Shown: one piece after another, positions 1 to 64,000 of the stretch
Position numbering within the stretch: the stretch's first letter is position 1
Layout of the letters: every line of letters begins with the position of its first letter
DNA from: Agrocybe praecox
Taxonomy: Eukaryota; Basidiomycota; Agaricomycetes; Agaricales; Agrocybaceae
NCBI GenBank assembly: GCA_964017145.1
Contig: OZ024852.1
Coordinates: 2,977,945-3,041,944, forward strand
Length of the DNA stretch: 64,000 nt
Direction: 5' to 3'
The notes under the pieces: generated by a model
Told to the model about the DNA's origin: nothing
What the model saw: only the letters and a program-made list of their open reading frames with translations
The model's database searches: none
Translations under genes and position numbers: made by a program

Positions 1-97
1 CTTTCGTCGGTTTCTTTTCCTTTTTCGCGTTTAGAAGGGATCCGATGAGGACATATTTTCTGTCTAGTCGTGTCGTTGCCAAGGCGTCAGCATTATC

Positions 98-108
98 TTA
101 TCTGATAA
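98..108. promoter_or_regulatory. Palindromic iron-type GATA site TTATCTGATAA
   Basis: The sequence contains ATCTGATAA, which matches the ATCWGATAA consensus reported for fungal siderophore GATA repressors (SreA/Urbs1/Fep1 type). It is palindromic, so the consensus reads on both strands. It lies about 2.4 kb before the GATA factor start, so it may serve a gene to the left of the window rather than act in autoregulation. Confidence 0.45.
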
Positions 109-1741
109 ATACTGCGCATGGCCGGGGCCCAGTTGATGCCGTGATGCCGCTCTGATCGCGACCCGAATGTGGATGGCGTGAGAACGAATGCCGAATGAAG
201 TTTGAACTGACTCGTTAAGCTGCCAGACGAACTGCGTGCAAGCGGACTGGTTTGTAATTCAACTGTCCTGCTGTTTATAATCGCTAAAAGTCGTCATACT
301 GCTTGGGTACCGATTACTGCACCCGTCCTACGACGCACCCTCAAATATCGATTGTTTATCTGGTTTCTAACCGCCGGTTAACCTCGAGTCGTTTGTTGGC
401 GCTCCGAGGGATGAAAATCACTTTTTTTTTTTTTGAAGGAGTCGCATTCGTTTTTCTTGCCTTCTTCACCTTTGAATGCGGGACTGATGCACATTGTCTC
501 CGCTTTAGCCGTTTAAATTTTTTTTAAACGTTTATGCGTAAAAATTCGCTTCAGGAGGCTCTAACGCGCTCGGAGGAATGTCAATTACGTGGCATGATTT
601 CCGTCGCGTTGTTTATCTAGAGATTAGCTTCGATGCGGTGTTATCAGACACGAACTCGGATTAGATTACTTATAATTCCCGCTGTCTGCCGTTAATCAGC
701 ATTCATTCAGGGTGGATGGTGAAATTTTTCTTTACCCCGATGGATTATGATTCTTTAGCGACGTTATGAAGTTCACCCCTCTTTCACGCATTAGCAGGCG
801 AGATCCTCAGGCTTTTATGCATGCTTTTATGCATGAAGAGTGGCAGACGCGGGGTGAGTATTTTCTGCTTGGTTTAAAGGTGGTATCAGAAGTGGATATT
901 TTTCAAGCAAAACATCATTCGTTATGAAACTGACGTTGAATCTTATCTCCAGTTCGGTGGTTGACCGAGGTCGTCTTCCCGAGTCCCAAGTCGCGTGAGG
1001 CTAGAAAAGGAGGCCAACGCCGCCAGTTTAGACCCTTTAGGGATGTCGGCCGTTTATTTGTTGTTTGCATTGTTCCCGAATTGAATGAAGACAATTGAAT
1101 GATGCGGACTTGAAGATAAACATGAGATTGGATTATGTCACCAGCCACATCAACGGCGATGATATATGATACTTGACTTGGGTCAAGGAAAGAAAGCAGC
1201 AAATAAGGTGGTTCTTTTCCCAGTGGAATGCGTCTGTGTGGGATGAGGCGCGGGAACGGGGGTTCCTGTGGTATCATACAGTCGAAACCGCTTCATCCCA
1301 TAGCTGTATAAACCCATAACCTCCAGTAGTGGGCGCGGAATTTCGACCCATAACCCATAATCCTGTCTAAACCTTCAACCCATAAGTCTTTCGGGAAAAA
1401 TCCCATAGGTAAAACCTCCTTTTTAGGGATGGTTTTGTGGTTTCGGGAGCACGAGAGCCGTTCAACATAATATTGATTCAACCCTGAGATGATATTTGAG
1501 GCGAAAAACAGTTGATTCGGGGCTATTCAGCCTCGTTATTGGCGTAGACCTGATTATTAATTGGCCAAAAACACCAAACACTATCATCAAATATATTTTT
1601 AAGTGGCCTGAAAGCTACAAATGTACTTAGACGTGCTCGAGGGTGTAGACAAGGAGTTCTCAGTGTCCAAATTTTGCAGAATTAGCAGAAAATTGATAAA
1701 TTTGGTCGATTTTTTGGTAGTTATTTTTAGCCTCTCTGCCC

Positions 1742-1786
1742 TATCCCATACCATAGCTTCGGACGTCCACCGAGAGCTATGGGATA
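1742..1786. repeat. Imperfect inverted repeat (hairpin)
   Basis: The left arm TATCCCATA..ATAGCTTCGG pairs with the right arm CCGAGAGCTATGGGATA around a short loop, with a small bulge. There is no gene around it. It could be a relic of a small mobile element or a transcript hairpin; no function can be assigned. Confidence 0.4.
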
Positions 1787-2484
1787 AAGCAGTTTCGACT
1801 GTATACGTATTCTCATGCGGTGATTAGCGAGTCGGCACGATTTTTTTTTCTTCGTGAGAAGTCGGGGAGGGGTGTGAACGTCGCAGACTAAGGTGATATG
1901 ATAGACTGTTAAGATATGATTACTTGATCCGATCGGAAATGTGCCCCCCCCCACTGGTGAAGAGAGTCGAATATTTTCTCTCTTTTCTCTTTTGAACAAG
2001 GAAGGACAGAGAGAACTGCGGTAAGCACGGCCAGCGTTTGGAGGATTGAAGGTACTACAGAAGGAAAGAAATTGGAAATGGACTGATTAGATAATGAATT
2101 GATGGAAAAGTGAACTGGTCCGGTTCGGCGGCTCAGCGGCGATTAAAAGAGTTATCTAAGACAAACAAATGGGCTGTGATTGGCTGGGCCCTGTTATCTC
2201 ACTTTATCTTTCCTGTCACTCTTCCCTTCTTCGCTGGCCTCTTGCTTTCGCACTAGCATCTCCCCCTTTAATCTCTTCCACCACCGATATTTTTTTCCCC
2301 CTCGAGTTCATCGTCTCTGACGTCCTGCTCGTTTCATATTTACCGTATGTTTTCCCTCTGTGCTCCCTATTCGTCACTGTCTCTGACCTCGTGGCGACAG
2401 GTTGCTACATAATCTATCCCCAGGTCTCCGTAACCTTCAACAGTAATCTATATAGATAAAAAATTATCTTCCGGATCCGACCAA

Positions 2485-5400
2485 ATGTCCCCTGTCGTCC
2501 TGGAATCCCCAGCATTGAATTTGCACAACTCGTCCATGGCTGCCATAGGTCGGGTACAGCAGTTCAACTCGACTGCTACGTCAGAAACAACCCAGAACTC
2601 GAATAGTGAATCGCGGCCGAGTAGGTGTTTCTGTGGGCTTTGGAACGTGTCACTGACCTGCTGGTATCTAATAGATAACCAAGATGATTTCAATTTTTCG
2701 TCCTCGTCCTCTGTTATTTCGCCAGGTCGTACCCAGTGCGCCAACTGCGGTGTAACGGAAAGCCCACTATGGAGGCGTGACCCCGCAGGCAACACTGTCT
2801 GCAATGCATGCGGTAAGTGTTTCTCGTACTGGTCCATTTATACCTTTTTTGCTTCGTGTTACCGTTTGGAAGTGGTCATAGTGGTGGAGGTCTTTTGGAC
2901 ACATGTGTCAGAGACGCGCTAGGAATGTTTCTGCCCTCTCATGCAGAAACCATGTACCACTGAATCAAAATGCAACCTCATCGCGATTCGGTTTCCTTTG
3001 CCTCGTCTTTTAACCATTCAAGTCGCGTGTTTGAAGAGGACATTTGTCTGGTTTTTTGCTTCGCCACACACGCTCATCCCTCGTTCGAACCCACTCTATC
3101 GGATATTCGAGACCAATTAGAATCGTACACAAGGATCTGCAAAACACGGTACATACACGTGTTACAATTGCTGTCCTGGAGAGGTCCAAACTCCGAGAAG
3201 GTTCACCACTGCCAATCTCTATGACACTCCGAAACCCGACTTCCCTCTTTTGCATTTATCATAACATCACCATTGGCTTACGACAAGATGGGACCAGCCA
3301 CGAGGTTGTTAATTGGCTTTTTTTTTCTTTCCTTTTTTCTCTCGCATCGTCCGCATTCTTTGCTCCGCCGTTCCAAAACATTTTATGGTTTCAAAGCCTC
3401 ACGAATGACTTGCATTGTCCTGTTCCACTGCTTGCATCATTGTTATCAAGATCAATGAGTGGCCGACGTACCCACAGTGATCCATTGTCTGTGTGCTTGA
3501 TGCTTTGTTTTTGTTATCCAGCGAATCTGCACTTACAGCTGCCGTCATCATCTTGTTGTGCCGTTCTCTTATCAACCCAAGACCTGCCCTTCGCAGGAAG
3601 ACCTCCTCACACCTTCCCTTAACATCCGTTTCATTCCTATACATTTGTTTCCTCCGTCGCAAAACAACTCAACTAACTGCTTCCCTTCCTGGCAAATTTA
3701 GGTCTTTATCAAAAATCAAGACACATGCCTCGACCATCTTCGCTCGGTCGGACATCTTCGCCACCTACAACAACGAACGGGACTGCGTCCACAACCAATG
3801 CCGCAGCCACTACCAGTACCGTTGGGCCTTCACCCTTTGCCCCTAGTTCATTGACGAACTCAACCTCTGCTAACGCCAAGCAAGGTTCACCTATGCCAAA
3901 ACAAGCCGCCGGTGTAAAAGTGCCTCATACGACGAGCTCTGGAGGCACATGTCCTGGTGATGGTCGATGCGACGGTACAGGAGGCACAAGCGCCTGTTCT
4001 GGTTGTCCAACATATAACAACGTTTTGGCTCTCACCGCCCGCGCAGAAAATGCCACGTCTGATGCTCCTGATGCAGGTCCGTCTGCGGAGGAGGGTGCAG
4101 GGAAGGAGTCTTCGTCGCCTCGACTAGAGTCGGCATCGGCGAACGTGCCTGCCTCTCCTAATGCTGGTGTGGATAGTGACGCCAGTGTGGCCAATGTCAG
4201 CAACAATAGGAAAGCGAGAACCACCGTTGGTGCTCTCTGCTGCGCGAATTGTGGGACAAGCACCACGCCCCTTTGGAGAAGGGATGATGTAGGGAACAAT
4301 ATTTGTAATGCCTGCGGTGAGTCAAAGAGTCCTTCATATTTCCGTTATCTACATCTATACGTTTGGCATTTCCGCTCCATGCGAGTTCAACATGCACGAG
4401 GCATGATATCGTTGGTTAGATTATTCTTCCCCGCTCTTATCTGCTTTTTTTATTTTGCCTCCGAGGAATTGTCATGCCTTTCTCTGGGATGGTGAGATGT
4501 CTTCACACATCTTATCAGATATGATGGATTCCTTATGACATTCTTTCTCACGAATATGTTCTGCCCGACTACAACTCTTTGCATTTATGGTCTGATTGTG
4601 GTCATGTCTTTCTATGTTAGAAAGAGATACCACGTCGGCTTTCCGCTGATGGGTGCTTATTGATCCCCTATTTTCCTTTTCCTGCCTCGTTCTTTTATGT
4701 TGTGTGCACATGTTACCGTATACTGATCCCCCCCCTCTTATCTAGGCTTGTATTTCAAACTTCACGGAACCCACCGACCTAATTCTATGAAGAAGACTGT
4801 CATCAAGAGACGCAAGCGTGTTCCCGCTGCTCCAGGTGCGGGCAACGTTTCTGGAAGAATGTCTGATCAAGCGGCTGCTGAAGCTCTCGTTGCTGTCGGT
4901 CGTCTCAACCACTCACCTGGTGCTGACGCAGATAATGCAGATGACAGTGACGGTGAGTCTGGTCAGCCCAAGAAGAAGAGGACCAGAAGGAGCGCCAAGA
5001 AAGCCGATAAGGACGAGGACATTGTTATGGATGACGAAGATGATGATGTTTCCATTCAGGTACCTCAGCAACAAACCAGGAAACGTCGGGCTGGACCCAA
5101 TGGCTGGGGCGAAAGCGCCAGCGGACGATCGGCGTCGCCCAACAGGGTGCCTTCAAGAAACCAAGACTACCTCTCGCGAAGCGGCCTTCCGACAGGTCCA
5201 TTCAACGGTGGTGTTCCGTTCGAGTTGCCGCCATTAGCAGCGTTGAATAATGGAGGATTACCCTTCTTGGGCAGTGCAAGTGCGGCCCCTTCCAGCTATA
5301 TCCGTTCAGGATCAAATGCACCAAGTAGAACTCACTCTCCTCTAGGCCACGGTTCATCGACTGTTCCTCCCGGATACGTTCTCCCTCCTGGGGCAAACCC

Positions 5401-5875
5401 CGCGCAATACTACCCCGGATCGTCGCCGCCGGCCGAAATGTCGAGCTTGATGGTCGCTGCTGGAGTTGCCCTCGGTGGGCTCGGAATTCCTTCGTACATG
5501 GATTTGGAAAGGCACTACTTCGAGTTGAGCGAGCAGAAGAGGAAATGGGAAGAGATGATGGAGAGGACCGATAGACTGATGGCAGGAATGAAGAGGACTT
5601 TGGACGAAATGAGGGGTTTGGCAGCTGCCCAGCAGAGTCCGACCCTTGCTGCTTCGTTGCAGCAGGCCCAGGCCCAACAGCAGCAAAGCCAACCTGGTTC
5701 GTCACACCACTCTCCGCAAATACCGATTGCCCCTGCTCCAGCTGCAATCATGGCTGCACCCTCGAACCCCGCTCCCGCTGTCCCTCTGAACAGGGCTTCC
5801 GCTGCTGCTGCTGCTGACAGGGAGAGAAGCATCATTTGGCCAGTCATCGAACCTCCTGCCAATCGCGACCAATAG
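2485..5875 (+). CDS. Two-finger GATA transcription factor, SreA/Urbs1/Fep1-like iron regulator
   Basis: Spliced model 2485-2620, 2726-2812, 3702-4316, 4746-5875, giving 655 aa. Finger 1 (about residues 49-80) reads [15 protein letters not shown]…CNACGLYQK. Finger 2 (about 255-285) reads [15 protein letters not shown]…[16 protein letters not shown]. Between them, at about 158-177, is a Cys-rich block [12 protein letters not shown]…CSGCP. Two C-x2-C-x17-C-x2-C fingers flanking this block are diagnostic of fungal GATA repressors of siderophore synthesis and iron uptake. The C-terminal third has a charged coiled-coil ([16 protein letters not shown] onward), followed by Gln/Ala-rich sequence. The protein is nuclear and DNA-binding. 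The target set here is inferred. Introns 2 and 3 are 889 and 429 nt, far longer than others in the window. Confidence 0.9.
4512..4520 (-). promoter_or_regulatory. ATCTGATAA site inside intron 3 of the GATA factor
   Basis: Read on the minus strand, these bases are an exact ATCWGATAA. The site lies in the 429-nt intron that interrupts finger 2, so it is a candidate for autoregulation or for an internal enhancer. This rests only on the sequence match; one such 9-mer is roughly expected by chance in 64 kb. Confidence 0.3.
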
Positions 5876-7570
5876 ATGGCCTTTTTTTCCTGCCCCTCAT
5901 CTCATTTAATCATCATTCGAAATTTCCTGTTACTGGACTATTTTAAATGACTGTTTATATCTTCTGGAACATGTCATACACACGCCACTCTTACCTGTCT
6001 GCTTTCTTTCTTTCTCTCTACCTCTCGACTTCGTCTCTTAATCGTTATAATCGACGCCATCACTGTCTGGATGAGTTGACCTACCCCCTCATATCGTATC
6101 ATATTTCCATTTGAATCCATTACGCCCCCCACCTGGTGCTCATTCTTCTTTTCCTTTTCCTTTATCCCTCTTTTCCGTGTCGACTCATACCCTGTTTGGA
6201 TCTCCATAACGATAATATTTTGGATATATGTTTATCATGTACTTTCATCCCCTTTCCTTTTTCTTCCTTTCCTTTCTTCTTACCTTTGGGTATTTGTTTT
6301 GACATTTGCCTTTGTTTCCTTTCTTCCTATTTTCTATGTATATATCTTCGGGCGGTGGGGTCGTATTCACAAAAGAATCGATCCTACTTCGGATGTCTTA
6401 TCTAATCCCTTTTTTATTTCTTCGTCTGGCCGCCCTCTATTTTTGTGTCTGTATTCTTTATCCCCCACTTCTTCCTTTTTTCCTCTTTTTCTTTCGATAT
6501 TCGGGGTCTACTTGTATGGTCACTATGCGCTCTTTTTCAACCCCGCGCACTGTCCGTGTTTTAATCTTGCCCCACACTACATACCCCTTTTCTAAATTCT
6601 TTTATGTGTCTTTCTATTTGTACTGTCGTGTGTTCTCTCTAGTGCTTTCGCTATGCTTGCTTTATCCTCCTTCATATAATCTCCCTACCCCTCATCCTCC
6701 TTTTTTGCCGACATTACCCTCCATTCAAGTTTCCTCGATTTCTTTTACCGCATCTTTCTTTTTTCGGTATTTTTTTTTGTTTGTTTAGTATTTTCCTCCC
6801 TCTCTCCCTCCTCGAGTATTATCTTATCTACTAAGGGCATGTATTGCTTGTGTTGCACATGTTTCCTTTAATGTATCACGTGTGTTTATGAGGCTCTTAT
6901 AGGTCTCGCTATTTTTTGGTGTGAATATTGAGTTGGAAAAAACATTACTGGGCTGTAATTTTGTGTACGAGTAGACGCTGCTCGCCGTCAACATTGGGTT
7001 GCCGTTCGGATGACTCGCAGTCAAATTAGAGCATAAGTAATGGGTATTCGAAAATTAAAAATTAAAGGAAGGTGGTACTATAGATTATATAAACGTTGAA
7101 CCCCATCTCACCGAAAAGGCAATTGTTTACAGTTGTGGACTGAGCTCAGCCCACTGGTCACATTATAATTCATGAATGCCGCGTCACTATCATTATCATA
7201 CCTTGCCCAGCAACTCCCAGCAACTTGCAAAGTGAATCGTGAATACCGTGCCGTGCTGTGACCATATTTGATGGTTGTATTTGTCATTAAGAGCGATTGG
7301 GGTACGGATCAACAGTTTCTTAACGGATGCCATGTTGTCGAGTACCAACCCATTTTCGTCGAGTGGGACACAGGAATTCGTTGATTACGATGACGCTTGA
7401 TAAATTTTCAAGTTGTTGCATTAGTTTAAATGTCCAGGAAGATCCCGGCATTCAATTGAAGAGAAAGCTATGGGCTAATAATGTCAACGTTTCAGCGCTC
7501 AGTCTTGGCTTGATAAATAGGTACGTACTAACCAGCACCACCTCTTTTTCTCATCTCTTTGATAGCCAAA
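5876..7570. other. Gene-free region with long pyrimidine-rich tract
   Basis: From the GATA stop codon to about 6820 the plus strand is dominated by C and T, with many TTTCC/TCTTT runs. The open frames there (Phe/Leu/Ser/Tyr-rich) are artefacts of that composition. From about 6850 to 7570 composition is normal. A TATATAAA word at about 7084 lies some 490 bp before GH76 copy 1. No gene is seen. Confidence 0.6.
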
Positions 7571-9371
7571 ATGTTATCTATTGTGATCAAAACCTATCTA
7601 TTAGGACTTGTGTGCCTAGCAGCTGCTCAAGACTTGAGCGTCGATACGAAATGGAGGGTGAGTCTTGGTTTCTATCATAGAAGTTCATCTCAGACTAAAT
7701 CGATACAGAAACCCTCCAACTCAAGACCCAAAACCGAGCGTATTAAGATTGCACAGGACGCAATAAACACTATGATCCCTCAGCTTAATACTGCTACTGG
7801 GGAATTCAACGGAATCGGATACTGGCAGTCGGGCAATGTATATTCTGCCATGGCGCTTCAAGACCAGATAACAAGGAAAACCACGAACAAGGCGCATGTT
7901 GTTAACAATTTAAATCATGTCTTCAAACTGCGAAAAAACTATGACCAGTTCGGGTACAATGACGATGCATTGTAAGGGCGTTGCTTTTTTCTGCATAAAT
8001 AACTCGTTGATGGATTGAAAGGTGGTGGGCCACATCTGCGTACTATGCATATAAGGCGTATGGTAATAAGAACTTCCTGAACCATGCTATCGCCACTTGG
8101 AACGCGGTAACACCGCAGTATGTCCAAGTACGATGCCCGTCGAGCGATATGAGAAATTTTGACATTTGTCTATAGTGCTTTGACCGAAGCCCAAGCTAAG
8201 AGCGGAAAGAGTCCCGTGAAGAACTTTGCTGTAGCTGGATCGTGCGATGGAAGCAAGTGGTCTTTGAATATGACTTTGACTGACAATGAATACATGCATA
8301 GTTTCCATGGCTGGTGGTGTATTCTGGGTAAGGGTAAAATCACCGCTAGAGATTGACCTGAAATGACTGACATCAATATCTCAGCGACCAGGCGCTGATC
8401 AAAAGGGCATGAACTCCATTACTACAGGGTATGTCGTGCAACGACGATTCTTTCTAATAACATGCTTAAAAACTCTACTTTATCAAGGCTTTATTTTACG
8501 TTCGTCCAGATTTGACCACGCTGTCTGCACAATTCTGAGATCATTTTCTCAGATTGTCAGCATACCTCGCTGAAGCGACAAAAGAAACGAAATACAAGAA
8601 TGCCGCCATCCGCAGTGCGAAATGGATTAAAGCACATATGATCAACTCAAATAACATCGTCTTGGATTTTTTGAACGGCGCCACCTGCGCGAGGTCCGCT
8701 TCTTCTTGGATATTTACTTACAACAGCGGAAAGGTCATAGAAGGCCTCTCGGTTCTGCACGACGTCACGAAAGATGCGCAGTGGGAGCAATTGTAACTCA
8801 TTTTTCAAGGTTGAAAAGTATTGAGGGCGACTAATCTGCGTTTTTATCTCTAGGATGCTGAGGATGATTTCTGCTGCCGTAAAAAACAAGTCATGGCAGG
8901 GTACCAACGGAATAATCACCGGGGGGGGGCAATATCAGCAAAAATAACGATGGCGTTGGTTTCAAGGGTAGGGTCCCCTTCAAGTTCCTCGCAAACGTGT
9001 ATTATTACAAATTCCTCATTTATCTTCCCTGTGCAGCCGTCTACATTCGTGATCTTCTACAAACTTTCAGAAGAAGGCCGAATAACAAGAAGCTTCGCAC
9101 CCTTATTCACAGTTATATTGGCGTTCAGGTGAGTTGATACGTTCATCCTCATACTTAATTCTTTGGTAACTAAATGTGAACGCTCCTATTGCAGTACAAC
9201 GCCCTCTTTGATCTGGCTAAAAAGGGGGACACTTACTCTGCCAAATGGGCGGGACCTGCACCGACTTCGTATAATTCCTGGGGCCAGCTTGCCGCCCTCG
9301 ATATCCTGGTGGCTGCCGTGGCTGCAAACCAAAATATAGCCTCGAGACGGATGCCCACGGCACTTGTATAA
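7571..9371 (+). pseudogene. GH76 family gene, copy 1, frameshifted and stop-lost
   Basis: Exons 7571-7657, 7709-7971, 8022-8117, 8176-8252, 8302-8327, 8385-8428, 8488-8499, 8553-8792, 8854-8967, 9037-9128, 9195-9371. It starts with a signal peptide ending near CLAAAQ and has the GH76 Asp-Asp pair in YNDDALWW. Exon lengths match copies 2 and 3 except for three changes. The intron before the Asp-Asp codons is gone (263 = 245+18). Exon 8854-8967 is 114 nt instead of 113, because a run of nine G at 8921-8929 carries one G too many and leads to an early stop. The TAA stop of the siblings is CAA here, adding 13 residues. One intron (8253-8301) has a GC donor. It is either a decaying gene or a homopolymer sequencing error combined with a real stop loss. 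Confidence 0.75.
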
Positions 9372-10321
9372 TTTACTAATATTAATCTAACTTATGTCTT
9401 TGACTTGCAACAGTATAAGGACGCTGTAGGGGCTACGCGGTGACTCCTTGAGTTTTCCGATTCGCAATCATGCAAAACGTATTGAGTAAGCGCGATTTCT
9501 ACATCATACGTCCGAGTAAAAGGCATACGGATTGTGTACACCGTCTGATGGATTAGTGATTGTCTGCGGCCCAGAAATAACCCCAACCTTCAAGTTCTAC
9601 CATTGGGAACATAGCATCGGAATCTGACCAACGGGTTCAATTCCAATATCTGCCCCTCGAGGCATTTCCAACGAGGTTCATTATAATATTTCTGATTAGT
9701 ACCCCGTTGAATTGAGCTTTTTTGTCAGGAAAGGGTCCAGGAAATTAGACAATGTACACGGAAATAAGAGTTTCACGCGAGGACTGACTCAGTGCTCACC
9801 CTGTTGATCATGCTGATCTCAACCGGAACACCAAACAAATTTTAACCTCCGACACTCTTCCGCAAACCATAATGACCTTTCAAACGTTTCGAATATTCTT
9901 AGAAATGCTTCAAGAAAACTGATTACAATCTGAAGAAATAGGGATGGTATGTGCATACGCATGTGCTCTCTATCATAAGATTGTGAAGAAGCCTCATTCC
10001 AACACCGAATTTCCCGAGCACAGCGGGTGTTTGGGCAAAAGAGTGCTTCATGCTTGGTTATTCGTGGGGAAGAATAGCCCGAAACGCGACAAAGTGTTCA
10101 CTTTTGAAGTGGATATGCTTCGTTGTACGGCTATATTATGAAATTCTCCTGGCAACACCACCTGTGCAGCGGAATGATTATCGTTTAATGGGCATTTGAT
10201 CTGCATGACTTGCCGAGTTGACGAACTCTCTACTACTTACTAATCAGCTGTATAAATTGGAAGTCAACAGGTTTCTCTTGAATATACTCATATTCCCCAT
10301 CCTTTAATCCTCAACAATTTA
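9372..10321. other. Intergenic, GH76 copy 1 to copy 2
   Basis: No supported gene. The only open frame of note (about 9944-10141) has no recognisable features. A TATAAAT box at 10251-10257, about 70 bp before the copy 2 start codon, is the likely core promoter. Confidence 0.6.
10251..10257 (+). promoter_or_regulatory. TATA box of GH76 copy 2
   Basis: TATAAAT lies about 70 bp upstream of the ATG at 10322, the same arrangement as in copy 3. Confidence 0.45.
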
Positions 10322-12173
10322 ATGCTCTCCAATCTGCTACAATTTACGGTTCTGGCTCTTTCGGGGCTCACTGTTGCTCAGGATCTGAGCGTTGACGTAA
10401 ACTGGAGGGTAGGTAATGACTGTCCTCGTGTTGACGCGACTGACTTTCTTTGTTAATCAATACGTCACAGAAATCTTCCAACTCCAGACCACAATCAGAA
10501 CGTATCTCGATCGCCCAAAACGCGATTAACGCGATAATTCCTCAGCTCAATTCCGCAACAGGCGAATTCAGTGGTATCGGCTACTGGCAATCAGGCAACG
10601 TCTACTCGGCCATTGCCCTGCAAGACCAACTCACGAAGACGACGACGAACAAAGCGACGGTTGTTAATAACCTGAAGAAGGTCTTCCAACTTAGGAAGAA
10701 CTACGACCAGTTTGGGTCAGTGCTGCACAGAAGTATACATGTGTTATTCACTAAATTCTCGTTTCAGATTCAACGACGATGCGCTGTGAGTCCGATCATC
10801 TGAAGATAAATAATTCCCGCTGTTAAATCTACCGCCAAGATGGTGGGCTACTGCTTCGTATTATGCGTACAGAGCCTATGGTGATTCAGCCCTTCTTGCG
10901 AATGCGGTTGCGACCTGGAACGCTGTTACGCCATAGTGAGGACTATTTTACTTGAATCGCGATGTCAATGGTCTGATATTCTCCAGCGTCATCACCGTGG
11001 CGCAAGCGCAAAGTGCAAAGAGTCCAGTCAAGAACTTCGCTCTTGCAGGATCCTGCGATGGGTGTGAGTGATGGACAGCTCTAATGTGGTTGGGTAATAA
11101 CATCGTTTTAATTACAGTCACGATGGCTGGCGGCGTCTTCTGGGTGCGCATGAAACTGGAGTGTAAACACGTAGAACTTTAACTAAAATGTTGTGTTAAT
11201 AGCGGCCAACTGTGGACGATAAATCCATCAACTCCATCACCACTGGGTATGTTCCCTATGTCTCATCAACACTCGACCCTGATTCCTAACAATCATTATC
11301 TTTCATTTAGTCTTTACATGACGTTTGTTTCATTCTTACTATCGTTGTCTGGCGTTGTTTAATTCCTTCTCACCAGTCTATCAGCTTATCTCGCAGAAGT
11401 GACCGGAGATTCGAAATACACAAATGCTGCAATTCTCAGTGCAAATTGGATAAAGAATCATAACATCAATTCTGGCAACGTCGTTTTAGATTCTCAAAGC
11501 GGAGCTGATTGCTCCAGGTCTCCATCTTCCTGGATCTTCACTTACAATAGTGGTAAATTCATCGAGGGTCTTGCGATCCTGTATGATTTCACGAAAGACC
11601 CACAGTGGAACCAGTTGTTAGTCGACCTCCTTCCTTATTTTCACCTGCCCCGCTTGAAGCTGAACTTCTTTCTTTCTTAGAATGCTTGACATTGTTGCTG
11701 CTGCTGTGAAGAATAAAGCATGGCAAGGAAGTAATGGGATCATCACCGAGGGCGCGAGCACCACTGCCAATAATGATGGAGTCGGTTTCAAGGGTGGGTG
11801 TAATCTTGTATCCCCTTCTTAGTATCGATATCTGATGAATCCTGTTGTAGCCATCTTTATTCGTGGCCTCCTGCAAGCGTACAGGAAAAGAGCCGATAAC
11901 ACCAATCTCCGTACCCTCTTGCACAGTTACATCGATGTTCAGGTAAGGTCCACGTGTCTGTCTGTCTGTCTGCCGCCACTGTCACTGTGCACTGATGTGA
12001 TATACTTACAATTCTCCACCTTGAATCTGTAATAGTACAACGCCCTTCTCGATCTGGCCAGCACCGGTAACAACTATTCTGCAAAATGGCTGGGACCTGG
12101 ACCCTCTTCGTTCAACTCGTGGGGACAGCTTGCTGCTCTGGATGTGTTGGTAGCGGCTGTTGAAGCGAACTAA
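10322..12173 (+). CDS. Secreted glycoside hydrolase family 76 (endo-alpha-1,6-mannanase family), copy 2
   Basis: Twelve exons: 10322-10408, 10471-10715, 10768-10785, 10840-10935, 10987-11063, 11118-11143, 11203-11246, 11311-11322, 11377-11616, 11681-11793, 11851-11942, 12036-12173; 395 aa. An N-terminal signal peptide (LALSGLTVAQ) is followed by the GH76 fold with GIGYWQSGNVYSA, the FNDDALWWAT segment holding the family's catalytic Asp-Asp pair, MAGGVFW, WIFTYNSGKFIEGL and FNSWGQLAAL. GH76 enzymes cleave alpha-1,6-mannose links or, in the Dcw1/Dfg5 branch, process GPI anchors to the wall. No C-terminal GPI tail is seen, so a freely secreted mannan-degrading enzyme is more likely. The catalytic pair sits on an 18-nt exon and another exon is only 12 nt. 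It is intact, unlike copy 1. Confidence 0.85.
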
Positions 12174-13028
12174 AATATAGGTATAACCTCCCATGAATTT
12201 GATGTTTGAGAATTATAATATGGCATCTTCTTTTGGCTGGTGTTAGTTGAATCATCACAGAGATCTTGTCAGAGATTATGTTTTTAATACATCTGGCACC
12301 CCCGACACCATTTCGCTTTCTATGCACGACCTCAATGCCGTCTTCAGATCTGCCCTATTCTAGGACATTTATCAAAAGCCTTTTACAACACAAAATTGCA
12401 CACCCGGCCAACAACTCCGACCCTTCTCCTTGAACTGGAACCACGATGTGTCACCGCCTCTCCAGAATCGTGATCATCCATCTAGGTCATGCACACCTCG
12501 CTTTCGTTTTCACTCCAAGCCCTGTGAAGCCGATTATTTTTAGCAAGAAGAACTGTTAACGAAGAGTTTCTATACATGTGTTCTCCGAGTCCATAGGTCA
12601 TGGGCATAAAGCCATGCGGTTTATGCGAGAGAAGCGAAGTCAACATCATTCGCAGACTCTGAAATTGGGCTTTATTATCTTTACAGTGGTGCTATGCAAC
12701 CCCGTGAATCTGCATAACAACGCTGTAAAGGTAAACGATTTCTTGTTATTTGAGTGATTTAAGGCCCACAGAGTGTCTCGACTATGCGAATTTTTTGGAC
12801 TGAATTCACGTCGCTTGATAACTATAAGCATTTTTAGTGCGTATGAGCCTTCGTCGCCTTCTTTATTTCTTGTTTATTATTTTTGCTTTACTCCAGGCTG
12901 CTGATCTCAATCATCTGCCTAGGCTCTATGACTGTATCTTCTCTTCTTGACGTCAATATGACAGATATAAAATACCTGACTCTTACTTCTGAGCATTGGG
13001 CTTTTACCCAGTACTCGCCATCAGGAGA
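12174..13028. other. Intergenic, GH76 copy 2 to copy 3
   Basis: No gene is supported. A TATAAAA box at 12966-12972 precedes the copy 3 start by about 60 bp. Confidence 0.6.
12966..12972 (+). promoter_or_regulatory. TATA box of GH76 copy 3
   Basis: A TATAAAA word about 60 bp before the ATG at 13029. Confidence 0.45.
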
Positions 13029-14807
13029 ATGTTTTTCAAAATACTGAATCTCTGCGCCTTCAGTCTTGTAGGATTGGTGGCTGCTCAGGATCTGAGCGTC
13101 GATACAAACTGGAGGGTTCGTCGTGACCGTCACCTTCTCTTCGATATTCCTTGCTTCATGTTTATATTGTGTTTAGAAATTCTCCAATTCGCGACCATTG
13201 TCCGAGCGCATCACCATCGCACAGAATGCCATAAACACCATGGTGCCTCAGCTCAATACTGCTATTGGAGAGTTTAACGGAATCGGGTACTGGCAATCGG
13301 GCAATGTCTATTCCGCTATGGCTCTTCAGGATCAGGTCGCCGGGACAACTACGAACAAAGCCACTGTCGTCAATAATTTGAAGCTTGTTTTCCAGCTTCG
13401 TAAGAATTATGATCAATTTGGGTGCGTTGGAGTTTGATTCTTCGTATCGACAACTAGTGACCCAATATCGCAGGTTTAACGATGATGCACTGTAAGGATC
13501 TTCTTCCTCTTTTGTTTGCCATTTATTTCACATCTCGAAGGTGGTGGGCTACATCTGCGTACTATGCCTTCAAAGCTTATGGAGACACGACCCTTTTGGC
13601 TAACGCTGTTGCTACTTGGAATTCCGTCACACCATAGTATGAATCTTCCGAATCACGAAGTTCAGCGAGCGATTTTTGATGTCTTGCTCCTCTCAGCGTC
13701 ATGACTGCTGCTCAAGCACAGAGTGGGAGAAGCCCGGTCAAGAGTTTTGCTCTTGCCGGATCTTGCGATGGAGGTTTGTCATGTAATCCCTACTACAATG
13801 CAGTTATACAATGACATCTGAGCTAGCAACCATGGCCGGCGGTGTATTCTGGGTAAGTCGAGTCGCCGCTCTACGAGAAAGGCTATGCTTCAACTTTGGG
13901 TAGCGACCAACTACGGATGATACGAGCATCAACTCTATCACCACTACGTCAGTATTTCTTCGTCTTTTCGAAGGCCTTGCGTGCGACTCATCCATTATTA
14001 CAGTCTTTATCTCACGTTCGTTTCATGTGTTCTCGGCTCGTTAGATATATGGATTGATTGACGTCCAGTTTATCTGCCTATCTTGCCGAAGCTAAAGGAG
14101 ATTCCAAATACACCAATGCCGCCATCCTTAGTGCCAATTGGATGAGGAACCACAACCTCAACTCCAACAATATTGCCTTGGATACGGAAAGCGGTGCCGA
14201 TTGTTCAAGATCACCCTCTACCTGGATCTTCACGTATAACAGTGGAAAATTTATCGAGGGTTTGTCGGTCTTGTTCGACGTTACCAAGGATCCACAATGG
14301 AATCAACTGTCGGTCCCCGCATTCTAATAATTCCCTGGAAGGCTAATGAGAATCTGTCTAGGATGCTCAATGTCATTGCCGCTGCTGTGAAGAACACAGC
14401 GTGGCAGGGAGCGAATGGGGTCATCACGGAAGGCGCCAGCACTAGCAGCAATAACGATAGTGTTGGTTTCAAGGGTACGTTCTCCTCTGCTTATCAAGCC
14501 GTCGAGACTGATTGGGTGCAGCTGTCTTCATTCGTGGCCTTCTCCAAGCGTTCATGAGAAGAGCCGACAACACCAACCTGCGCATTTTGATCCACAGTTA
14601 CATCGATGTTCAGGTGGGTTTATTGCTCTTTCTGCGGATGAGGATATGTGGGTAACGCCTGGTATACAGTACAATGCTCTTCTCGACCTCGCGAGCACTG
14701 GCAACAACTATTCTTCGAATTGGTTGGGACCTGGTCCGTCTTCGTTCAATAGCTGGGGAGAACTTGCTGCTTTGGATGTTTTGGTTGCTGCAGTTGCAGC
14801 AAACTAA
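13029..14807 (+). CDS. Secreted glycoside hydrolase family 76, copy 3
   Basis: Twelve exons: 13029-13115, 13177-13421, 13474-13491, 13541-13636, 13697-13773, 13827-13852, 13904-13947, 14004-14015, 14069-14308, 14362-14474, 14522-14613, 14670-14807. Every exon has the same length as in copy 2, and the product is again 395 aa, which supports both models and a recent tandem duplication. A signal peptide (LVGLVAAQ) precedes the catalytic domain with FNDDALWWATSAYYA. It appears intact. Introns have diverged in sequence while exon phases are unchanged. The likely role is extracellular hydrolysis of mannan or fungal wall mannoprotein; the substrate is not shown by sequence alone. Confidence 0.86.
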
Positions 14808-15258
14808 GGAACTTTTATTTTGTTCTTCACACCTGTTTTATGCAGTGAAACGTCGATATTTTTTTGCCATCATCCACCCAACATCGGACAGTTGTCCATT
14901 GGATTTCTGCCACTTTAAAGGTGCCGGCCTTGCTGTTGTCCAGTTGTTGCGTATCGTCTTGACGGATATTCACTTTTTTTTTCGCTGCCTACTGATCCTT
15001 CGCAACCTGGTGTCCTGGTGTATTTACTCATTTAAGGCGCTCGCAGAAGTTGTCCAACACACTCGCCGTTATGTAAGGTGCGTTCCAAGATGATACCCGG
15101 CTGTTTGCTGCGGACCAAGTCAATATAGAAATATAGCTGTTGCTCCGACCTTTTCACCTTTTCGATGAAAATGATTTGCCATAGGTTTCAATGGTGTGAA
15201 AAAAATCTATCAAGTCAAAACGAGAGAATAGTAGTACAAAATATCATACATATAGAGA
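14808..15258. other. Intergenic, GH76 copy 3 to BUD20
   Basis: The 3' flanks of two convergent genes. No gene or repeat is recognised. Confidence 0.6.
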
Positions 15259-15800
15259 TCAGATAGAAACGTCGACAGGCATCGCTGCAGGAGCAGCTGC
15301 CGGCCTTCTTGTCTCTCGTCCAAGCCCAGCTGCCCGTTCTGATTCCTCAATCGTGTATGCAGGTTCCCGCAGCTGCTTGAGCCGTCTTTTGTGGACTTTA
15401 CTCCGCCAGTGTGACTGCAGTGCTGCGTCCGTTTCGTAGTATCTGAGGTACTGCTTAGAAGTTGTAAAATCAGGTACTTCGAAGAAAAATCTCACTTTGC
15501 GCACTCGACGCAGTAGTGCTGGGCGAGACCCGGCCTTTCGAAGTTAATAGCCTGAGCTTCGAGAGCTGCCCTGTTCTATAGTTTGCGTAGGTAAATTATA
15601 TGCTTTTATAGAGCGAAGCAACATACCTTTGGGTCCAAGTCTATGAGCTGAATCTGATCTAAATCTCGAGTTCTGACCTAAAGAAAAATAAGGAATCTGG
15701 GACGATTTTTTTTTACCGAAACAAGACATACTCTGGTCCTCGAGGCTCTATGGACGTCTCTCCTAGCATTGTGAGTCCTGGAACGGCGTAAACGACCCAT
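15259..15800 (-). CDS. BUD20: Bud20/ZNF593-like C2H2 zinc-finger ribosome export factor
   Basis: Exons on the minus strand: 15732-15800, 15627-15677, 15496-15551, 15259-15442; 119 aa. The N-terminus is basic and runs into [14 protein letters not shown]. This is followed by [15 protein letters not shown] and then [14 protein letters not shown], the single C2H2 finger with the KVHKRR tail typical of the family. Then comes [18 protein letters not shown]. In yeast, Bud20 accompanies the pre-60S particle from nucleus to cytoplasm. The finger is split by an intron between its second cysteine and the ALQSH part, so an unspliced reading hides it. Length and motif order fit the family well. Confidence 0.9.
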
Positions 15801-15985
15801 GATGGAAAATGTAAACGGACGTAAGGAAGGAAAGAATAATCACTGGATCGTCGACGAATAAATTATTATGTAAACCCTAACATAGGGTTTGCAAAATAAG
15901 GTGAACGCCCTAAATACATATGATTCAGCATCCAATTTGAACGTTTACATACAACCTCCATAAGTTGGTTAGGCACCACTGTACT

Positions 15986-18174
15986 ATGCGCGTCTTGACA
16001 TGGAATATAGTGAGTAAAAGACATTTACCATGAAAATAAATCACTTTATATCAATTTCTGTAGAACGGTGTTCGGACGCTTCCAAACTATCACCCGTAAG
16101 AGCTCCATACAATCGAAACGCGTTCAATGGCTCTAATATTGTGGAAATATAGATGGAACTCATATAAAGAGTTTGATGGAATACTGGACGCCTTAGAAGC
16201 GGATATTATCTGCTTTCAAGGTATGAAACCCATTCAAGACATTACTGTGTGATCCTTAACTTTTTTGTCCTAGAAATGAAGTCGTCTAGACAAGGACTGA
16301 CGAAACAAGTCGCGTTACCGCCGTCATTCGACTCCTTTTTCTCGTTTCCTCTGCACAAAAGTGGCTATTCTGGAACGGCCATTTACACGCGTCGAAACAC
16401 GGTCGTTCCTGTCAAAGCTGAAGAAGGTTTGACTGGAATTATTCAGTCAAAGCCACCTCTCACAACAGAAGAGAAGATATCTAGGACATATCCACCACAG
16501 CTGGAACGTTTTGAAGAGGAAGACGACATTGACTGGAAGGACCTAGACGGAGAAGGACGTGCAGTAGTCGTCGACCTTGGTCTGTTTGTTCTGATCAACA
16601 CGTACTGCCCAAACGACGGAACTGGAACCGAAGAACGCGAAAAATTCAAGATGGAATATCACAGACTCCTCGAGGCACGCGTTAATGGCCTGATAAATGA
16701 AGGCAGACAAGTCATGGTGGTTGGAGATCTAAACGCGTGTGTTGCAATTGAAGACCACTGTGAAGGGCAGTTAATGGTTGAACGTGGACAAGCCGAAGGT
16801 CTTCAAGGGGAAGAAGGATTCTGGGGAAAAGAATATCGACGATGGATTCGAGACTGGCTAGTCAAAGAAGATGGAAGTGGTGGCAGCATGGTCGACATCG
16901 TGCGCAAATTCTGGCCAGGAAGAAAGGGAATGTACACATGCTGGAACACGAAAATCTCTGCCAGAGAAACGAACTATGGAACACGGATTGACTTCATTCT
17001 CATTACTCCTGGTCTTGTACCTTGGATCAAAACAGCCGACATTCAACCTCAACTCAAGGGTAGCGATCATTGCCCTGTTTTTGTTGACTTCCACAAGGAG
17101 ATTATTGACCCTAGTGGTTCCGTAATAAGGCTCTCTGAGGTTCTTGGGTCGCATCCCACTGCTACTGGCCCAGTGGATCCTCCTCGATTGGCAGCCAAAT
17201 ACTGGGATGAGTTCAAGCAAAAGTCATTAGTTACTTTCTTTGGGAAAAAGGGTGGCATTGCAGAACCTTCCCAATTGCCTTCGACTGCGTCAAATTTATC
17301 ACGCCAGCTATCTCAAGCTTCCGAATGCAGCTCTGCGTCTGCTTCTCCTGCAATCGTAGATCCTCTTCCAACCGCCCCTGCTGCCCTGGTTTCTGCGTCA
17401 GAGGGGAAGCCACCAGGTGCTGTTTCAAGTTCAAACACCATCCAGGCACCACAGAAGCGGAAACTTGTCCCCGAAAGTCCTGATCTTTCAGCGAAGAAAT
17501 CAAAAGTATCGCAGAGTCAGAAAAAGGAACAGAAGAAGGAGGGAACTAAAACTACAGGGCAGACGACCCTTGCTGGTTTCTTCTCCCAGCCCAAGGCTTC
17601 GACCTCGAAGTCGAATTCTTCATCATCGTCAAACCTCAAATTCAGCAAATCTGCGGAACGTATAGACGCCGTCGCAAGCAAAAATGTTCAAGACCATGTC
17701 GACACGGAACCTTTTGAAGTAGACGAAGACGCTGACTATCAATATGCCCTTCTCCTTTCACAATCAGATGATTGTCCGCCGAACTCGTCCCAAGGCTCGG
17801 CCTCGCAAGGAAAATACCGGTCAGACAAGGATCAAGAGAAGAAAAAGCAGGCATGGAATACTCTCTTGGCCCCAACTCAGGTTCCAGTATGTCTCGTACA
17901 TGGCGAACTGACAAAGGAGTATACAGTCAACAAACCTGGCCCCAATAAAGGGAAGAGATTCTTCATTTGCTCTCGGTGAGTTTGACGAAGAAGGTTGCTG
18001 CTGGATGTATTGCTTAAGATTCATTTTTATTGTATTTGTAGGCCAGTCGGTCCTGGGTACGATAAAGGTCGTTCTGAGCGCCTCAGAGAACAAGTTGATC
18101 CACAATGGAAGTGCAACTTTTTTAAATGGTCCAACGATGTCAGGAAAGAGATGTCAAAAAGTGTGAATGCTTGA
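15986..18174 (+). CDS. APN2: AP endonuclease 2 (Apn2), class II
   Basis: Exons 15986-16009, 16064-16095, 16153-16220, 16274-17975, 18042-18174; 652 aa. The endonuclease/exonuclease/phosphatase domain fills about residues 1-300: MRVLTWNINGVRT, ICFQEMKSSRQ, SGTAIYTRR, GDLNACVAIEDH, RIDFILITPG and the catalytic GSDHCPVFVDF. The enzyme cuts abasic DNA and trims 3' blocks in base excision repair. Two PCNA-binding motifs of the form QxxLxxFF are visible, QKSLVTFF near 357 and QTTLAGFF near 471. The C-terminus has a GRF zinc finger (CLVHGE…GKRFFICSR…WKCNFFKW). The linker is Ser/Lys-rich. A short 24-nt first exon fixes the start. BUD20 is divergent 185 bp away. Confidence 0.92.
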
Positions 18175-18449
18175 AGAAGAGATCCCTCGATGTCACTGTT
18201 TGTGTATATAATAGTCGTAAGTGTCCCTCTGACCTCGGTACACTATTCAAGTAAAGGACTGACGTGTTGATTGCTTTTTTTTGCAGTGCATATTTATCAC
18301 GTGGGGATCGGACATCGTCCCTGCTGCGTTGATGACCTCCACGCGACTAACCAGGTCCACACGCAGCAAGATACGTGTTCGCGTCCAACTGCGTAACTTA
18401 TTTATGTTATTTTCTTCCGCATTTCCATATCAACTTGAACGTTACACCC

Positions 18450-19282
18450 ATGTTATTTACACGACTTAGACAAGTTCCAAGCCGACAGGTATGCTTACTA
18501 TTCTCGTAAAAAGAATTCCAATAGCGGAGCGTCTGATTTTTTCTTTTTAGCTACTTGTCCAAGTTTTATACAGTCTATCAACTATAGCATCTATGGTGAT
18601 GCTTTATACTGGCCTAGGGATCCTCTCGAATTCAGAATCACCCGTTGTGGTGGTTTTAAGGTTCGTCCATCGAGCTTCTACAAACTTCTTTGTATAGTGA
18701 TCCTCATTTCTTTTCCTTTAGCGGCTCGATGGAACCTGCTTTTAAGAGAGGAGACATCTTATTCCTGACAAACCCTATCGAACGGACCTATAAACCAGGA
18801 GACATAATTGTTTACAAGATCCCTGGATCCCCCATACCGATCGTCCATCGGGTCCTAGAAATTCATGAACACTACCCAATCAAAAGTCTCGCTCCGGAAG
18901 TGGCGCCCAGATCCTACTCTTCTAAACCCTACCTCGCACAGCCAGATAATGAGCGGTTTCAATTGATGTTGACCAAGGGCGACAACAACCCTGTCGATGA
19001 CATCGAGTTATACAACGGCCTGGAGTGGATCCAGCCGAAGCATGTCATTGGGAAGGTACAAGGGTATGTAAATCCCACCGTTTGGCGTGGATTCGTTGAT
19101 TAAACTTCAATCTTATAGTTTTCTCCCTTACGTTGGGTACATCTCTATCGCAATGGTCGGTATTCCTTCATTCTTGAACGATGTAGGTTTGACAACTGAT
19201 TGTTTCACATCTCTCATAGAACGATGCTCCCAAATTAAAATACATTATTTTTGCCGTCTTAAGTATTTTCTCTCTCCTTTAA
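18450..19282 (+). CDS. SEC11: Signal peptidase complex catalytic subunit Sec11
   Basis: Exons 18450-18488, 18551-18660, 18722-19063, 19119-19155, 19220-19282; 196 aa. A membrane segment (about 20-45) precedes [12 protein letters not shown], with the catalytic Ser near residue 52. [11 protein letters not shown] follows, with the His that replaces bacterial Lys near 92, then [10 protein letters not shown], with the acidic residue near 137-142. A C-terminal hydrophobic stretch ends [14 protein letters not shown]. It removes signal peptides in the ER membrane. Compared with yeast Sec11 (167 aa) there is an extra segment of about 25 residues after HEHYP, rich in Pro/Ser/Tyr. The gene ends about 210 bp from the convergent F-box-like gene. 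Confidence 0.93.
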
Positions 19283-19492
19283 GAAGAATGACTCTCGAGT
19301 TCTCGATGGCCATTGGAAAATATTTAATGATGATACATATGATTCCTTGTTATTATATTACTTTTATTTGTTCGCGGTGTATTGTACTGAATTATTGATA
19401 CTACAAGAGTCCCCATACATATTTCTGTTTTGTTGTTGGGTATATGATATGAAATTGTCTTTTTTAATAAGACTTGTGTTGTCGATGAGATG

Positions 19493-21269
19493 TCATAGTT
19501 CCAAATGACTGCCTTGACTCATTGACGATCTGTACCACAAACCAGCGCCAGCATCTTCGTCTGAACGGGCAACGTATTCGCGAGCGGGTGTTGTGATGAT
19601 TTTTGGGATTCCAACAGGGTCCAATGGACCAAAGGTTGTCACGCTTTCTGAGATTTCCTTGTTGACGCGATAAATGTGGCCAATAGATGGGTTGCCGCCT
19701 GAGCGACCTCCTCGGTTGCTTTCTGAATCTGCAGAGTGTATCGACAATTGAGAGAGGTTGGGAAGGTCTTCGGCGACTTCGAGGAGGTTCCACTATAGAA
19801 ATTTGTTCAAAATAATTCGTTTGTGTCTTTGCATAGGACTTACAACTGGGTCGCGTTTCTCTTCGCGATCGATTTCTTCTGAGTTGATGTGGATTTTCAA
19901 GTTGGTCAACTTGCTGCATTGAAGCAGACTAGTCGCGTTGTGTTTTCCGAAACACCATTTGCCTTCGTAGACTGGGCTGACATCCAAACTAATCAGGCTC
20001 TTCGCGTGCGCTGGAAGGGCATCACAGTAGAATTTCATAGCAAGAGCATCCGATTTCTTTGCGGTATCGGCGGTGGCGGAGCTCAATGTGAGCTTCTGGA
20101 GTCCAGAGTAAGAGGCGAGGTATTCGAGGAAAGCATCGTTGACTTCGTCAGTTGAGACTTCCTTTAACCAAATTCTCTCTCGACGGAGCACATCCCATAT
20201 CTCCTTGTTTGATGAGCACCAATTTCCAGTTCGCTGGAGAAGGGCTTCTTGTGCTTCATCATCCAGATCCAGGCGCGACAAGAACCGCCAGTCAATGTTG
20301 ACATAGAGTGAAAGTGATTCCAGAAAACGTAGGTGGGGAAGGGTTTCGTCGTCCAGTCGCGCACACCAACCACGAAGAGTGAGGTGGCTAAGGTTCAGGG
20401 GGTTTTCGAGGGGTACTTTACCAAGGAGGTCATGGAGTGTGGATATTTGGCTGTCGTCTGATCGGTAGTTGCAGCCTACGTCGAGATATGTCAAAGAAGG
20501 GGAATTGGAAATTACAGTGCGCAGACCGGAAACGACGTCCCTGCGGTATTCTGTAGCCGAGCCGGTAATGGCTATCCTGCGTAGGCCGGTCAACTGCTCG
20601 AGCTTAAGCGAAGATGCTGATCCACCTCCTAAGGAAATCTTCAATTCTTCAAGGGCAGGAAGCGTTGTAAGAGAGTCCATGACAACAATTTGGGCCCATT
20701 CGGGATCGTGTTGGCCGACATGCCACCTATCGATCCAGCCTGTTAGCCTCATTGTTAAACAATAGATATTGACATGAACATACCAAACTTCCCGAACCTT
20801 TCTCAACGAGCAGATAGCCTGTCCAAGATGAGCAAGAATGCCTTTATTACTAGAGTGAGCCTCTGCCAGAGGTCCCCTACTTCTCGAGCGTGAGTTCCGA
20901 TTGCGCTCAACGGAACGAGATCTTGAACGTGCGCCCAAATGCGAGTCGGGAGAAAATCCTCTGATTTCAAGTGAGCGAGCATGAAGTCGGGCTGTTGTTG
21001 TTCGCGAGGCGAGGGACTCTAGTTGTTCGCAAATCAAATCAGGTTGGTAATTGCTGTATTTCAACACTATGTTCGCAAAGAGCTGATGTTCGACAATATC
21101 GTTGAGTTGTCGGCATACTCTGCGAACCGTCTTCTTGTGCGCTCCTCCAAGCTGGACAGATAAGAAAGAATAAGATGAATGTGAGACATTCAGTCGACTT
21201 TGTATCACTACTCACGTATTCGGTGATCTTCTCTAAGATCTCTGGAGGCATGGAAAGTAATTCGAGCAT
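19493..21269 (-). CDS. F-box/LRR-like protein, copy A
   Basis: Exons 21216-21269, 20784-21151, 19844-20726, 19493-19792; 534 aa. The N-terminus (LSMPPEILEKITEY, then VRRVCRQLNDIVEHQLFANIVL) looks like a divergent F-box. The rest shows irregular leucine-rich segments (LPALEELKISLGG, SLTYLDVGCNY, LSHLTLRGW). Such proteins usually select substrates for an SCF ubiquitin ligase and are highly expanded in mushrooms. The substrate is unknown. About residues 77-100 carry an Arg/Ser-rich insert (RSRSRSVERNRNSRSRSRG) that its neighbour lacks. The second copy lies upstream on the same strand. The first intron splits the F-box after ITEY, as in copy B. Confidence 0.65.
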
Positions 21270-22113
21270 GGTGGGGTAAAGAAGAAGAAGAGGAGGGGAT
21301 CCAGGGATATTTAATGCTCAATTCAGGTTCGGTAGGGGCTTTAAGAATGTCGGCATATGTCGGTCCACAAGAAACGCTATTATGGAGAAAGCGGAACATG
21401 GGATGTTGAGTGCCAAGAGTCAACGTTTTACGCTCATCTTGCGACATGGTGACCTCACTTAGCCTCCAAAAATAGGGTCAAGCCCAACCTGAGAAAATCT
21501 AGTTCCGTCCGCCCGCAGAGACATAAATGTTCGTTAAGCTCTGGCGTCAGCATACGATTTACGATGTTTTAGGTCTTGATATTGCACAACAGCACTACTG
21601 TATTCCTCGTCCTTTGACCGTTTGGTGGAACTTGGGCGCTCTTGAAGTTTTTCGACAAGTCTACGCGCCGACTACGCGCCTATATGGAACCAAGAAACGT
21701 TTCGTGTAAAGTGCTGGTTGTTCTTGGCCATAATTGGATTGCCGTAATTGCCGAACCGAATGCACCTTGATTCTTCCCAGATCCGCAAATTCTTACTAGG
21801 GCAGGCAGGATTTGAACAGCTTTTGCCTACGCAATGGGTGTAATAAAGCACCGGCATCACGGAGGACAATCATCTGGAAACCGCAAACTATCATGGTCTG
21901 TGATTATGGCGTGATTTGACTGATTATGTCAATAATAAATGGGTGTGGAAGAGAATAACGTGAAATGCTTGAGGTCAGTGACAAGCTAAACGTTCTCGAC
22001 TCGTTAACATGATTTAGGCACAACTTGAACGATCTTGGCCGATTATTCTATGTTGGGCATTTCAACGCCTCTCGACGTTTGATCATGTTCCGGGGAACGT
22101 ACAGCGACGAAAC
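21270..22113. other. Intergenic between the two F-box-like genes
   Basis: Holds the leader of copy A and the 3' flank of copy B. Minus-strand open frames at 21208-21447 overlap the copy A start in another frame and have no family features. Nothing else is recognised. Confidence 0.55.
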
Positions 22114-23574
22114 CTATCCAAATTGCGGAACAGTAGCGACATTGATCTTCTTCAAGTGGTACAATTTAGGAAGTTTGGTAACAGTTTGATTGAGTAGCTC
22201 CTATGAATATCGGGGGGGTCCTGATCAAAAGACCATAGAAATTCAACTGGAATAAAACTTACCATAGTAGGCTGACTGTGGCTTTGGATCATGTCAACGA
22301 TGGAAACCGTAAGCTTCTGCAAGTTTATGCACCGTGAAATCACAGAGGCATTCCCTGCATCGAAGCACCATGCCCCTTCGGAGGTGGTCACGAGGTGCAG
22401 AATTTCTAGAGATGGTGCGATTTTTGGCAAAACTTCCTTGAAAAACCTGACTGCGACGGCGTTGGTTTCCGAAGGATTAGTCCATAACCGCGCGCTGTTG
22501 TCGAAATTCACTTCGCGAATTCCATCATACGACATGAGATAGTCCAGCAAGGCGTCATCGACTTCCGTAAGGTTGAGGTCGATCGCAGATAAATGAACGG
22601 CCTCAACTCGCAGAGTGTCCCAAATTTCGTTGAGATGTGAGCCATGTGTACGGGTGGTTAGATTGAAGTGAATTGATAACGACTCTAGTGATCGTAAATG
22701 GTATAAAACGTCTTCGTCCAGGAGCGTACGAACGTTGCGAAGAGCAAGGCGTTTCAAAGGCATTGGAGGTCTTTCTATTTCTGCGGAAAGCAAGCGATGG
22801 AGAGACGGTGCCTCGATAGATGCTATGAGGAACCCGGTGTCAATGTCTAGGCTTGTGAGGTTGGGGCTATTGCAGATAATCCGCGAGAGAGAAAGAGTCA
22901 TAAACGACGCTCCTTCTTCACCCAAGTGGAAAACGTTTTTGACGCGAAACGCTTCCAGGTTATCCACAGCCAGAATTCGGAAAGGGAGAGAAGCATTACA
23001 TCCACCATGAAAATCGAGACTGATGTCGACAAGACGACGTTTGTCTATGTATTCCAGAATAACTGCTTGGACAAATGTGTCGTCTGATGCACACGTCCAC
23101 CATCTTTCCAAATTGTCAATTCTTGAAGTGCGGAGAAAGGAATATTTCACCTACAACAATTTTGGTACACTTTCAAGGGCCATAAGAGCGTTGAATACAT
23201 GTGAAGAAAAAGGCACATCCGTGCCCCTGACTCGAGGAGGACCATCGTCAATGCTTGTTGCTATTTCCGAGCTGTAAATTTCCAGTTCTTGAATATGTGC
23301 ATTATTCCTTGCTGAACGAGCTGCAATGGCCTTCAATTTCTCCATGGTGTCGCCCTGCATGTTGGGTCTAATGTCAATGCACAATTTTTGCAAGCACAAT
23401 GGCTCGACAATTTCGCTAATGTAGCGACAAACTAGGCGCAGAATTTTGTTCTCATTTGTATCTAGCTATCGAAATTTGAAGGTCAAAGATTGTTATCGTC
23501 ACAAAACACGAAAGGATAACCTTTATTGCCACTTCCTTGAGAAGTTCTGGAGGAAGAGAGCCCAAACTAGCCAT
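22114..23574 (-). CDS. F-box/LRR-like protein, copy B
   Basis: Exons 23521-23574, 23155-23465, 22263-23121, 22114-22200; 436 aa. The start MASLGSLPPELLKEVAIK and the segment LRLVCRYISEIVEPLCLQKL form the F-box-like N-terminus. Leucine-rich strands follow (RLVDISLDFHGG, SPNLTSLDIDTGF, RPPMPLKRLALRN, LRSLESLSIHFNL). It shares exon layout and motif spacing with copy A: a 54-nt first exon, a short last exon and the phrase GAWCFDAGNAS against GKWCFGKHNAT. This points to an old tandem duplication. Role as in copy A; partner proteins cannot be read from the sequence. Confidence 0.62.
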
Positions 23575-23838
23575 TTCTTTTTCTATGTTGATGTACGAAG
23601 ATAAGCCGGAAGATATGCACTTTTTCGTGTGAAATAGTGCTTTTCCACGCTCAACCTGAACTTATTCGGGCATAAGCGTTGCTGATTGAGGCTTCAAGCT
23701 GGTCCACAGTTTGTTACGATAATTATAGGCAATTTCCATTTATTATCCCGCCACTTTATGAGCCCAAATCAACGGAGCCACCGATATCTAGTCGGCCCGC
23801 TAGGCGCTAGCATGCCATTAGAAGTACCAAATTTTCCC

Positions 23839-24598
23839 CTACACAATAAGCATAATTGCCATTAATACAGTAATTAAGGGAATGAATCGTGATATCGAAT
23901 TTTGAGAAGCAGCGCTCGGGTGCGTAGCTGTTGGAGAGGCGGTTGTGTTGCCAGTGGTTGTACCAGTCGATTTAGGTATGCTGACTGGAGAAGAACCAGG
24001 AGATGGGGTAATAGAGGCAGAATTTGAACCGCTTTGGGTTGGGGAAGGAGCGCCCGTACTGACGGCCCCAATTGTTATAGTCAAAAGCGTCACCGGAAGA
24101 GATGTCGTCTCAATATCTGTCCCGGTAAGTGTGCATGTTGCGAAGTCTCCGGGCTTAGTTCCAGTCAAGCTACATCCAGCCTCTGCTGTCACGGTTGTTG
24201 TCCCACCGTTCCCATCGTCATCTGAGTCGACCATACGAACGGAAGCTGTTTGGGGCCCCAACACATAGGTAACTATGGAGAATCTGTCAGGAAGGTTTAA
24301 GGATGTGAATGAATATTGCAAGTGCTTACTGGTCCCCCCTATTGTGAAGTTATCATCGGAATTTGCATTTGGTGGGTCGTGCAAAAGGTACGTGGTTAAT
24401 CCACCGCTTGTACCAGCAATATCAGCTTGTACGACCAATGGACTCGGAAGCTGTATGACCATTGGGATGGCAGTTATGGTTTGAGAGATACCAGCTGTTA
24501 GGTGAGGTTAGTCAAATGTTGAAAAGAAACGCTGTTTACTTGCGACATATTTGGGAAAGGACTGTTAGGAAAGTTGGGAAAACGAAAAGAAAATGCAT
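23839..24598 (-). CDS. Secreted Ser/Thr-rich protein, probably GPI-anchored, family copy 1
   Basis: Proposed exons 24547-24598, 24330-24494, 23839-24272; about 216 aa. A hydrophobic start (MHFLFVFPTFLTVLS) acts as signal peptide. The ectodomain carries GLTTYLLHDPPN, TYVLGPQTASVRMVDSD and two cysteines (AGCSLTGTKPGDFATC). A long Ser/Thr/Pro stalk follows, ending in a hydrophobic tail (FIPLITVLMAIMLIV). That layout is typical of GPI-anchored or membrane-tethered cell-surface proteins. The donor of the first intron is weak (GTCGCA), so the start exon is less certain than the rest. No known domain is recognised. Similar to the gene at 25603-26401. Confidence 0.65.
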
Positions 24599-25149
24599 AA
24601 TGGGCACTGGGGGGAAAAAGCGTGGAATGCCATGTGAATGTTATGATGTGCCTTATATAGAGTCAACTAGTCATCGGTTATGATATCTCGGGTGACAAGG
24701 GAAGCTGGGAAAATATGGCTGATATATCCAACCAAGCGCCGGCACGTCTAATTTTAGAACACATCTGGACGCACATATTAGTAGGCGCTCTTTGAACTCT
24801 GCCAATTAGCTATTGAGAGTATGTATGAGATTGTCTTCTTTCAAAACGTCTTGCCAAATGGACTTGTGTCTCTAATTTCTATGTGTAAAAATTAGAGGGG
24901 AAACGAATAATCAAAGGTGGAGCTAGATGAGCCAGCGCGGTCATAATAGCAGGGCCAAACGATATGTCAGATATAGACAACTAGTAAGCTACTAGATAAG
25001 TACAAATATATTATGCAGAACTTTAACGAACGTACTTAAACTGCTTCTAACGCAGAATTATCCATTAAATGATGTCGAGGTTGTAGTCGATCCAGTACTG
25101 TGAGGTAGTGCTTCCTATGCCATCAATGCGCTCAAAGCAAGCAAGGCGA
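24599..25149. other. Intergenic, AT-rich
   Basis: The promoter side of the preceding secreted-protein gene. It contains short inverted words (CTAGTAAGCTACTAG near 24981), but no gene or recognised element. Confidence 0.5.
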
Positions 25150-25335
25150 CTAGAGGAACGGAGAAAGGCGCAACATTGCGCGCGAAGATGAGCTTGGTTG
25201 AGTTTCAGAAGGTCCAGAACCTGAGGTGGTCGTAGGAATGGAACTAATTGTCGCAGCCAAGGAGGTCATAACTACAGTCTCGGTCGCAACATCAGTCAAC
25301 CCGGAATAGTAAAGCAGGTAAAGCCTGTCAACCAT
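25150..25335 (-). pseudogene. Relic 3' exon of the Ser/Thr-rich secreted family
   Basis: A 61-codon open stretch reads TDVATETVVMTSLAATISS and then a short Ser/Thr/Pro stalk. This resembles the end of the ectodomain and the stalk of the two neighbouring genes (for example TDIGAQTTSETMTPATV). The signal peptide, the TTYL core and the cysteine pair are missing, so it looks like a truncated duplicate lying between two intact copies. Confidence 0.35.
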
Positions 25336-25602
25336 GCCTGGACTTCCGTGTAACGGGCTCGAATTACATGGTGGTCTGGTGGATTCTTAGGTATTTCACT
25401 GGTTTATCTGTAGCCCGGCATTTTGCTGACGGCCCCTATAAGACTACCGATTTTACGAAGTAAACCTTTGTGAATGCAGGCTTCGTACTTGGGTGAACTG
25501 TGATCTACTGTGATACTTATGTCTGCTCTATTTAAAGACTATCTAGTAAAAATAGAACTGGAAGTGCTACCTCCTTAAGCGCTCAGCGCTCAGAGCTCAA
25601 CT

Positions 25603-26401
25603 TCAAGCTAGTAGAAATGTGACACCAAACCAAGCCCCAATAGACAACGCAATCATCTTGCCCCACGACGTAATTTTGCTCGCAGAACTGGGCTGAGAAG
25701 AATTAGGTGTCGACGCGCTTGTAGAGCTACTGCTGGTCGTGGACTGTGCGGGGCCCGCTGGCGAGGAGCCAGGTGTAGGTGTAGGCTTGCCATTGACGGC
25801 AGTCGAAGAGGTCTGTTGGCTTTGTCCCTGACCCGCAGCTGCGGTATTAACTGTTCCAACAGTGACAGTAGCAGGTGTCATCGTCTCTGAAGTAGTCTGA
25901 GCGCCAATGTCTGTGTCCGAGGTAGTGCATAGCGCAGCGTCGCCAATCTTAGTCCCTGCCAAAGAGCAATCTCCAGACGCAGTCACCGCAGGTCCACCAT
26001 TGGGATCTGAAGCGATGAAAAGTACGGATGCTGTTTTCTCTCCAAGGACGTATGTTACTTTTCACGAAATTATCATAGGTCAGCGGGCTTGTAAGCTGGA
26101 TAAAGCACTACTTGAACGTACTGGTACCACCAAGTCCGTCAGCTGCGGAGAACGTAGCATCGTATGGACGATCATGAATGAGATACGTGGTGAGGCCATT
26201 GGCTATTCCTGCTACGTCGGCTACAGCCTGCTCCTTGTTATCCCACTTGAAAGCCATAGGAATTACTGTAGTGCTCTGTGAAAGAGTAGCTGAACAATCA
26301 AATAAATATAGGCCGGGGCTCATAGAACAACAAAGATACTTACAAGGTATCATAAAAGCAACAGCGAGGAGTATAGGGAGTGTGTATGTGTGCCTCATCA
26401 T
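25603..26401 (-). CDS. Secreted Ser/Thr-rich protein, probably GPI-anchored, family copy 2
   Basis: Exons 26344-26401, 26122-26289, 25603-26057; 226 aa. Signal peptide LPILLAVAFMIP, core with GLTTYLIHDRPY and TYVLGEKTASVLFIASD, cysteines in SGDCSLAGTKIGDAALC. A stalk rich in Ser, Thr, Pro and Gln leads to a hydrophobic C-terminus (MIALSIGAWFGVTFLLA). Intron positions match copy 1: one within the end of the signal peptide, and one between GGT and the ITYVLG segment, both phase 1. It is likely tethered to the plasma membrane or wall. No enzymatic motif is visible. Confidence 0.75.
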
Positions 26402-27170
26402 GGAAAGACTGTTCGTAACGATAAGAGAGGGTGTAAGAAGGGAAAAGAATCTGTTTTTTTTTTTTTTTTTGAAAACAGCCTTCAGGCTTTTATGTTGTAG
26501 TTCGATCGGCATAACTCGACTATCAATTCGGGCGGTCCGGGGTTCCACGCCTCCAAAAGGGGAATGTAATTCATTAATGTGCCCTTTGAACGTTTGAACA
26601 TCGAACTGTAATGAACTCCGAGCAGTCCATTGTTTGTTGCTCCTCAATCTCAGCGGTCGAGAAGCTCCGAGGATATAATACATAGACTAGAGCAATAAAT
26701 TATCAAGAGTGCGGTTAGAACTTAGGTAGTTCCACCTGGGGAAAACTTGTATACAATATTTCATATTACGATAATTACCAGGTGATTGATTATGAAATGC
26801 AGGCATTTTATCTTACTATTTATGCTACCCGCAATCTATAGAACTACGTCAAGAGCTAAAGTGCTGGCGTGCTGCTGTTCTTCTTGATTCAGTGTAAGAA
26901 GTTCGACCAGGTGCACAGGGTTCTCTTCGTAGATATCATTTGTTAACCGACATATACCGGTCGAATGATACCTCAATATCATAAATCAAGCAATGAAACA
27001 AACATGCCCGAGAAAGGCGACTTAGATCTGCTCGGCGGCTCACGTCACTCGAAAGGAAAAATATCAAAGATTATAGTTAAAACTAGTGTTTACCCACAGG
27101 ATATGTAGGGGTAAAACTGTCGAATTGAATCTTTTTCTCAGGTCAAATTCGTTTCAGGAGTCACGACGTC
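26402..27170. other. Intergenic with a long poly(T) run
   Basis: Includes a T homopolymer at about 26454-26470 just upstream of family copy 2. No gene is supported. Confidence 0.5.
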
Positions 27171-27766
27171 CTATCGCAGCATGGCCAGTCCAACGCAAAA
27201 TCCCATCGCCAACGTAGTCATCATGGCAATGAGTCCCGTTGACGAACGTCCCACTTGCAGAGCCTGACTCCCACTTCTCGATCCTGCATCGGTTTCTTGA
27301 ACATTCAAGGTGCACATGGCGACGGGGCTGACGAGATTGCATACACCGCTCAGGGTCGTTGGTGTTGCTGGCGCAGAGTTGACCCAGTGCATCGAAGCAC
27401 CGCCTGCGCTTTGGAAAAGAGTACCTGCAGTATAATTTTTTAATAATTCTACCAGACTTCCAAGCGTAGGACCAATGGTCCGGGAAGAAACGTCGGTGAC
27501 ATACCTGGACCAGCAGTCCTAACACTGCTCGAGCCATCAATAATTCCGTATGTTGTTGTTGCTCCCGATGACCCCAAACTAACAGCAGAAAGAGGGCGTT
27601 TACTCCATTCGAAGGGTACGTAGATGGGCTCTTGAATTTGAGGGAGCACAACTAGTCCAGCAACCGGGACTTATGAGGGTCTGCAGCGAAAGATTTGATA
27701 ATGGTACGTACCGGTCAGTGCCGATATAGCAAATAGCGCGACATATCCAACGTAGAAGCCCGTCAT
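27171..27766 (-). CDS. Secreted, probably GPI-anchored protein, divergent family copy 3
   Basis: Exons 27712-27766, 27505-27651, 27171-27424; 151 aa. The start MTGFYVGYVALFAISALTG is a signal peptide. The core ATTTYGIIDGSSS and the later CNLVSPVAMC recall the TTYL and C-x8-C parts of the two neighbours. The C-terminus (LIAMMTTLAMGFCVGLAML) is a hydrophobic tail. The stalk is much shorter than in copies 1 and 2. A phase-1 intron falls at the corresponding place. Family membership is inferred from layout and position, since overall identity is low. Function unknown. Confidence 0.62.
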
Positions 27767-28512
27767 CTTGTTCAACGTCGTCGTAGGAATGATTTAGATG
27801 GGAAAAGAGGCGAAGGTAGTGGGAGGCTAGCTGCGGGAGAGAGAGTGATGGTGTGCTCTGGACAGCTTTTTATGAACGGTGGACCCTTACAGTGCGCCAA
27901 GAACATTCCTCGACGATGCTGAAAATTGAAATGCGGTGCACCTACTAGCTATCATTGCCATATCGTGAATGATAGTTGGTCATGCATATGCAGTATGCAA
28001 GAAGGCTTGGTTAGTAGCGATTCAATAGTGTAGCGCTATGTTCCTTTGGAATTGGAAGAAGTACAAAAGGATGGTTGGGGTGGTTGAAATTTGCCGACGT
28101 GACCGTAGAAATGTCGTAAACGCCAAGGGCGGCTAAATTCCAATTTCAATTGATCCGTTATTCCACGGCATTGGTGCCGCTTGTGCCGGACCCTGCCGAG
28201 CGGGCGAATAATCAAACTTGGAATCGACCGAAATATCCTGCACACTACACAAGCCCCCAGGAGAAAGAGCGAGCGAGCAACGGAGATATTTTGGTATTAT
28301 TATATCAAGTATAGGACCAGTATTTAATTGCTTACCTACGAATGCAGTAGCGCAAACATTTTATACAGTCATGTTTTTATGTATAGTCAAATCACAATGC
28401 ATGTTTATTTAAATGTCCAGTATACCCAATTCTTCAGATCTCTTCCTATTCTGCCATTTATAACACGGTATCTTCCTCGTATTTGATTCTTGTAACATAT
28501 TTCCCTCAATAA
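27767..28512. other. Intergenic
   Basis: No supported gene. A minus-strand open frame at 28036-28245 is Arg/His-rich, without domain or signal peptide, and was not accepted. Confidence 0.5.
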
Positions 28513-28994
28513 TCAGAGAAAGTCGCAGCGGTAAGAGCTGGTATCCGCATAAAATGCAGTATTGACAAGACTGGTAGGTGCAAAGATATTCAAGGTACCG
28601 CCGGTGCAGCCAGGGTTTCTGGAAAGAAAAATAAATACTACTATCAGTTAAACTGAGTGCCAATGGTGGGAGAAAGAACGTACATGAACAGACTGCAGAC
28701 ATATCCGGAAGGCATGTAGACGGTGGTCACGTCGTTCTGCAAGACGTGATTGAAGTTGAAGCAAGTTCCAGTGGTAATTGGTATGGCCGGATAACCACAG
28801 ACCAAAGAACGCGTACAGAACGTAATGGTGTCGGAAACGTCCTAGTTTTATTGGATATAGTCAGAATGCATCACCCTTGATATAATCCGAGGAGAGAGAA
28901 CTGACAAAGTTTCTACCTCGCCTTCGGTGGGAAGAGCAGATGCTAAGGCCGTCGCGGCAAAGAAAGATGCAATGGAAGCAATGGAGAATTTCAT
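28513..28994 (-). CDS. Small secreted six-cysteine protein
   Basis: Exons 28917-28994, 28684-28841, 28513-28618; 113 aa. The start MKFSIASIASFFAATALASA is a clear signal peptide, followed by a possible pro-segment LPTEGE. The mature part has six cysteines (TFC, LVC, GTC, YVC, PGC, YRC), which could form three disulfides. No GPI tail or catalytic motif is visible. Size and cysteine content are those of fungal small secreted (effector-like) proteins, but no named family is recognised. Its promoter contains an 11-bp iron-type GATA palindrome about 235 bp upstream. Confidence 0.72.
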
Positions 28995-29226
28995 GGTATA
29001 GTAGATGTTTGTAATAAAGGCAAAGAAGTGGAATGGGTTATTTGCTGAGACTGACTGCAGCAGGAGTCCTAGACTTTATACAGCATGATTCCTCATAGAA
29101 TGCAAGAATATCTAGTATTTTATCCAGTATTTACGGACGCTTATGTGAGTATAGGTAGACACCGTATCATCTGTCGAAGTACTTTCGCTACACACATAGG
29201 GGCAACTTGACATTTCCATGCGATCT

Positions 29227-29237
29227 TTATCAGATAA
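29227..29237. promoter_or_regulatory. Palindromic iron-type GATA site TTATCAGATAA
   Basis: Matches ATCWGATAA on both strands. It lies about 235 bp upstream of the start codon of the small secreted six-cysteine gene, a normal promoter distance. It may be bound by the GATA factor encoded at 2485-5875; the link is inference. Confidence 0.45.
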
Positions 29238-30655
29238 GGATTGGAAGGTAGGGCAGAATTACACTTTAGTAGATGTTCCTGCTCATACCATCGGGTGTGC
29301 AGTTATTACACGTCGTAAGTTGGGGAACTGTATACGATTCCAGAGTTCGAAGTTAGCTAATATACAATTCAACCCACCATTGAAGCCTGAGGCTGCAGCA
29401 TGTGACTCAATCCAGAACCGCATTAAGCGTTATTAGCTGGCTTTAGCTCTGTTCTCATCGAGATCGGCTTTCTGGTGGTGAATGACTCGACGTTGAGATT
29501 CAGATAGAGAGACACTGCTACCCGGGTGCTATAGAGCTACCCTATGGCCGACAGTGCCAGAAGAGATTTAGGGGGCAGTGAGTACCAGATTAGAGTACTA
29601 CTGTAGCCTTAATTACCGGACGACCGAGTCTAGGCTATAGAAGCATTACGTTTCTCTTCTCTAGGAAACTTATCTTAGGAGGGATCGTTATGGTTGACTC
29701 TTCTCTACTACCTATTGGATCCAAGGCCAACCATGTGTGTCGGTACCTAAGCAGCTGTTTCGACGGCCGGGGTCCATGTACGGAAACGAACAAGCTGAAT
29801 AGGTATGCACGTGCAAACAAATGCACTCACGTTGAGATATCCACCATCTCCAGTTCGGCGGTTGTACTATCAGCGGTCTGGCCAGATTTCGCCAATGGCT
29901 AGTAAAATGACGTCTCCTTGCTCTTTGGCTAAGTCGTCATGCAGCTTGTATATGCAGCGTAGATCAAAGAAGTCTCGAGTCTAGGTCTAGACGGGAGGCC
30001 CGATACAAAGATTAAATCTATTACAAATCACACCTTCAACGTTCGGATGAACTGATAACAAGGATCTAAACATAAATCAGACAAACAATCATGAAGAAAT
30101 AAGGTGACTGTTGTACTAACATTGTATAAATAGCAGTTTCTTGAAACAGGTATCAATTCGGTGACTACGGCATGCTTAATACGGAAATTATATCCATATG
30201 GGGACCACCGCAGGACTGTTTAGCTGAATTTAGATCAAAACACATGCAGGTGGGGCTTGTCTCCTGCGGGCGTTGTACATGTGGGGCAATGACAGAGGTG
30301 CTGGAGCTTGTATTATACATGCCCATCGTTTGGTGGCCCAATAAGCTTTTAGCAGAAAATAAACAATCGTATGTTTCTTATTCTGAATTTCAGTGACTAA
30401 TCGATGACTTAAAAGATTACGAATAACACCTGTATCATACGTCCCTAGAATACACGTATATCAGTGCCGCTAGACACCGAGTGAATATTAGTAAGTGTGG
30501 CCATTTGGAATATTATTATTATCTTATCATAGCTCACAGCACACTGATTTCCTTCCTGTGCTATTGTAAGGTGGAATCTATGTAATACGCCTTAATAATA
30601 GTGATAACGGCAGTAAAACCACATCGGTGTCTGTTAGTTGTATCACAGAAATCTG

Positions 30656-30662
30656 TATAAAA
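30656..30662 (+). promoter_or_regulatory. TATA box of DJ-1/PfpI copy A
   Basis: TATAAAA lies about 105 bp before the ATG. The surrounding words (GTATAAAAGACGG…TTTCAGAATAT) recur before copy D (GTATAAAGGACGG…TTCCAGAATAT). Confidence 0.45.
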
Positions 30663-30766
30663 GACGGTTGTCTTTCAGAATATCAATACCAGTTTTCAAA
30701 CCACATACACTCCTCAGGCTACTTTCATCACACGATCAAAGTTCTCCTTTCACCAGAAGAAAAGCC

Positions 30767-31474
30767 ATGTCCCAAACACTTAACATTGGTCTTCTCTATC
30801 TCCCTAATTTTCAATGGCTCGACGCCGTTGGCACCTCCGATCTTCTCAACCTTCATTCTCGCAACACCTTGAGCGGTGTTTCGTTCGTCCCCAAGCACAT
30901 CAGCGATAAGGCGCCCTTCATGAAATGGCATTTCATCTCCTCTGATATGAATCCCGTAAATACGACCACCGGGCCTCCTCAGAACCCCACAACCACATAC
31001 AAGGACTGTCCCCCATTGGACTACCTTCTCGTCCCAGGACCTTACCCAATCGTGCCTCTTCCAGAAGGCTGCAATGAGTTCCTTCAGGCACGTTACGCTG
31101 ATCCTCAGTTGAAGGCACTCCTACTCGTTTGCACCGCCTCCCTTGCCGTGTCTCAAGCCGGAATTTTAGACGGCCACAAGGTCTGCACCAACAAGTCCGT
31201 TCTCCGTGACTTCATCGAGACGGGCAGGTTGGAAACGTTCAGCAATAAAGTCCAGTGGATTGGGGACAGGCGTTGGATCGTCGATGGGAAAGTTTGGAGC
31301 AGCGCAGGAATTACGGCAGGCTTGGATCTCGCAGCGGAATTTTCGCGGGTTCATTTCGATGAAGAGGTGGTGAAGCTCGCATTGGAGATGTCTGAGTATA
31401 CGCCTCTCCCAGACAGGCCTGACAATTTCGCGTATATCCTTGACGGAGTCAAGAGTGATCAAGTATCTGTATAA
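30767..31474 (+). CDS. DJ-1/PfpI family protein, isonitrile-hydratase-like, copy A
   Basis: Single exon, 235 aa. Family signposts in order: NFQWLDAVGTSDLL (about 15-27, the Asp aligns with the family's acidic active-site residue), KDCPPLDYLLVPG (80-91), LLVCTASLAVSQAGILDG with the nucleophile-elbow Cys at 122, and RRWIVDGKVWSSAGITAGLD near the C-terminal third. These match the plan of bacterial isonitrile hydratase (DCPPLD, VCTGS, GGGITAGID), a DJ-1-superfamily enzyme that hydrates isonitriles to N-formamides. The substrate here is not known. No signal peptide, so cytosolic. Closest to copy D. It has GTSD where most copies have GPVD. Confidence 0.88.
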   Translation: MSQTLNIGLLYLPNFQWLDAVGTSDLLNLHSRNTLSGVSFVPKHISDKAPFMKWHFISSDMNPVNTTTGPPQNPTTTYKDCPPLDYLLVPGPYPIVPLPEGCNEFLQARYADPQLKALLLVCTASLAVSQAGILDGHKVCTNKSVLRDFIETGRLETFSNKVQWIGDRRWIVDGKVWSSAGITAGLDLAAEFSRVHFDEEVVKLALEMSEYTPLPDRPDNFAYILDGVKSDQVSV

Positions 31475-31817
31475 ATTGTAGGATCAAGATACTTTGGATG
31501 CGGTCAATATGTAGAGCCGAGTCTGCGATGGACAATTATTATATTTTTGTAAAGAGTCGTGATAAATATCGATATCGTATCACATGTTTTGTAAAGAACC
31601 TATATTGATCGTGCCACCATCTCGTTCTTCATTGGGACTACACATATTCCGCCGCCGGTTAACAGTCGTGGAACTACTAGAAATCATATACGCCATTCAT
31701 CTTTATTTCACATTTAGTCGGTTTCTTAAAATCCTAGTGATTACAAGTTCAAGTGCGCAATTAGTCAGTTATTCCACAGTTATTCTTGTTGATTAATGTA
31801 TTTTTAGAACATTGCAT
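31475..31817. other. Short intergenic between convergent copies A and B
   Basis: AT-rich 3' flanks of two convergent genes. Nothing else is seen. Confidence 0.6.
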
Positions 31818-32507
31818 TTATGACAAATCTACGCCCTCGAGCAGATAGGCGAAATGATCTGGTTTGTCTGCAAGGGGTAAATATTCCGACAGTTCCAAAG
31901 CAACCTTCACCACTTCCTCATCGAAATGGACCCGAGCGAACTCGGATGCTACGTCAATCCCTGCCGTGATTCCTGCAGCACTCCAAAATTTCCCGTCGAC
32001 GATCCATCGACGATCTCCAATCCATTCGACTTTTTTGTTCAACAGTCCTGGGTGTTTTGCGAGCTCTCGGAGGATCCACTTGTTGCTGCAAACTTTGTGT
32101 CCGTCCAAAATTCCTGATTGGGATACCGCAAGAGAGGACGTGCACACGAGTAGGAACGCCTTGAGTCGAGGATCTGCGTATCGCTCTCGAAGGAACTCAG
32201 CACAACCCTCTGGAAGGGGGTCGGTCGGGCTAGGTCCTGGAATGACAATATAATCCAACGGCGGACAATCTTTGTATGTTGTCGTAGGATTCTGTGGAGG
32301 TCCAATAGACGCGATGACGGGTTTCATGTCGGACGAGATGTAATACCAATTCATGTACGGCGCTTTCTCGCTGACCTGTGGTGCTACACCCGGGATCTCG
32401 CTCAGATAATTGCGGGAATGATTGTTGAGGATGTCAATGGGACCAATCGCGTCGAGGAATTGGAAGGCGGGAAAGTAAAGTAAGCCCATATTGAGTGTTT
32501 GGGGCAT
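31818..32507 (-). CDS. DJ-1/PfpI family protein, copy B
   Basis: Single exon, 229 aa, start MPQTLNMGLLYFPAF. It keeps all signposts: FLDAIGPIDILNNHS, KDCPPLDYIVIPG, FLLVCTSSLAVSQSGILDG and RRWIVDGKFWSAAGITAGIDVASEFA. It belongs with copies A, C and D, which share PTTTYKDCPPLDY and LPEGC or LPQGC. It is convergent with copy A and tandem with copy C, so this part of the array has undergone inversion as well as duplication. Confidence 0.87.
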   Translation of the reverse strand: MPQTLNMGLLYFPAFQFLDAIGPIDILNNHSRNYLSEIPGVAPQVSEKAPYMNWYYISSDMKPVIASIGPPQNPTTTYKDCPPLDYIVIPGPSPTDPLPEGCAEFLRERYADPRLKAFLLVCTSSLAVSQSGILDGHKVCSNKWILRELAKHPGLLNKKVEWIGDRRWIVDGKFWSAAGITAGIDVASEFARVHFDEEVVKVALELSEYLPLADKPDHFAYLLEGVDLS

Positions 32508-33134
32508 GTTTAGTTGTGTATGGTTCTAACCGCAGGTCGATTCGATAATGGCTGATTGAAAGAGAAATAGGAGAACTACGGTATTTTATATACTCCAGCG
32601 TTGACTTGGATTTCCAAATATCTATGGTTGACGTGCCGTGTTCTCCCGCTACTATAAAAATATCGTATAAAATATCCTGGGAATTTCATCTTAAAAACAT
32701 TGTGATTCTCCTAAATTACCAGATTCTTTTAAGAACTGTGTTTAGACAACAACTTCGTGTTTTCTTTTGTCTCGCAATTCTTAATAACACTATCAGCAAC
32801 TCCCTCTCTCCAGCCTCCTATTATTGTTAAAAGACTTCCGAAACCACCCCGGTCCACCCGTAGGGAGCTCTAGTGGGGCTATACGAGATATTTATCACTG
32901 TAATCTGTACACGCGTTCTGGCGGCACGGTCATTAGGGCCCTAGGGGAGCTCATGACATAAGCGTAAGCGACGCTTATTCGCATACTTATCCGCAAGTTC
33001 AGGCAGTGGCTGTGGAGAGTAACGCCATGATGCACCTGGATGGCGTTGGAACAGTCCGGGATATAGCTGGATGGCGTAAGAAGCGCGTCGAGCAGCCTCG
33101 CACGATGGTGGTAGTGGTCAAAAGGTGGAATGTG

Positions 33135-33217
33135 ATTCGGCTATGGACGCGTCGCGCTATCACGAACCGGATAAGATGTAATCTAATCCGACTAGTGCAG
33201 ATTGTACTGCCACAGCG
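33135..33217 (-). repeat. Dispersed repeat, unit 1
   Basis: Read on the minus strand it runs CGCTGTGGCAGTACAATCTG, then GATTAGATTACATC, CGCGACGCG and CCATAGCCGAAT. The same word order is found in the next unit and, on the plus strand, at 60223-60306. Probably a copy of a short non-coding mobile element. Confidence 0.55.
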
Positions 33218-33258
33218 TAGCAGCCTGGCAAGAAAACAGTTGCGGCCAAAGCAACTTG

Positions 33259-33360
33259 GATTCGGCTATGGATGCAGTCGCTGTCATACAGGTCCGGGAT
33301 CTATGTAATCTAATCTACAGACTTGTAGGTACTACATACGGATTGCACTGCCACAACGCT
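33259..33360 (-). repeat. Dispersed repeat, unit 2
   Basis: The tandem neighbour of unit 1, offset by about 124 bp: GCGTTGTGGCAGTGCAATCC … GTAGATTAGATTACATAG … CCATAGCCGAAT on the minus strand. It is more diverged in the middle, with about 15 extra bases. Confidence 0.5.
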
Positions 33361-33387
33361 TAGATCATTTCCGCCAGAGTCCGTCCC

Positions 33388-33406
33388 ATTAGATTAGATT
33401 AGATTC
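33388..33406. repeat. (ATTAG)n simple repeat
   Basis: Short perfect array ATTAGATTAGATTAGATTC next to the dispersed repeat, whose core also contains ATTAGATTA. Confidence 0.6.
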
Positions 33407-33677
33407 TTCAATTCTATCTTCAACGTATTTTTTTGGATTTTTCGCATGCATGTCGAGTAATGGCAGGATACTACAAACTCATGGACCGAGCTGATAAGAA
33501 GAGGTGTCAGTATACGCGCTCCATGAAATTGACACAGTGGATAATCGACAAGAGTCGATATGTCCCGCCGATTCGATTAAGCGCGCTAGTACATAAGCGA
33601 CCAATAAACGTTATGCAGTCATGATCAAAGGTTGTGTTTATCCACACTTGTTCAATACATTTAGGGTGTAATTTACG

Positions 33678-34358
33678 TTAGGCGCCCTCGACAAGGTATG
33701 CAAAATGATCAGGCTTGTCTGGAAGGGGCGCGTATTCAGACATTTCCAAAGCAATCTTCACAACTTTTTCATCGAAATGAACTCTGGCGAATTCAGCCGC
33801 TAGGTCTATGCCAGACGTTACCCCCGCTGCGCTCCAAATTTTTCCATCGACGATCCACCTCCGGTCGCCAATCCACTCGACCTTGTTTGTTAGAATTCCG
33901 GGAATCTTTGCAAACTCGCGAAGGATCCACTTGCTGGTGCACGCTTTGTGTCCGTTCAGAATGCCGGCTTGCGCTACGGCGATAGAGGAGGTGCATACGA
34001 GGAGGAAGGCTTTGAGCTTCGGATCTGCATAGCGCTCTTTGAGGAACTCAGTGCACCCTTGAGGAAGTGGCTCAAGAGGGTTAGGTCCCGGGACAACGAT
34101 GTAATCCAAGGGTGGACAATCCTTGTATGTCGTCGTGGGGTGTTGTGGAGGCCCACAAGTCGCCTGGACGGGTTCCATATTATTGGAAATATAATGCCAG
34201 GTCATGAGAGGCGCTTTATCGCTGATTTCCTTTGGTACCCCCGGAATCCTGCTGAGAATGTTGCGAGAATGGTTGTTGAGGATATCTACGGGACCAACGG
34301 CGTCAATCCATTGAAAATCGGGAAAGTAGAGAAGTCCCATATTGAGAGTTTGCGACAT
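33678..34358 (-). CDS. DJ-1/PfpI family protein, copy C
   Basis: Single exon, 226 aa. Signposts: FQWIDAVGPVDILNNHS, KDCPPLDYIVVPGPNP, FLLVCTSSIAVAQAGILNG with the Cys in place, and RRWIVDGKIWSAAGVTSGID. It ends directly after AYLVEGA, slightly shorter than its siblings. Nearest relatives are B, A and D. The long upstream interval (34359-35609) carries CGATGGGGACTCC at about 34675, related to the TATGGGGA word before other copies. Confidence 0.87.
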   Translation of the reverse strand: MSQTLNMGLLYFPDFQWIDAVGPVDILNNHSRNILSRIPGVPKEISDKAPLMTWHYISNNMEPVQATCGPPQHPTTTYKDCPPLDYIVVPGPNPLEPLPQGCTEFLKERYADPKLKAFLLVCTSSIAVAQAGILNGHKACTSKWILREFAKIPGILTNKVEWIGDRRWIVDGKIWSAAGVTSGIDLAAEFARVHFDEKVVKIALEMSEYAPLPDKPDHFAYLVEGA

Positions 34359-35609
34359 GGTTTAATCGTCAAGTTGAGAAACTCGATTGTGGTCTTTGAC
34401 GTCGAGGTGTTTGTTAGATGAAAACGATGGATTCTTTGAAGGTCTGAGTTACTATCTACAAAATACATGCTTTTATAGAATTTCTACGTATCTGTTTTAC
34501 AGAGTCTAGCCTATAAGCGTTAAGCGCTGATGTACGGTGTTATACGGTACTGACACATAGGACATTACCAAACCTAGACGCCCTTGGAACTTGCTCGTAG
34601 CCAGTTGCGGAATCATAAATGCCGTTTTTTGCGCTCTAATATCTAACAGCTTTTCGCGTATACGCTAGATGCAGCGATGGGGACTCCCACAGGTCTTGTC
34701 ACTCATCTCCCAATGTCACTGCGGTTGGCATATGCGCAGTTCTCAATTATTTATATGATATTATAAGCTGACGAGCGCACAGCGACTCCCGACATACGTA
34801 TGCGTTGTGAGAACTAGGTGGGTTTATTTCTTTCAAAATTTAAAGCTATAATTTGCCTGTCATTAAGTAGTAGATCACTATTTCGGTTCTCCAAAAGTCC
34901 TCCCATCGGATCCCAAGGAGCAACTTCTAAAGCAAATTATACGACACGGGGGATCCAGAGATAGTTATCAGGGAATAGAGTGTACGCGTCTGCGCGGCAA
35001 ATATATAAGGTCAGATGCTTATCACGGAATGGTGTACACCCGTCTATCCGCCGCTTCCACAGGTGGTACCCAATATGATTAGGGGGTGTAGTAAACTTCT
35101 CCTTAGCGTCATAAGACATTAGTCCAGATAAAATTAAAAATATGAAGTTCTCACACAGAACAGCGTCTGTTTTCTCGTTCTCTTCGGGTCCCAAAAAATC
35201 CAAATACCAAAAAATCTATATCGGGGGTCGCATATATGCAGTCAAACAAAGGAAGAGCGAGATACATTATACATCCTTGCAAGAAATCTATGACAAGATT
35301 ATCACCAGCGACTCAGGTGGTTGCGATGTATGTGATATCTCCATATAGAACTAATTTCTATTTTGAATATTCCTATTCATGGGAGCAAGTCCCCTCACTA
35401 ACGTAATAGTGTTTCTCGAATGGTCAACTATGAAATGATAGCAGATCAAAAAAAAAAAAAGATCAAAAATTCAACAGCATGAAATTTAAGAAACAAACTG
35501 AAAAAGCAAAACGTATACCACACATAATTAACTATTGGTACACTGGTGCAGCATACCAAATTATGAAGATAACAATCCAATAGCGGCCTGCATTTTCTCG
35601 AAATCGCAT
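34359..35609. other. Intergenic, copy C to ARG7
   Basis: No gene is supported. Overlapping small open frames at about 34937-35348 on both strands show no domain or signal. A poly(A) run occurs at about 35449-35460. Confidence 0.5.
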
Positions 35610-37218
35610 TTAACTGCGGTAATCGCCATTGATACTGACGTATTCCTGTCGAAAACGCGTCAGTTATGTCTTGCACGAGGAGAATGAATAATAACGACTC
35701 ACATAGCTGAAATCGCAAGTCCAGTACTTGGCCTCGCCATCACCTCCCATACCCAGCTCAACCAAAACCTCGAAGTCTTCCAACTGAAGAATCTCCTTGG
35801 CACGGACCTCGTCGACCTTTTCGGGCTCGCCGTTCACCAGGACGGGTAAGGGGGAGGTGCCGTCGGAGGGCACGAAAGTGACATTTACTTTTGTAGGGTC
35901 GATGACTGGAGCAACACCGGTGGCTGGGGAAGGTGTGAGTGGGACAGAACCAGTTGCCGCGAGAATTCGGCCCCAGCTATACAAGAAATCATAAATGATG
36001 CAGACAGCAAATAGGAAACAAAAGAGCGACGTACTTAGCATCTTCGCCATAGAGTGCAGTCTTGACGAGCGCAGAAGTGGAAATGCGTGACGCGATACTG
36101 TGCGCGTCTTTGTACGATGGGGCACCCTGAGTGTAGACACAAATGTCCATAAATATTTAATTATCATGCCTAGCAACAAAAACACATACCTTGACAGTGA
36201 CAGTGACAAACTTGGTCGCGCCTTCTCCATCCCGAACCACCAACTGGGCAAGGTTCGCTGCGAAATCTGTTAGCTCCTTCTTGAACACCTCGTAGCCCTC
36301 CTTGTTCGTTTCTTCATCAATAACTAGTCCACCCTTGCTCGCAGCACCATTGGCCAGGACGTAAATTGAATCATTGGTAGACATATCACCGTCGACGCTG
36401 ATAGAATTGAAGCTGCGGTCAACGGCGTATGTCAATGCACTCTGCAAACTGCGAGGAGAAACAGCAGCGTCCGTCATGATGCATCCCAGAAGAGTAGCGT
36501 GAAGTTGTTTGGGTGCGGAAGAGAAGGAAGTGCTAGCCGGACCCATGTCCGGATGAATCATACCAGCGCCTTTATCCATACCCGCCATATGATATTCCTG
36601 TCCAGCGATAGTGAAGGTCCGCGAGCGAAGTTTTGGGAATGTGTCCGTAGTCATGAATGCCTTAGCGGTGCTCTCCCATGCCTCGAAATCCGAGCCTAGC
36701 ACTGAAGTCTCTTTCCCAACGGCCTGGGACTGGATGCCGGAGATGATCTTGGAAATAGGCAAGTTCTGTCCGATAACCCCTGTTGACATAACCAAAGTCT
36801 CATTCTCAAACTTCTTCAAGTTTGAAGGCAGAAGAGCATCTGTGGCCTTCACCATCGCCCATGCGTCATCTAGCCCCTGCTTTCCGGTCACTGCATTCGC
36901 GCAGCCGCTGTTCACGACGACAGCACGTGCATAGCCTCCATTTTTAGTGAGAATTTCGTCTGACACGAGTACGGGTGCTGCCTTGAATGCATTGCGAGTG
37001 AAGCATGCAGCTGCTGATGTTGGCTGTTCCGACGTAGATAGCACCACAGCGAGGTCGGGAACGCCTGCCTTTTTCTTCACTCCGGCATGGATCCCTCCTA
37101 CTACAAAACCTGCTGGGAATGATGAAGAGGGAAGAGGGACATGATGGCGTGCCTTTGACGGAACAGGGCGCATAGTGAAGGTGGCCGTGGATGCCAGCCT
37201 CTTGGGGATGAATGACAT
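35610..37218 (-). CDS. ARG7: Mitochondrial glutamate N-acetyltransferase / ornithine acetyltransferase (ArgJ family)
   Basis: Exons 36190-37218, 36035-36126, 35703-35976, 35610-35645; 476 aa. The Ser/Arg-rich N-terminus (MSFIPKRLASTATFTMRPVP) fits a mitochondrial presequence. The ArgJ domain shows AGVKKK, VVVNSGCANAVTG, MSTGVIGQNLP, DKGAGMIHPDM and HATLLGCIMTDAAV. In this family the precursor cleaves itself before the Thr of the AT-LL motif, making alpha and beta chains. NWGRILAATG and a C-terminal EYVSINGDYRS complete it. The enzyme recycles acetyl groups in arginine synthesis. It is a conserved core gene sitting inside the DJ-1/PfpI array. Confidence 0.93.
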
Positions 37219-38786
37219 GGTTGTAGCAGAGGAAGGTTCAACCTTGCGACCTTGAGCTATTTATCAAAATCTACCGCGAAAATAACGCGATTGGACCACC
37301 TATGCTATGCAAATAGAAAATGAGTCAAATGAATTCCAGATATGAGAATCGTTATACACATACATCACTGTTTGTTCTGCAGCGGACATGACTCGATATA
37401 AGAAAAGATGTCGTAAAGCATCCGAAGCCGAAATAAGCCGAAGTCGGACAGGGGCTTCCTGTTCCAATTCCATACTGGAAACAAGGATTTGGGTAGCATG
37501 CCGAAATTCGCGTTCACCTACATAGACATAGTAGATCCAAGTATGTAAAGGATGCTTTCAATTATCAAAATAAAGAACTTGCCAGAGTAATCTGTATGTG
37601 CGAGCGAATGTTTTGTTGAAAATAGTTAATTGCCGTTGTGCTATCATCCTCCTCCTGCGAGTAGCCAGAGCACCTCGTGCAAGTAGGCCAATGCTAATCA
37701 CGTGTCTCAACGCGTCATGGCACTGCCACAAGCAAGTCCGCGACGCCTTCAAGTTCAAGTTCAAGCTCAGGTTTGAGACGCTCGTCTCTCGAGTCTCAGG
37801 AAATTGGCCCTATATTTATTCTCTCAAAGAGAAATTTTCTCCGAAGGCCCAGGGAAATTATCGGTAGAATCAAAGTGACTCCTTAGATGATATGAAAATA
37901 GATTTAACAATAAGGTCACAACTTACGGATTTCCATTGAGCCATGGAAATCTACGGTACCTCGTTGGTAGAGGTCACTACTTAGTATCTGATTAAACAAT
38001 AATTCCCGCAAAATTTGACCTATGTAAAAGCATCAAAAACGGCTGAAAAACCCAGCTGTAAAACGCCCTATTAGTCAATCAGATACTCGATATTAATGTT
38101 TTTCAACGGATACCAGTTAGGCAGATAGCCATGTCATCTTATGAAATAGAAATAAACTCATTATTGCGAGCTCCGTATCTCCATGGACGCCATCGGCTAT
38201 GCCGGTCATTGAAGGTAAAATTTGGCGACAACAGTTTCTAAATCGGGAAGTTATTTCTGTATGGGGATGCTACAAGCAGGTCTGCTAGTACAACTGGAGT
38301 ATCATGTATATTTTAAATCGAAGTACTCAATAAGGCTGCTCTGTCCTACGGGTGCCATAAATATGACAATGCTGACTGGTATGAGATTTTCTATTATTCA
38401 TTCTCGCCGTTCTAGCGCCTACTAAGGGTTTAAAGAAAATCATCGGCTTACTGCTGAGTGTGAGTGACTAATTGACGGTCCAAATATTACGGAGAAAGCG
38501 TACTCCTGACTAAAATGCCTATCCTATGCGTATGCTAGAGTCTCTGGACGAGTGAATAAGATTGGTCAGTATGCTCACTATTTCGAATACCATTATTGTT
38601 CTATCATAGTGACGACTGCGCAGTTGCATTTTCTAATGCAAGTCAGAAAAAGTGAGACGATAAAACTATATGATAGCATCGAAATAAATTTGTATAAAGG
38701 ACGGCGTTTCCAGAATATAGACATTAAATCCTCAGTAAACTCCAAACAATCAAACAACAGACAATCAGTTGATTAGAAGATAAACC
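37219..38786. other. Intergenic, ARG7 to copy D, including a duplicated promoter
   Basis: About 1.6 kb without a supported gene. The last 550 bp (from about 38220) resemble the region before copy A in order and content: GGAAGTTAT…TATGGGGA, GTGACTAAT, GAGTGAATA, then the TATA region. Confidence 0.55.
38693..38699 (+). promoter_or_regulatory. TATA box of DJ-1/PfpI copy D
   Basis: TATAAAG lies about 90 bp before the ATG. Its flanks match those of the copy A TATA box. Confidence 0.45.
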
Positions 38787-39494
38787 ATGTCCCAAACACT
38801 CAACATTGGTCTTCTTTACTTCCCTTTCTTCCAATGGCTCGACGCAGTTGGCACGGTCGACATTCTCAACAATCACTCTCGTGACGTCCTGAGCTCTATT
38901 TCAGGAGTGCCAAACCATATCAGCAACAAGGCACCCTTCATAAAATGGCATTACATCTCCTCCGATATGAAGCCCGTCAATGTGACAGCCGGGCCTCCTC
39001 AGCACCCCACAACCACGTACAAAGATTGTCCCCCGTTGGACTACCTTATCGTCCCAGGGCCGTACCCGATCGAGCCTCTTCCAGAAGGCTGCAATGAGTT
39101 CCTTCAGGCACGCTACGCCGACCCTCAGTTGAAGGCCATCCTACTCGTCTGCTCTGCCTCGCTTGCAGTATCCCAAGCTGGCATTTTGGACGGCCACAAG
39201 GTCTGCACCAACAAGTTCGTCCTCCGCGACCTCATCGAGACGGGAGAGTTGGATGCCCTCAGCAAGAAAGTTGAATGGATTGGGGACAGACGATGGATCG
39301 TCGATGGGAAAATTTGGAGCGGAGCAGGCGTCACTGCAGGCTTGGATCTCGCAGCGGAATTTGCGCGAGTTCATTTCGATAAAGAGGTGGTGAAGATCGC
39401 ATCGGAGATGGCTGAGTATACGGCTCTTCCAGACAAGCCTGATCAGTTCGCCTATATGCTCGATGGCATAAAATCTGGTCAGACCTCTGCATGA
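38787..39494 (+). CDS. DJ-1/PfpI family protein, copy D
   Basis: Single exon, 235 aa, the closest sibling of copy A, including a short extra tail after the conserved C-terminus (KSGQTSA here, KSDQVSV in A). Signposts: FFQWLDAVGTVDILNNHS, KDCPPLDYLIVPGPYP, ILLVCSASLAVSQAGILDG with the Cys kept, and RRWIVDGKIWSGAGVTAGLD. Shared promoter words with A show that the duplicated block included about half a kilobase of upstream sequence. Confidence 0.88.
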   Translation: MSQTLNIGLLYFPFFQWLDAVGTVDILNNHSRDVLSSISGVPNHISNKAPFIKWHYISSDMKPVNVTAGPPQHPTTTYKDCPPLDYLIVPGPYPIEPLPEGCNEFLQARYADPQLKAILLVCSASLAVSQAGILDGHKVCTNKFVLRDLIETGELDALSKKVEWIGDRRWIVDGKIWSGAGVTAGLDLAAEFARVHFDKEVVKIASEMAEYTALPDKPDQFAYMLDGIKSGQTSA

Positions 39495-40007
39495 ATTATA
39501 ATCCTACGATAGTTTAGATGTGATCGATATGCCGAGCAAAGCGTAGACGCGATGCATGATCTGTTTTGTAAATAATCATGATGATATCGTATCATCCCAC
39601 TCATTCAAATTATAACCCCTTGTTGCATCGTAGTTTCGCATATTTTGAATATAAAGTACTGCGGTTGAACTGCGCGAAGATACTTAAGGTCTTCATCAAT
39701 GATGGTAAATGGCGGTGCATGTTTAGTACGTATAGTACTTAGTCATGACACGGTGCCGGCGCGCAAAGCTTACAACGAGATTTGCAAGCCACTCGTGGAG
39801 AAAGCGACCTATGTATAATGATTAGCGCATTATCATTTCGGGTAAGTAGCTTCCGCATGCGATATGGGGACACACCTCCTTGATACCTCCTGGCGACGCA
39901 GATCATCCCCATTTATTCTGGTAGATAAATAGAATTCTGGAGACGAGATATCCGAAAGAAAGATTGCCCTTCAGAACACCAGAATTATTGTAAACTTTGA
40001 ATCCAAG
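39495..40007. other. Intergenic, copy D to copy E
   Basis: Carries TATGGGGA at 39863-39870, about 140 bp before copy E. Nothing else is recognised. Confidence 0.5.
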
Positions 40008-40703
40008 ATGGCACCGCAAACCTTCGACATGGGACTCATCCTTCTCCCTACCCACCAGTGGGTAGACGCCTCAGGGCCTGTTGATTATCTCAACTCCCAT
40101 TCGCAAAGCTATCTCAGTATGCTCCCTCTTCCACAATCCATTATGGACAGAGTACCCTTCATGCATTGGCATTGCATTTCATCCGACCTCGCGCCTATGC
40201 GCGGCAGGTCTGGACCCGTGCAAATCTCAACCTGCACATACAAAGATTGTCCCCCACTCGACTATATCGTCGTTCCAGGCCCAGATCCCTCCAAACCAGT
40301 CCCAGCTGAATTCGCCCAATTCATAAAGGAACGACTGGACGACCCGAAATTGAAAGGCGTCCTGCTCATAGAGACCGCCGCAATAGCGCTCGACAGCACG
40401 GGCAATGGAGTGCTCGATGGAAAGCAAGTCTGCGGAAACAAGAACACGCTCCGCAGACTTGCGGAAGCTGGGATGCTCAAAGGCAACAAAGTCAACTGGT
40501 TGACTGACAGGAGATGGGCTGTCGATGGAAAGATATGGAGCGCGTCTGGGGTCATGGGCGGTATCGACCTTGCTGCTGAATTGGCGAAGGCCCACTTGGA
40601 TGATGATATTGTAAAACTTGTCAAGGACGTGACAGAGTACGACGAAAATGCAGCATCGCCTGACCCTTTCGCCGCGATTCTTGAGGGAGTGAAATTGAAC
40701 TGA
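40008..40703 (+). CDS. DJ-1/PfpI family protein, copy E, lacking the nucleophile cysteine
   Basis: Single exon, 231 aa, start MAPQTFDMGLILLP. The fold signposts remain: HQWVDASGPVDYLNSHS, KDCPPLDYIVVPGPDP, RRWAVDGKIWSASGVMGGID. But the elbow reads VLLIETAAIALDSTGNGVLDG, with Glu at residue 122 exactly where the other eight copies have Cys (codon GAG). If Cys122 is the catalytic residue as in the family, this copy cannot use the usual mechanism and may be inactive, regulatory or altered. The frame is fully open, so it is not an obvious pseudogene. It groups with F and I (NGVLDGK or DGVLDGK). Confidence 0.87.
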   Translation: MAPQTFDMGLILLPTHQWVDASGPVDYLNSHSQSYLSMLPLPQSIMDRVPFMHWHCISSDLAPMRGRSGPVQISTCTYKDCPPLDYIVVPGPDPSKPVPAEFAQFIKERLDDPKLKGVLLIETAAIALDSTGNGVLDGKQVCGNKNTLRRLAEAGMLKGNKVNWLTDRRWAVDGKIWSASGVMGGIDLAAELAKAHLDDDIVKLVKDVTEYDENAASPDPFAAILEGVKLN

Positions 40704-41558
40704 TAGTTAGTGTAGATAGCTGTTCCACGTAGGAGTAAACATTTATGTATGTCATGCTTCGAAATAGCAACAGTTTCTTCCATAGCCTCTCATATTTCAA
40801 AACCAATCTTGAGAGTCGACTTCTTCATTCCCTCTTCGTAATTGTTTTTTGCTGTTATGACATTTGACGTAGATAGAAGCAAATTCGGCCAGAGTTGCCA
40901 AGAATGGTATTCGGGACAAGACGCTCAGCATGATGATATTTTGCGTATACTGTCCAAAAAAAAAAAACAAGCGACCAATACCCGTGCTGCTACAATGAGC
41001 AGTCACATAATCGGGAACGAGCCTGCCAGGGGGGGTAGGAAATTAACGTCAAAATATGAAACGCAGGTTGCCATGCGAGGTCGGTTGGGAGCGAACCGTT
41101 ATAGTGTGATCTGCTAAGACATTTTGTTGTCCCACTGGGAAAGGAACAGTACAAAAGGGGAAGATCGACCGAAGTAATTGAAAATGTCGTCAAAAAGATG
41201 GACAAACATTAGTAACAACTCTCCAGTCGGACTGCGCATGCAGGTGCAGAAGATAAAATGAGCTGTAAGCCTAAGCCGAATGTGACCAATCATTTGAGAG
41301 GCCGAGAGGATGCCCATTCGATTCAGCAGCATTATCTAGACGTGCGTATGGGCTTCGTAATAGTGACATGTAAGTACTTGAAGACGTTTCAAGTTTTAAG
41401 AAGTCGCTTAAGAGGCAACTACGGTAGTAGTACCAACCACATGATGATCTGGACGACAATAATTGTATATAAGCATGATGCATAAGGAGGAGATGCTATA
41501 CATTACCCATACACTAGCCTCGAAGAGCGAAAAAGCATCCTATCAGCATTAAATCTCC
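40704..41558. other. Intergenic, copy E to copy F
   Basis: No supported gene. A poly(A) run lies at about 40956-40967, followed by scattered short open frames without features. Confidence 0.5.
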
Positions 41559-42254
41559 ATGACACCTCAAATTCTTGACATTGGACTCCTCCTAATTCCA
41601 GACCACCAGTGGCTTGACGCTGCTGGACCTGTGGATTATATCAATTGTCACTCGCACGCGATCTTGAGCGAGAGTTCTTCCCCCAAAAACATACTCGACA
41701 AAGCACCCATCATCAATTGGCATTACATCTCCCACACCATGGCGCCAGTCCGAGTAACGTCCGGACCTATGCAATTGCCAACATGCACATATGACGACTG
41801 TCCTCAACTGGACTACATCATAATCCCCGGCCCGGATCCCTCGAAATCACCTCCAGGAGCCTTCAGCCAATTCGTCAAAGACCGACTGGATGATCCAAAA
41901 ATGAAAGGCCTTCTTTTAATCTGCACAGCCTCGCTCCTGGTGGCCAACAGCGGCAATGGCGTTCTTGACGGAAAATACATCTGCAGCAACAAATATACCT
42001 TGCGCATGTTGTCGGGGGCGGGTCTGCTCAAAGGCACTAAGATCAATTGGGTAGGGAACAAGAGGTGGACAGTGGATGGAAAGATATGGAGTTCGGCTGG
42101 CATCACGGCTGGCATCGATTTGGCAGCAGCGTTTACTAGGATTATCTTGGACGAGGAAATCGTAGAAATCGTGAAGAACGCGACAGAGTACGAGGGGAAA
42201 CCGGAAGCACCTGACGCATTTGCAAGGATTCTGGAAGGTGTCAAGCTGAACTGA
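41559..42254 (+). CDS. DJ-1/PfpI family protein, copy F
   Basis: Single exon, 231 aa. Signposts: HQWLDAAGPVDYINCHS, DDCPQLDYIIIPGPDP (one Pro to Gln change in the DCPPLD motif), LLLICTASLLVANSGNGVLDG with the Cys in place, and KRWTVDGKIWSSAGITAGID. It groups with E and I by the insertion NSGNG/NAGDG before VLDG and by the KGTK-type loop. The proposed catalytic residues are intact. Confidence 0.87.
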   Translation: MTPQILDIGLLLIPDHQWLDAAGPVDYINCHSHAILSESSSPKNILDKAPIINWHYISHTMAPVRVTSGPMQLPTCTYDDCPQLDYIIIPGPDPSKSPPGAFSQFVKDRLDDPKMKGLLLICTASLLVANSGNGVLDGKYICSNKYTLRMLSGAGLLKGTKINWVGNKRWTVDGKIWSSAGITAGIDLAAAFTRIILDEEIVEIVKNATEYEGKPEAPDAFARILEGVKLN

Positions 42255-42511
42255 GCGGGTTAGATGTTAAAGCGATTATTATGTGTTATTTCGGAAACAT
42301 CGCGAGTGATGGCATGCATGACAGGGGAATTGACAAGAAACTAAACACAATAAAAACAAATGTTCGTACGTCATATTAATGCGAGGAAGAAGGAACATAC
42401 CTAGGGTAGACGTGACGGGTTTCAGTGGAGTCCTATTACAATCCTCAGAGATGAAGAAGAAAGTTTGTTGGGGAAGATGTGGGGGAAATAGACATGATAC
42501 AAGAATACGAT

Positions 42512-42580
42512 AACCCCGGTGATCAGCGGTTAGTCACAAAATAGTGGACCACAAATAATAGTGGTTCGAAGCCGGGCATT
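42512..42580 (+). other. tRNA-like fragment, possibly a tRNA pseudogene or SINE head
   Basis: About 68 nt begin CCCCGGT and end GCCGGGCA, so six of seven acceptor pairs can form. Inside are GCGGTTAGTCAC, like a D-arm/A box, and GGTTCGAAGCC, close to a B box. The D stem does not pair and no convincing anticodon arm forms, so a working tRNA is unlikely. Confidence 0.3.
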
Positions 42581-42661
42581 TTTGGAAATTTTTATGGCCT
42601 GGGGGAGGGGAGAAGACCTTATTAGTGGATATTATAAAGCACATCTCTAGATAGCAAGTTC

Positions 42662-42674
42662 TACCCACAGAATA
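42662..42674 (+). promoter_or_regulatory. Shared promoter word TACCCACAGAATA (copy G)
   Basis: The same 13-mer occurs upstream of copy H at 43840-43852. In both cases it lies a short way downstream of a TATAAA-type word. Either a conserved control site or a remnant of promoter duplication. Confidence 0.35.
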
Positions 42675-42833
42675 AACATAACTCGCATGCCTTTTGCTTC
42701 GTTTTATGATGCTATCTGACATAAAAACCCAGGGGTGTCGGACGCCTGATTCGTGATAAAGGTCATCGTTTGAGCGTTGAAACCAGTAACGGACACGAAC
42801 ATACCACAACCGCACTACAAACCACGAATAATC

Positions 42834-43517
42834 ATGCCAGAGTCACTCGACATCGGTCTCATACTATTTCCCAATTTTCAGTGGCTCGATGCTGCCGGAC
42901 CTGTCGACCTCCTCAACAATCATTCGCATGGCTTCCTTAGCGATGCCGGAATACCAAAAGAGATACTTAGAAGGGCACCAATCATCAATTGGCACTACAT
43001 CTCCTCCGATCTAAACGAGGTCGAAGCATCATCAGGTCCCCCACTTCGTCCTACGACCACCATCGAGACCTGCCCTCCACTTGACTACATCATCGTCCCG
43101 GGGCCTAAGCTGGACCTGAAGCTTAGCGAAGCATGGATCAACTTTTTCCGGAGACGCTATGCAGACCCAAATTTGAGGGGTATACTCCTCGTCTGCACAG
43201 CGTCGCTTGCCGTGTCTCAAACAGGTATCCTAGATGGGCTAAATGTGTGTAGTAACAAGACGGCCCTGCGAAAGTTTGCAGAAACGGGGATGGTTTACAA
43301 GAATGTGAAATGGGTCAAAGACAGGAGGTGGATTGTTGACGGGAAGGTTTGGAGCAGTGGGGGGATCACAGCAGGACTTGATTTAGCAGCAGCATTTGCG
43401 CGAGTGCACATCCACAAAGACGTTATCGAGGTGGCGTTGGAAATTTCGGAGTACACCCCTCTGCCTGACAAGCCAGACGTATTCGCATATATCCTTGATG
43501 GAATCGACCTGTCTTAG
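42834..43517 (+). CDS. DJ-1/PfpI family protein, copy G
   Basis: Single exon, 227 aa from the conserved start MPESLDIGLILFPNF. The frame is open further upstream but has no ATG there. Signposts: FQWLDAAGPVDLLNNHS, ETCPPLDYIIVPGPKL (Glu-Thr replaces Lys-Asp before CPPLD), LLVCTASLAVSQTGILDG with the Cys, and RRWIVDGKVWSSGGITAGLD. It forms a subgroup with copy H, sharing NHSHGF/NHSYGF and TTxETCP. Confidence 0.87.
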   Translation: MPESLDIGLILFPNFQWLDAAGPVDLLNNHSHGFLSDAGIPKEILRRAPIINWHYISSDLNEVEASSGPPLRPTTTIETCPPLDYIIVPGPKLDLKLSEAWINFFRRRYADPNLRGILLVCTASLAVSQTGILDGLNVCSNKTALRKFAETGMVYKNVKWVKDRRWIVDGKVWSSGGITAGLDLAAAFARVHIHKDVIEVALEISEYTPLPDKPDVFAYILDGIDLS

Positions 43518-44140
43518 TTGCCTATAGCGTAGTGTAAATAATCTGGTAGAAATCTTTTTAATCATTCCGACATCTCGGTAGGATGCATGCCTATTACATA
43601 CCAAAGGTTGCGACTTCGTATAGTCTAGCTGCGGACCCAATTTAATATCCGATTTGTTTGGAGTTCTACAGTCGGTGTTCATTGGTGTATTTGTGAAAAT
43701 CCTCAATTGTTATACGAAATAGGAAGCATTACTTACTGGAATAAGAATCACATACTGATATTTTGCCAATGTCTCGTCAGTGGACAAGGGCAACGTGCGG
43801 ATTACAAATGACTGTCGGTTATCGCTTGATATAAAATTTTACCCACAGAATATCTTTATCACCTTCTTCAGTCTTCTATCACTCTATGGGAGGCTGCGCG
43901 CCCAGGCCGCGTTACCCAGCGGATCGCATATGAAGTGAAGCATTATATGCATTATATGCCCGCCCCTTGTCTGGTGCTGTAAGCGATTTTGAATTGATCC
44001 AACTCGCTATGGGGACGCCTGTCAACCTTTGATAATTGTAATCTGTTTCCGCAAACATAAAAGTCAGAAATTATTGAGACAGATTAAGTATCGCAAAACG
44101 CACCTTCACCAATCTTTGCCAACCCCAAGAACTTTTGGAC
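43518..44140. other. Intergenic, copy G to copy H
   Basis: Holds TATAAAAT at 43830, TACCCACAGAATA at 43840 and CTATGGGGAC at 44007. No gene. Confidence 0.5.
43840..43852 (+). promoter_or_regulatory. Shared promoter word TACCCACAGAATA (copy H)
   Basis: Identical to the word before copy G. Here it is about 290 bp from the ATG, against about 160 bp in G. Confidence 0.35.
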
Positions 44141-44824
44141 ATGCCAGAAACACTCAATATGGGTTTGCTCCTGCTTCCCGAATTCCAATGGCTGGATGCG
44201 GCTGGCCCTGTTGACTTGCTCACAAACCACTCGTATGGCTTCATAAGTCGTGCGGGTGTTCCTCAAGATATAGTCAACAAGGCACCTATTATGAATTGGT
44301 ACTACATCTCCTCCGACCTGGAGCCAATTCAAGCATATTCTGGCCCACCCATGCTTCCTACCACGACATTCGAAACTTGTCCATCGCTCAACTACATCGT
44401 CATCCCAGGAACCGACCCGACGATGCAGCTCTCTGACGAGTGCCTGAAGTTCTTGCAGACCCGATATGTAGACCCGGAGTTGAAAGCCTTCCTTATGGTT
44501 TGCTCTGGCTCCATTGCAGTAGCACAGGCCGGAATCCTCGACGGACTTAACGTATGCAGCAACAAGTTCGTCCTTCGAACCCTCGCTTCCGCCGGTTTCC
44601 TGAACAAGAAGGTGAAATGGGTAGGAAACCGAAGGTGGATTGTTGACGGGAAGATTTGGAGTGCAGCGGGAGTAACAGCTGGAATAGATTTGGCAGCCGA
44701 GTTCGTTCGAGTCCATTTCGACAAGGACCTTGTCAAATTGGTATTAGAGTTGTCGGAGTACAGCCCTCTTCCAGACCAGCCAGATTCGTTCGCATATCTT
44801 CTTGACGGTGTAGATTTATCCTAG
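44141..44824 (+). CDS. DJ-1/PfpI family protein, copy H
   Basis: Single exon, 227 aa, start MPETLNMGLLLLPEF. Signposts: FQWLDAAGPVDLLTNHS, ETCPSLNYIVIPGTDP (the DCPPLD motif is the most altered of the nine), FLMVCSGSIAVAQAGILDG with the Cys, and RRWIVDGKIWSAAGVTAGID. Sister of copy G. It is the last copy of the main block; the region beyond returns to housekeeping genes. Confidence 0.87.
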   Translation: MPETLNMGLLLLPEFQWLDAAGPVDLLTNHSYGFISRAGVPQDIVNKAPIMNWYYISSDLEPIQAYSGPPMLPTTTFETCPSLNYIVIPGTDPTMQLSDECLKFLQTRYVDPELKAFLMVCSGSIAVAQAGILDGLNVCSNKFVLRTLASAGFLNKKVKWVGNRRWIVDGKIWSAAGVTAGIDLAAEFVRVHFDKDLVKLVLELSEYSPLPDQPDSFAYLLDGVDLS

Positions 44825-45097
44825 AATTCAGTTCTCGTCCTAGAAACGCCCCATATTACTGCCAGTCTCTGTATCGTGGAGTTTAGTAGCTTGATATTCA
44901 AACAGTGAAGTGGTAGAACACTGAAATGCACGTATGTGCATGAAATCGTTTCGCCCGTTTCGATAATCAGTGTATTTGGAAAATTATAGGGATACACAAG
45001 CTAAACTTTGGGGCTCTTGAGTTTTAAATGATCCATTTGTATCGTCACACTTACCATAGTCTATCGTAGTAAAATATGCCCCAGCTGTCCAAACGTT

Positions 45098-45383
45098 TTA
45101 TTTTTTTGTCTTCTTGCTCTCTACGAAGAGTACCCGTTGTTTTACTGAAAAAAGCCAATGTAATTAGCATACTGCACGGACAAGAAGGGAAACCAAATTC
45201 ACCTTTGGGGTCATACTTGACAGCAGAAAGCTTTGGGCCTTGTCGAAGGCGCTGTGTCGTGTAGAAAAAGCCAGTCTGCGCCGTAGATATGAGGCGAACG
45301 ATGATTGTTCTATAAAACCATATTAGAGACTTTTGTAACGTGTGGAGGTGAAAGACATGCCTGGCTTTTGCTGCCTTCGCCAT
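45098..45383 (-). CDS. MRPL39: Mitochondrial ribosomal protein bL33m
   Basis: Exons 45361-45383, 45203-45309, 45098-45144; 58 aa. The sequence MAKAAKAR, TIIVRLISTAQTGFFY, LSAVKYDPK and QRVLFVESKK matches the bL33 family in length and motif order, with the FFYTT core. It is part of the large mitochondrial ribosomal subunit. The first intron (45310-45360) must use a GC donor (GCATGT) to keep the frame; a GT alternative gives the wrong frame. The gene is divergent from the HAUS6-like gene, with about 146 bp between start codons, suggesting a shared promoter. Confidence 0.85.
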
Positions 45384-45529
45384 GGTGAATGGTTTGGAGA
45401 ACCGCGCCGCCAACTTACGCGCCCGACTGTCGACGGGGAGTTCGTTGTTTGGTTTCCACGCGTGGCAATAACAACGGCGAACCCCGTTCGTCCAAATCTC
45501 CTATCTTTCTTTTTCATGACTCGTCGGTC

Positions 45530-48131
45530 ATGGACTTTATCTCTTTGCCAATACACTTGATTTTACTTGTTCATCTCCATATCCTTGAATACCCACACGC
45601 AAATAACTCGGAATATGACCACGATTTGTTCAACCCTCGTACCCGTGGCTTGCGCGAACGCGCCAAAACAATGGAAGATGTTACCTACTTTTTAGTCGGG
45701 AAAATCGAAGGGAAGACAGCAAAAATTGTACGTAATACAAATAATTGGTGGCTTCAAGAGGGAAAAAAACAATCCATGGTTCGGATGGTCCTGATTTAAT
45801 ATTGAAATTCTAGATTTTGCCTACATATCCCTGTGCTCAACCGTCTGGATCCCTGGCGTTTAGGACTTCGCTCGCCAAATATCTTGAAGGCTTGCGGCAC
45901 TCAAGTTTATTTCCATCTTCAACGAGAGCTAGTGGCAAATCCAGCGCGAAACCGGCTGAAAATGTATCCCAAGAAAAGGACGCAGGCTGGTGGTGGAAAG
46001 ATATCGTTGTAAGAAAGTCTCTACTCGAGGAATGCTCTGGTGAAAAGTACGTTTTCAATATAATTATTGTATATATGCATCTCTTTTGACTCGCTTTGCA
46101 AGATTTCAGCGGTTAATACTCGCTCTTTCAACGCACGCCATCATGAAAAGCTCGTACTCGGTAGCGGCTGATAAAATGAGCGTATGTACGTCTGATCACA
46201 CTATGTGTTCTGAAATTTTATTTACAGTCTATTCCAGGATCTGATCATTTGCCAACCTGCCATATATACGGCTCAACTAGCGCAATATCAGGCAAAACGT
46301 CACAACTGGACAAAATCCGCTTCGCTCTTGTTAAAACATGAACACGATCTCAAGACTCTACGCGTATGTCTCGATTCATGTCATTTGTGCATTGTACCGT
46401 TTCTGAATCTAGTGTTAGGAGTCTATTGGTACTCCAGCTTTGTCCAAGCACGAGACGCTACCAACAGAACGCATGCTTGCTTTCGAGGCATTCAAACGAG
46501 AGACATTGCTTCGAGAAAATTGGTCGGGAAAAGAAAGCGCAAAGGTGTTCAATTTTCTCATTACCTTAGCAGGAATCCAAACATCTACACGTAAAAAATC
46601 CTTTTCGACTTCAGCGCGTAAAGAGGAGGATCTAGATTCGGTTCGTCCTCTGCGTCGTATCATCGAAACATCTTTCTCAACTAATCTCACAGAAAATAAC
46701 AGTTATCCCTTCACCTTTACCCATAGCAGCAGCTCACCATCCCTCGCATCTGAAGAAACTACGCAAGCCCGTTTTTCAATCCAAAATAAAGGCTGGACCG
46801 ACTACACCTGCCGCTCCGGTTAAATCCCATGCAGAGATCATTCTTGCTGAGCACTTTGAATCGGAGAAACGAATGAGGCAGATGCTCCTGGATGCTTTAT
46901 CCAAGGCAGCAAAGATGCACTCGCAAATGACATCAAGATACGAGAACTCAAAGACACCCGCTTCTCCAAGGTTGAACACGTTCTGGACACCGCCGACCCG
47001 TCTCACAAAATCTATCGACTTCAATCCCATTCCTGATAGGAACCTGATGATTGCCTTGGGGTGCGAACAAGAATACGCAACCCTAGATGTGGAAGGTGAT
47101 AACGAAGATGCTCTAGAAAGAAAAATAGCAAATATCCGCCAGGTCGTGCTGCCTCCTTATCCGACTCCACCGGATCCATTAGCACAACGAATACCAGCAG
47201 AAATTTCAAAGGCAAAACCAAATCCTAAGAATGAAATCTCGAAAACAAAAATTCCACATGCCAATGTCAACGTTGGTGTCGCCGCTGCTCCAAAAAATTC
47301 GGAGAATATCACCACCGTACAGTCTAGGATAGCTGCACCCTCGACTCCGTTGATGTCACCAGGCAAATCGTCAAGAAGCTTGCGCCGCAAGTCTGTTCGA
47401 TTCTCCATGGCACAAAAGCGAACAGACCGTCCATCAATATTCCGTGTTTTCAGTACCGGAAAGTACGATGAAGTAGACAGGCTTGTCGATGAGACGAATG
47501 ACTTTCCTACGGATGATGAAGATTCTGATATCGAACAGGAAAATGACGATGAAAATGGTTCTGCGGCGTTCAAGACCCCAAAACCAATAAAACCAAAGCC
47601 GGTTATTAACAGGATATGGACCGCTGGTACGCCAAAGAGTGCTGCCAAACAGGCAAAACTTCGGGTGTCTTCTTCGTCCCTTGGAAGATTGCTAGCTGTG
47701 GAACCTGAAGTTGGGCTGCCAAGTATGACTTCTATGGACTTTGAAGATCATGATGAGATCGTAGAGCACCAGGAAGAATCGGATGAGATGTCAGCTGCGA
47801 AAGATGTGGATGCCACACCTAGACCACGGAAAAACGACTTGCCTAGGCGATCTTCTTCGCCGAAAGTTTGCGTTTCCACCACTGGACAGGGAGAAAGGGT
47901 CACATATGAGGAGGAGGAAGAGGAGGAATATGGCGATGGTCCCCCAAGTATAACTCTCAAGGAAATCTTGCTGGCTTCCGATGCCAGTGATTTTGATTTA
48001 CTAGGTATGTTTCCTATTTTTGTGCTATTTTAAATTTATAAATAACTCACTTTGTCCGTATGATAGGATTCGACAGCCAAGATATAGAAGAAGGCATGCT
48101 GGCGGAAGATTCCTCCTTCGTATGGGAGTGA
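45530..48131 (+). CDS. HAUS augmin-like complex subunit 6-like protein
   Basis: Exons 45530-45727, 45814-46046, 46103-46181, 46238-46363, 46419-46656, 46703-48004, 48067-48131; 746 aa. The N-terminal third has LPIHLILLVHLHILEYP, YLEGLRHSSLFPSS, GWWWKDIVVRKSLLEECSGE and RLILALSTHAIM, which resemble the HAUS6 N-terminal domain as I know it from basidiomycete proteins. Augmin recruits gamma-tubulin to existing microtubules in the spindle. The C-terminal half is charged, with acidic runs (DDEDSDIEQENDDENG, EEEEEEYGDG) and many Ser/Pro, probably disordered. The assignment rests on motif memory. What the sequence surely shows is a conserved helical N-domain and an acidic tail. Confidence 0.6.
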
Positions 48132-48681
48132 AATGTTGCAGAGATTGCGGCCTCACCGAGACCGATTACTGCGGCTTCATAAAAATACTTGTGTGTATTT
48201 TGATATGCACGATCAATCTGCCATGAATAATTTGAAATAGTAGGTTGCGAACGAGAATGATATATAATTATATCTCGAACGTTCGCCTTTCAACTGTGCG
48301 ACTGCGTCTCATCACCTTACTTCCTCAACTAGGACTTATTTTGTTTAGATGACCTATATTCTCTGTGGCGGCTTCATCGGAGTTGGGAAATAGAGGTCGG
48401 CCTTGAGGATCACTACCGCCGTTTTTGTTGTATAAAAAGAGGGAAGTTCTATCAATGGAATGAATAGCCTTCTCCGTTCGTTAAACTTATACCTCACCTC
48501 GATCAAAAATGCACCCAAACTCTCCCTCGACAACTACGACCGCATGGTTTTTCCGCTTGTTGATACCAAATTCTCTGCTTTGCCAAACCCCATGACGCAC
48601 GTTGGTATTTGATCGCAGAAGTCCTGGCGTACATATATAATGTGGCGGAAAACCATTGCAGCATCCCTGCCTATCCTTGCG
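48132..48681. other. Intergenic, HAUS6-like to phytase-like gene
   Basis: Contains TATAAAAAG at about 48431 and ATATATAA at about 48632, both candidate core promoters for the next gene. Confidence 0.5.
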
Positions 48682-50640
48682 ATGAAAGTTCTTCCCATCC
48701 AGCTCCTTGCTGTTCTGCTTGGATTTATACAAGTACAAAACGTTTTTTCTGTCCCTCTGACAGATGACCTCAAGGATTTTATCAGCCGGACAACTTCTGC
48801 TGATGCTGCCACCGTTTCCGTGACTGTGGATGGTCTGACCTATGTTAACAAAGTGCGTCTATGTGCAAATGGCTTAACTCCCTGATCTAAAGACATTATC
48901 ATTGTTAATCGTAGGGACTTGTTGGATTTGGCCTTATTCCGTCGGATTTCTTGGAATCGACGGGGGATACAATTGGTGGAATAGGAAGTGCCATAGCTAT
49001 CAAACCTGGCACTTGGTCTGCTAATGCAAATGGAACATTTACCGGAACATTGGTTGTTCATCCGGATCGTGGTTTTAATGTGTGCGTTTCTTTGCCAACT
49101 GGGTTCTATTATCAGCCTGGCTCATGAAAAAATGTCCAATACAGAGACGGAACCGTTGATTACCAAGCCCGTCGGCATGAACTGAAATTTGTTCTAACGC
49201 CGTATACAAGCACCGCAAACCTCAATTTTACCCTCGCCCAAGAAACGTTCCAGGTATCTTACGAGAACACTGTACTCGAGTTTGAACGAAGTCACACGAA
49301 AACTAGCGGGTTAGATCCTAGTGCCATCCGACCTGCTCAAAGTGGATTCCCAAATGTGCCCACGGCAGACCCGCAAATGCCTATCGCATCGAGTGCTGAG
49401 CCGCATTTGGTGCTTGATATAGAAGGGATTGTTCTGAATGCAGATGGCTCGTAAGTAATTCAAGCATACGGAGGAAACCATATACTTGAATAATTCGACA
49501 ACAGATACTGGCTCAGCGACGAATATGGTCCTTATATCTATCGATTTGGATCAGATGGAAGCCTGATACAAACTATACAACCTCCCAGTGCCATTCTTCC
49601 CTTCACAAGTGGAAACCTAGACTTCACCTCGGAAAATGACCCTGACACCGGACGCGCAGGAAATCAAGGTAAAACTGGCCTCCATTCAAAAAAGAATTCA
49701 ACTCAAAATAATGATGGCAGGGTTTGAAGGTTTGACCATTGACCCTCTTACGAACACTCTCTATGCAATGCTCCAATCTGCTACTATACAAGACGGCGGT
49801 GATGACAAAAGCACATCAAGATTTACGAGGCTATTAGCATATGACGTTTCCAACCCTACCGTTTCCGTTCCCCTCATTGGAGAGTGGGTCGTGCCCCTAC
49901 CTCAAAGCGGAAAGGGCAACACGGAAGGTTGCAGTGAGATTCACTTCCTAGGCAATGGTGTCTTTTTGGCCCTTTCCAGAGATGGAGATGGAAGAGGTGG
50001 GGATGACGATAGTTCGAGCTACAAGTGAGTGCCTTTCTAAGGATTCTATCAATGCTCTAAGGTTTACAATTCTGATGTCGTGGATTATTCAAGGCAAATA
50101 GACCTATTCTCGATCGCAAAAGCAACAGATATTCATGGAACCAAATTTGACTCACCGTCAAATCCAATCGCGACATCAGGAAAGCTTACCAAAGGCATAA
50201 CTGCCGCTACATACGTTGGCTTCGTCAATCTCGTAGACAAAACGCAACTTGCGAGGTTTGGTCTACACAATGGTGACATCTTCCGCTGGATATACTATTG
50301 GAAAATATTATCACTAATACGCCAAATTTACAGGCGATCCGGACGACGAGACTCTCATCGATGCAAAATGGGAATCAATTGCCCTGGCTCCTGTCGGCCT
50401 TCCAGCATTCCCGAACGATTACTTTTTGTTCACTGCTGTGGGTTTATTTGTTTTATTTTGCTATTTAATCTGATCGTTTACTTCTTGCTTTAGTCGGATA
50501 ATGATTTCTTGAGTACACACGGTGTTTCGCTTGGTGTGCCATTCGATGCTGGCATAGATGTAGATAATCAATTCCTGGTATTCCGGGTGACGCTACCTAG
50601 TATACAGCAGGGCAGTGTTCAACGTGCCCTTGGTATATGA
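48682..50640 (+). CDS. Secreted esterase-like/phytase-like beta-propeller protein
   Basis: Exons 48682-48852, 48915-49081, 49145-49450, 49505-49668, 49721-50024, 50094-50272, 50334-50437, 50494-50640; 513 aa. The signal peptide is MKVLPIQLLAVLLGF followed by VFSVP. An in-frame ATG at 48640 is an alternative start, but a TATATAA word directly before it favours the downstream one. Propeller-type motifs: DIEGIVLNADGSYWLSDEYGPYIYRF, shown here in part (GSYWLSDEYGPYIYRF), GFEGLTIDPLTNTLYAMLQS, and CSEIHFLGNGVFLALSRDGDGRGGDD. These match the 'esterase-like activity of phytase' family, secreted proteins whose true substrate is often unknown. No catalytic claim beyond family membership is made. Confidence 0.82.
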
Positions 50641-51035
50641 CAGGTATGTGCCGGGTGTTAATTGCATACATCTACTGATCTCCTCTCTCTCAAGACCTCC
50701 TGGGACATTGATAAGATTGCTTAATCTAGGTAAGTAATCGATGATCAATAGAGATACCCGGGTCCTAATGAATTGTGAAAAGGACAATGTATCTATTACA
50801 ATGATATGATGTGGTTTCGAAAACACCCAAGTGATCAAGGATTATCTAGTCGGATTTTCCTGCCTAGATTACTCATAAGGCTGGGAAAATTACGTACAAC
50901 ATAGAACTTGAACTTCCCATGATCAAGTATCGATAACAATACCTTCTCCCGAACCCGAACCCGAACATCGACGTGTCGACACTAGGATCAGGTTTTGCTC
51001 AAAATCTTCCATTCTTCGAATTTCATATCTTTCTC
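50641..51035. other. Intergenic
   Basis: Includes a short (CCCGAA)3-like repeat at about 50949-50966. The reading frame of the next gene is open through its end but lacks ATG there. Confidence 0.45.
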
Positions 51036-51644
51036 ATGAAACTGATCGACAAAAGATACGAAACAATAATATGCAACAAAATTCCAGGGATTCCATTGGA
51101 TGAGGAAGCTGAGATGAAAGCGTATTTGAACGAAACACTGAACGAACTTATCAACTGTCGACGTGAATTGTATGGACTACGCATGAAAAACAAACGGCTA
51201 CGCTCAAAGAACAAGAAAGGATTGGACAATTGGTATTTGCGAACGAAAAAGCTATCAAAGAAGAAAAGTCCTCAAGTTGCAGAATATTTGGCTAAAGTCA
51301 AGGGTATGTGGCGTTGTTAACAATGTTATTCGCCATTGACATTTCTCTCATTGGCCGCAGTATAGTACACACATTTCTGGCACTTTATCTGGAATTTGAA
51401 TTCGTACGGTCTGACCGCTTCATAGGCTAATCGTGCAAGAATCGCGAGATCATTATATGAACGGCTCAACGCGCGCATGGATGCATTCTTCGACGCAGAG
51501 ATAGCTGAGCTTGAGGAATCGTTCTCCAATATGCAAAGAGCATTCCTTGACATTGTCGCGAAACGCACCAATAGAGAGCAGGAGGGTAACCCCGAAGAAA
51601 GTACTGTCAGAAACGACGCCGAAGTCGAACATGCTCAGGAATAG
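51036..51644 (+). CDS. Small coiled-coil protein, unknown
   Basis: Two coding blocks, 51036-51296 and 51426-51644, give about 159 aa. The first is basic and helical (ELINCRRELYGLRMKNKRLRSKNKKG). The second is acidic and helical (FFDAEIAELEESFSNMQRAF). Joining them in frame requires a weak donor (GTCAAG at 51297), because the better GTATGT at 51304 leaves the wrong phase, so the splice is uncertain. No family is recognised. ATG at 51036 is the first in frame. Confidence 0.42.
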
Positions 51645-52037
51645 AAAGGATCCGATAACAAAACCAATAATGTATTTCATGGTTCAAACTTTCACCTAGT
51701 TCGCTGTCTCTTTTTCTATACTTGCTTCTCACAACTATGCAACGAAATGACATATGTTCCGAAGGAGTTCCAAACAACAGCAAATGACTACCTGTATTAA
51801 AGTAAGACGGGCTTCAATGTTCTTTGGGGTGCACACCCTCCCGCTTTTCATTACACAGGTAAAATTTTGAGTAACACGTGTGCCCAATTCGCAGCCTGAG
51901 GTAGCGGTGCGCTGAAAGTAAAAGAAATTCCCAGACCAGTTGCGGCAGCCATGGCTGATAGTAATACTGTAACAATACTGTAACACAGGGTCAGGAACAT
52001 AAAATTTAAAAAGAACTTTGAAAAGAACAAAACATAA
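51645..52037. other. Intergenic before tRNA-Met
   Basis: The 3' flank of the coiled-coil gene and of the minus-strand tRNA. No further feature. Confidence 0.5.
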
Positions 52038-52141
52038 TGCCCCCTGCAAGGCTCGAACTTGCGACCTCAGGATTGAATGAGCACTGCTCACGCATAGAAA
52101 TTCTATGAGACCTGCGCTCTAGCCAACTGAGCCAAGGAGGC
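52038..52141 (-). tRNA. tRNA-Met (CAT), elongator type, with an intron of about 30 nt
   Basis: On the minus strand a 7-bp acceptor stem forms between GCCTCCT and AGGGGGC (with G:T), a D arm GCTC…GAGC, an anticodon loop CTCATAA with anticodon CAT, and a T arm GCAAG-TTCGAGC-CTTGC. An intron of about 30 nt interrupts after position 37, the usual place in nuclear tRNA genes. The mature length is 74 nt. The T31/T39 mismatch below the loop is the same as in yeast elongator tRNA-Met. The final A is the discriminator; CCA is not encoded. Confidence 0.9.
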
Positions 52142-52761
52142 TGCCAATAGTCTGAGGGAATAAATTTGAGCGGAGCCAAGGGCGGAGTTCGTAAATCAAC
52201 AAACGAATTAGACGCCACATATTCATTTTGCATATCAATTGCATATTCAACTTGCACAAATCCTTTGAAAAATTGGGGCACAGGCAACGCTTAGCCTCAA
52301 CATCTCATGCTTGAATTCATACCAATGAAAAAGTAAGTTTGCATAATTTTAGCCAGATTAGTTATTCACCAGTCGAAGGAGGGTAGGCACATATGCGAAC
52401 ATCACATCATTTTTGATCCTTCACACCTTCGACAAGACTGCCAGTGAAAGCTCTTTGAGATCTAAGTTGCAATTTATAATACCTATGGATTCCTGGACTT
52501 TGGTGCCCACACGCCTCAGCAGCCAGAAATTATGTATCAACTGTTGAAGATCGAACACCGTTACCTCATGTTTAGTTCAGCCTCTTTTGGAAACCAGTCA
52601 TCGAGATTCGACTATAAAAGCGCTGAATCTTTTCGTTCTTTTGACTGCCCACTTTCTTGAACGTAACGCATCATTGCGTCAGGTAAGCTCCTGTTTGGTA
52701 CTGGGTCGCATTATGTATGAGTTAATCCACACTTATAGGATCAACCAATATCGATTCAAAA
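52142..52761. other. Intergenic between tRNA-Met and the membrane protein gene
   Basis: Promoter regions for both flanking genes. A short open frame at 52587-52805 was not accepted. Confidence 0.5.
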
Positions 52762-54741
52762 ATGCCCGCGCTATTACCTCCTCAGAGTTCAAACTTGTCC
52801 ACTAGCCCTACCACGTATCCAACATCACCATCTAACCGTGATTCAATTTCGAACTCGGTTTACTTTTCTTTACCCACTACGGAGCTTCATTCGTCCGTGC
52901 ATGGAGTCGCCGAAGCGCCAGTTTCTTTACAAGGATCCACTCCTCGCCGCATGCATACCGTACCTCAAACTGGACAGCTTAGTAATGGAATGGCTCCAGA
53001 AACTCCGCTGCCTCGAAGAACAGTAAATTCTTTGTCTTCTATGCCTCTGAATCTCAACGAGAAGCCTAAGCCCCTACAACGTGTATCGCTCCCTGGAAGT
53101 GTTGCCGTTGTTGCCAGCCCGGTCGCACCGAAATCTGGCGGTGGGCTATCCCGAAAAAGCACAGAAAATCGACCTAGGACAAACGAGCCATTTGTTCCCA
53201 TTGATCCTTATCGCCGCCCCATTAGGCCTCGAATCGATACTACTGGAAATAAACCTCAAAACTCTGGCGGGGCTCATAGGCCAGGAGAATTCATCTCAAA
53301 TAACCCAAGCCCCGTTCCCAACCTTGCCCCACTGTCTGAGACTCAAGATGAAGAGATCGCGACAACTCCACTTCTTACACACAACATACCCTCACACAAC
53401 CCACCCTCCTCACCTGGCCAAAGATCTGATTTGTTCCAACCTTTGGTTGTCATCGATACTCGGGATATCCTCGATTTGAATCGGTCAGAATCAGAATTCT
53501 CGGATTCAAATCGAGATAATTCTGTGTTCCAGTATTATGTTGGTCAAATTTACTTGAATGTACTTCTCCGCCTCCCTTCGCTATACTTTTCTCGAGTCGA
53601 ACACATTTTTCAGGAGACAAGACTTTCCTTGATCGAAATGGATAAAATGGCCTATAAAACGACCTCGCAAGCCAACGGCAGCCCTACACAACCACACCCA
53701 TCCAAGGAACGCATTTCGTGTCCTCGGTGTAAACAACTCGAATCAGCCTGGGAGTTTCTGATCGACTCTGCCATTCGAGAATGTAAAACTTTTAACATCG
53801 TCTCGGCCATACTTCTCTCGTATGTTTTTTCATCATTCCTCGGAGATCTTTTACTGAAAGAAGCTTCCCCACTAGGGCTATTCTCACTATCTTACAGATT
53901 CAGAGGGCTGCTGTCGAGCCAGTAACGCGCTACACTGCACTTCTGTCTCTTATATGTGCTCTTGTAAGCCTTCTTTATGGGTGCATGTATGTTGTCCGGT
54001 TTGGAAGCATGCGTAAAACATATACGGCTGTTGAGTGGGCTTCGGTATGTGGTACTTACTGATGTGGTCGTCTTCTGTATTATTCATGCCACCTAACTGT
54101 TCTGCGGTGATCTCTTTGATTGCAGGAAGCTGAAAAAACGGAAACCAACACATTGTGGAATGTATATGTGCTGTTTGCAATGCCCGCAATTTGGCTCTCC
54201 TGGTCAGTTTCTTGCATCAGAAATCATAAGGCTACGTTGTGATTGACCATTTTTTCCCAAAGGTCGATCATGTCGTACATTGTATGCATTTTGTCCTTCG
54301 TCTGGTTGACAAGTCCTGCGTCTAATGATACTGGACCAATGATGCCACTTCCCGATTCCCTCATCATCTTGATTCGAATTTGGATCACCACAGTCTTGGG
54401 GACGGGCGTCGTGTTCGGGATCATGATTCTGAACACCTTTCATATTTATGGAAGGGCCATGGATAGAGCTTTAAATAAAAAGAAAAACAAGGACTATGCT
54501 GTGAGTCGGGTATCAATAACCTCCTCGCTAGATGGACCGTCTCCCAAATCGCAGGGGGTTCTTCATCGCGTTTTTCTTTCTCTTTCTAATTTAATATCTT
54601 TGAGCTGGCATACGCACCGGTCGAGCCCTTTTGTTACCATGTGTTTGTTTTTAGTAAATTGACTGCAATTTTATTATTCAGTTCAAATTGAATCCTTTGA
54701 TGTTTGCTTCGAACGAATACGGCTTTGTCGCCCTCTTCTGA
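52762..54741 (+). CDS. Multi-pass membrane protein with long disordered N-terminus, unknown
   Basis: Exons 52762-53819, 53876-54044, 54126-54202, 54263-54500, 54682-54741; 533 aa. Residues 1-230 are Ser/Pro/Asn-rich and low in structure. A conserved-looking block (YYVGQIYLNVLLRLPSLYF, CPRCKQLESAWEFLI) follows. Then come about four membrane segments: TALLSLICALVSLLYGCMYVV, given here as ALLSLICALVSLLYG; NVYVLFAMPAIWLSW; YIVCILSFVWLTS; and IWITTVLGTGVVFGIMIL. A basic patch ends the last loop. No transporter or receptor motif is recognised. The last intron is 181 nt and may hide a further exon. It ends 48 bp from the convergent DJ-1/PfpI copy I. Confidence 0.62.
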
Positions 54742-54789
54742 TTCTAAACATCAAACAGTCGACTACAATACACGCATATCAACAACAGC

Positions 54790-55485
54790 TTAATTCAATT
54801 CAACGCCTTCCAAGATCCTCGCGAATGAATCTGGGCGTGCATCTCGCTCTTCGTACTCCATAAAATCTTTTACGAGATCCACCACCACCTTGTCAAAGTG
54901 AGCCTTCGCGAATGCAGCTGCGAGGTCAAGTCCAGCAGTGATTCCAGCGGAACTCCATATCTTGCCATCTACGACCCATCTCCTGTCACCGACCCATTTT
55001 ATGTTGGTACCCTTCAACAACCCCGCTTCGGCAAGCGTGCGAAGGGCCATTTTGTTGGAGCAAACTTGCTTCCCATCGAGGACCCCATCGCCCGCGTTGG
55101 CGATTGCGAGAGCTGCAGTGCAAATCAGCAGGACGCCTTTCATCTGTGGGTCCTCCAATCTTTCCTTCAAGAATTTGGAGAATGCAGCTGGGGGTACTTT
55201 GGATGGATCCGGCCCTGGAACGACGATGTAGTCGAGTGTGGGGCAATTTTCGTAGGTACATGTAGGCGTTTGTACTGGTCCAGACGTTGCACGGACTGGC
55301 GCCGAGTCCGAAGAAATATAATGCCAGTTCATGACGGGTGCTTTGTCGATTATGGACTTTGGAAGGGGGAGGAGACTCATCATCTGATGAGAATAGTTGT
55401 TAATGTAGTCAACAGGCCCAGCAGCGTCGAGCCATTGGTGATCAGGAAGAAGAACAAGTCCCATGTTAAGAGTTTGGAGGGTCAT
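54790..55485 (-). CDS. DJ-1/PfpI family protein, copy I (outlying)
   Basis: Single exon, 231 aa, start MTLQTLNMGLVLLPDH. Signposts: HQWLDAAGPVDYINNYS, ENCPTLDYIVVPGPDP, VLLICTAALAIANAGDGVLDG with the Cys, and RRWVVDGKIWSSAGITAGLD. It belongs with E and F, although about 10 kb of core genes separates it from the main block. Either the block was split by rearrangement, or this copy was transposed away from it. Tail-to-tail with the membrane protein gene. Confidence 0.87.
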   Translation of the reverse strand: MTLQTLNMGLVLLPDHQWLDAAGPVDYINNYSHQMMSLLPLPKSIIDKAPVMNWHYISSDSAPVRATSGPVQTPTCTYENCPTLDYIVVPGPDPSKVPPAAFSKFLKERLEDPQMKGVLLICTAALAIANAGDGVLDGKQVCSNKMALRTLAEAGLLKGTNIKWVGDRRWVVDGKIWSSAGITAGLDLAAAFAKAHFDKVVVDLVKDFMEYEERDARPDSFARILEGVELN

Positions 55486-55950
55486 TGCAAATTTCGGATC
55501 GAGTTTGAGTTGAGTTTCGCTGGCAAATTGTTTTTGTTACTTCAAGTCCTTGATATATTCCAGCTTATATACCTGTTCATAGATGTCGTTATAACCTGCA
55601 TACGAAGGTATTGCGTTTCCAGCGGCAAGCGACCCTGAACTCTTGTATCGAACGAAACAAGAAGTTCATCAACACTTACTTACCTTAGTGCGCAGCTCAG
55701 CTACCAGGACCGCAGCCTCTCAGAAGTCAGACTGCCGATGAAACTCGTCATTCAATTGCAACGAAGCCGATGAGACCATGGTCGATTATTAATTAGCGCT
55801 TGACGATGGGTGTGCATTACCAAGTTGTGTTGCCGGATATACATTTGTTAGTCAGCCTCTAGGATTCGTAGGCAGCGGCACATAGTATGGATTATAATCA
55901 TGGTCATCGTTGAATTAGGTGTTGTTAGATCACAGAACGAATAGGATTAA
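55486..55950. other. Intergenic, copy I to mS29
   Basis: No gene or clear promoter word seen. Confidence 0.5.
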
Positions 55951-57879
55951 TTATGCCTCCAAAGTATTGAGTAAACCCTTCCAGACAAAGTCACGGGCAT
56001 TACCAGCTGACTCTGTGTATTTTCCGAGGAGCATTTCATCGTAGAACATTCCATCTGCATTAGAAGAAAAAACATTCGTGAGAAATATAACATTGATGGA
56101 GCGAAAAAAACATACCCCTGCCGATTGCCTTCCTGCCCTTCCAGACCTCGAACATGCCACTAGCTTCTTCCAAGGTGAGTTTCTCAGGCACAGCAAGCTT
56201 GATCAGACCGTCGGTGTAGGCCAGCATATCCTTGTTGCGTTTGAGGTATGGAGAAATGGGGAAAGCGTGCATGTCTTCCAATCCGAGAGCGTCAGATAAC
56301 TCGAGGGGTACTGGGCTGAGGGTCTGTGATACAGAGAGGGCGCCAAGAACAACACCTTTCGACTGAAAAGAGAATGAGCATATATTAATAAGGTAAGAAA
56401 GGATTAAACGTACGAATGACCTCTTTCCGGAGGCATATTCCATGATCAACCTAGGCAATGAGAGATGGTAGGGTTGAATGGGAAGGAATTGAGGATCTTT
56501 GTAGGACGTTTTCCCGTAGAGGGCTTGGAATTCGTCAACGGCGAGAAGTACTGGGAAACTACACGTACATTTGTCAGTAAAAGTATCAAGACACAGAATT
56601 ATGGTTGGCCGGATGTCCAAACTGATGCTTACTTGTTCTGAGCGTCCAGTGATTTCATGACGACATCCAAAATTAAGGGAGATTGAGCCAGCGTCCTGGC
56701 TCTTTCGGCAATAGCGATATCGATCACACTTGTTAGAGGAGTGCCCTTCGCCACAGTTTGCTTGTCCAGGACGAGGTCTTCAACGAGGGGGATAGTGGAT
56801 AGTTTGTCTTGGTTAGCGGTCAACATCCGTTGCAAAGTCTGGAACGAATAGGCGGGTTGAAGGTAGGTTTGGGTACGGATGTCGTAGGCGTAAGGTGTTG
56901 TTGAGTTCACTAGATTGATAGCTATATTGATACTATTTGAGAAAGTGGAAAAGAGGAGAGGAAGAATAGGGCAGACCTCGAGGGATGTAAACGACAATCC
57001 ATTCATCTCGAATACAGTGCTCAACGACTTGGAGCATGAGGAAACTCTTCCCGCATCCTGCCCTTCCGGCTGGTGGGAGGAGTCGGATTCAGAAATCAAT
57101 GTATATGGAAGACCTGGAAAAACGCACTCATAACAATTCGGTTTTCTAAGCTGGATTTATTCTTAGCATGCGACAAGTATTCCACAGTATCTTTTGTAAC
57201 TTGTCGAACGACGGTATATGGTTTTGTAAGGATGCGGAACTAAGTGGAGAATTCGTTAAAGGAACCTCAGCTGGCTCGGAAAATGTACATACCTCGAAAT
57301 GAACACTCCGCGGCAGCCCAAAGATACGAAGAGGGTCGTCCGCCGGTGGTTCAATTTCATAAGCCTGACCTACGGAATCCTCCTTTCTGATAGCTTGCTA
57401 ACGGAACACAGAAAATGAGCAATGCATTAGCATTGTAGCAAGATATATTGCACCAACCGGGGTGAATGCTGGCACTTCGAGCTTTCCTTCAGTCTCAGGG
57501 TTGAACAGAGTGTGGTCAAGCTGGCTGGCTGGAAGCGGCCTGAATTGCTGGTGTAACCGCGTATGAACACTGTATCATGCACATGAAATTCATGGAGCGT
57601 ACCAGCAACGCCTTTCTCCATCTATTACTCTTTTCTGCTCTTTTAAGGTAGCCAGCCTCTATTTAAAATAAGAACCCTGAGTATTGCAATGAAAAACGAA
57701 ATGGATAAACGACGCGTACGTGACGCGGGGCCTGCTGCTGATCTTTGTGGTACTACTTTGTCGGCTTTGTGTCGTTTCGAGTCCACTGTGTTCCTGGTGG
57801 GTATTATGTTGGGCAAAAGCGTTCTCTGAACCGATATTTGCGAAGGCCCCGCGCGAGCAATGGCAGAAAGTAATGACAT
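55951..57879 (-). CDS. RSM23: Mitochondrial small-subunit ribosomal protein mS29 (DAP3/Rsm23)
   Basis: Ten exons: 57720-57879, 57603-57658, 57458-57547, 57293-57397, 57128-57239, 56977-57069, 56633-56921, 56414-56558, 56116-56362, 55951-56054; 466 aa. The N-terminus MSLLSAIARAGPSQISVQRT is a plausible mitochondrial targeting peptide. The GTP-binding P-loop is GRAGCGKSF, followed by LMLQVVEHC and later FPVLLAVDEFQALYG, which carries the Walker B-like acidic pair. YKDPQFLPIQPYHLSLPRL and the C-terminal helices fit DAP3. It is a GTP-binding component of the mitochondrial small ribosomal subunit. The first codons overlap, on the opposite strand, the proposed first exon of SLD3. Confidence 0.88.
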
Positions 57880-60017
57880 GGTAAGAACTAGTAACAGTAT
57901 AGTGAGTTTAGGGACTTTATAAGGAGAAAATAGTGTTATACTTTTTCTAGACGACCCAAAGGCGTATATCGGGCGTCTATGATGTCCTCAAACAAGGAAA
58001 GAGCTCGAGAACGTCGCCGACGACGTTGACGGTTAATTCGAAAGAAAATGAGTCACGTGGGATAGCAGCCCGATTCAGACCGGGAGGTAGCCTGCCAAGT
58101 CAACGGTTGATAGCCGCCGCCGGCGACGTCCCATTAAACAAAACCGTAGTTTTGCTGCTTAAGCTTTCCCCACTGCCTGGAAGCATACCCTTGCTCCAAG
58201 TTTGGGCGTCTAATAATTTAGAAATGGCGCTTATATTACCAACCCACTACTCGTTTGACTCTCGAAGAACTGCCAACTGGACACAGGCCCAAGAAAAGAC
58301 GATATCATCAGAATATCCTTTCTCCCTCGTGGATGAACCGCTCGACCAGTATGTGGCACGAATATACCTACAGTTTTTGTGGCTGCCAGAAGTAAGAAAC
58401 TTGAAATTCCTCATGAATCTGAGCCCAGACTAATCTTGATAGGGTTTATAGTCGATTATGCCTCTAAATTTGCTCATAACATCAATGTCACGAATAAGCG
58501 TGCCTTCGACGTCGTCCGACGCGTCTGTCCATCCAATGCACGCGTTTTTAGAACCTTTACTGCTCACTACACGCTCTGTGACGCAGAAATATCATCAAGA
58601 GCTGCCACAGATCCTCGCTGATAGCGGTGGTGCTGGAGAAATGGAAGAAACTATGATGTGGTATGCTCTGACACACGAAAAAGGCGACCCAAATGTTCCT
58701 ACTTCTCTTGACAACTCAGATGGGCCTTGGGCAGATGAGAAGTGGCAACAGAAGTACATGGATAGAATGGAAAGGCGAGAGTGAGTATCTATTTAATTTG
58801 TCTCATGACGGTCCGCTAACACAATTTTTAGAATGCAAATACAAATTCTACTCCACTTATTCAAGCTATCACTCCCTGGACCCCCTCCTCAACAAAAGAA
58901 GAAAAAGAAGCGGTCCAAGAAGGATCAGGAGCCAGTACTATCGCTACAAGAGCACCTCGAGGCATTCATGGACAAATTGTCCATGCGTCAGCTCGTCAGC
59001 ACTTTGGATCGTACAGTGCAAAGCTCCATGATCAATAAAGAAAATGCTAAAGACGAGAGAGATTGGATTCAAATTTTTGCTGAAGACATTGTCGATAAAT
59101 CGTACGTTTATGCCTTTTCCATTAACCTGGAATTGGTATTTAATTTTTTTCTTTTTTTCCACAGGTTCATCACCAAACTACCTGAGCTCTGCAAACTCTT
59201 ACACACTAAAGTCTTCCCAAGCTCCCCTTTCTCAGACGACGAATCCGATGACATTATGTCTCAATCTTATCCACTCACCCAGCCTAATGTTTCCCCGTCC
59301 CTGTCTCCCCCTCAAAGCACAGTTATAAACCAGCAGCAACAGAAACGTGCCTTATCACGCGCGCCGTCTCTATCTCGTGCACGCTCCATCTCCCATGCAC
59401 CTTCAATTTCCTTAATCCCATCTCCTACCCACTCAATAATATCCAACTCACGTGCGAATACATCCCTGGCTCGCTCGCGCTCTCGTTCTCTCTCCATCTC
59501 CCTCGCACAAGAAAAACAGGAACGCGAACGTGCAACTAACGCTCCTCCCAAGAAACGCATCGTCGTCAATCGAGAAGTTAGCATGTCGCGAGTGTTCAAG
59601 CCCAAGCCCAAACCAAAATCTCAGGCGGAAGCCGTCAAAACGGTGAAAGAGCCTGCAGCTCCATCTAAAGCTACTTCAAAGCCTAAAGTGGACTTGGGGG
59701 TGACACTAGTCGAGGAGACACCCGTAAAACCCCGTGTTGCACCCGGAGCTCGTTCCAATTCGACAAGACAACCTTCATTTGGCCAACCCATGTTTTCATT
59801 CGGCGCTGATCGTACAGAAAGCAGAAACTTACACACTATGAAAGAAGAGGATGTCGAAGAGGAATGGGTGATGGAGAGTTCACCTCCGGATGTTATCTCT
59901 TTCAGTCCAAGTAATATGAAACGGAGGTTGCTTTCTGACGAAGAAGATGAAGACCACGACGACGGAATGTCTGCAACGGCCACTCCGAGCAAGCCGTCGA
60001 AGATGATGAAGAGGTAG
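57860..60017 (+). CDS. SLD3: DNA replication initiation factor Sld3-like
   Basis: Exons 57860-57880, 57951-58391, 58452-58780, 58832-59101, 59165-60017; 637 aa. The middle region reads QFLWLPESIMPLNLLI, WQQKYMDRMERREMQIQILL and HLFKLSLPGPPP, the pattern of the Sld3 (Treslin-related) central domain that binds Cdc45 at origins. The C-terminus is long, Ser/Arg- and Pro-rich, with many potential phosphorylation sites (RAPSLSRARSISHAPSIS) and an acidic end (LLSDEEDEDHDDG), as expected for a CDK target. The only ATG in frame with the N-terminal part is in a 21-nt first exon ending at a good GTAAGA donor. That exon lies within mS29 exon 1 on the other strand. Confidence 0.78.
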
Positions 60018-61368
60018 TCTATATACACATACAGGGCTCTATTTCTCTTCCTGCCGGAGTTTCTCCGTCTCTGTAATACCTATCAAGCTATGTACGATCA
60101 TCACTCATGTTAATTATCACAGCGCAACGCAATCTTCAATATCTATACCTTTCACCGACATCGATTTATCTTCGTCTCGCAACTTATCGAAAAGCGCAGG
60201 GCCATCTCCTGCTCAGCATCCACGCTGTGGCAGTGCAACCTGCCCCAGCCCGATTAGATTAGATCGTGTACAGACTCTGTGACCGCGACGCGTACATACC
60301 CCAATCCATCCTTGCTTTGACCATTACCGCCATCATGCGAGGCTGCTCGACGCGCTTCCGAGCCCAGCTACGCCTCTAGCTGCATTCTGGACTGCTCCTG
60401 CACCGCTCAACTGGCCAGAGTTGACTATCTCTTTTCTCTTTATCAGGAATATTCCATTTTTCCGACCCTCATACATGGGTTTCCTCAAAATTCCGCAGTT
60501 ATCCCGCGACTTCGCGACATCGACTTCGGAGGCAATTGCGACTAAAATGCAACTACGCAGCGCACCGCTGCTTACGTCGATATGATGATCTCTTTTTGGT
60601 TTATTCCTCTGGCATTTGCTTCGGCCCCAGAAACCCCACAGTGGCGTTGTGCAGCACGAGGATAGCCATTGTAAGATTTAGATTAATTGCCTTTGTCTTT
60701 TCATGCCTGACTTGATTAATGATTTTGGTAGGTGCCCCATCGTCACCGTAACGTATTCCACAACGAGGATATGCCGTGCAGTGGCATGACACCGCTCTGC
60801 TTTATAAAGGCAGAAACGCTTCATTGCAAGTTTGTCGGTCAAAGGAAAGCTCAATGTTGACATGTAAGCGTCAATTCTCTAAAAACAGATGGCTCCAACA
60901 TCCATTCTTATGCGACTCCAGCGCGCAGAGTCTTTCTCATATTCTCAGGCGTCGGGCACGTTTTATACCTCACAATAGAAGGTGGTGCACATCGCTCCTC
61001 TCCAAGCACAAGACCAGTAAAATCTCGTAATGTCTAAAAATAGCGGGGACCAGGACAAAAGCCCAAGTTTGGCAACGGAAGAAATAGAACCCACGCCAGC
61101 AAAGCCAGCTACATTTCTGCTTTAAACGTTTTTATCTCCAAAAATGCAAAAATCCACATTGCAATTCATACAAAGAAGATGAGGTGGGGTGAAGAGGTGG
61201 CTTCTACGACACATAAGTAGAACAACACCACTGGGAGTTGCCAAGGGGTGATTTATTCCGTCCCTCCTGTCTTATAACTCCCCGCGAGCCCAGTGCGGCT
61301 TCTACATCGTTTCGCTTTTTCGAGAGCTCATCCGCACTGTATCCCTGGGCTTAGGTCTGACAGACATC
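60018..61368. other. Intergenic, SLD3 to the Ser-rich gene
   Basis: No gene is supported; several small open frames on both strands have no features. It holds the inverted copy of the dispersed repeat at 60223-60306. Confidence 0.55.
60223..60306 (+). repeat. Dispersed repeat, unit 3 (inverted relative to units 1-2)
   Basis: CGCTGTGGCAGTGCAACCTG … GATTAGATTAGATC … CGCGACGCG … CATACCCCAAT follows, word by word, the minus-strand reading of 33135-33217, 27 kb away. Confidence 0.55.
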
Positions 61369-64000
61369 ATGGCCAACCAAGCTGCATTGGTAGACCGACG
61401 CCGACACACCCTGACAGGATCAGTGTCGCAGACACCGTTCGCCTTTTATTTCGCTCCAAAGCCGCAGATGTCAAGAGGTTCTTTCGTTGGGAGTAAAAGC
61501 TGCTCGAGGGACATAAAAATCAACCCAATGCCCAGGCCCAACAACACTGGTTGCAGTGGTGGTACACCGAGTTCACACAGAGTGTCCACTGAGCGCCCTG
61601 ACACAATTCAGTCCGAAGCAATGGTCGAGGTAAAAGGTCATGGAAACAGTATGTCCGCCCCGCTTGTCTGATCATTTGTTATATTGGGTAGTTTGCTAAC
61701 GTTTGTCTATTTTTCTGCTGCTTTTTTTGTCGCGGTTCGTTGTTTATATACAGATGTTTTGAAGAAGAAAAGGCGCACGTCGCGAACCTCTTCCGCTCAG
61801 GTTCACGAACCTTGTATTCCAAAGGTCTCCGCTTTCCACACGATGATGATGTCTCCTCGCCCTGGGACTTCTCCGTCTACCAGTAATTGGACTCACAGAT
61901 CAGCTGCCGACACACGTCTTCCAGCTCCGGTATCCAGATCCATCTCCAGTTCTGGGGCTATTTCTTCTTCAACCACCACAGGCAATTCTCCGCCTCATCT
62001 TAAGCAGAAATCACTCTGGTTGAATCGGAAAGCATCACATCTCCCGGAGTCTAAGCCATTTCCGACGCCCCCGCCACCACCAAAGATTCTAATGAAACAC
62101 TCGCTTTCTTCTTTATCTTTGGAGGCTTCTCTGACATCCTCGTCCACCGCGACGTTGACTATTTTATCTTCGAATTCGAAGGCTGCATCTTCTACAACTG
62201 CCACGACGAAGACGAAGATAAAAAGGACACGACAAACTAGCCCTGCTCCATCCCGATTCACCCTCTCCTCCTCGTCTTCTTTTATAGCACGCTCAGGCGC
62301 AGACAATACGGTTGCATTAAAGGTCCCAAGTCATCATAATCAGACCCATCATCGAGGACGTACTGTGTCAATCGCAACTTCTGCTTCTATGTACAGCCAA
62401 CAAAGCTATCCCCACCATTTACAGCTTCCAGGAGAGGACGACGACAACAGGTTAGGGACCAAAGATTGGTTTCTTGTAGAAGATCAAGATGGACGCTCTT
62501 CTCCGGGGTACTCTTTCCTGCAGGAGGAAAAGTCCGAAAAGCACGAGGCGGAAAGAGAGATTAAAACCCATGGTAAAGGGAGGTCGAATGTAGCATCGGG
62601 GAGCGTCGCCACAGGGTCTATATCTAGTTCACGTAATGAAACCCGATCCCAACGTCGCTCCCGTGCTCATTCTCGCAAACGTACACCAAGTCGCCCTCGA
62701 GGCGCCTCCTCCAAATCGATTTCTTCCAATTCCAATTCCAACTCCAACTCTCGATGCACTTCTCCCTCCTGCGCAGCTCCTGCGCCTCAATCTCAATACC
62801 TCGAAGTACCTCACCGTAGCCCACGCAAATACAGGCATTGTCGAAAACGCAGCACAGACACTGCGTTTACGACTGGCACTTTCGCTACAACTTCCACGGC
62901 GACTACGACTTCGACCACCTCTGCATGGCGCAACGACATCGCGGAGGTGAAGGAGGGTATGATGTCCTTCCTCGACATGTCTTTCTCAGGACCGGGGGTG
63001 GAGCTTGGATCGGCGGATTTCAGAGATCAAGAGTCGCAATGGTTCGAACTCGAAGTTCTCTCCGAATCCGAGTCGTGCTTAACTCCAGGGTCTAGTGCTA
63101 TGACCGAAAGGACCATGATGCCGTTGACAATAAAGTCAAAGAAATCAAGATCCAAACCGAATTCAACAACACCCAAGTCCAGCTGGAAAGGACCCTCACC
63201 CTCCTATGCTCATTCCCACTCGAGTTCCGCTTCTAACCACGACGTACCGACGCCTACTCACTCTGCCTTCCTTGGGAGTAGCATAAGCGACAGGTACTCC
63301 AACGTACTTCCCCGTTCGCCCAGTCCCAGTCCAGTGCCCACCCTTTCATACGTCGTTTTTGAGAACCAGAGCGAGGAAAGACATGCGCGATACCCTCAGA
63401 ATGTTCTTCCTCTTCCTTCTCCTAGCACTCCAACTCCGAGTTCATATTCCTATCTGCCCTCTCCATCATTGCCTCCCTATTCTCCTAACGAAGAACCTTC
63501 CAAGTCATGGGATCACGGCTTCATTAACACTGTCGACGATCACCAAGCTCAGCTCGATGGCTTGCAACTAGATTACGACTACAGCTTTGCGGTCGACGTA
63601 CTCGTCCACATCCCCGAAGCCCTCGTGGACCCGTCTTTCCGCGGACACGCGTCGAATTTGGCACAGAAAGGACACGCGCGGAAAGCGTCTGTCTCAGCTA
63701 GTATTCGCGTCAATCTACGCCCAGAGGAAAAGGCCAGTTTGACCAAGTCGGGTACGATTCGGAGGTCGAATAGCAACAAGGTGAAGGCGAAGAATGGTAA
63801 AGGACCCAAGTTGCCATCGAGATCGAAATGGTCTTTTGGAGGTGGAAACAAGGTGGTGGCGACCAAAATCGCACCCGCCTTGGATGAGGTAGTTGGAAGT
63901 ACATCGCCAGTGGTTGGAAGAGGGCTAGGATCGGTCTTGAAGAAGGAAAATCAGAAAGAGAAGAAGAAGTCGCTCGTTATGCAGGTCACAAATTTCTTTA
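61369..64000 (+). CDS. Large Ser/Thr-rich protein, unknown, truncated by the window end
   Basis: Exons 61369-61648 and 61754 to beyond 64000; at least about 840 residues, still open at the edge. It begins MANQAALVDRRRHTLTGSVS. Nearly the whole visible part is low-complexity: Ser-rich, with RSQRRSRAHSRKRTPSR, an Asn-Ser run (SNSNSNSNS), Pro-rich tracts (TPPPPPK) and basic patches. More ordered stretches are WRNDIAEVKEGMMSFLDMSFSG and DYSFAVDVLVHIPEALVDPSF near 63570-63650. No domain is recognised. It could be a regulatory or cytoskeletal scaffold; the sequence does not say. Confidence 0.6.

What the first reader, a model, noticed from the sequence alone, without database searches (positions are those of the whole stretch)
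30767..55485. Nine intronless DJ-1/PfpI (isonitrile-hydratase-like) genes in 25 kb
Eight copies lie between 30.8 and 44.8 kb and one at 54.8 kb, in both orientations. All are single-exon in a genome where neighbours have 2-12 exons. They carry the DCPPLD, VCTxS and WIVDG…AGID signposts of bacterial isonitrile hydratase. A local, intronless, multi-copy family of one detoxification-type fold is unusual. It could come from a retroposed or horizontally acquired founder followed by tandem duplication, and may point to metabolism of a specific isonitrile or related toxin. No isonitrile synthase is visible in the window.
Basis: partly seen in the sequence, partly recalled or inferred. Interest (0 to 1): 0.85.

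Follow-up and report, generated by a model that had tools for sequence, protein, structure and literature searches.

The report
Clustered mushroom DJ-1/PfpI enzyme genes
A mushroom-type fungus carries nine neighbouring, intron-free genes for one family of small stress- or detoxification-type enzymes; related mushrooms also carry several copies, so the array looks largely ordinary, but one copy has lost the usual catalytic cysteine and a relative keeps the same change.

Summary
In detail: nine intact, uninterrupted DJ-1/PfpI ORFs (226-235 aa), eight at 30.8-44.8 kb and one at 54.8-55.5 kb. A whole-genome protein search finds these nine plus one distant paralogue, also a single ORF. The array is not a recent local event: the nine are rejected as one clade (p-AU 2.9e-6), and seven of nine have a nearest tree neighbour from another source. 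Counterparts of c5-c8 (85-93% identity) share one metagenome contig length, 6494 bases. dN/dS is 0.07-0.21 in the 12 of 36 pairs where it could be computed. The proteins resemble bacterial isocyanide hydratase in fold and keep its Asp and Cys, but have Asn-Lys where the sampled bacteria mostly have His-Trp, and lack about 35 C-terminal residues. Isonitrile chemistry is plausible but unproven; no isocyanide synthase was found in the genome. The one mildly surprising feature is c5: Glu for the nucleophilic Cys, shared with its orthologue P0008, with three further changes at otherwise conserved columns: probably a conserved non-hydratase paralogue.

The parts
30767..31474 (+). c1, DJ-1/PfpI family protein, 235 aa, single ORF; VCTAS nucleophile motif
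   Evidence: 83% to P0001 and 81% to c4
31818..32507 (-). c2, DJ-1/PfpI family protein, 229 aa, single ORF; VCTSS
   Evidence: PDB match to isonitrile hydratase InhA E 7.2e-19
33678..34358 (-). c3, DJ-1/PfpI family protein, 226 aa, single ORF; VCTSS
38787..39494 (+). c4, DJ-1/PfpI family protein, 235 aa, single ORF; VCSAS; with c1 the only pair with dS below 1 (dS 0.55, dN/dS 0.21)
40008..40703 (+). c5, DJ-1/PfpI-related protein, 231 aa, single ORF; nucleophile Cys replaced by Glu (IETAA), GITAG replaced by GVMGG
   Evidence: orthologue P0008 85% with the same changes; AlphaFold2 model pLDDT 95.0
41559..42254 (+). c6, DJ-1/PfpI family protein, 231 aa, single ORF; ICTAS; closest P0006, 87%
42834..43517 (+). 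c7, DJ-1/PfpI family protein, 227 aa, single ORF; VCTAS; closest P0004, 92%
44141..44824 (+). c8, DJ-1/PfpI family protein, 227 aa, single ORF; VCSGS; closest P0003, 93%
   Evidence: AlphaFold2 model pLDDT 96.8, Foldseek best hits isocyanide hydratase
54790..55485 (-). c9, DJ-1/PfpI family protein, 231 aa, single ORF; ICTAA; groups with the fragment P0121 and with c5/c6

Best explanation
This is an old, clustered, intronless gene family of agaric mushrooms, in the isocyanide-hydratase-like part of the DJ-1/PfpI superfamily. It grew by duplication, inversion and loss, mostly before the present species split, and is kept by purifying selection. Eight copies most likely work as small cytosolic cysteine enzymes on reactive carbon electrophiles, with isocyanides the best guess: the invariant Asp donates a proton, the Cys thiolate attacks the substrate carbon, and water hydrolyses the thio-intermediate, as in the Pseudomonas enzyme. 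Differing pockets would give a panel of substrate ranges. The ninth, c5, lost the nucleophile to Glu in an ancestor and was kept, most likely as a non-hydratase paralogue (binding or partner role). Shown: the genes, their clustering, relatives in other fungi, predicted fold, and the Asp and Cys positions. Inferred: cytosolic location, substrate, chemistry, and the role of c5. The confidence given is for the family and array reading; for isocyanide-type chemistry I would put about 0.45.
For: Nine intact ORFs in one 25-kb stretch; c2 finds no close relative elsewhere in the genome. Of 956 hits the best 120 are listed; all 58 that carry an organism name belong to genera I know as agarics (recalled), several species have two or more entries, and some entries share a contig length. 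Counterparts of c5, c6, c7 and c8 list the same 6494-base contig length. AU test rejects the nine as one clade, p 2.9e-6 (quick tree). dN/dS is 0.07-0.21 in the 12 of 36 pairs with a computable dS, 9 of these 12 with dS above 1.5; the other 24 pairs are saturated. AlphaFold2 models with mean pLDDT 95.0 and 96.8; best solved relatives are Pseudomonas isocyanide hydratase and Clostridium 3mgk. In the 75-row family set Asp is kept in 75 and Cys in 73. The InhA mechanism (Cys101, Asp17, thioimidate) was read in passages of PMC10971408.
Confidence: 0.8

Rival explanations
1. A bacterial isonitrile hydratase gene was horizontally acquired (or a cDNA retroposed) in this lineage and then amplified in tandem as a response to a specific isonitrile.
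For: No introns, local clustering, and a fold and catalytic pair like bacterial isonitrile hydratase.
Against: The nine are not one clade. The family is spread over many agarics. A scan of the prokaryote species genomes with two family patterns gave 54 matching stretches, of which one encoded a relative, at 30% identity, so no close bacterial donor was seen with those patterns. The distant paralogue is also one ORF.
Confidence: 0.12
2. The proteins are glyoxalase III / protein-repair type DJ-1 enzymes or redox chaperones rather than isocyanide hydratases.
For: Same fold; DJ-1 structures of human, fly and fission yeast follow closely in the structure lists.
Against: The best matches are hydratases and 3mgk, not DJ-1. 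The position that is His in 9 of 11 bacterial rows, which I recall as the DJ-1 His126 site, is Asn in 72 of 75 family rows.
Confidence: 0.3
3. The copies are ligand-binding, non-catalytic proteins like the DJ-1-type domain of GlxA/GbdR regulators.
For: NCBIfam's only matches are GbdR and FtrA; c5 has no nucleophilic Cys.
Against: Those matches are 19-46 bits against cut-offs of 425-480. Asp and Cys are kept in nearly all family rows, and Pfam finds no DNA-binding domain in the nine copies.
Confidence: 0.15

Closest known systems
Isonitrile (isocyanide) hydratase InhA / ICH, Pseudomonas
   Different: Asn-Lys instead of His-Trp after the nucleophile, about 35 fewer C-terminal residues, one member with Glu for Cys; activity unknown
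XanA and other fungal isocyanide-hydratase-like proteins of isocyanide synthase clusters (PMC5974471; preprint PMC10153163; passages read)
   Same: ThiJ/PfpI-domain proteins of fungi described as homologous to isocyanide hydratase
   Different: Those lie in a cluster with an isocyanide synthase; here none was found in the genome. XanA itself was not compared by sequence
DJ-1/PfpI family of the C8 paralogue (L019; P0123-P0242), found in agarics and ascomycetes
   Same: Shares Asp, Cys and Asn-Lys; a single ORF in this genome
   Different: Separate group (support 92), 0 of 28 rows with the EYxPxP linker start
AtDJ1C of Arabidopsis (PMC3160306, abstract and passages read)
   Same: A DJ-1 superfamily member without the conserved Cys that is kept and essential; precedent for c5
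   Different: Plant, two DJ-1 domains, plastid; sequence not compared here

Membership tests
DJ-1/PfpI superfamily (Pfam PF01965) | Profile match over cut-off and DJ-1 fold | tested here: met
   8 of 9 copies over cut-off, c5 below it; predicted models of c5 and c8 match DJ-1-fold structures; the other seven copies were not modelled
Isocyanide hydratase (InhA/ICH) | General acid Asp (InhA Asp17) | tested here: met
   Asp in 9 of 9 window copies and 75 of 75 family rows
Isocyanide hydratase (InhA/ICH) | Nucleophilic Cys (InhA Cys101) | tested here: met
   8 of 9 window copies and 73 of 75 family rows; c5 and P0008 have Glu and do not meet it
Isocyanide hydratase (InhA/ICH) | Asp-Tyr hydrogen-bond pair near the dimer interface (D180/Y204 of the Ralstonia enzyme, PMC10792529) | tested here: inconclusive
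   D183 in 74 of 74 and Y207 in 61 of 74 ungapped family rows, both in 9 of 9 window copies, with the same spacing of 24; equated by motif and spacing only, the Ralstonia sequence was not aligned
Isocyanide hydratase (InhA/ICH) | IJ linker between helices I and J (called distinctive in PMC10971408) | tested here: inconclusive
   EYxPxP linker start in 4 of 9 window copies, 41 of 75 family rows and 75 of 129 proteins; the chain then ends within about 20 residues with one 4-residue helix in the c8 model, and about 35 residues of the bacterial enzyme are unmatched
Isocyanide hydratase (InhA/ICH) | Hydration of isocyanides to N-formamides | not testable with these tools
   needs purified protein
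DJ-1 / glyoxalase III type | His at the position 20 after the Cys (recalled as DJ-1 His126) | tested here: not met
   Asn in 72, Ala in 2 and Ser in 1 of 75 family rows; that this column is the DJ-1 His is recalled, not aligned here
Isocyanide biosynthetic gene cluster | Isocyanide synthase (PF05141) nearby | tested here: inconclusive
   0 matches in the whole genome, but none of the 14 controls rang either; the model finds matches in 5 of 295 genomes of the Vibrio order, 4 over cut-off; an intron-split fungal gene could be missed

The most novel reading that the evidence does not exclude
c5 is a conserved pseudo-hydratase: an ancestral Cys to Glu change, with linked changes around the active site, turned one member of the array into a regulatory or binding partner (possibly through mixed dimers) of its catalytic neighbours, or into an enzyme that uses Glu instead of Cys.
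Probability: 0.2. Interest if true: 0.5.

Novelty: new member of a known kind. Interest (0 to 1): 0.32.

Why it matters
The array is a natural panel of related DJ-1/PfpI proteins in a eukaryote, with a built-in member lacking the nucleophile. It could show whether agarics detoxify isocyanides made by competitors, and how a DJ-1-fold enzyme turns into a non-Cys protein. As a genomic curiosity it is fairly ordinary: several related mushrooms also have multiple copies, some apparently on one contig.

Tried and rejected
Recent horizontal transfer or retroposition with local amplification: rejected by the tree and the AU test. A shared promoter motif: no 7- to 10-mer was commoner in the nine 300-base upstream stretches than in 60 draws of random window stretches. 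Extra copies or pseudogenes in the window: none at E < 0.1. c5 as a decaying gene: rejected, since it is an intact ORF with an 85% identical orthologue carrying the same Cys to Glu change. More Glu forms: a search with c5 alone gave 10 hits; P0008 was the only Glu form, the other nine keep Cys. At a laxer threshold (columns conserved at 90%) c5's excess of shared changes is less sharp: 9, against 6 for c7, 3 for c8, 2 for c6, 2 for c9, 0 for c1 and 0 for c2. Literature: searches in the held open-access library listed no paper that appears from its title or abstract start to treat this agaric family; most subscription papers are not held. A search for Cys106-to-Glu work on DJ-1 gave nothing. 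Introns in relatives: by my reading, 61 of the 120 best hits come only from sources without an NCBI, nr or UniRef entry, and 58 of these are at least 215 aa; but some may be transcript assemblies and intron-bearing genes would drop out, so only the two contig lengths that recur (6494 with four proteins, 6376 with three) are fair evidence, and that each is one contig is inferred from equal length. Only the best 120 of 956 hits were visible. Tree rows were hand-picked: 66 of the 122 family proteins, 27 of the 120 plus the C8 paralogue, and 11 bacterial proteins; the structure alignments used 44 sequences.

Full report
Observation. Nine ORFs of 226-235 aa lie at the positions listed under parts. 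Each runs from ATG to stop without interruption and aligns end to end with the others. Eight exceed Pfam's DJ-1_PfpI cut-off and c5 falls below it. Identities among the nine run from 47 to 80%. Two subfamilies are visible: A (c1, c2, c3, c4, c7, c8; 55-80% within) and B (c5, c6, c9; 58-67% within, with a shared two-residue insertion), 47-56% between them. No further copy is in the window at E < 0.1. The window lies in a 59.2-Mb assembly of 347 contigs. A whole-genome search with c2 gives these nine plus one distant paralogue at C8:1819421 (31% identity), which is itself a 282-aa single ORF (L019) and matches the same PDB proteins, though no Pfam family at E 0.001. The PF01965 profile lists seven of the nine and two other, distant matches on contigs C9 and C5.

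Age and origin. The best 120 of 956 protein hits to the nine-copy profile are agaric proteins (58 carry an organism name) or unnamed ones, mostly from metagenome-type sources; named genera include Agrocybe, Psilocybe, Galerina, Gymnopilus, Hebeloma, Pholiota, Cyathus, Coprinopsis, Agaricus and Laccaria (that these are Agaricales is recalled). Copies c5, c6, c7 and c8 have matching proteins P0008, P0006, P0004 and P0003 (85, 87, 92 and 93% identity), and all four list a contig of 6494 bases, so I infer one contig with the same four-gene set. In a quick tree of 114 hand-picked rows, seven of the nine window copies (all but c3 and c4) have a protein from another source as sister, and named Agrocybe pediades proteins group with c1-c4 (99), c8 (97) and c6 (94). 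The agaric family (99), the family of the C8 paralogue (92) and the 11 bacterial rows (95) are three separate groups. Holding the nine together as one clade is rejected, p-AU 2.9e-6. Only c1 and c4 are a fairly recent pair (dS 0.55, dN/dS 0.21). Of 36 pairs, 12 have a computable dS, with dN/dS from 0.07 to 0.21, and 24 are saturated. So the array is best read as an old, birth-and-death family under purifying selection. Because the three groups have no fixed root, an ancient bacterial origin of the whole family remains possible. A scan of the prokaryote species genomes with two family patterns confirmed only one relative, in a Vibrio, at 30%.

Substrate. In a preprint on fungal isocyanide synthase clusters, isocyanide hydratases occur in 21.1% of the clusters and are thought to give self-protection, and some basidiomycetes have such clusters (PMC10153163, passages read); XanA of Aspergillus fumigatus is called a close homologue of a known hydratase (PMC5974471, passages read). 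Here the isocyanide synthase family PF05141 gives no match in the whole genome, but that search rang in none of its 14 controls. The same model finds matches in 5 of 295 genomes of the Vibrio order, 4 over the cut-off, so it works, although an intron-split gene could escape. If isocyanides are the substrate, they would more likely come from other organisms. This is inference.

The odd copy. c5 reads IETAA where most of the family reads VCTxS or close to it. Among 129 proteins only c5 and its orthologue P0008 have Glu there. Among columns conserved at 95% or more (40 in the whole set) this pair shares four departures (L18V, C121E, T179M, F188L), against 0 or 1 in each of six other orthologue pairs; at 90% the contrast is weaker (9 against 0-6). 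C121E and T179M lie in the nucleophile motif and in the GITAG loop. The ORF is intact and the pair is 85% identical, so it seems kept, not decaying. Arabidopsis AtDJ1C is a precedent for an essential DJ-1 protein without the Cys (PMC3160306, abstract and passages read).

Verdict. The finding is real, but its strongest reading (a recently acquired founder amplified for a specific isonitrile) is not supported. It is a clustered agaric family with one interesting non-Cys member.

Noticed in passing
window 7622-9339, 10375-12180, 13080-14807: Three tandem, apparently intron-bearing copies (63-72% DNA identity in pieces) of another family; one of three exon-like pieces tested matches glycosyl hydrolase family 76 (PF03663).
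   Followed up: partly
window 33080-33218 and 60222-60358: A roughly 140-base dispersed repeat: 40 scored matches in the genome including itself, the others about 78-92% identical (255 first-look candidates), perhaps a short mobile element.
   Followed up: partly
window 35664-37260 (-): An ArgJ-family gene in two ORFs lies inside the array between c3 and c4.
   Followed up: no
window 2434-4492 and 56060-56779: ORFs with GATA zinc-finger matches and one with a DAP3 (mitochondrial ribosome) match lie elsewhere in the window.
   Followed up: no
L020 and L021 (contigs C5 and C9 of the genome): Two other PF01965 matches outside the array: a partial match on C5 and a short, interrupted match on C9, both distant.
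   Followed up: no
window 33948-34421, 40262-40783, 44084-44716, 54898-55638: Long antisense ORFs (157-246 aa) lie opposite c3, c5, c8 and c9; probably a by-product of codon composition.
   Followed up: no
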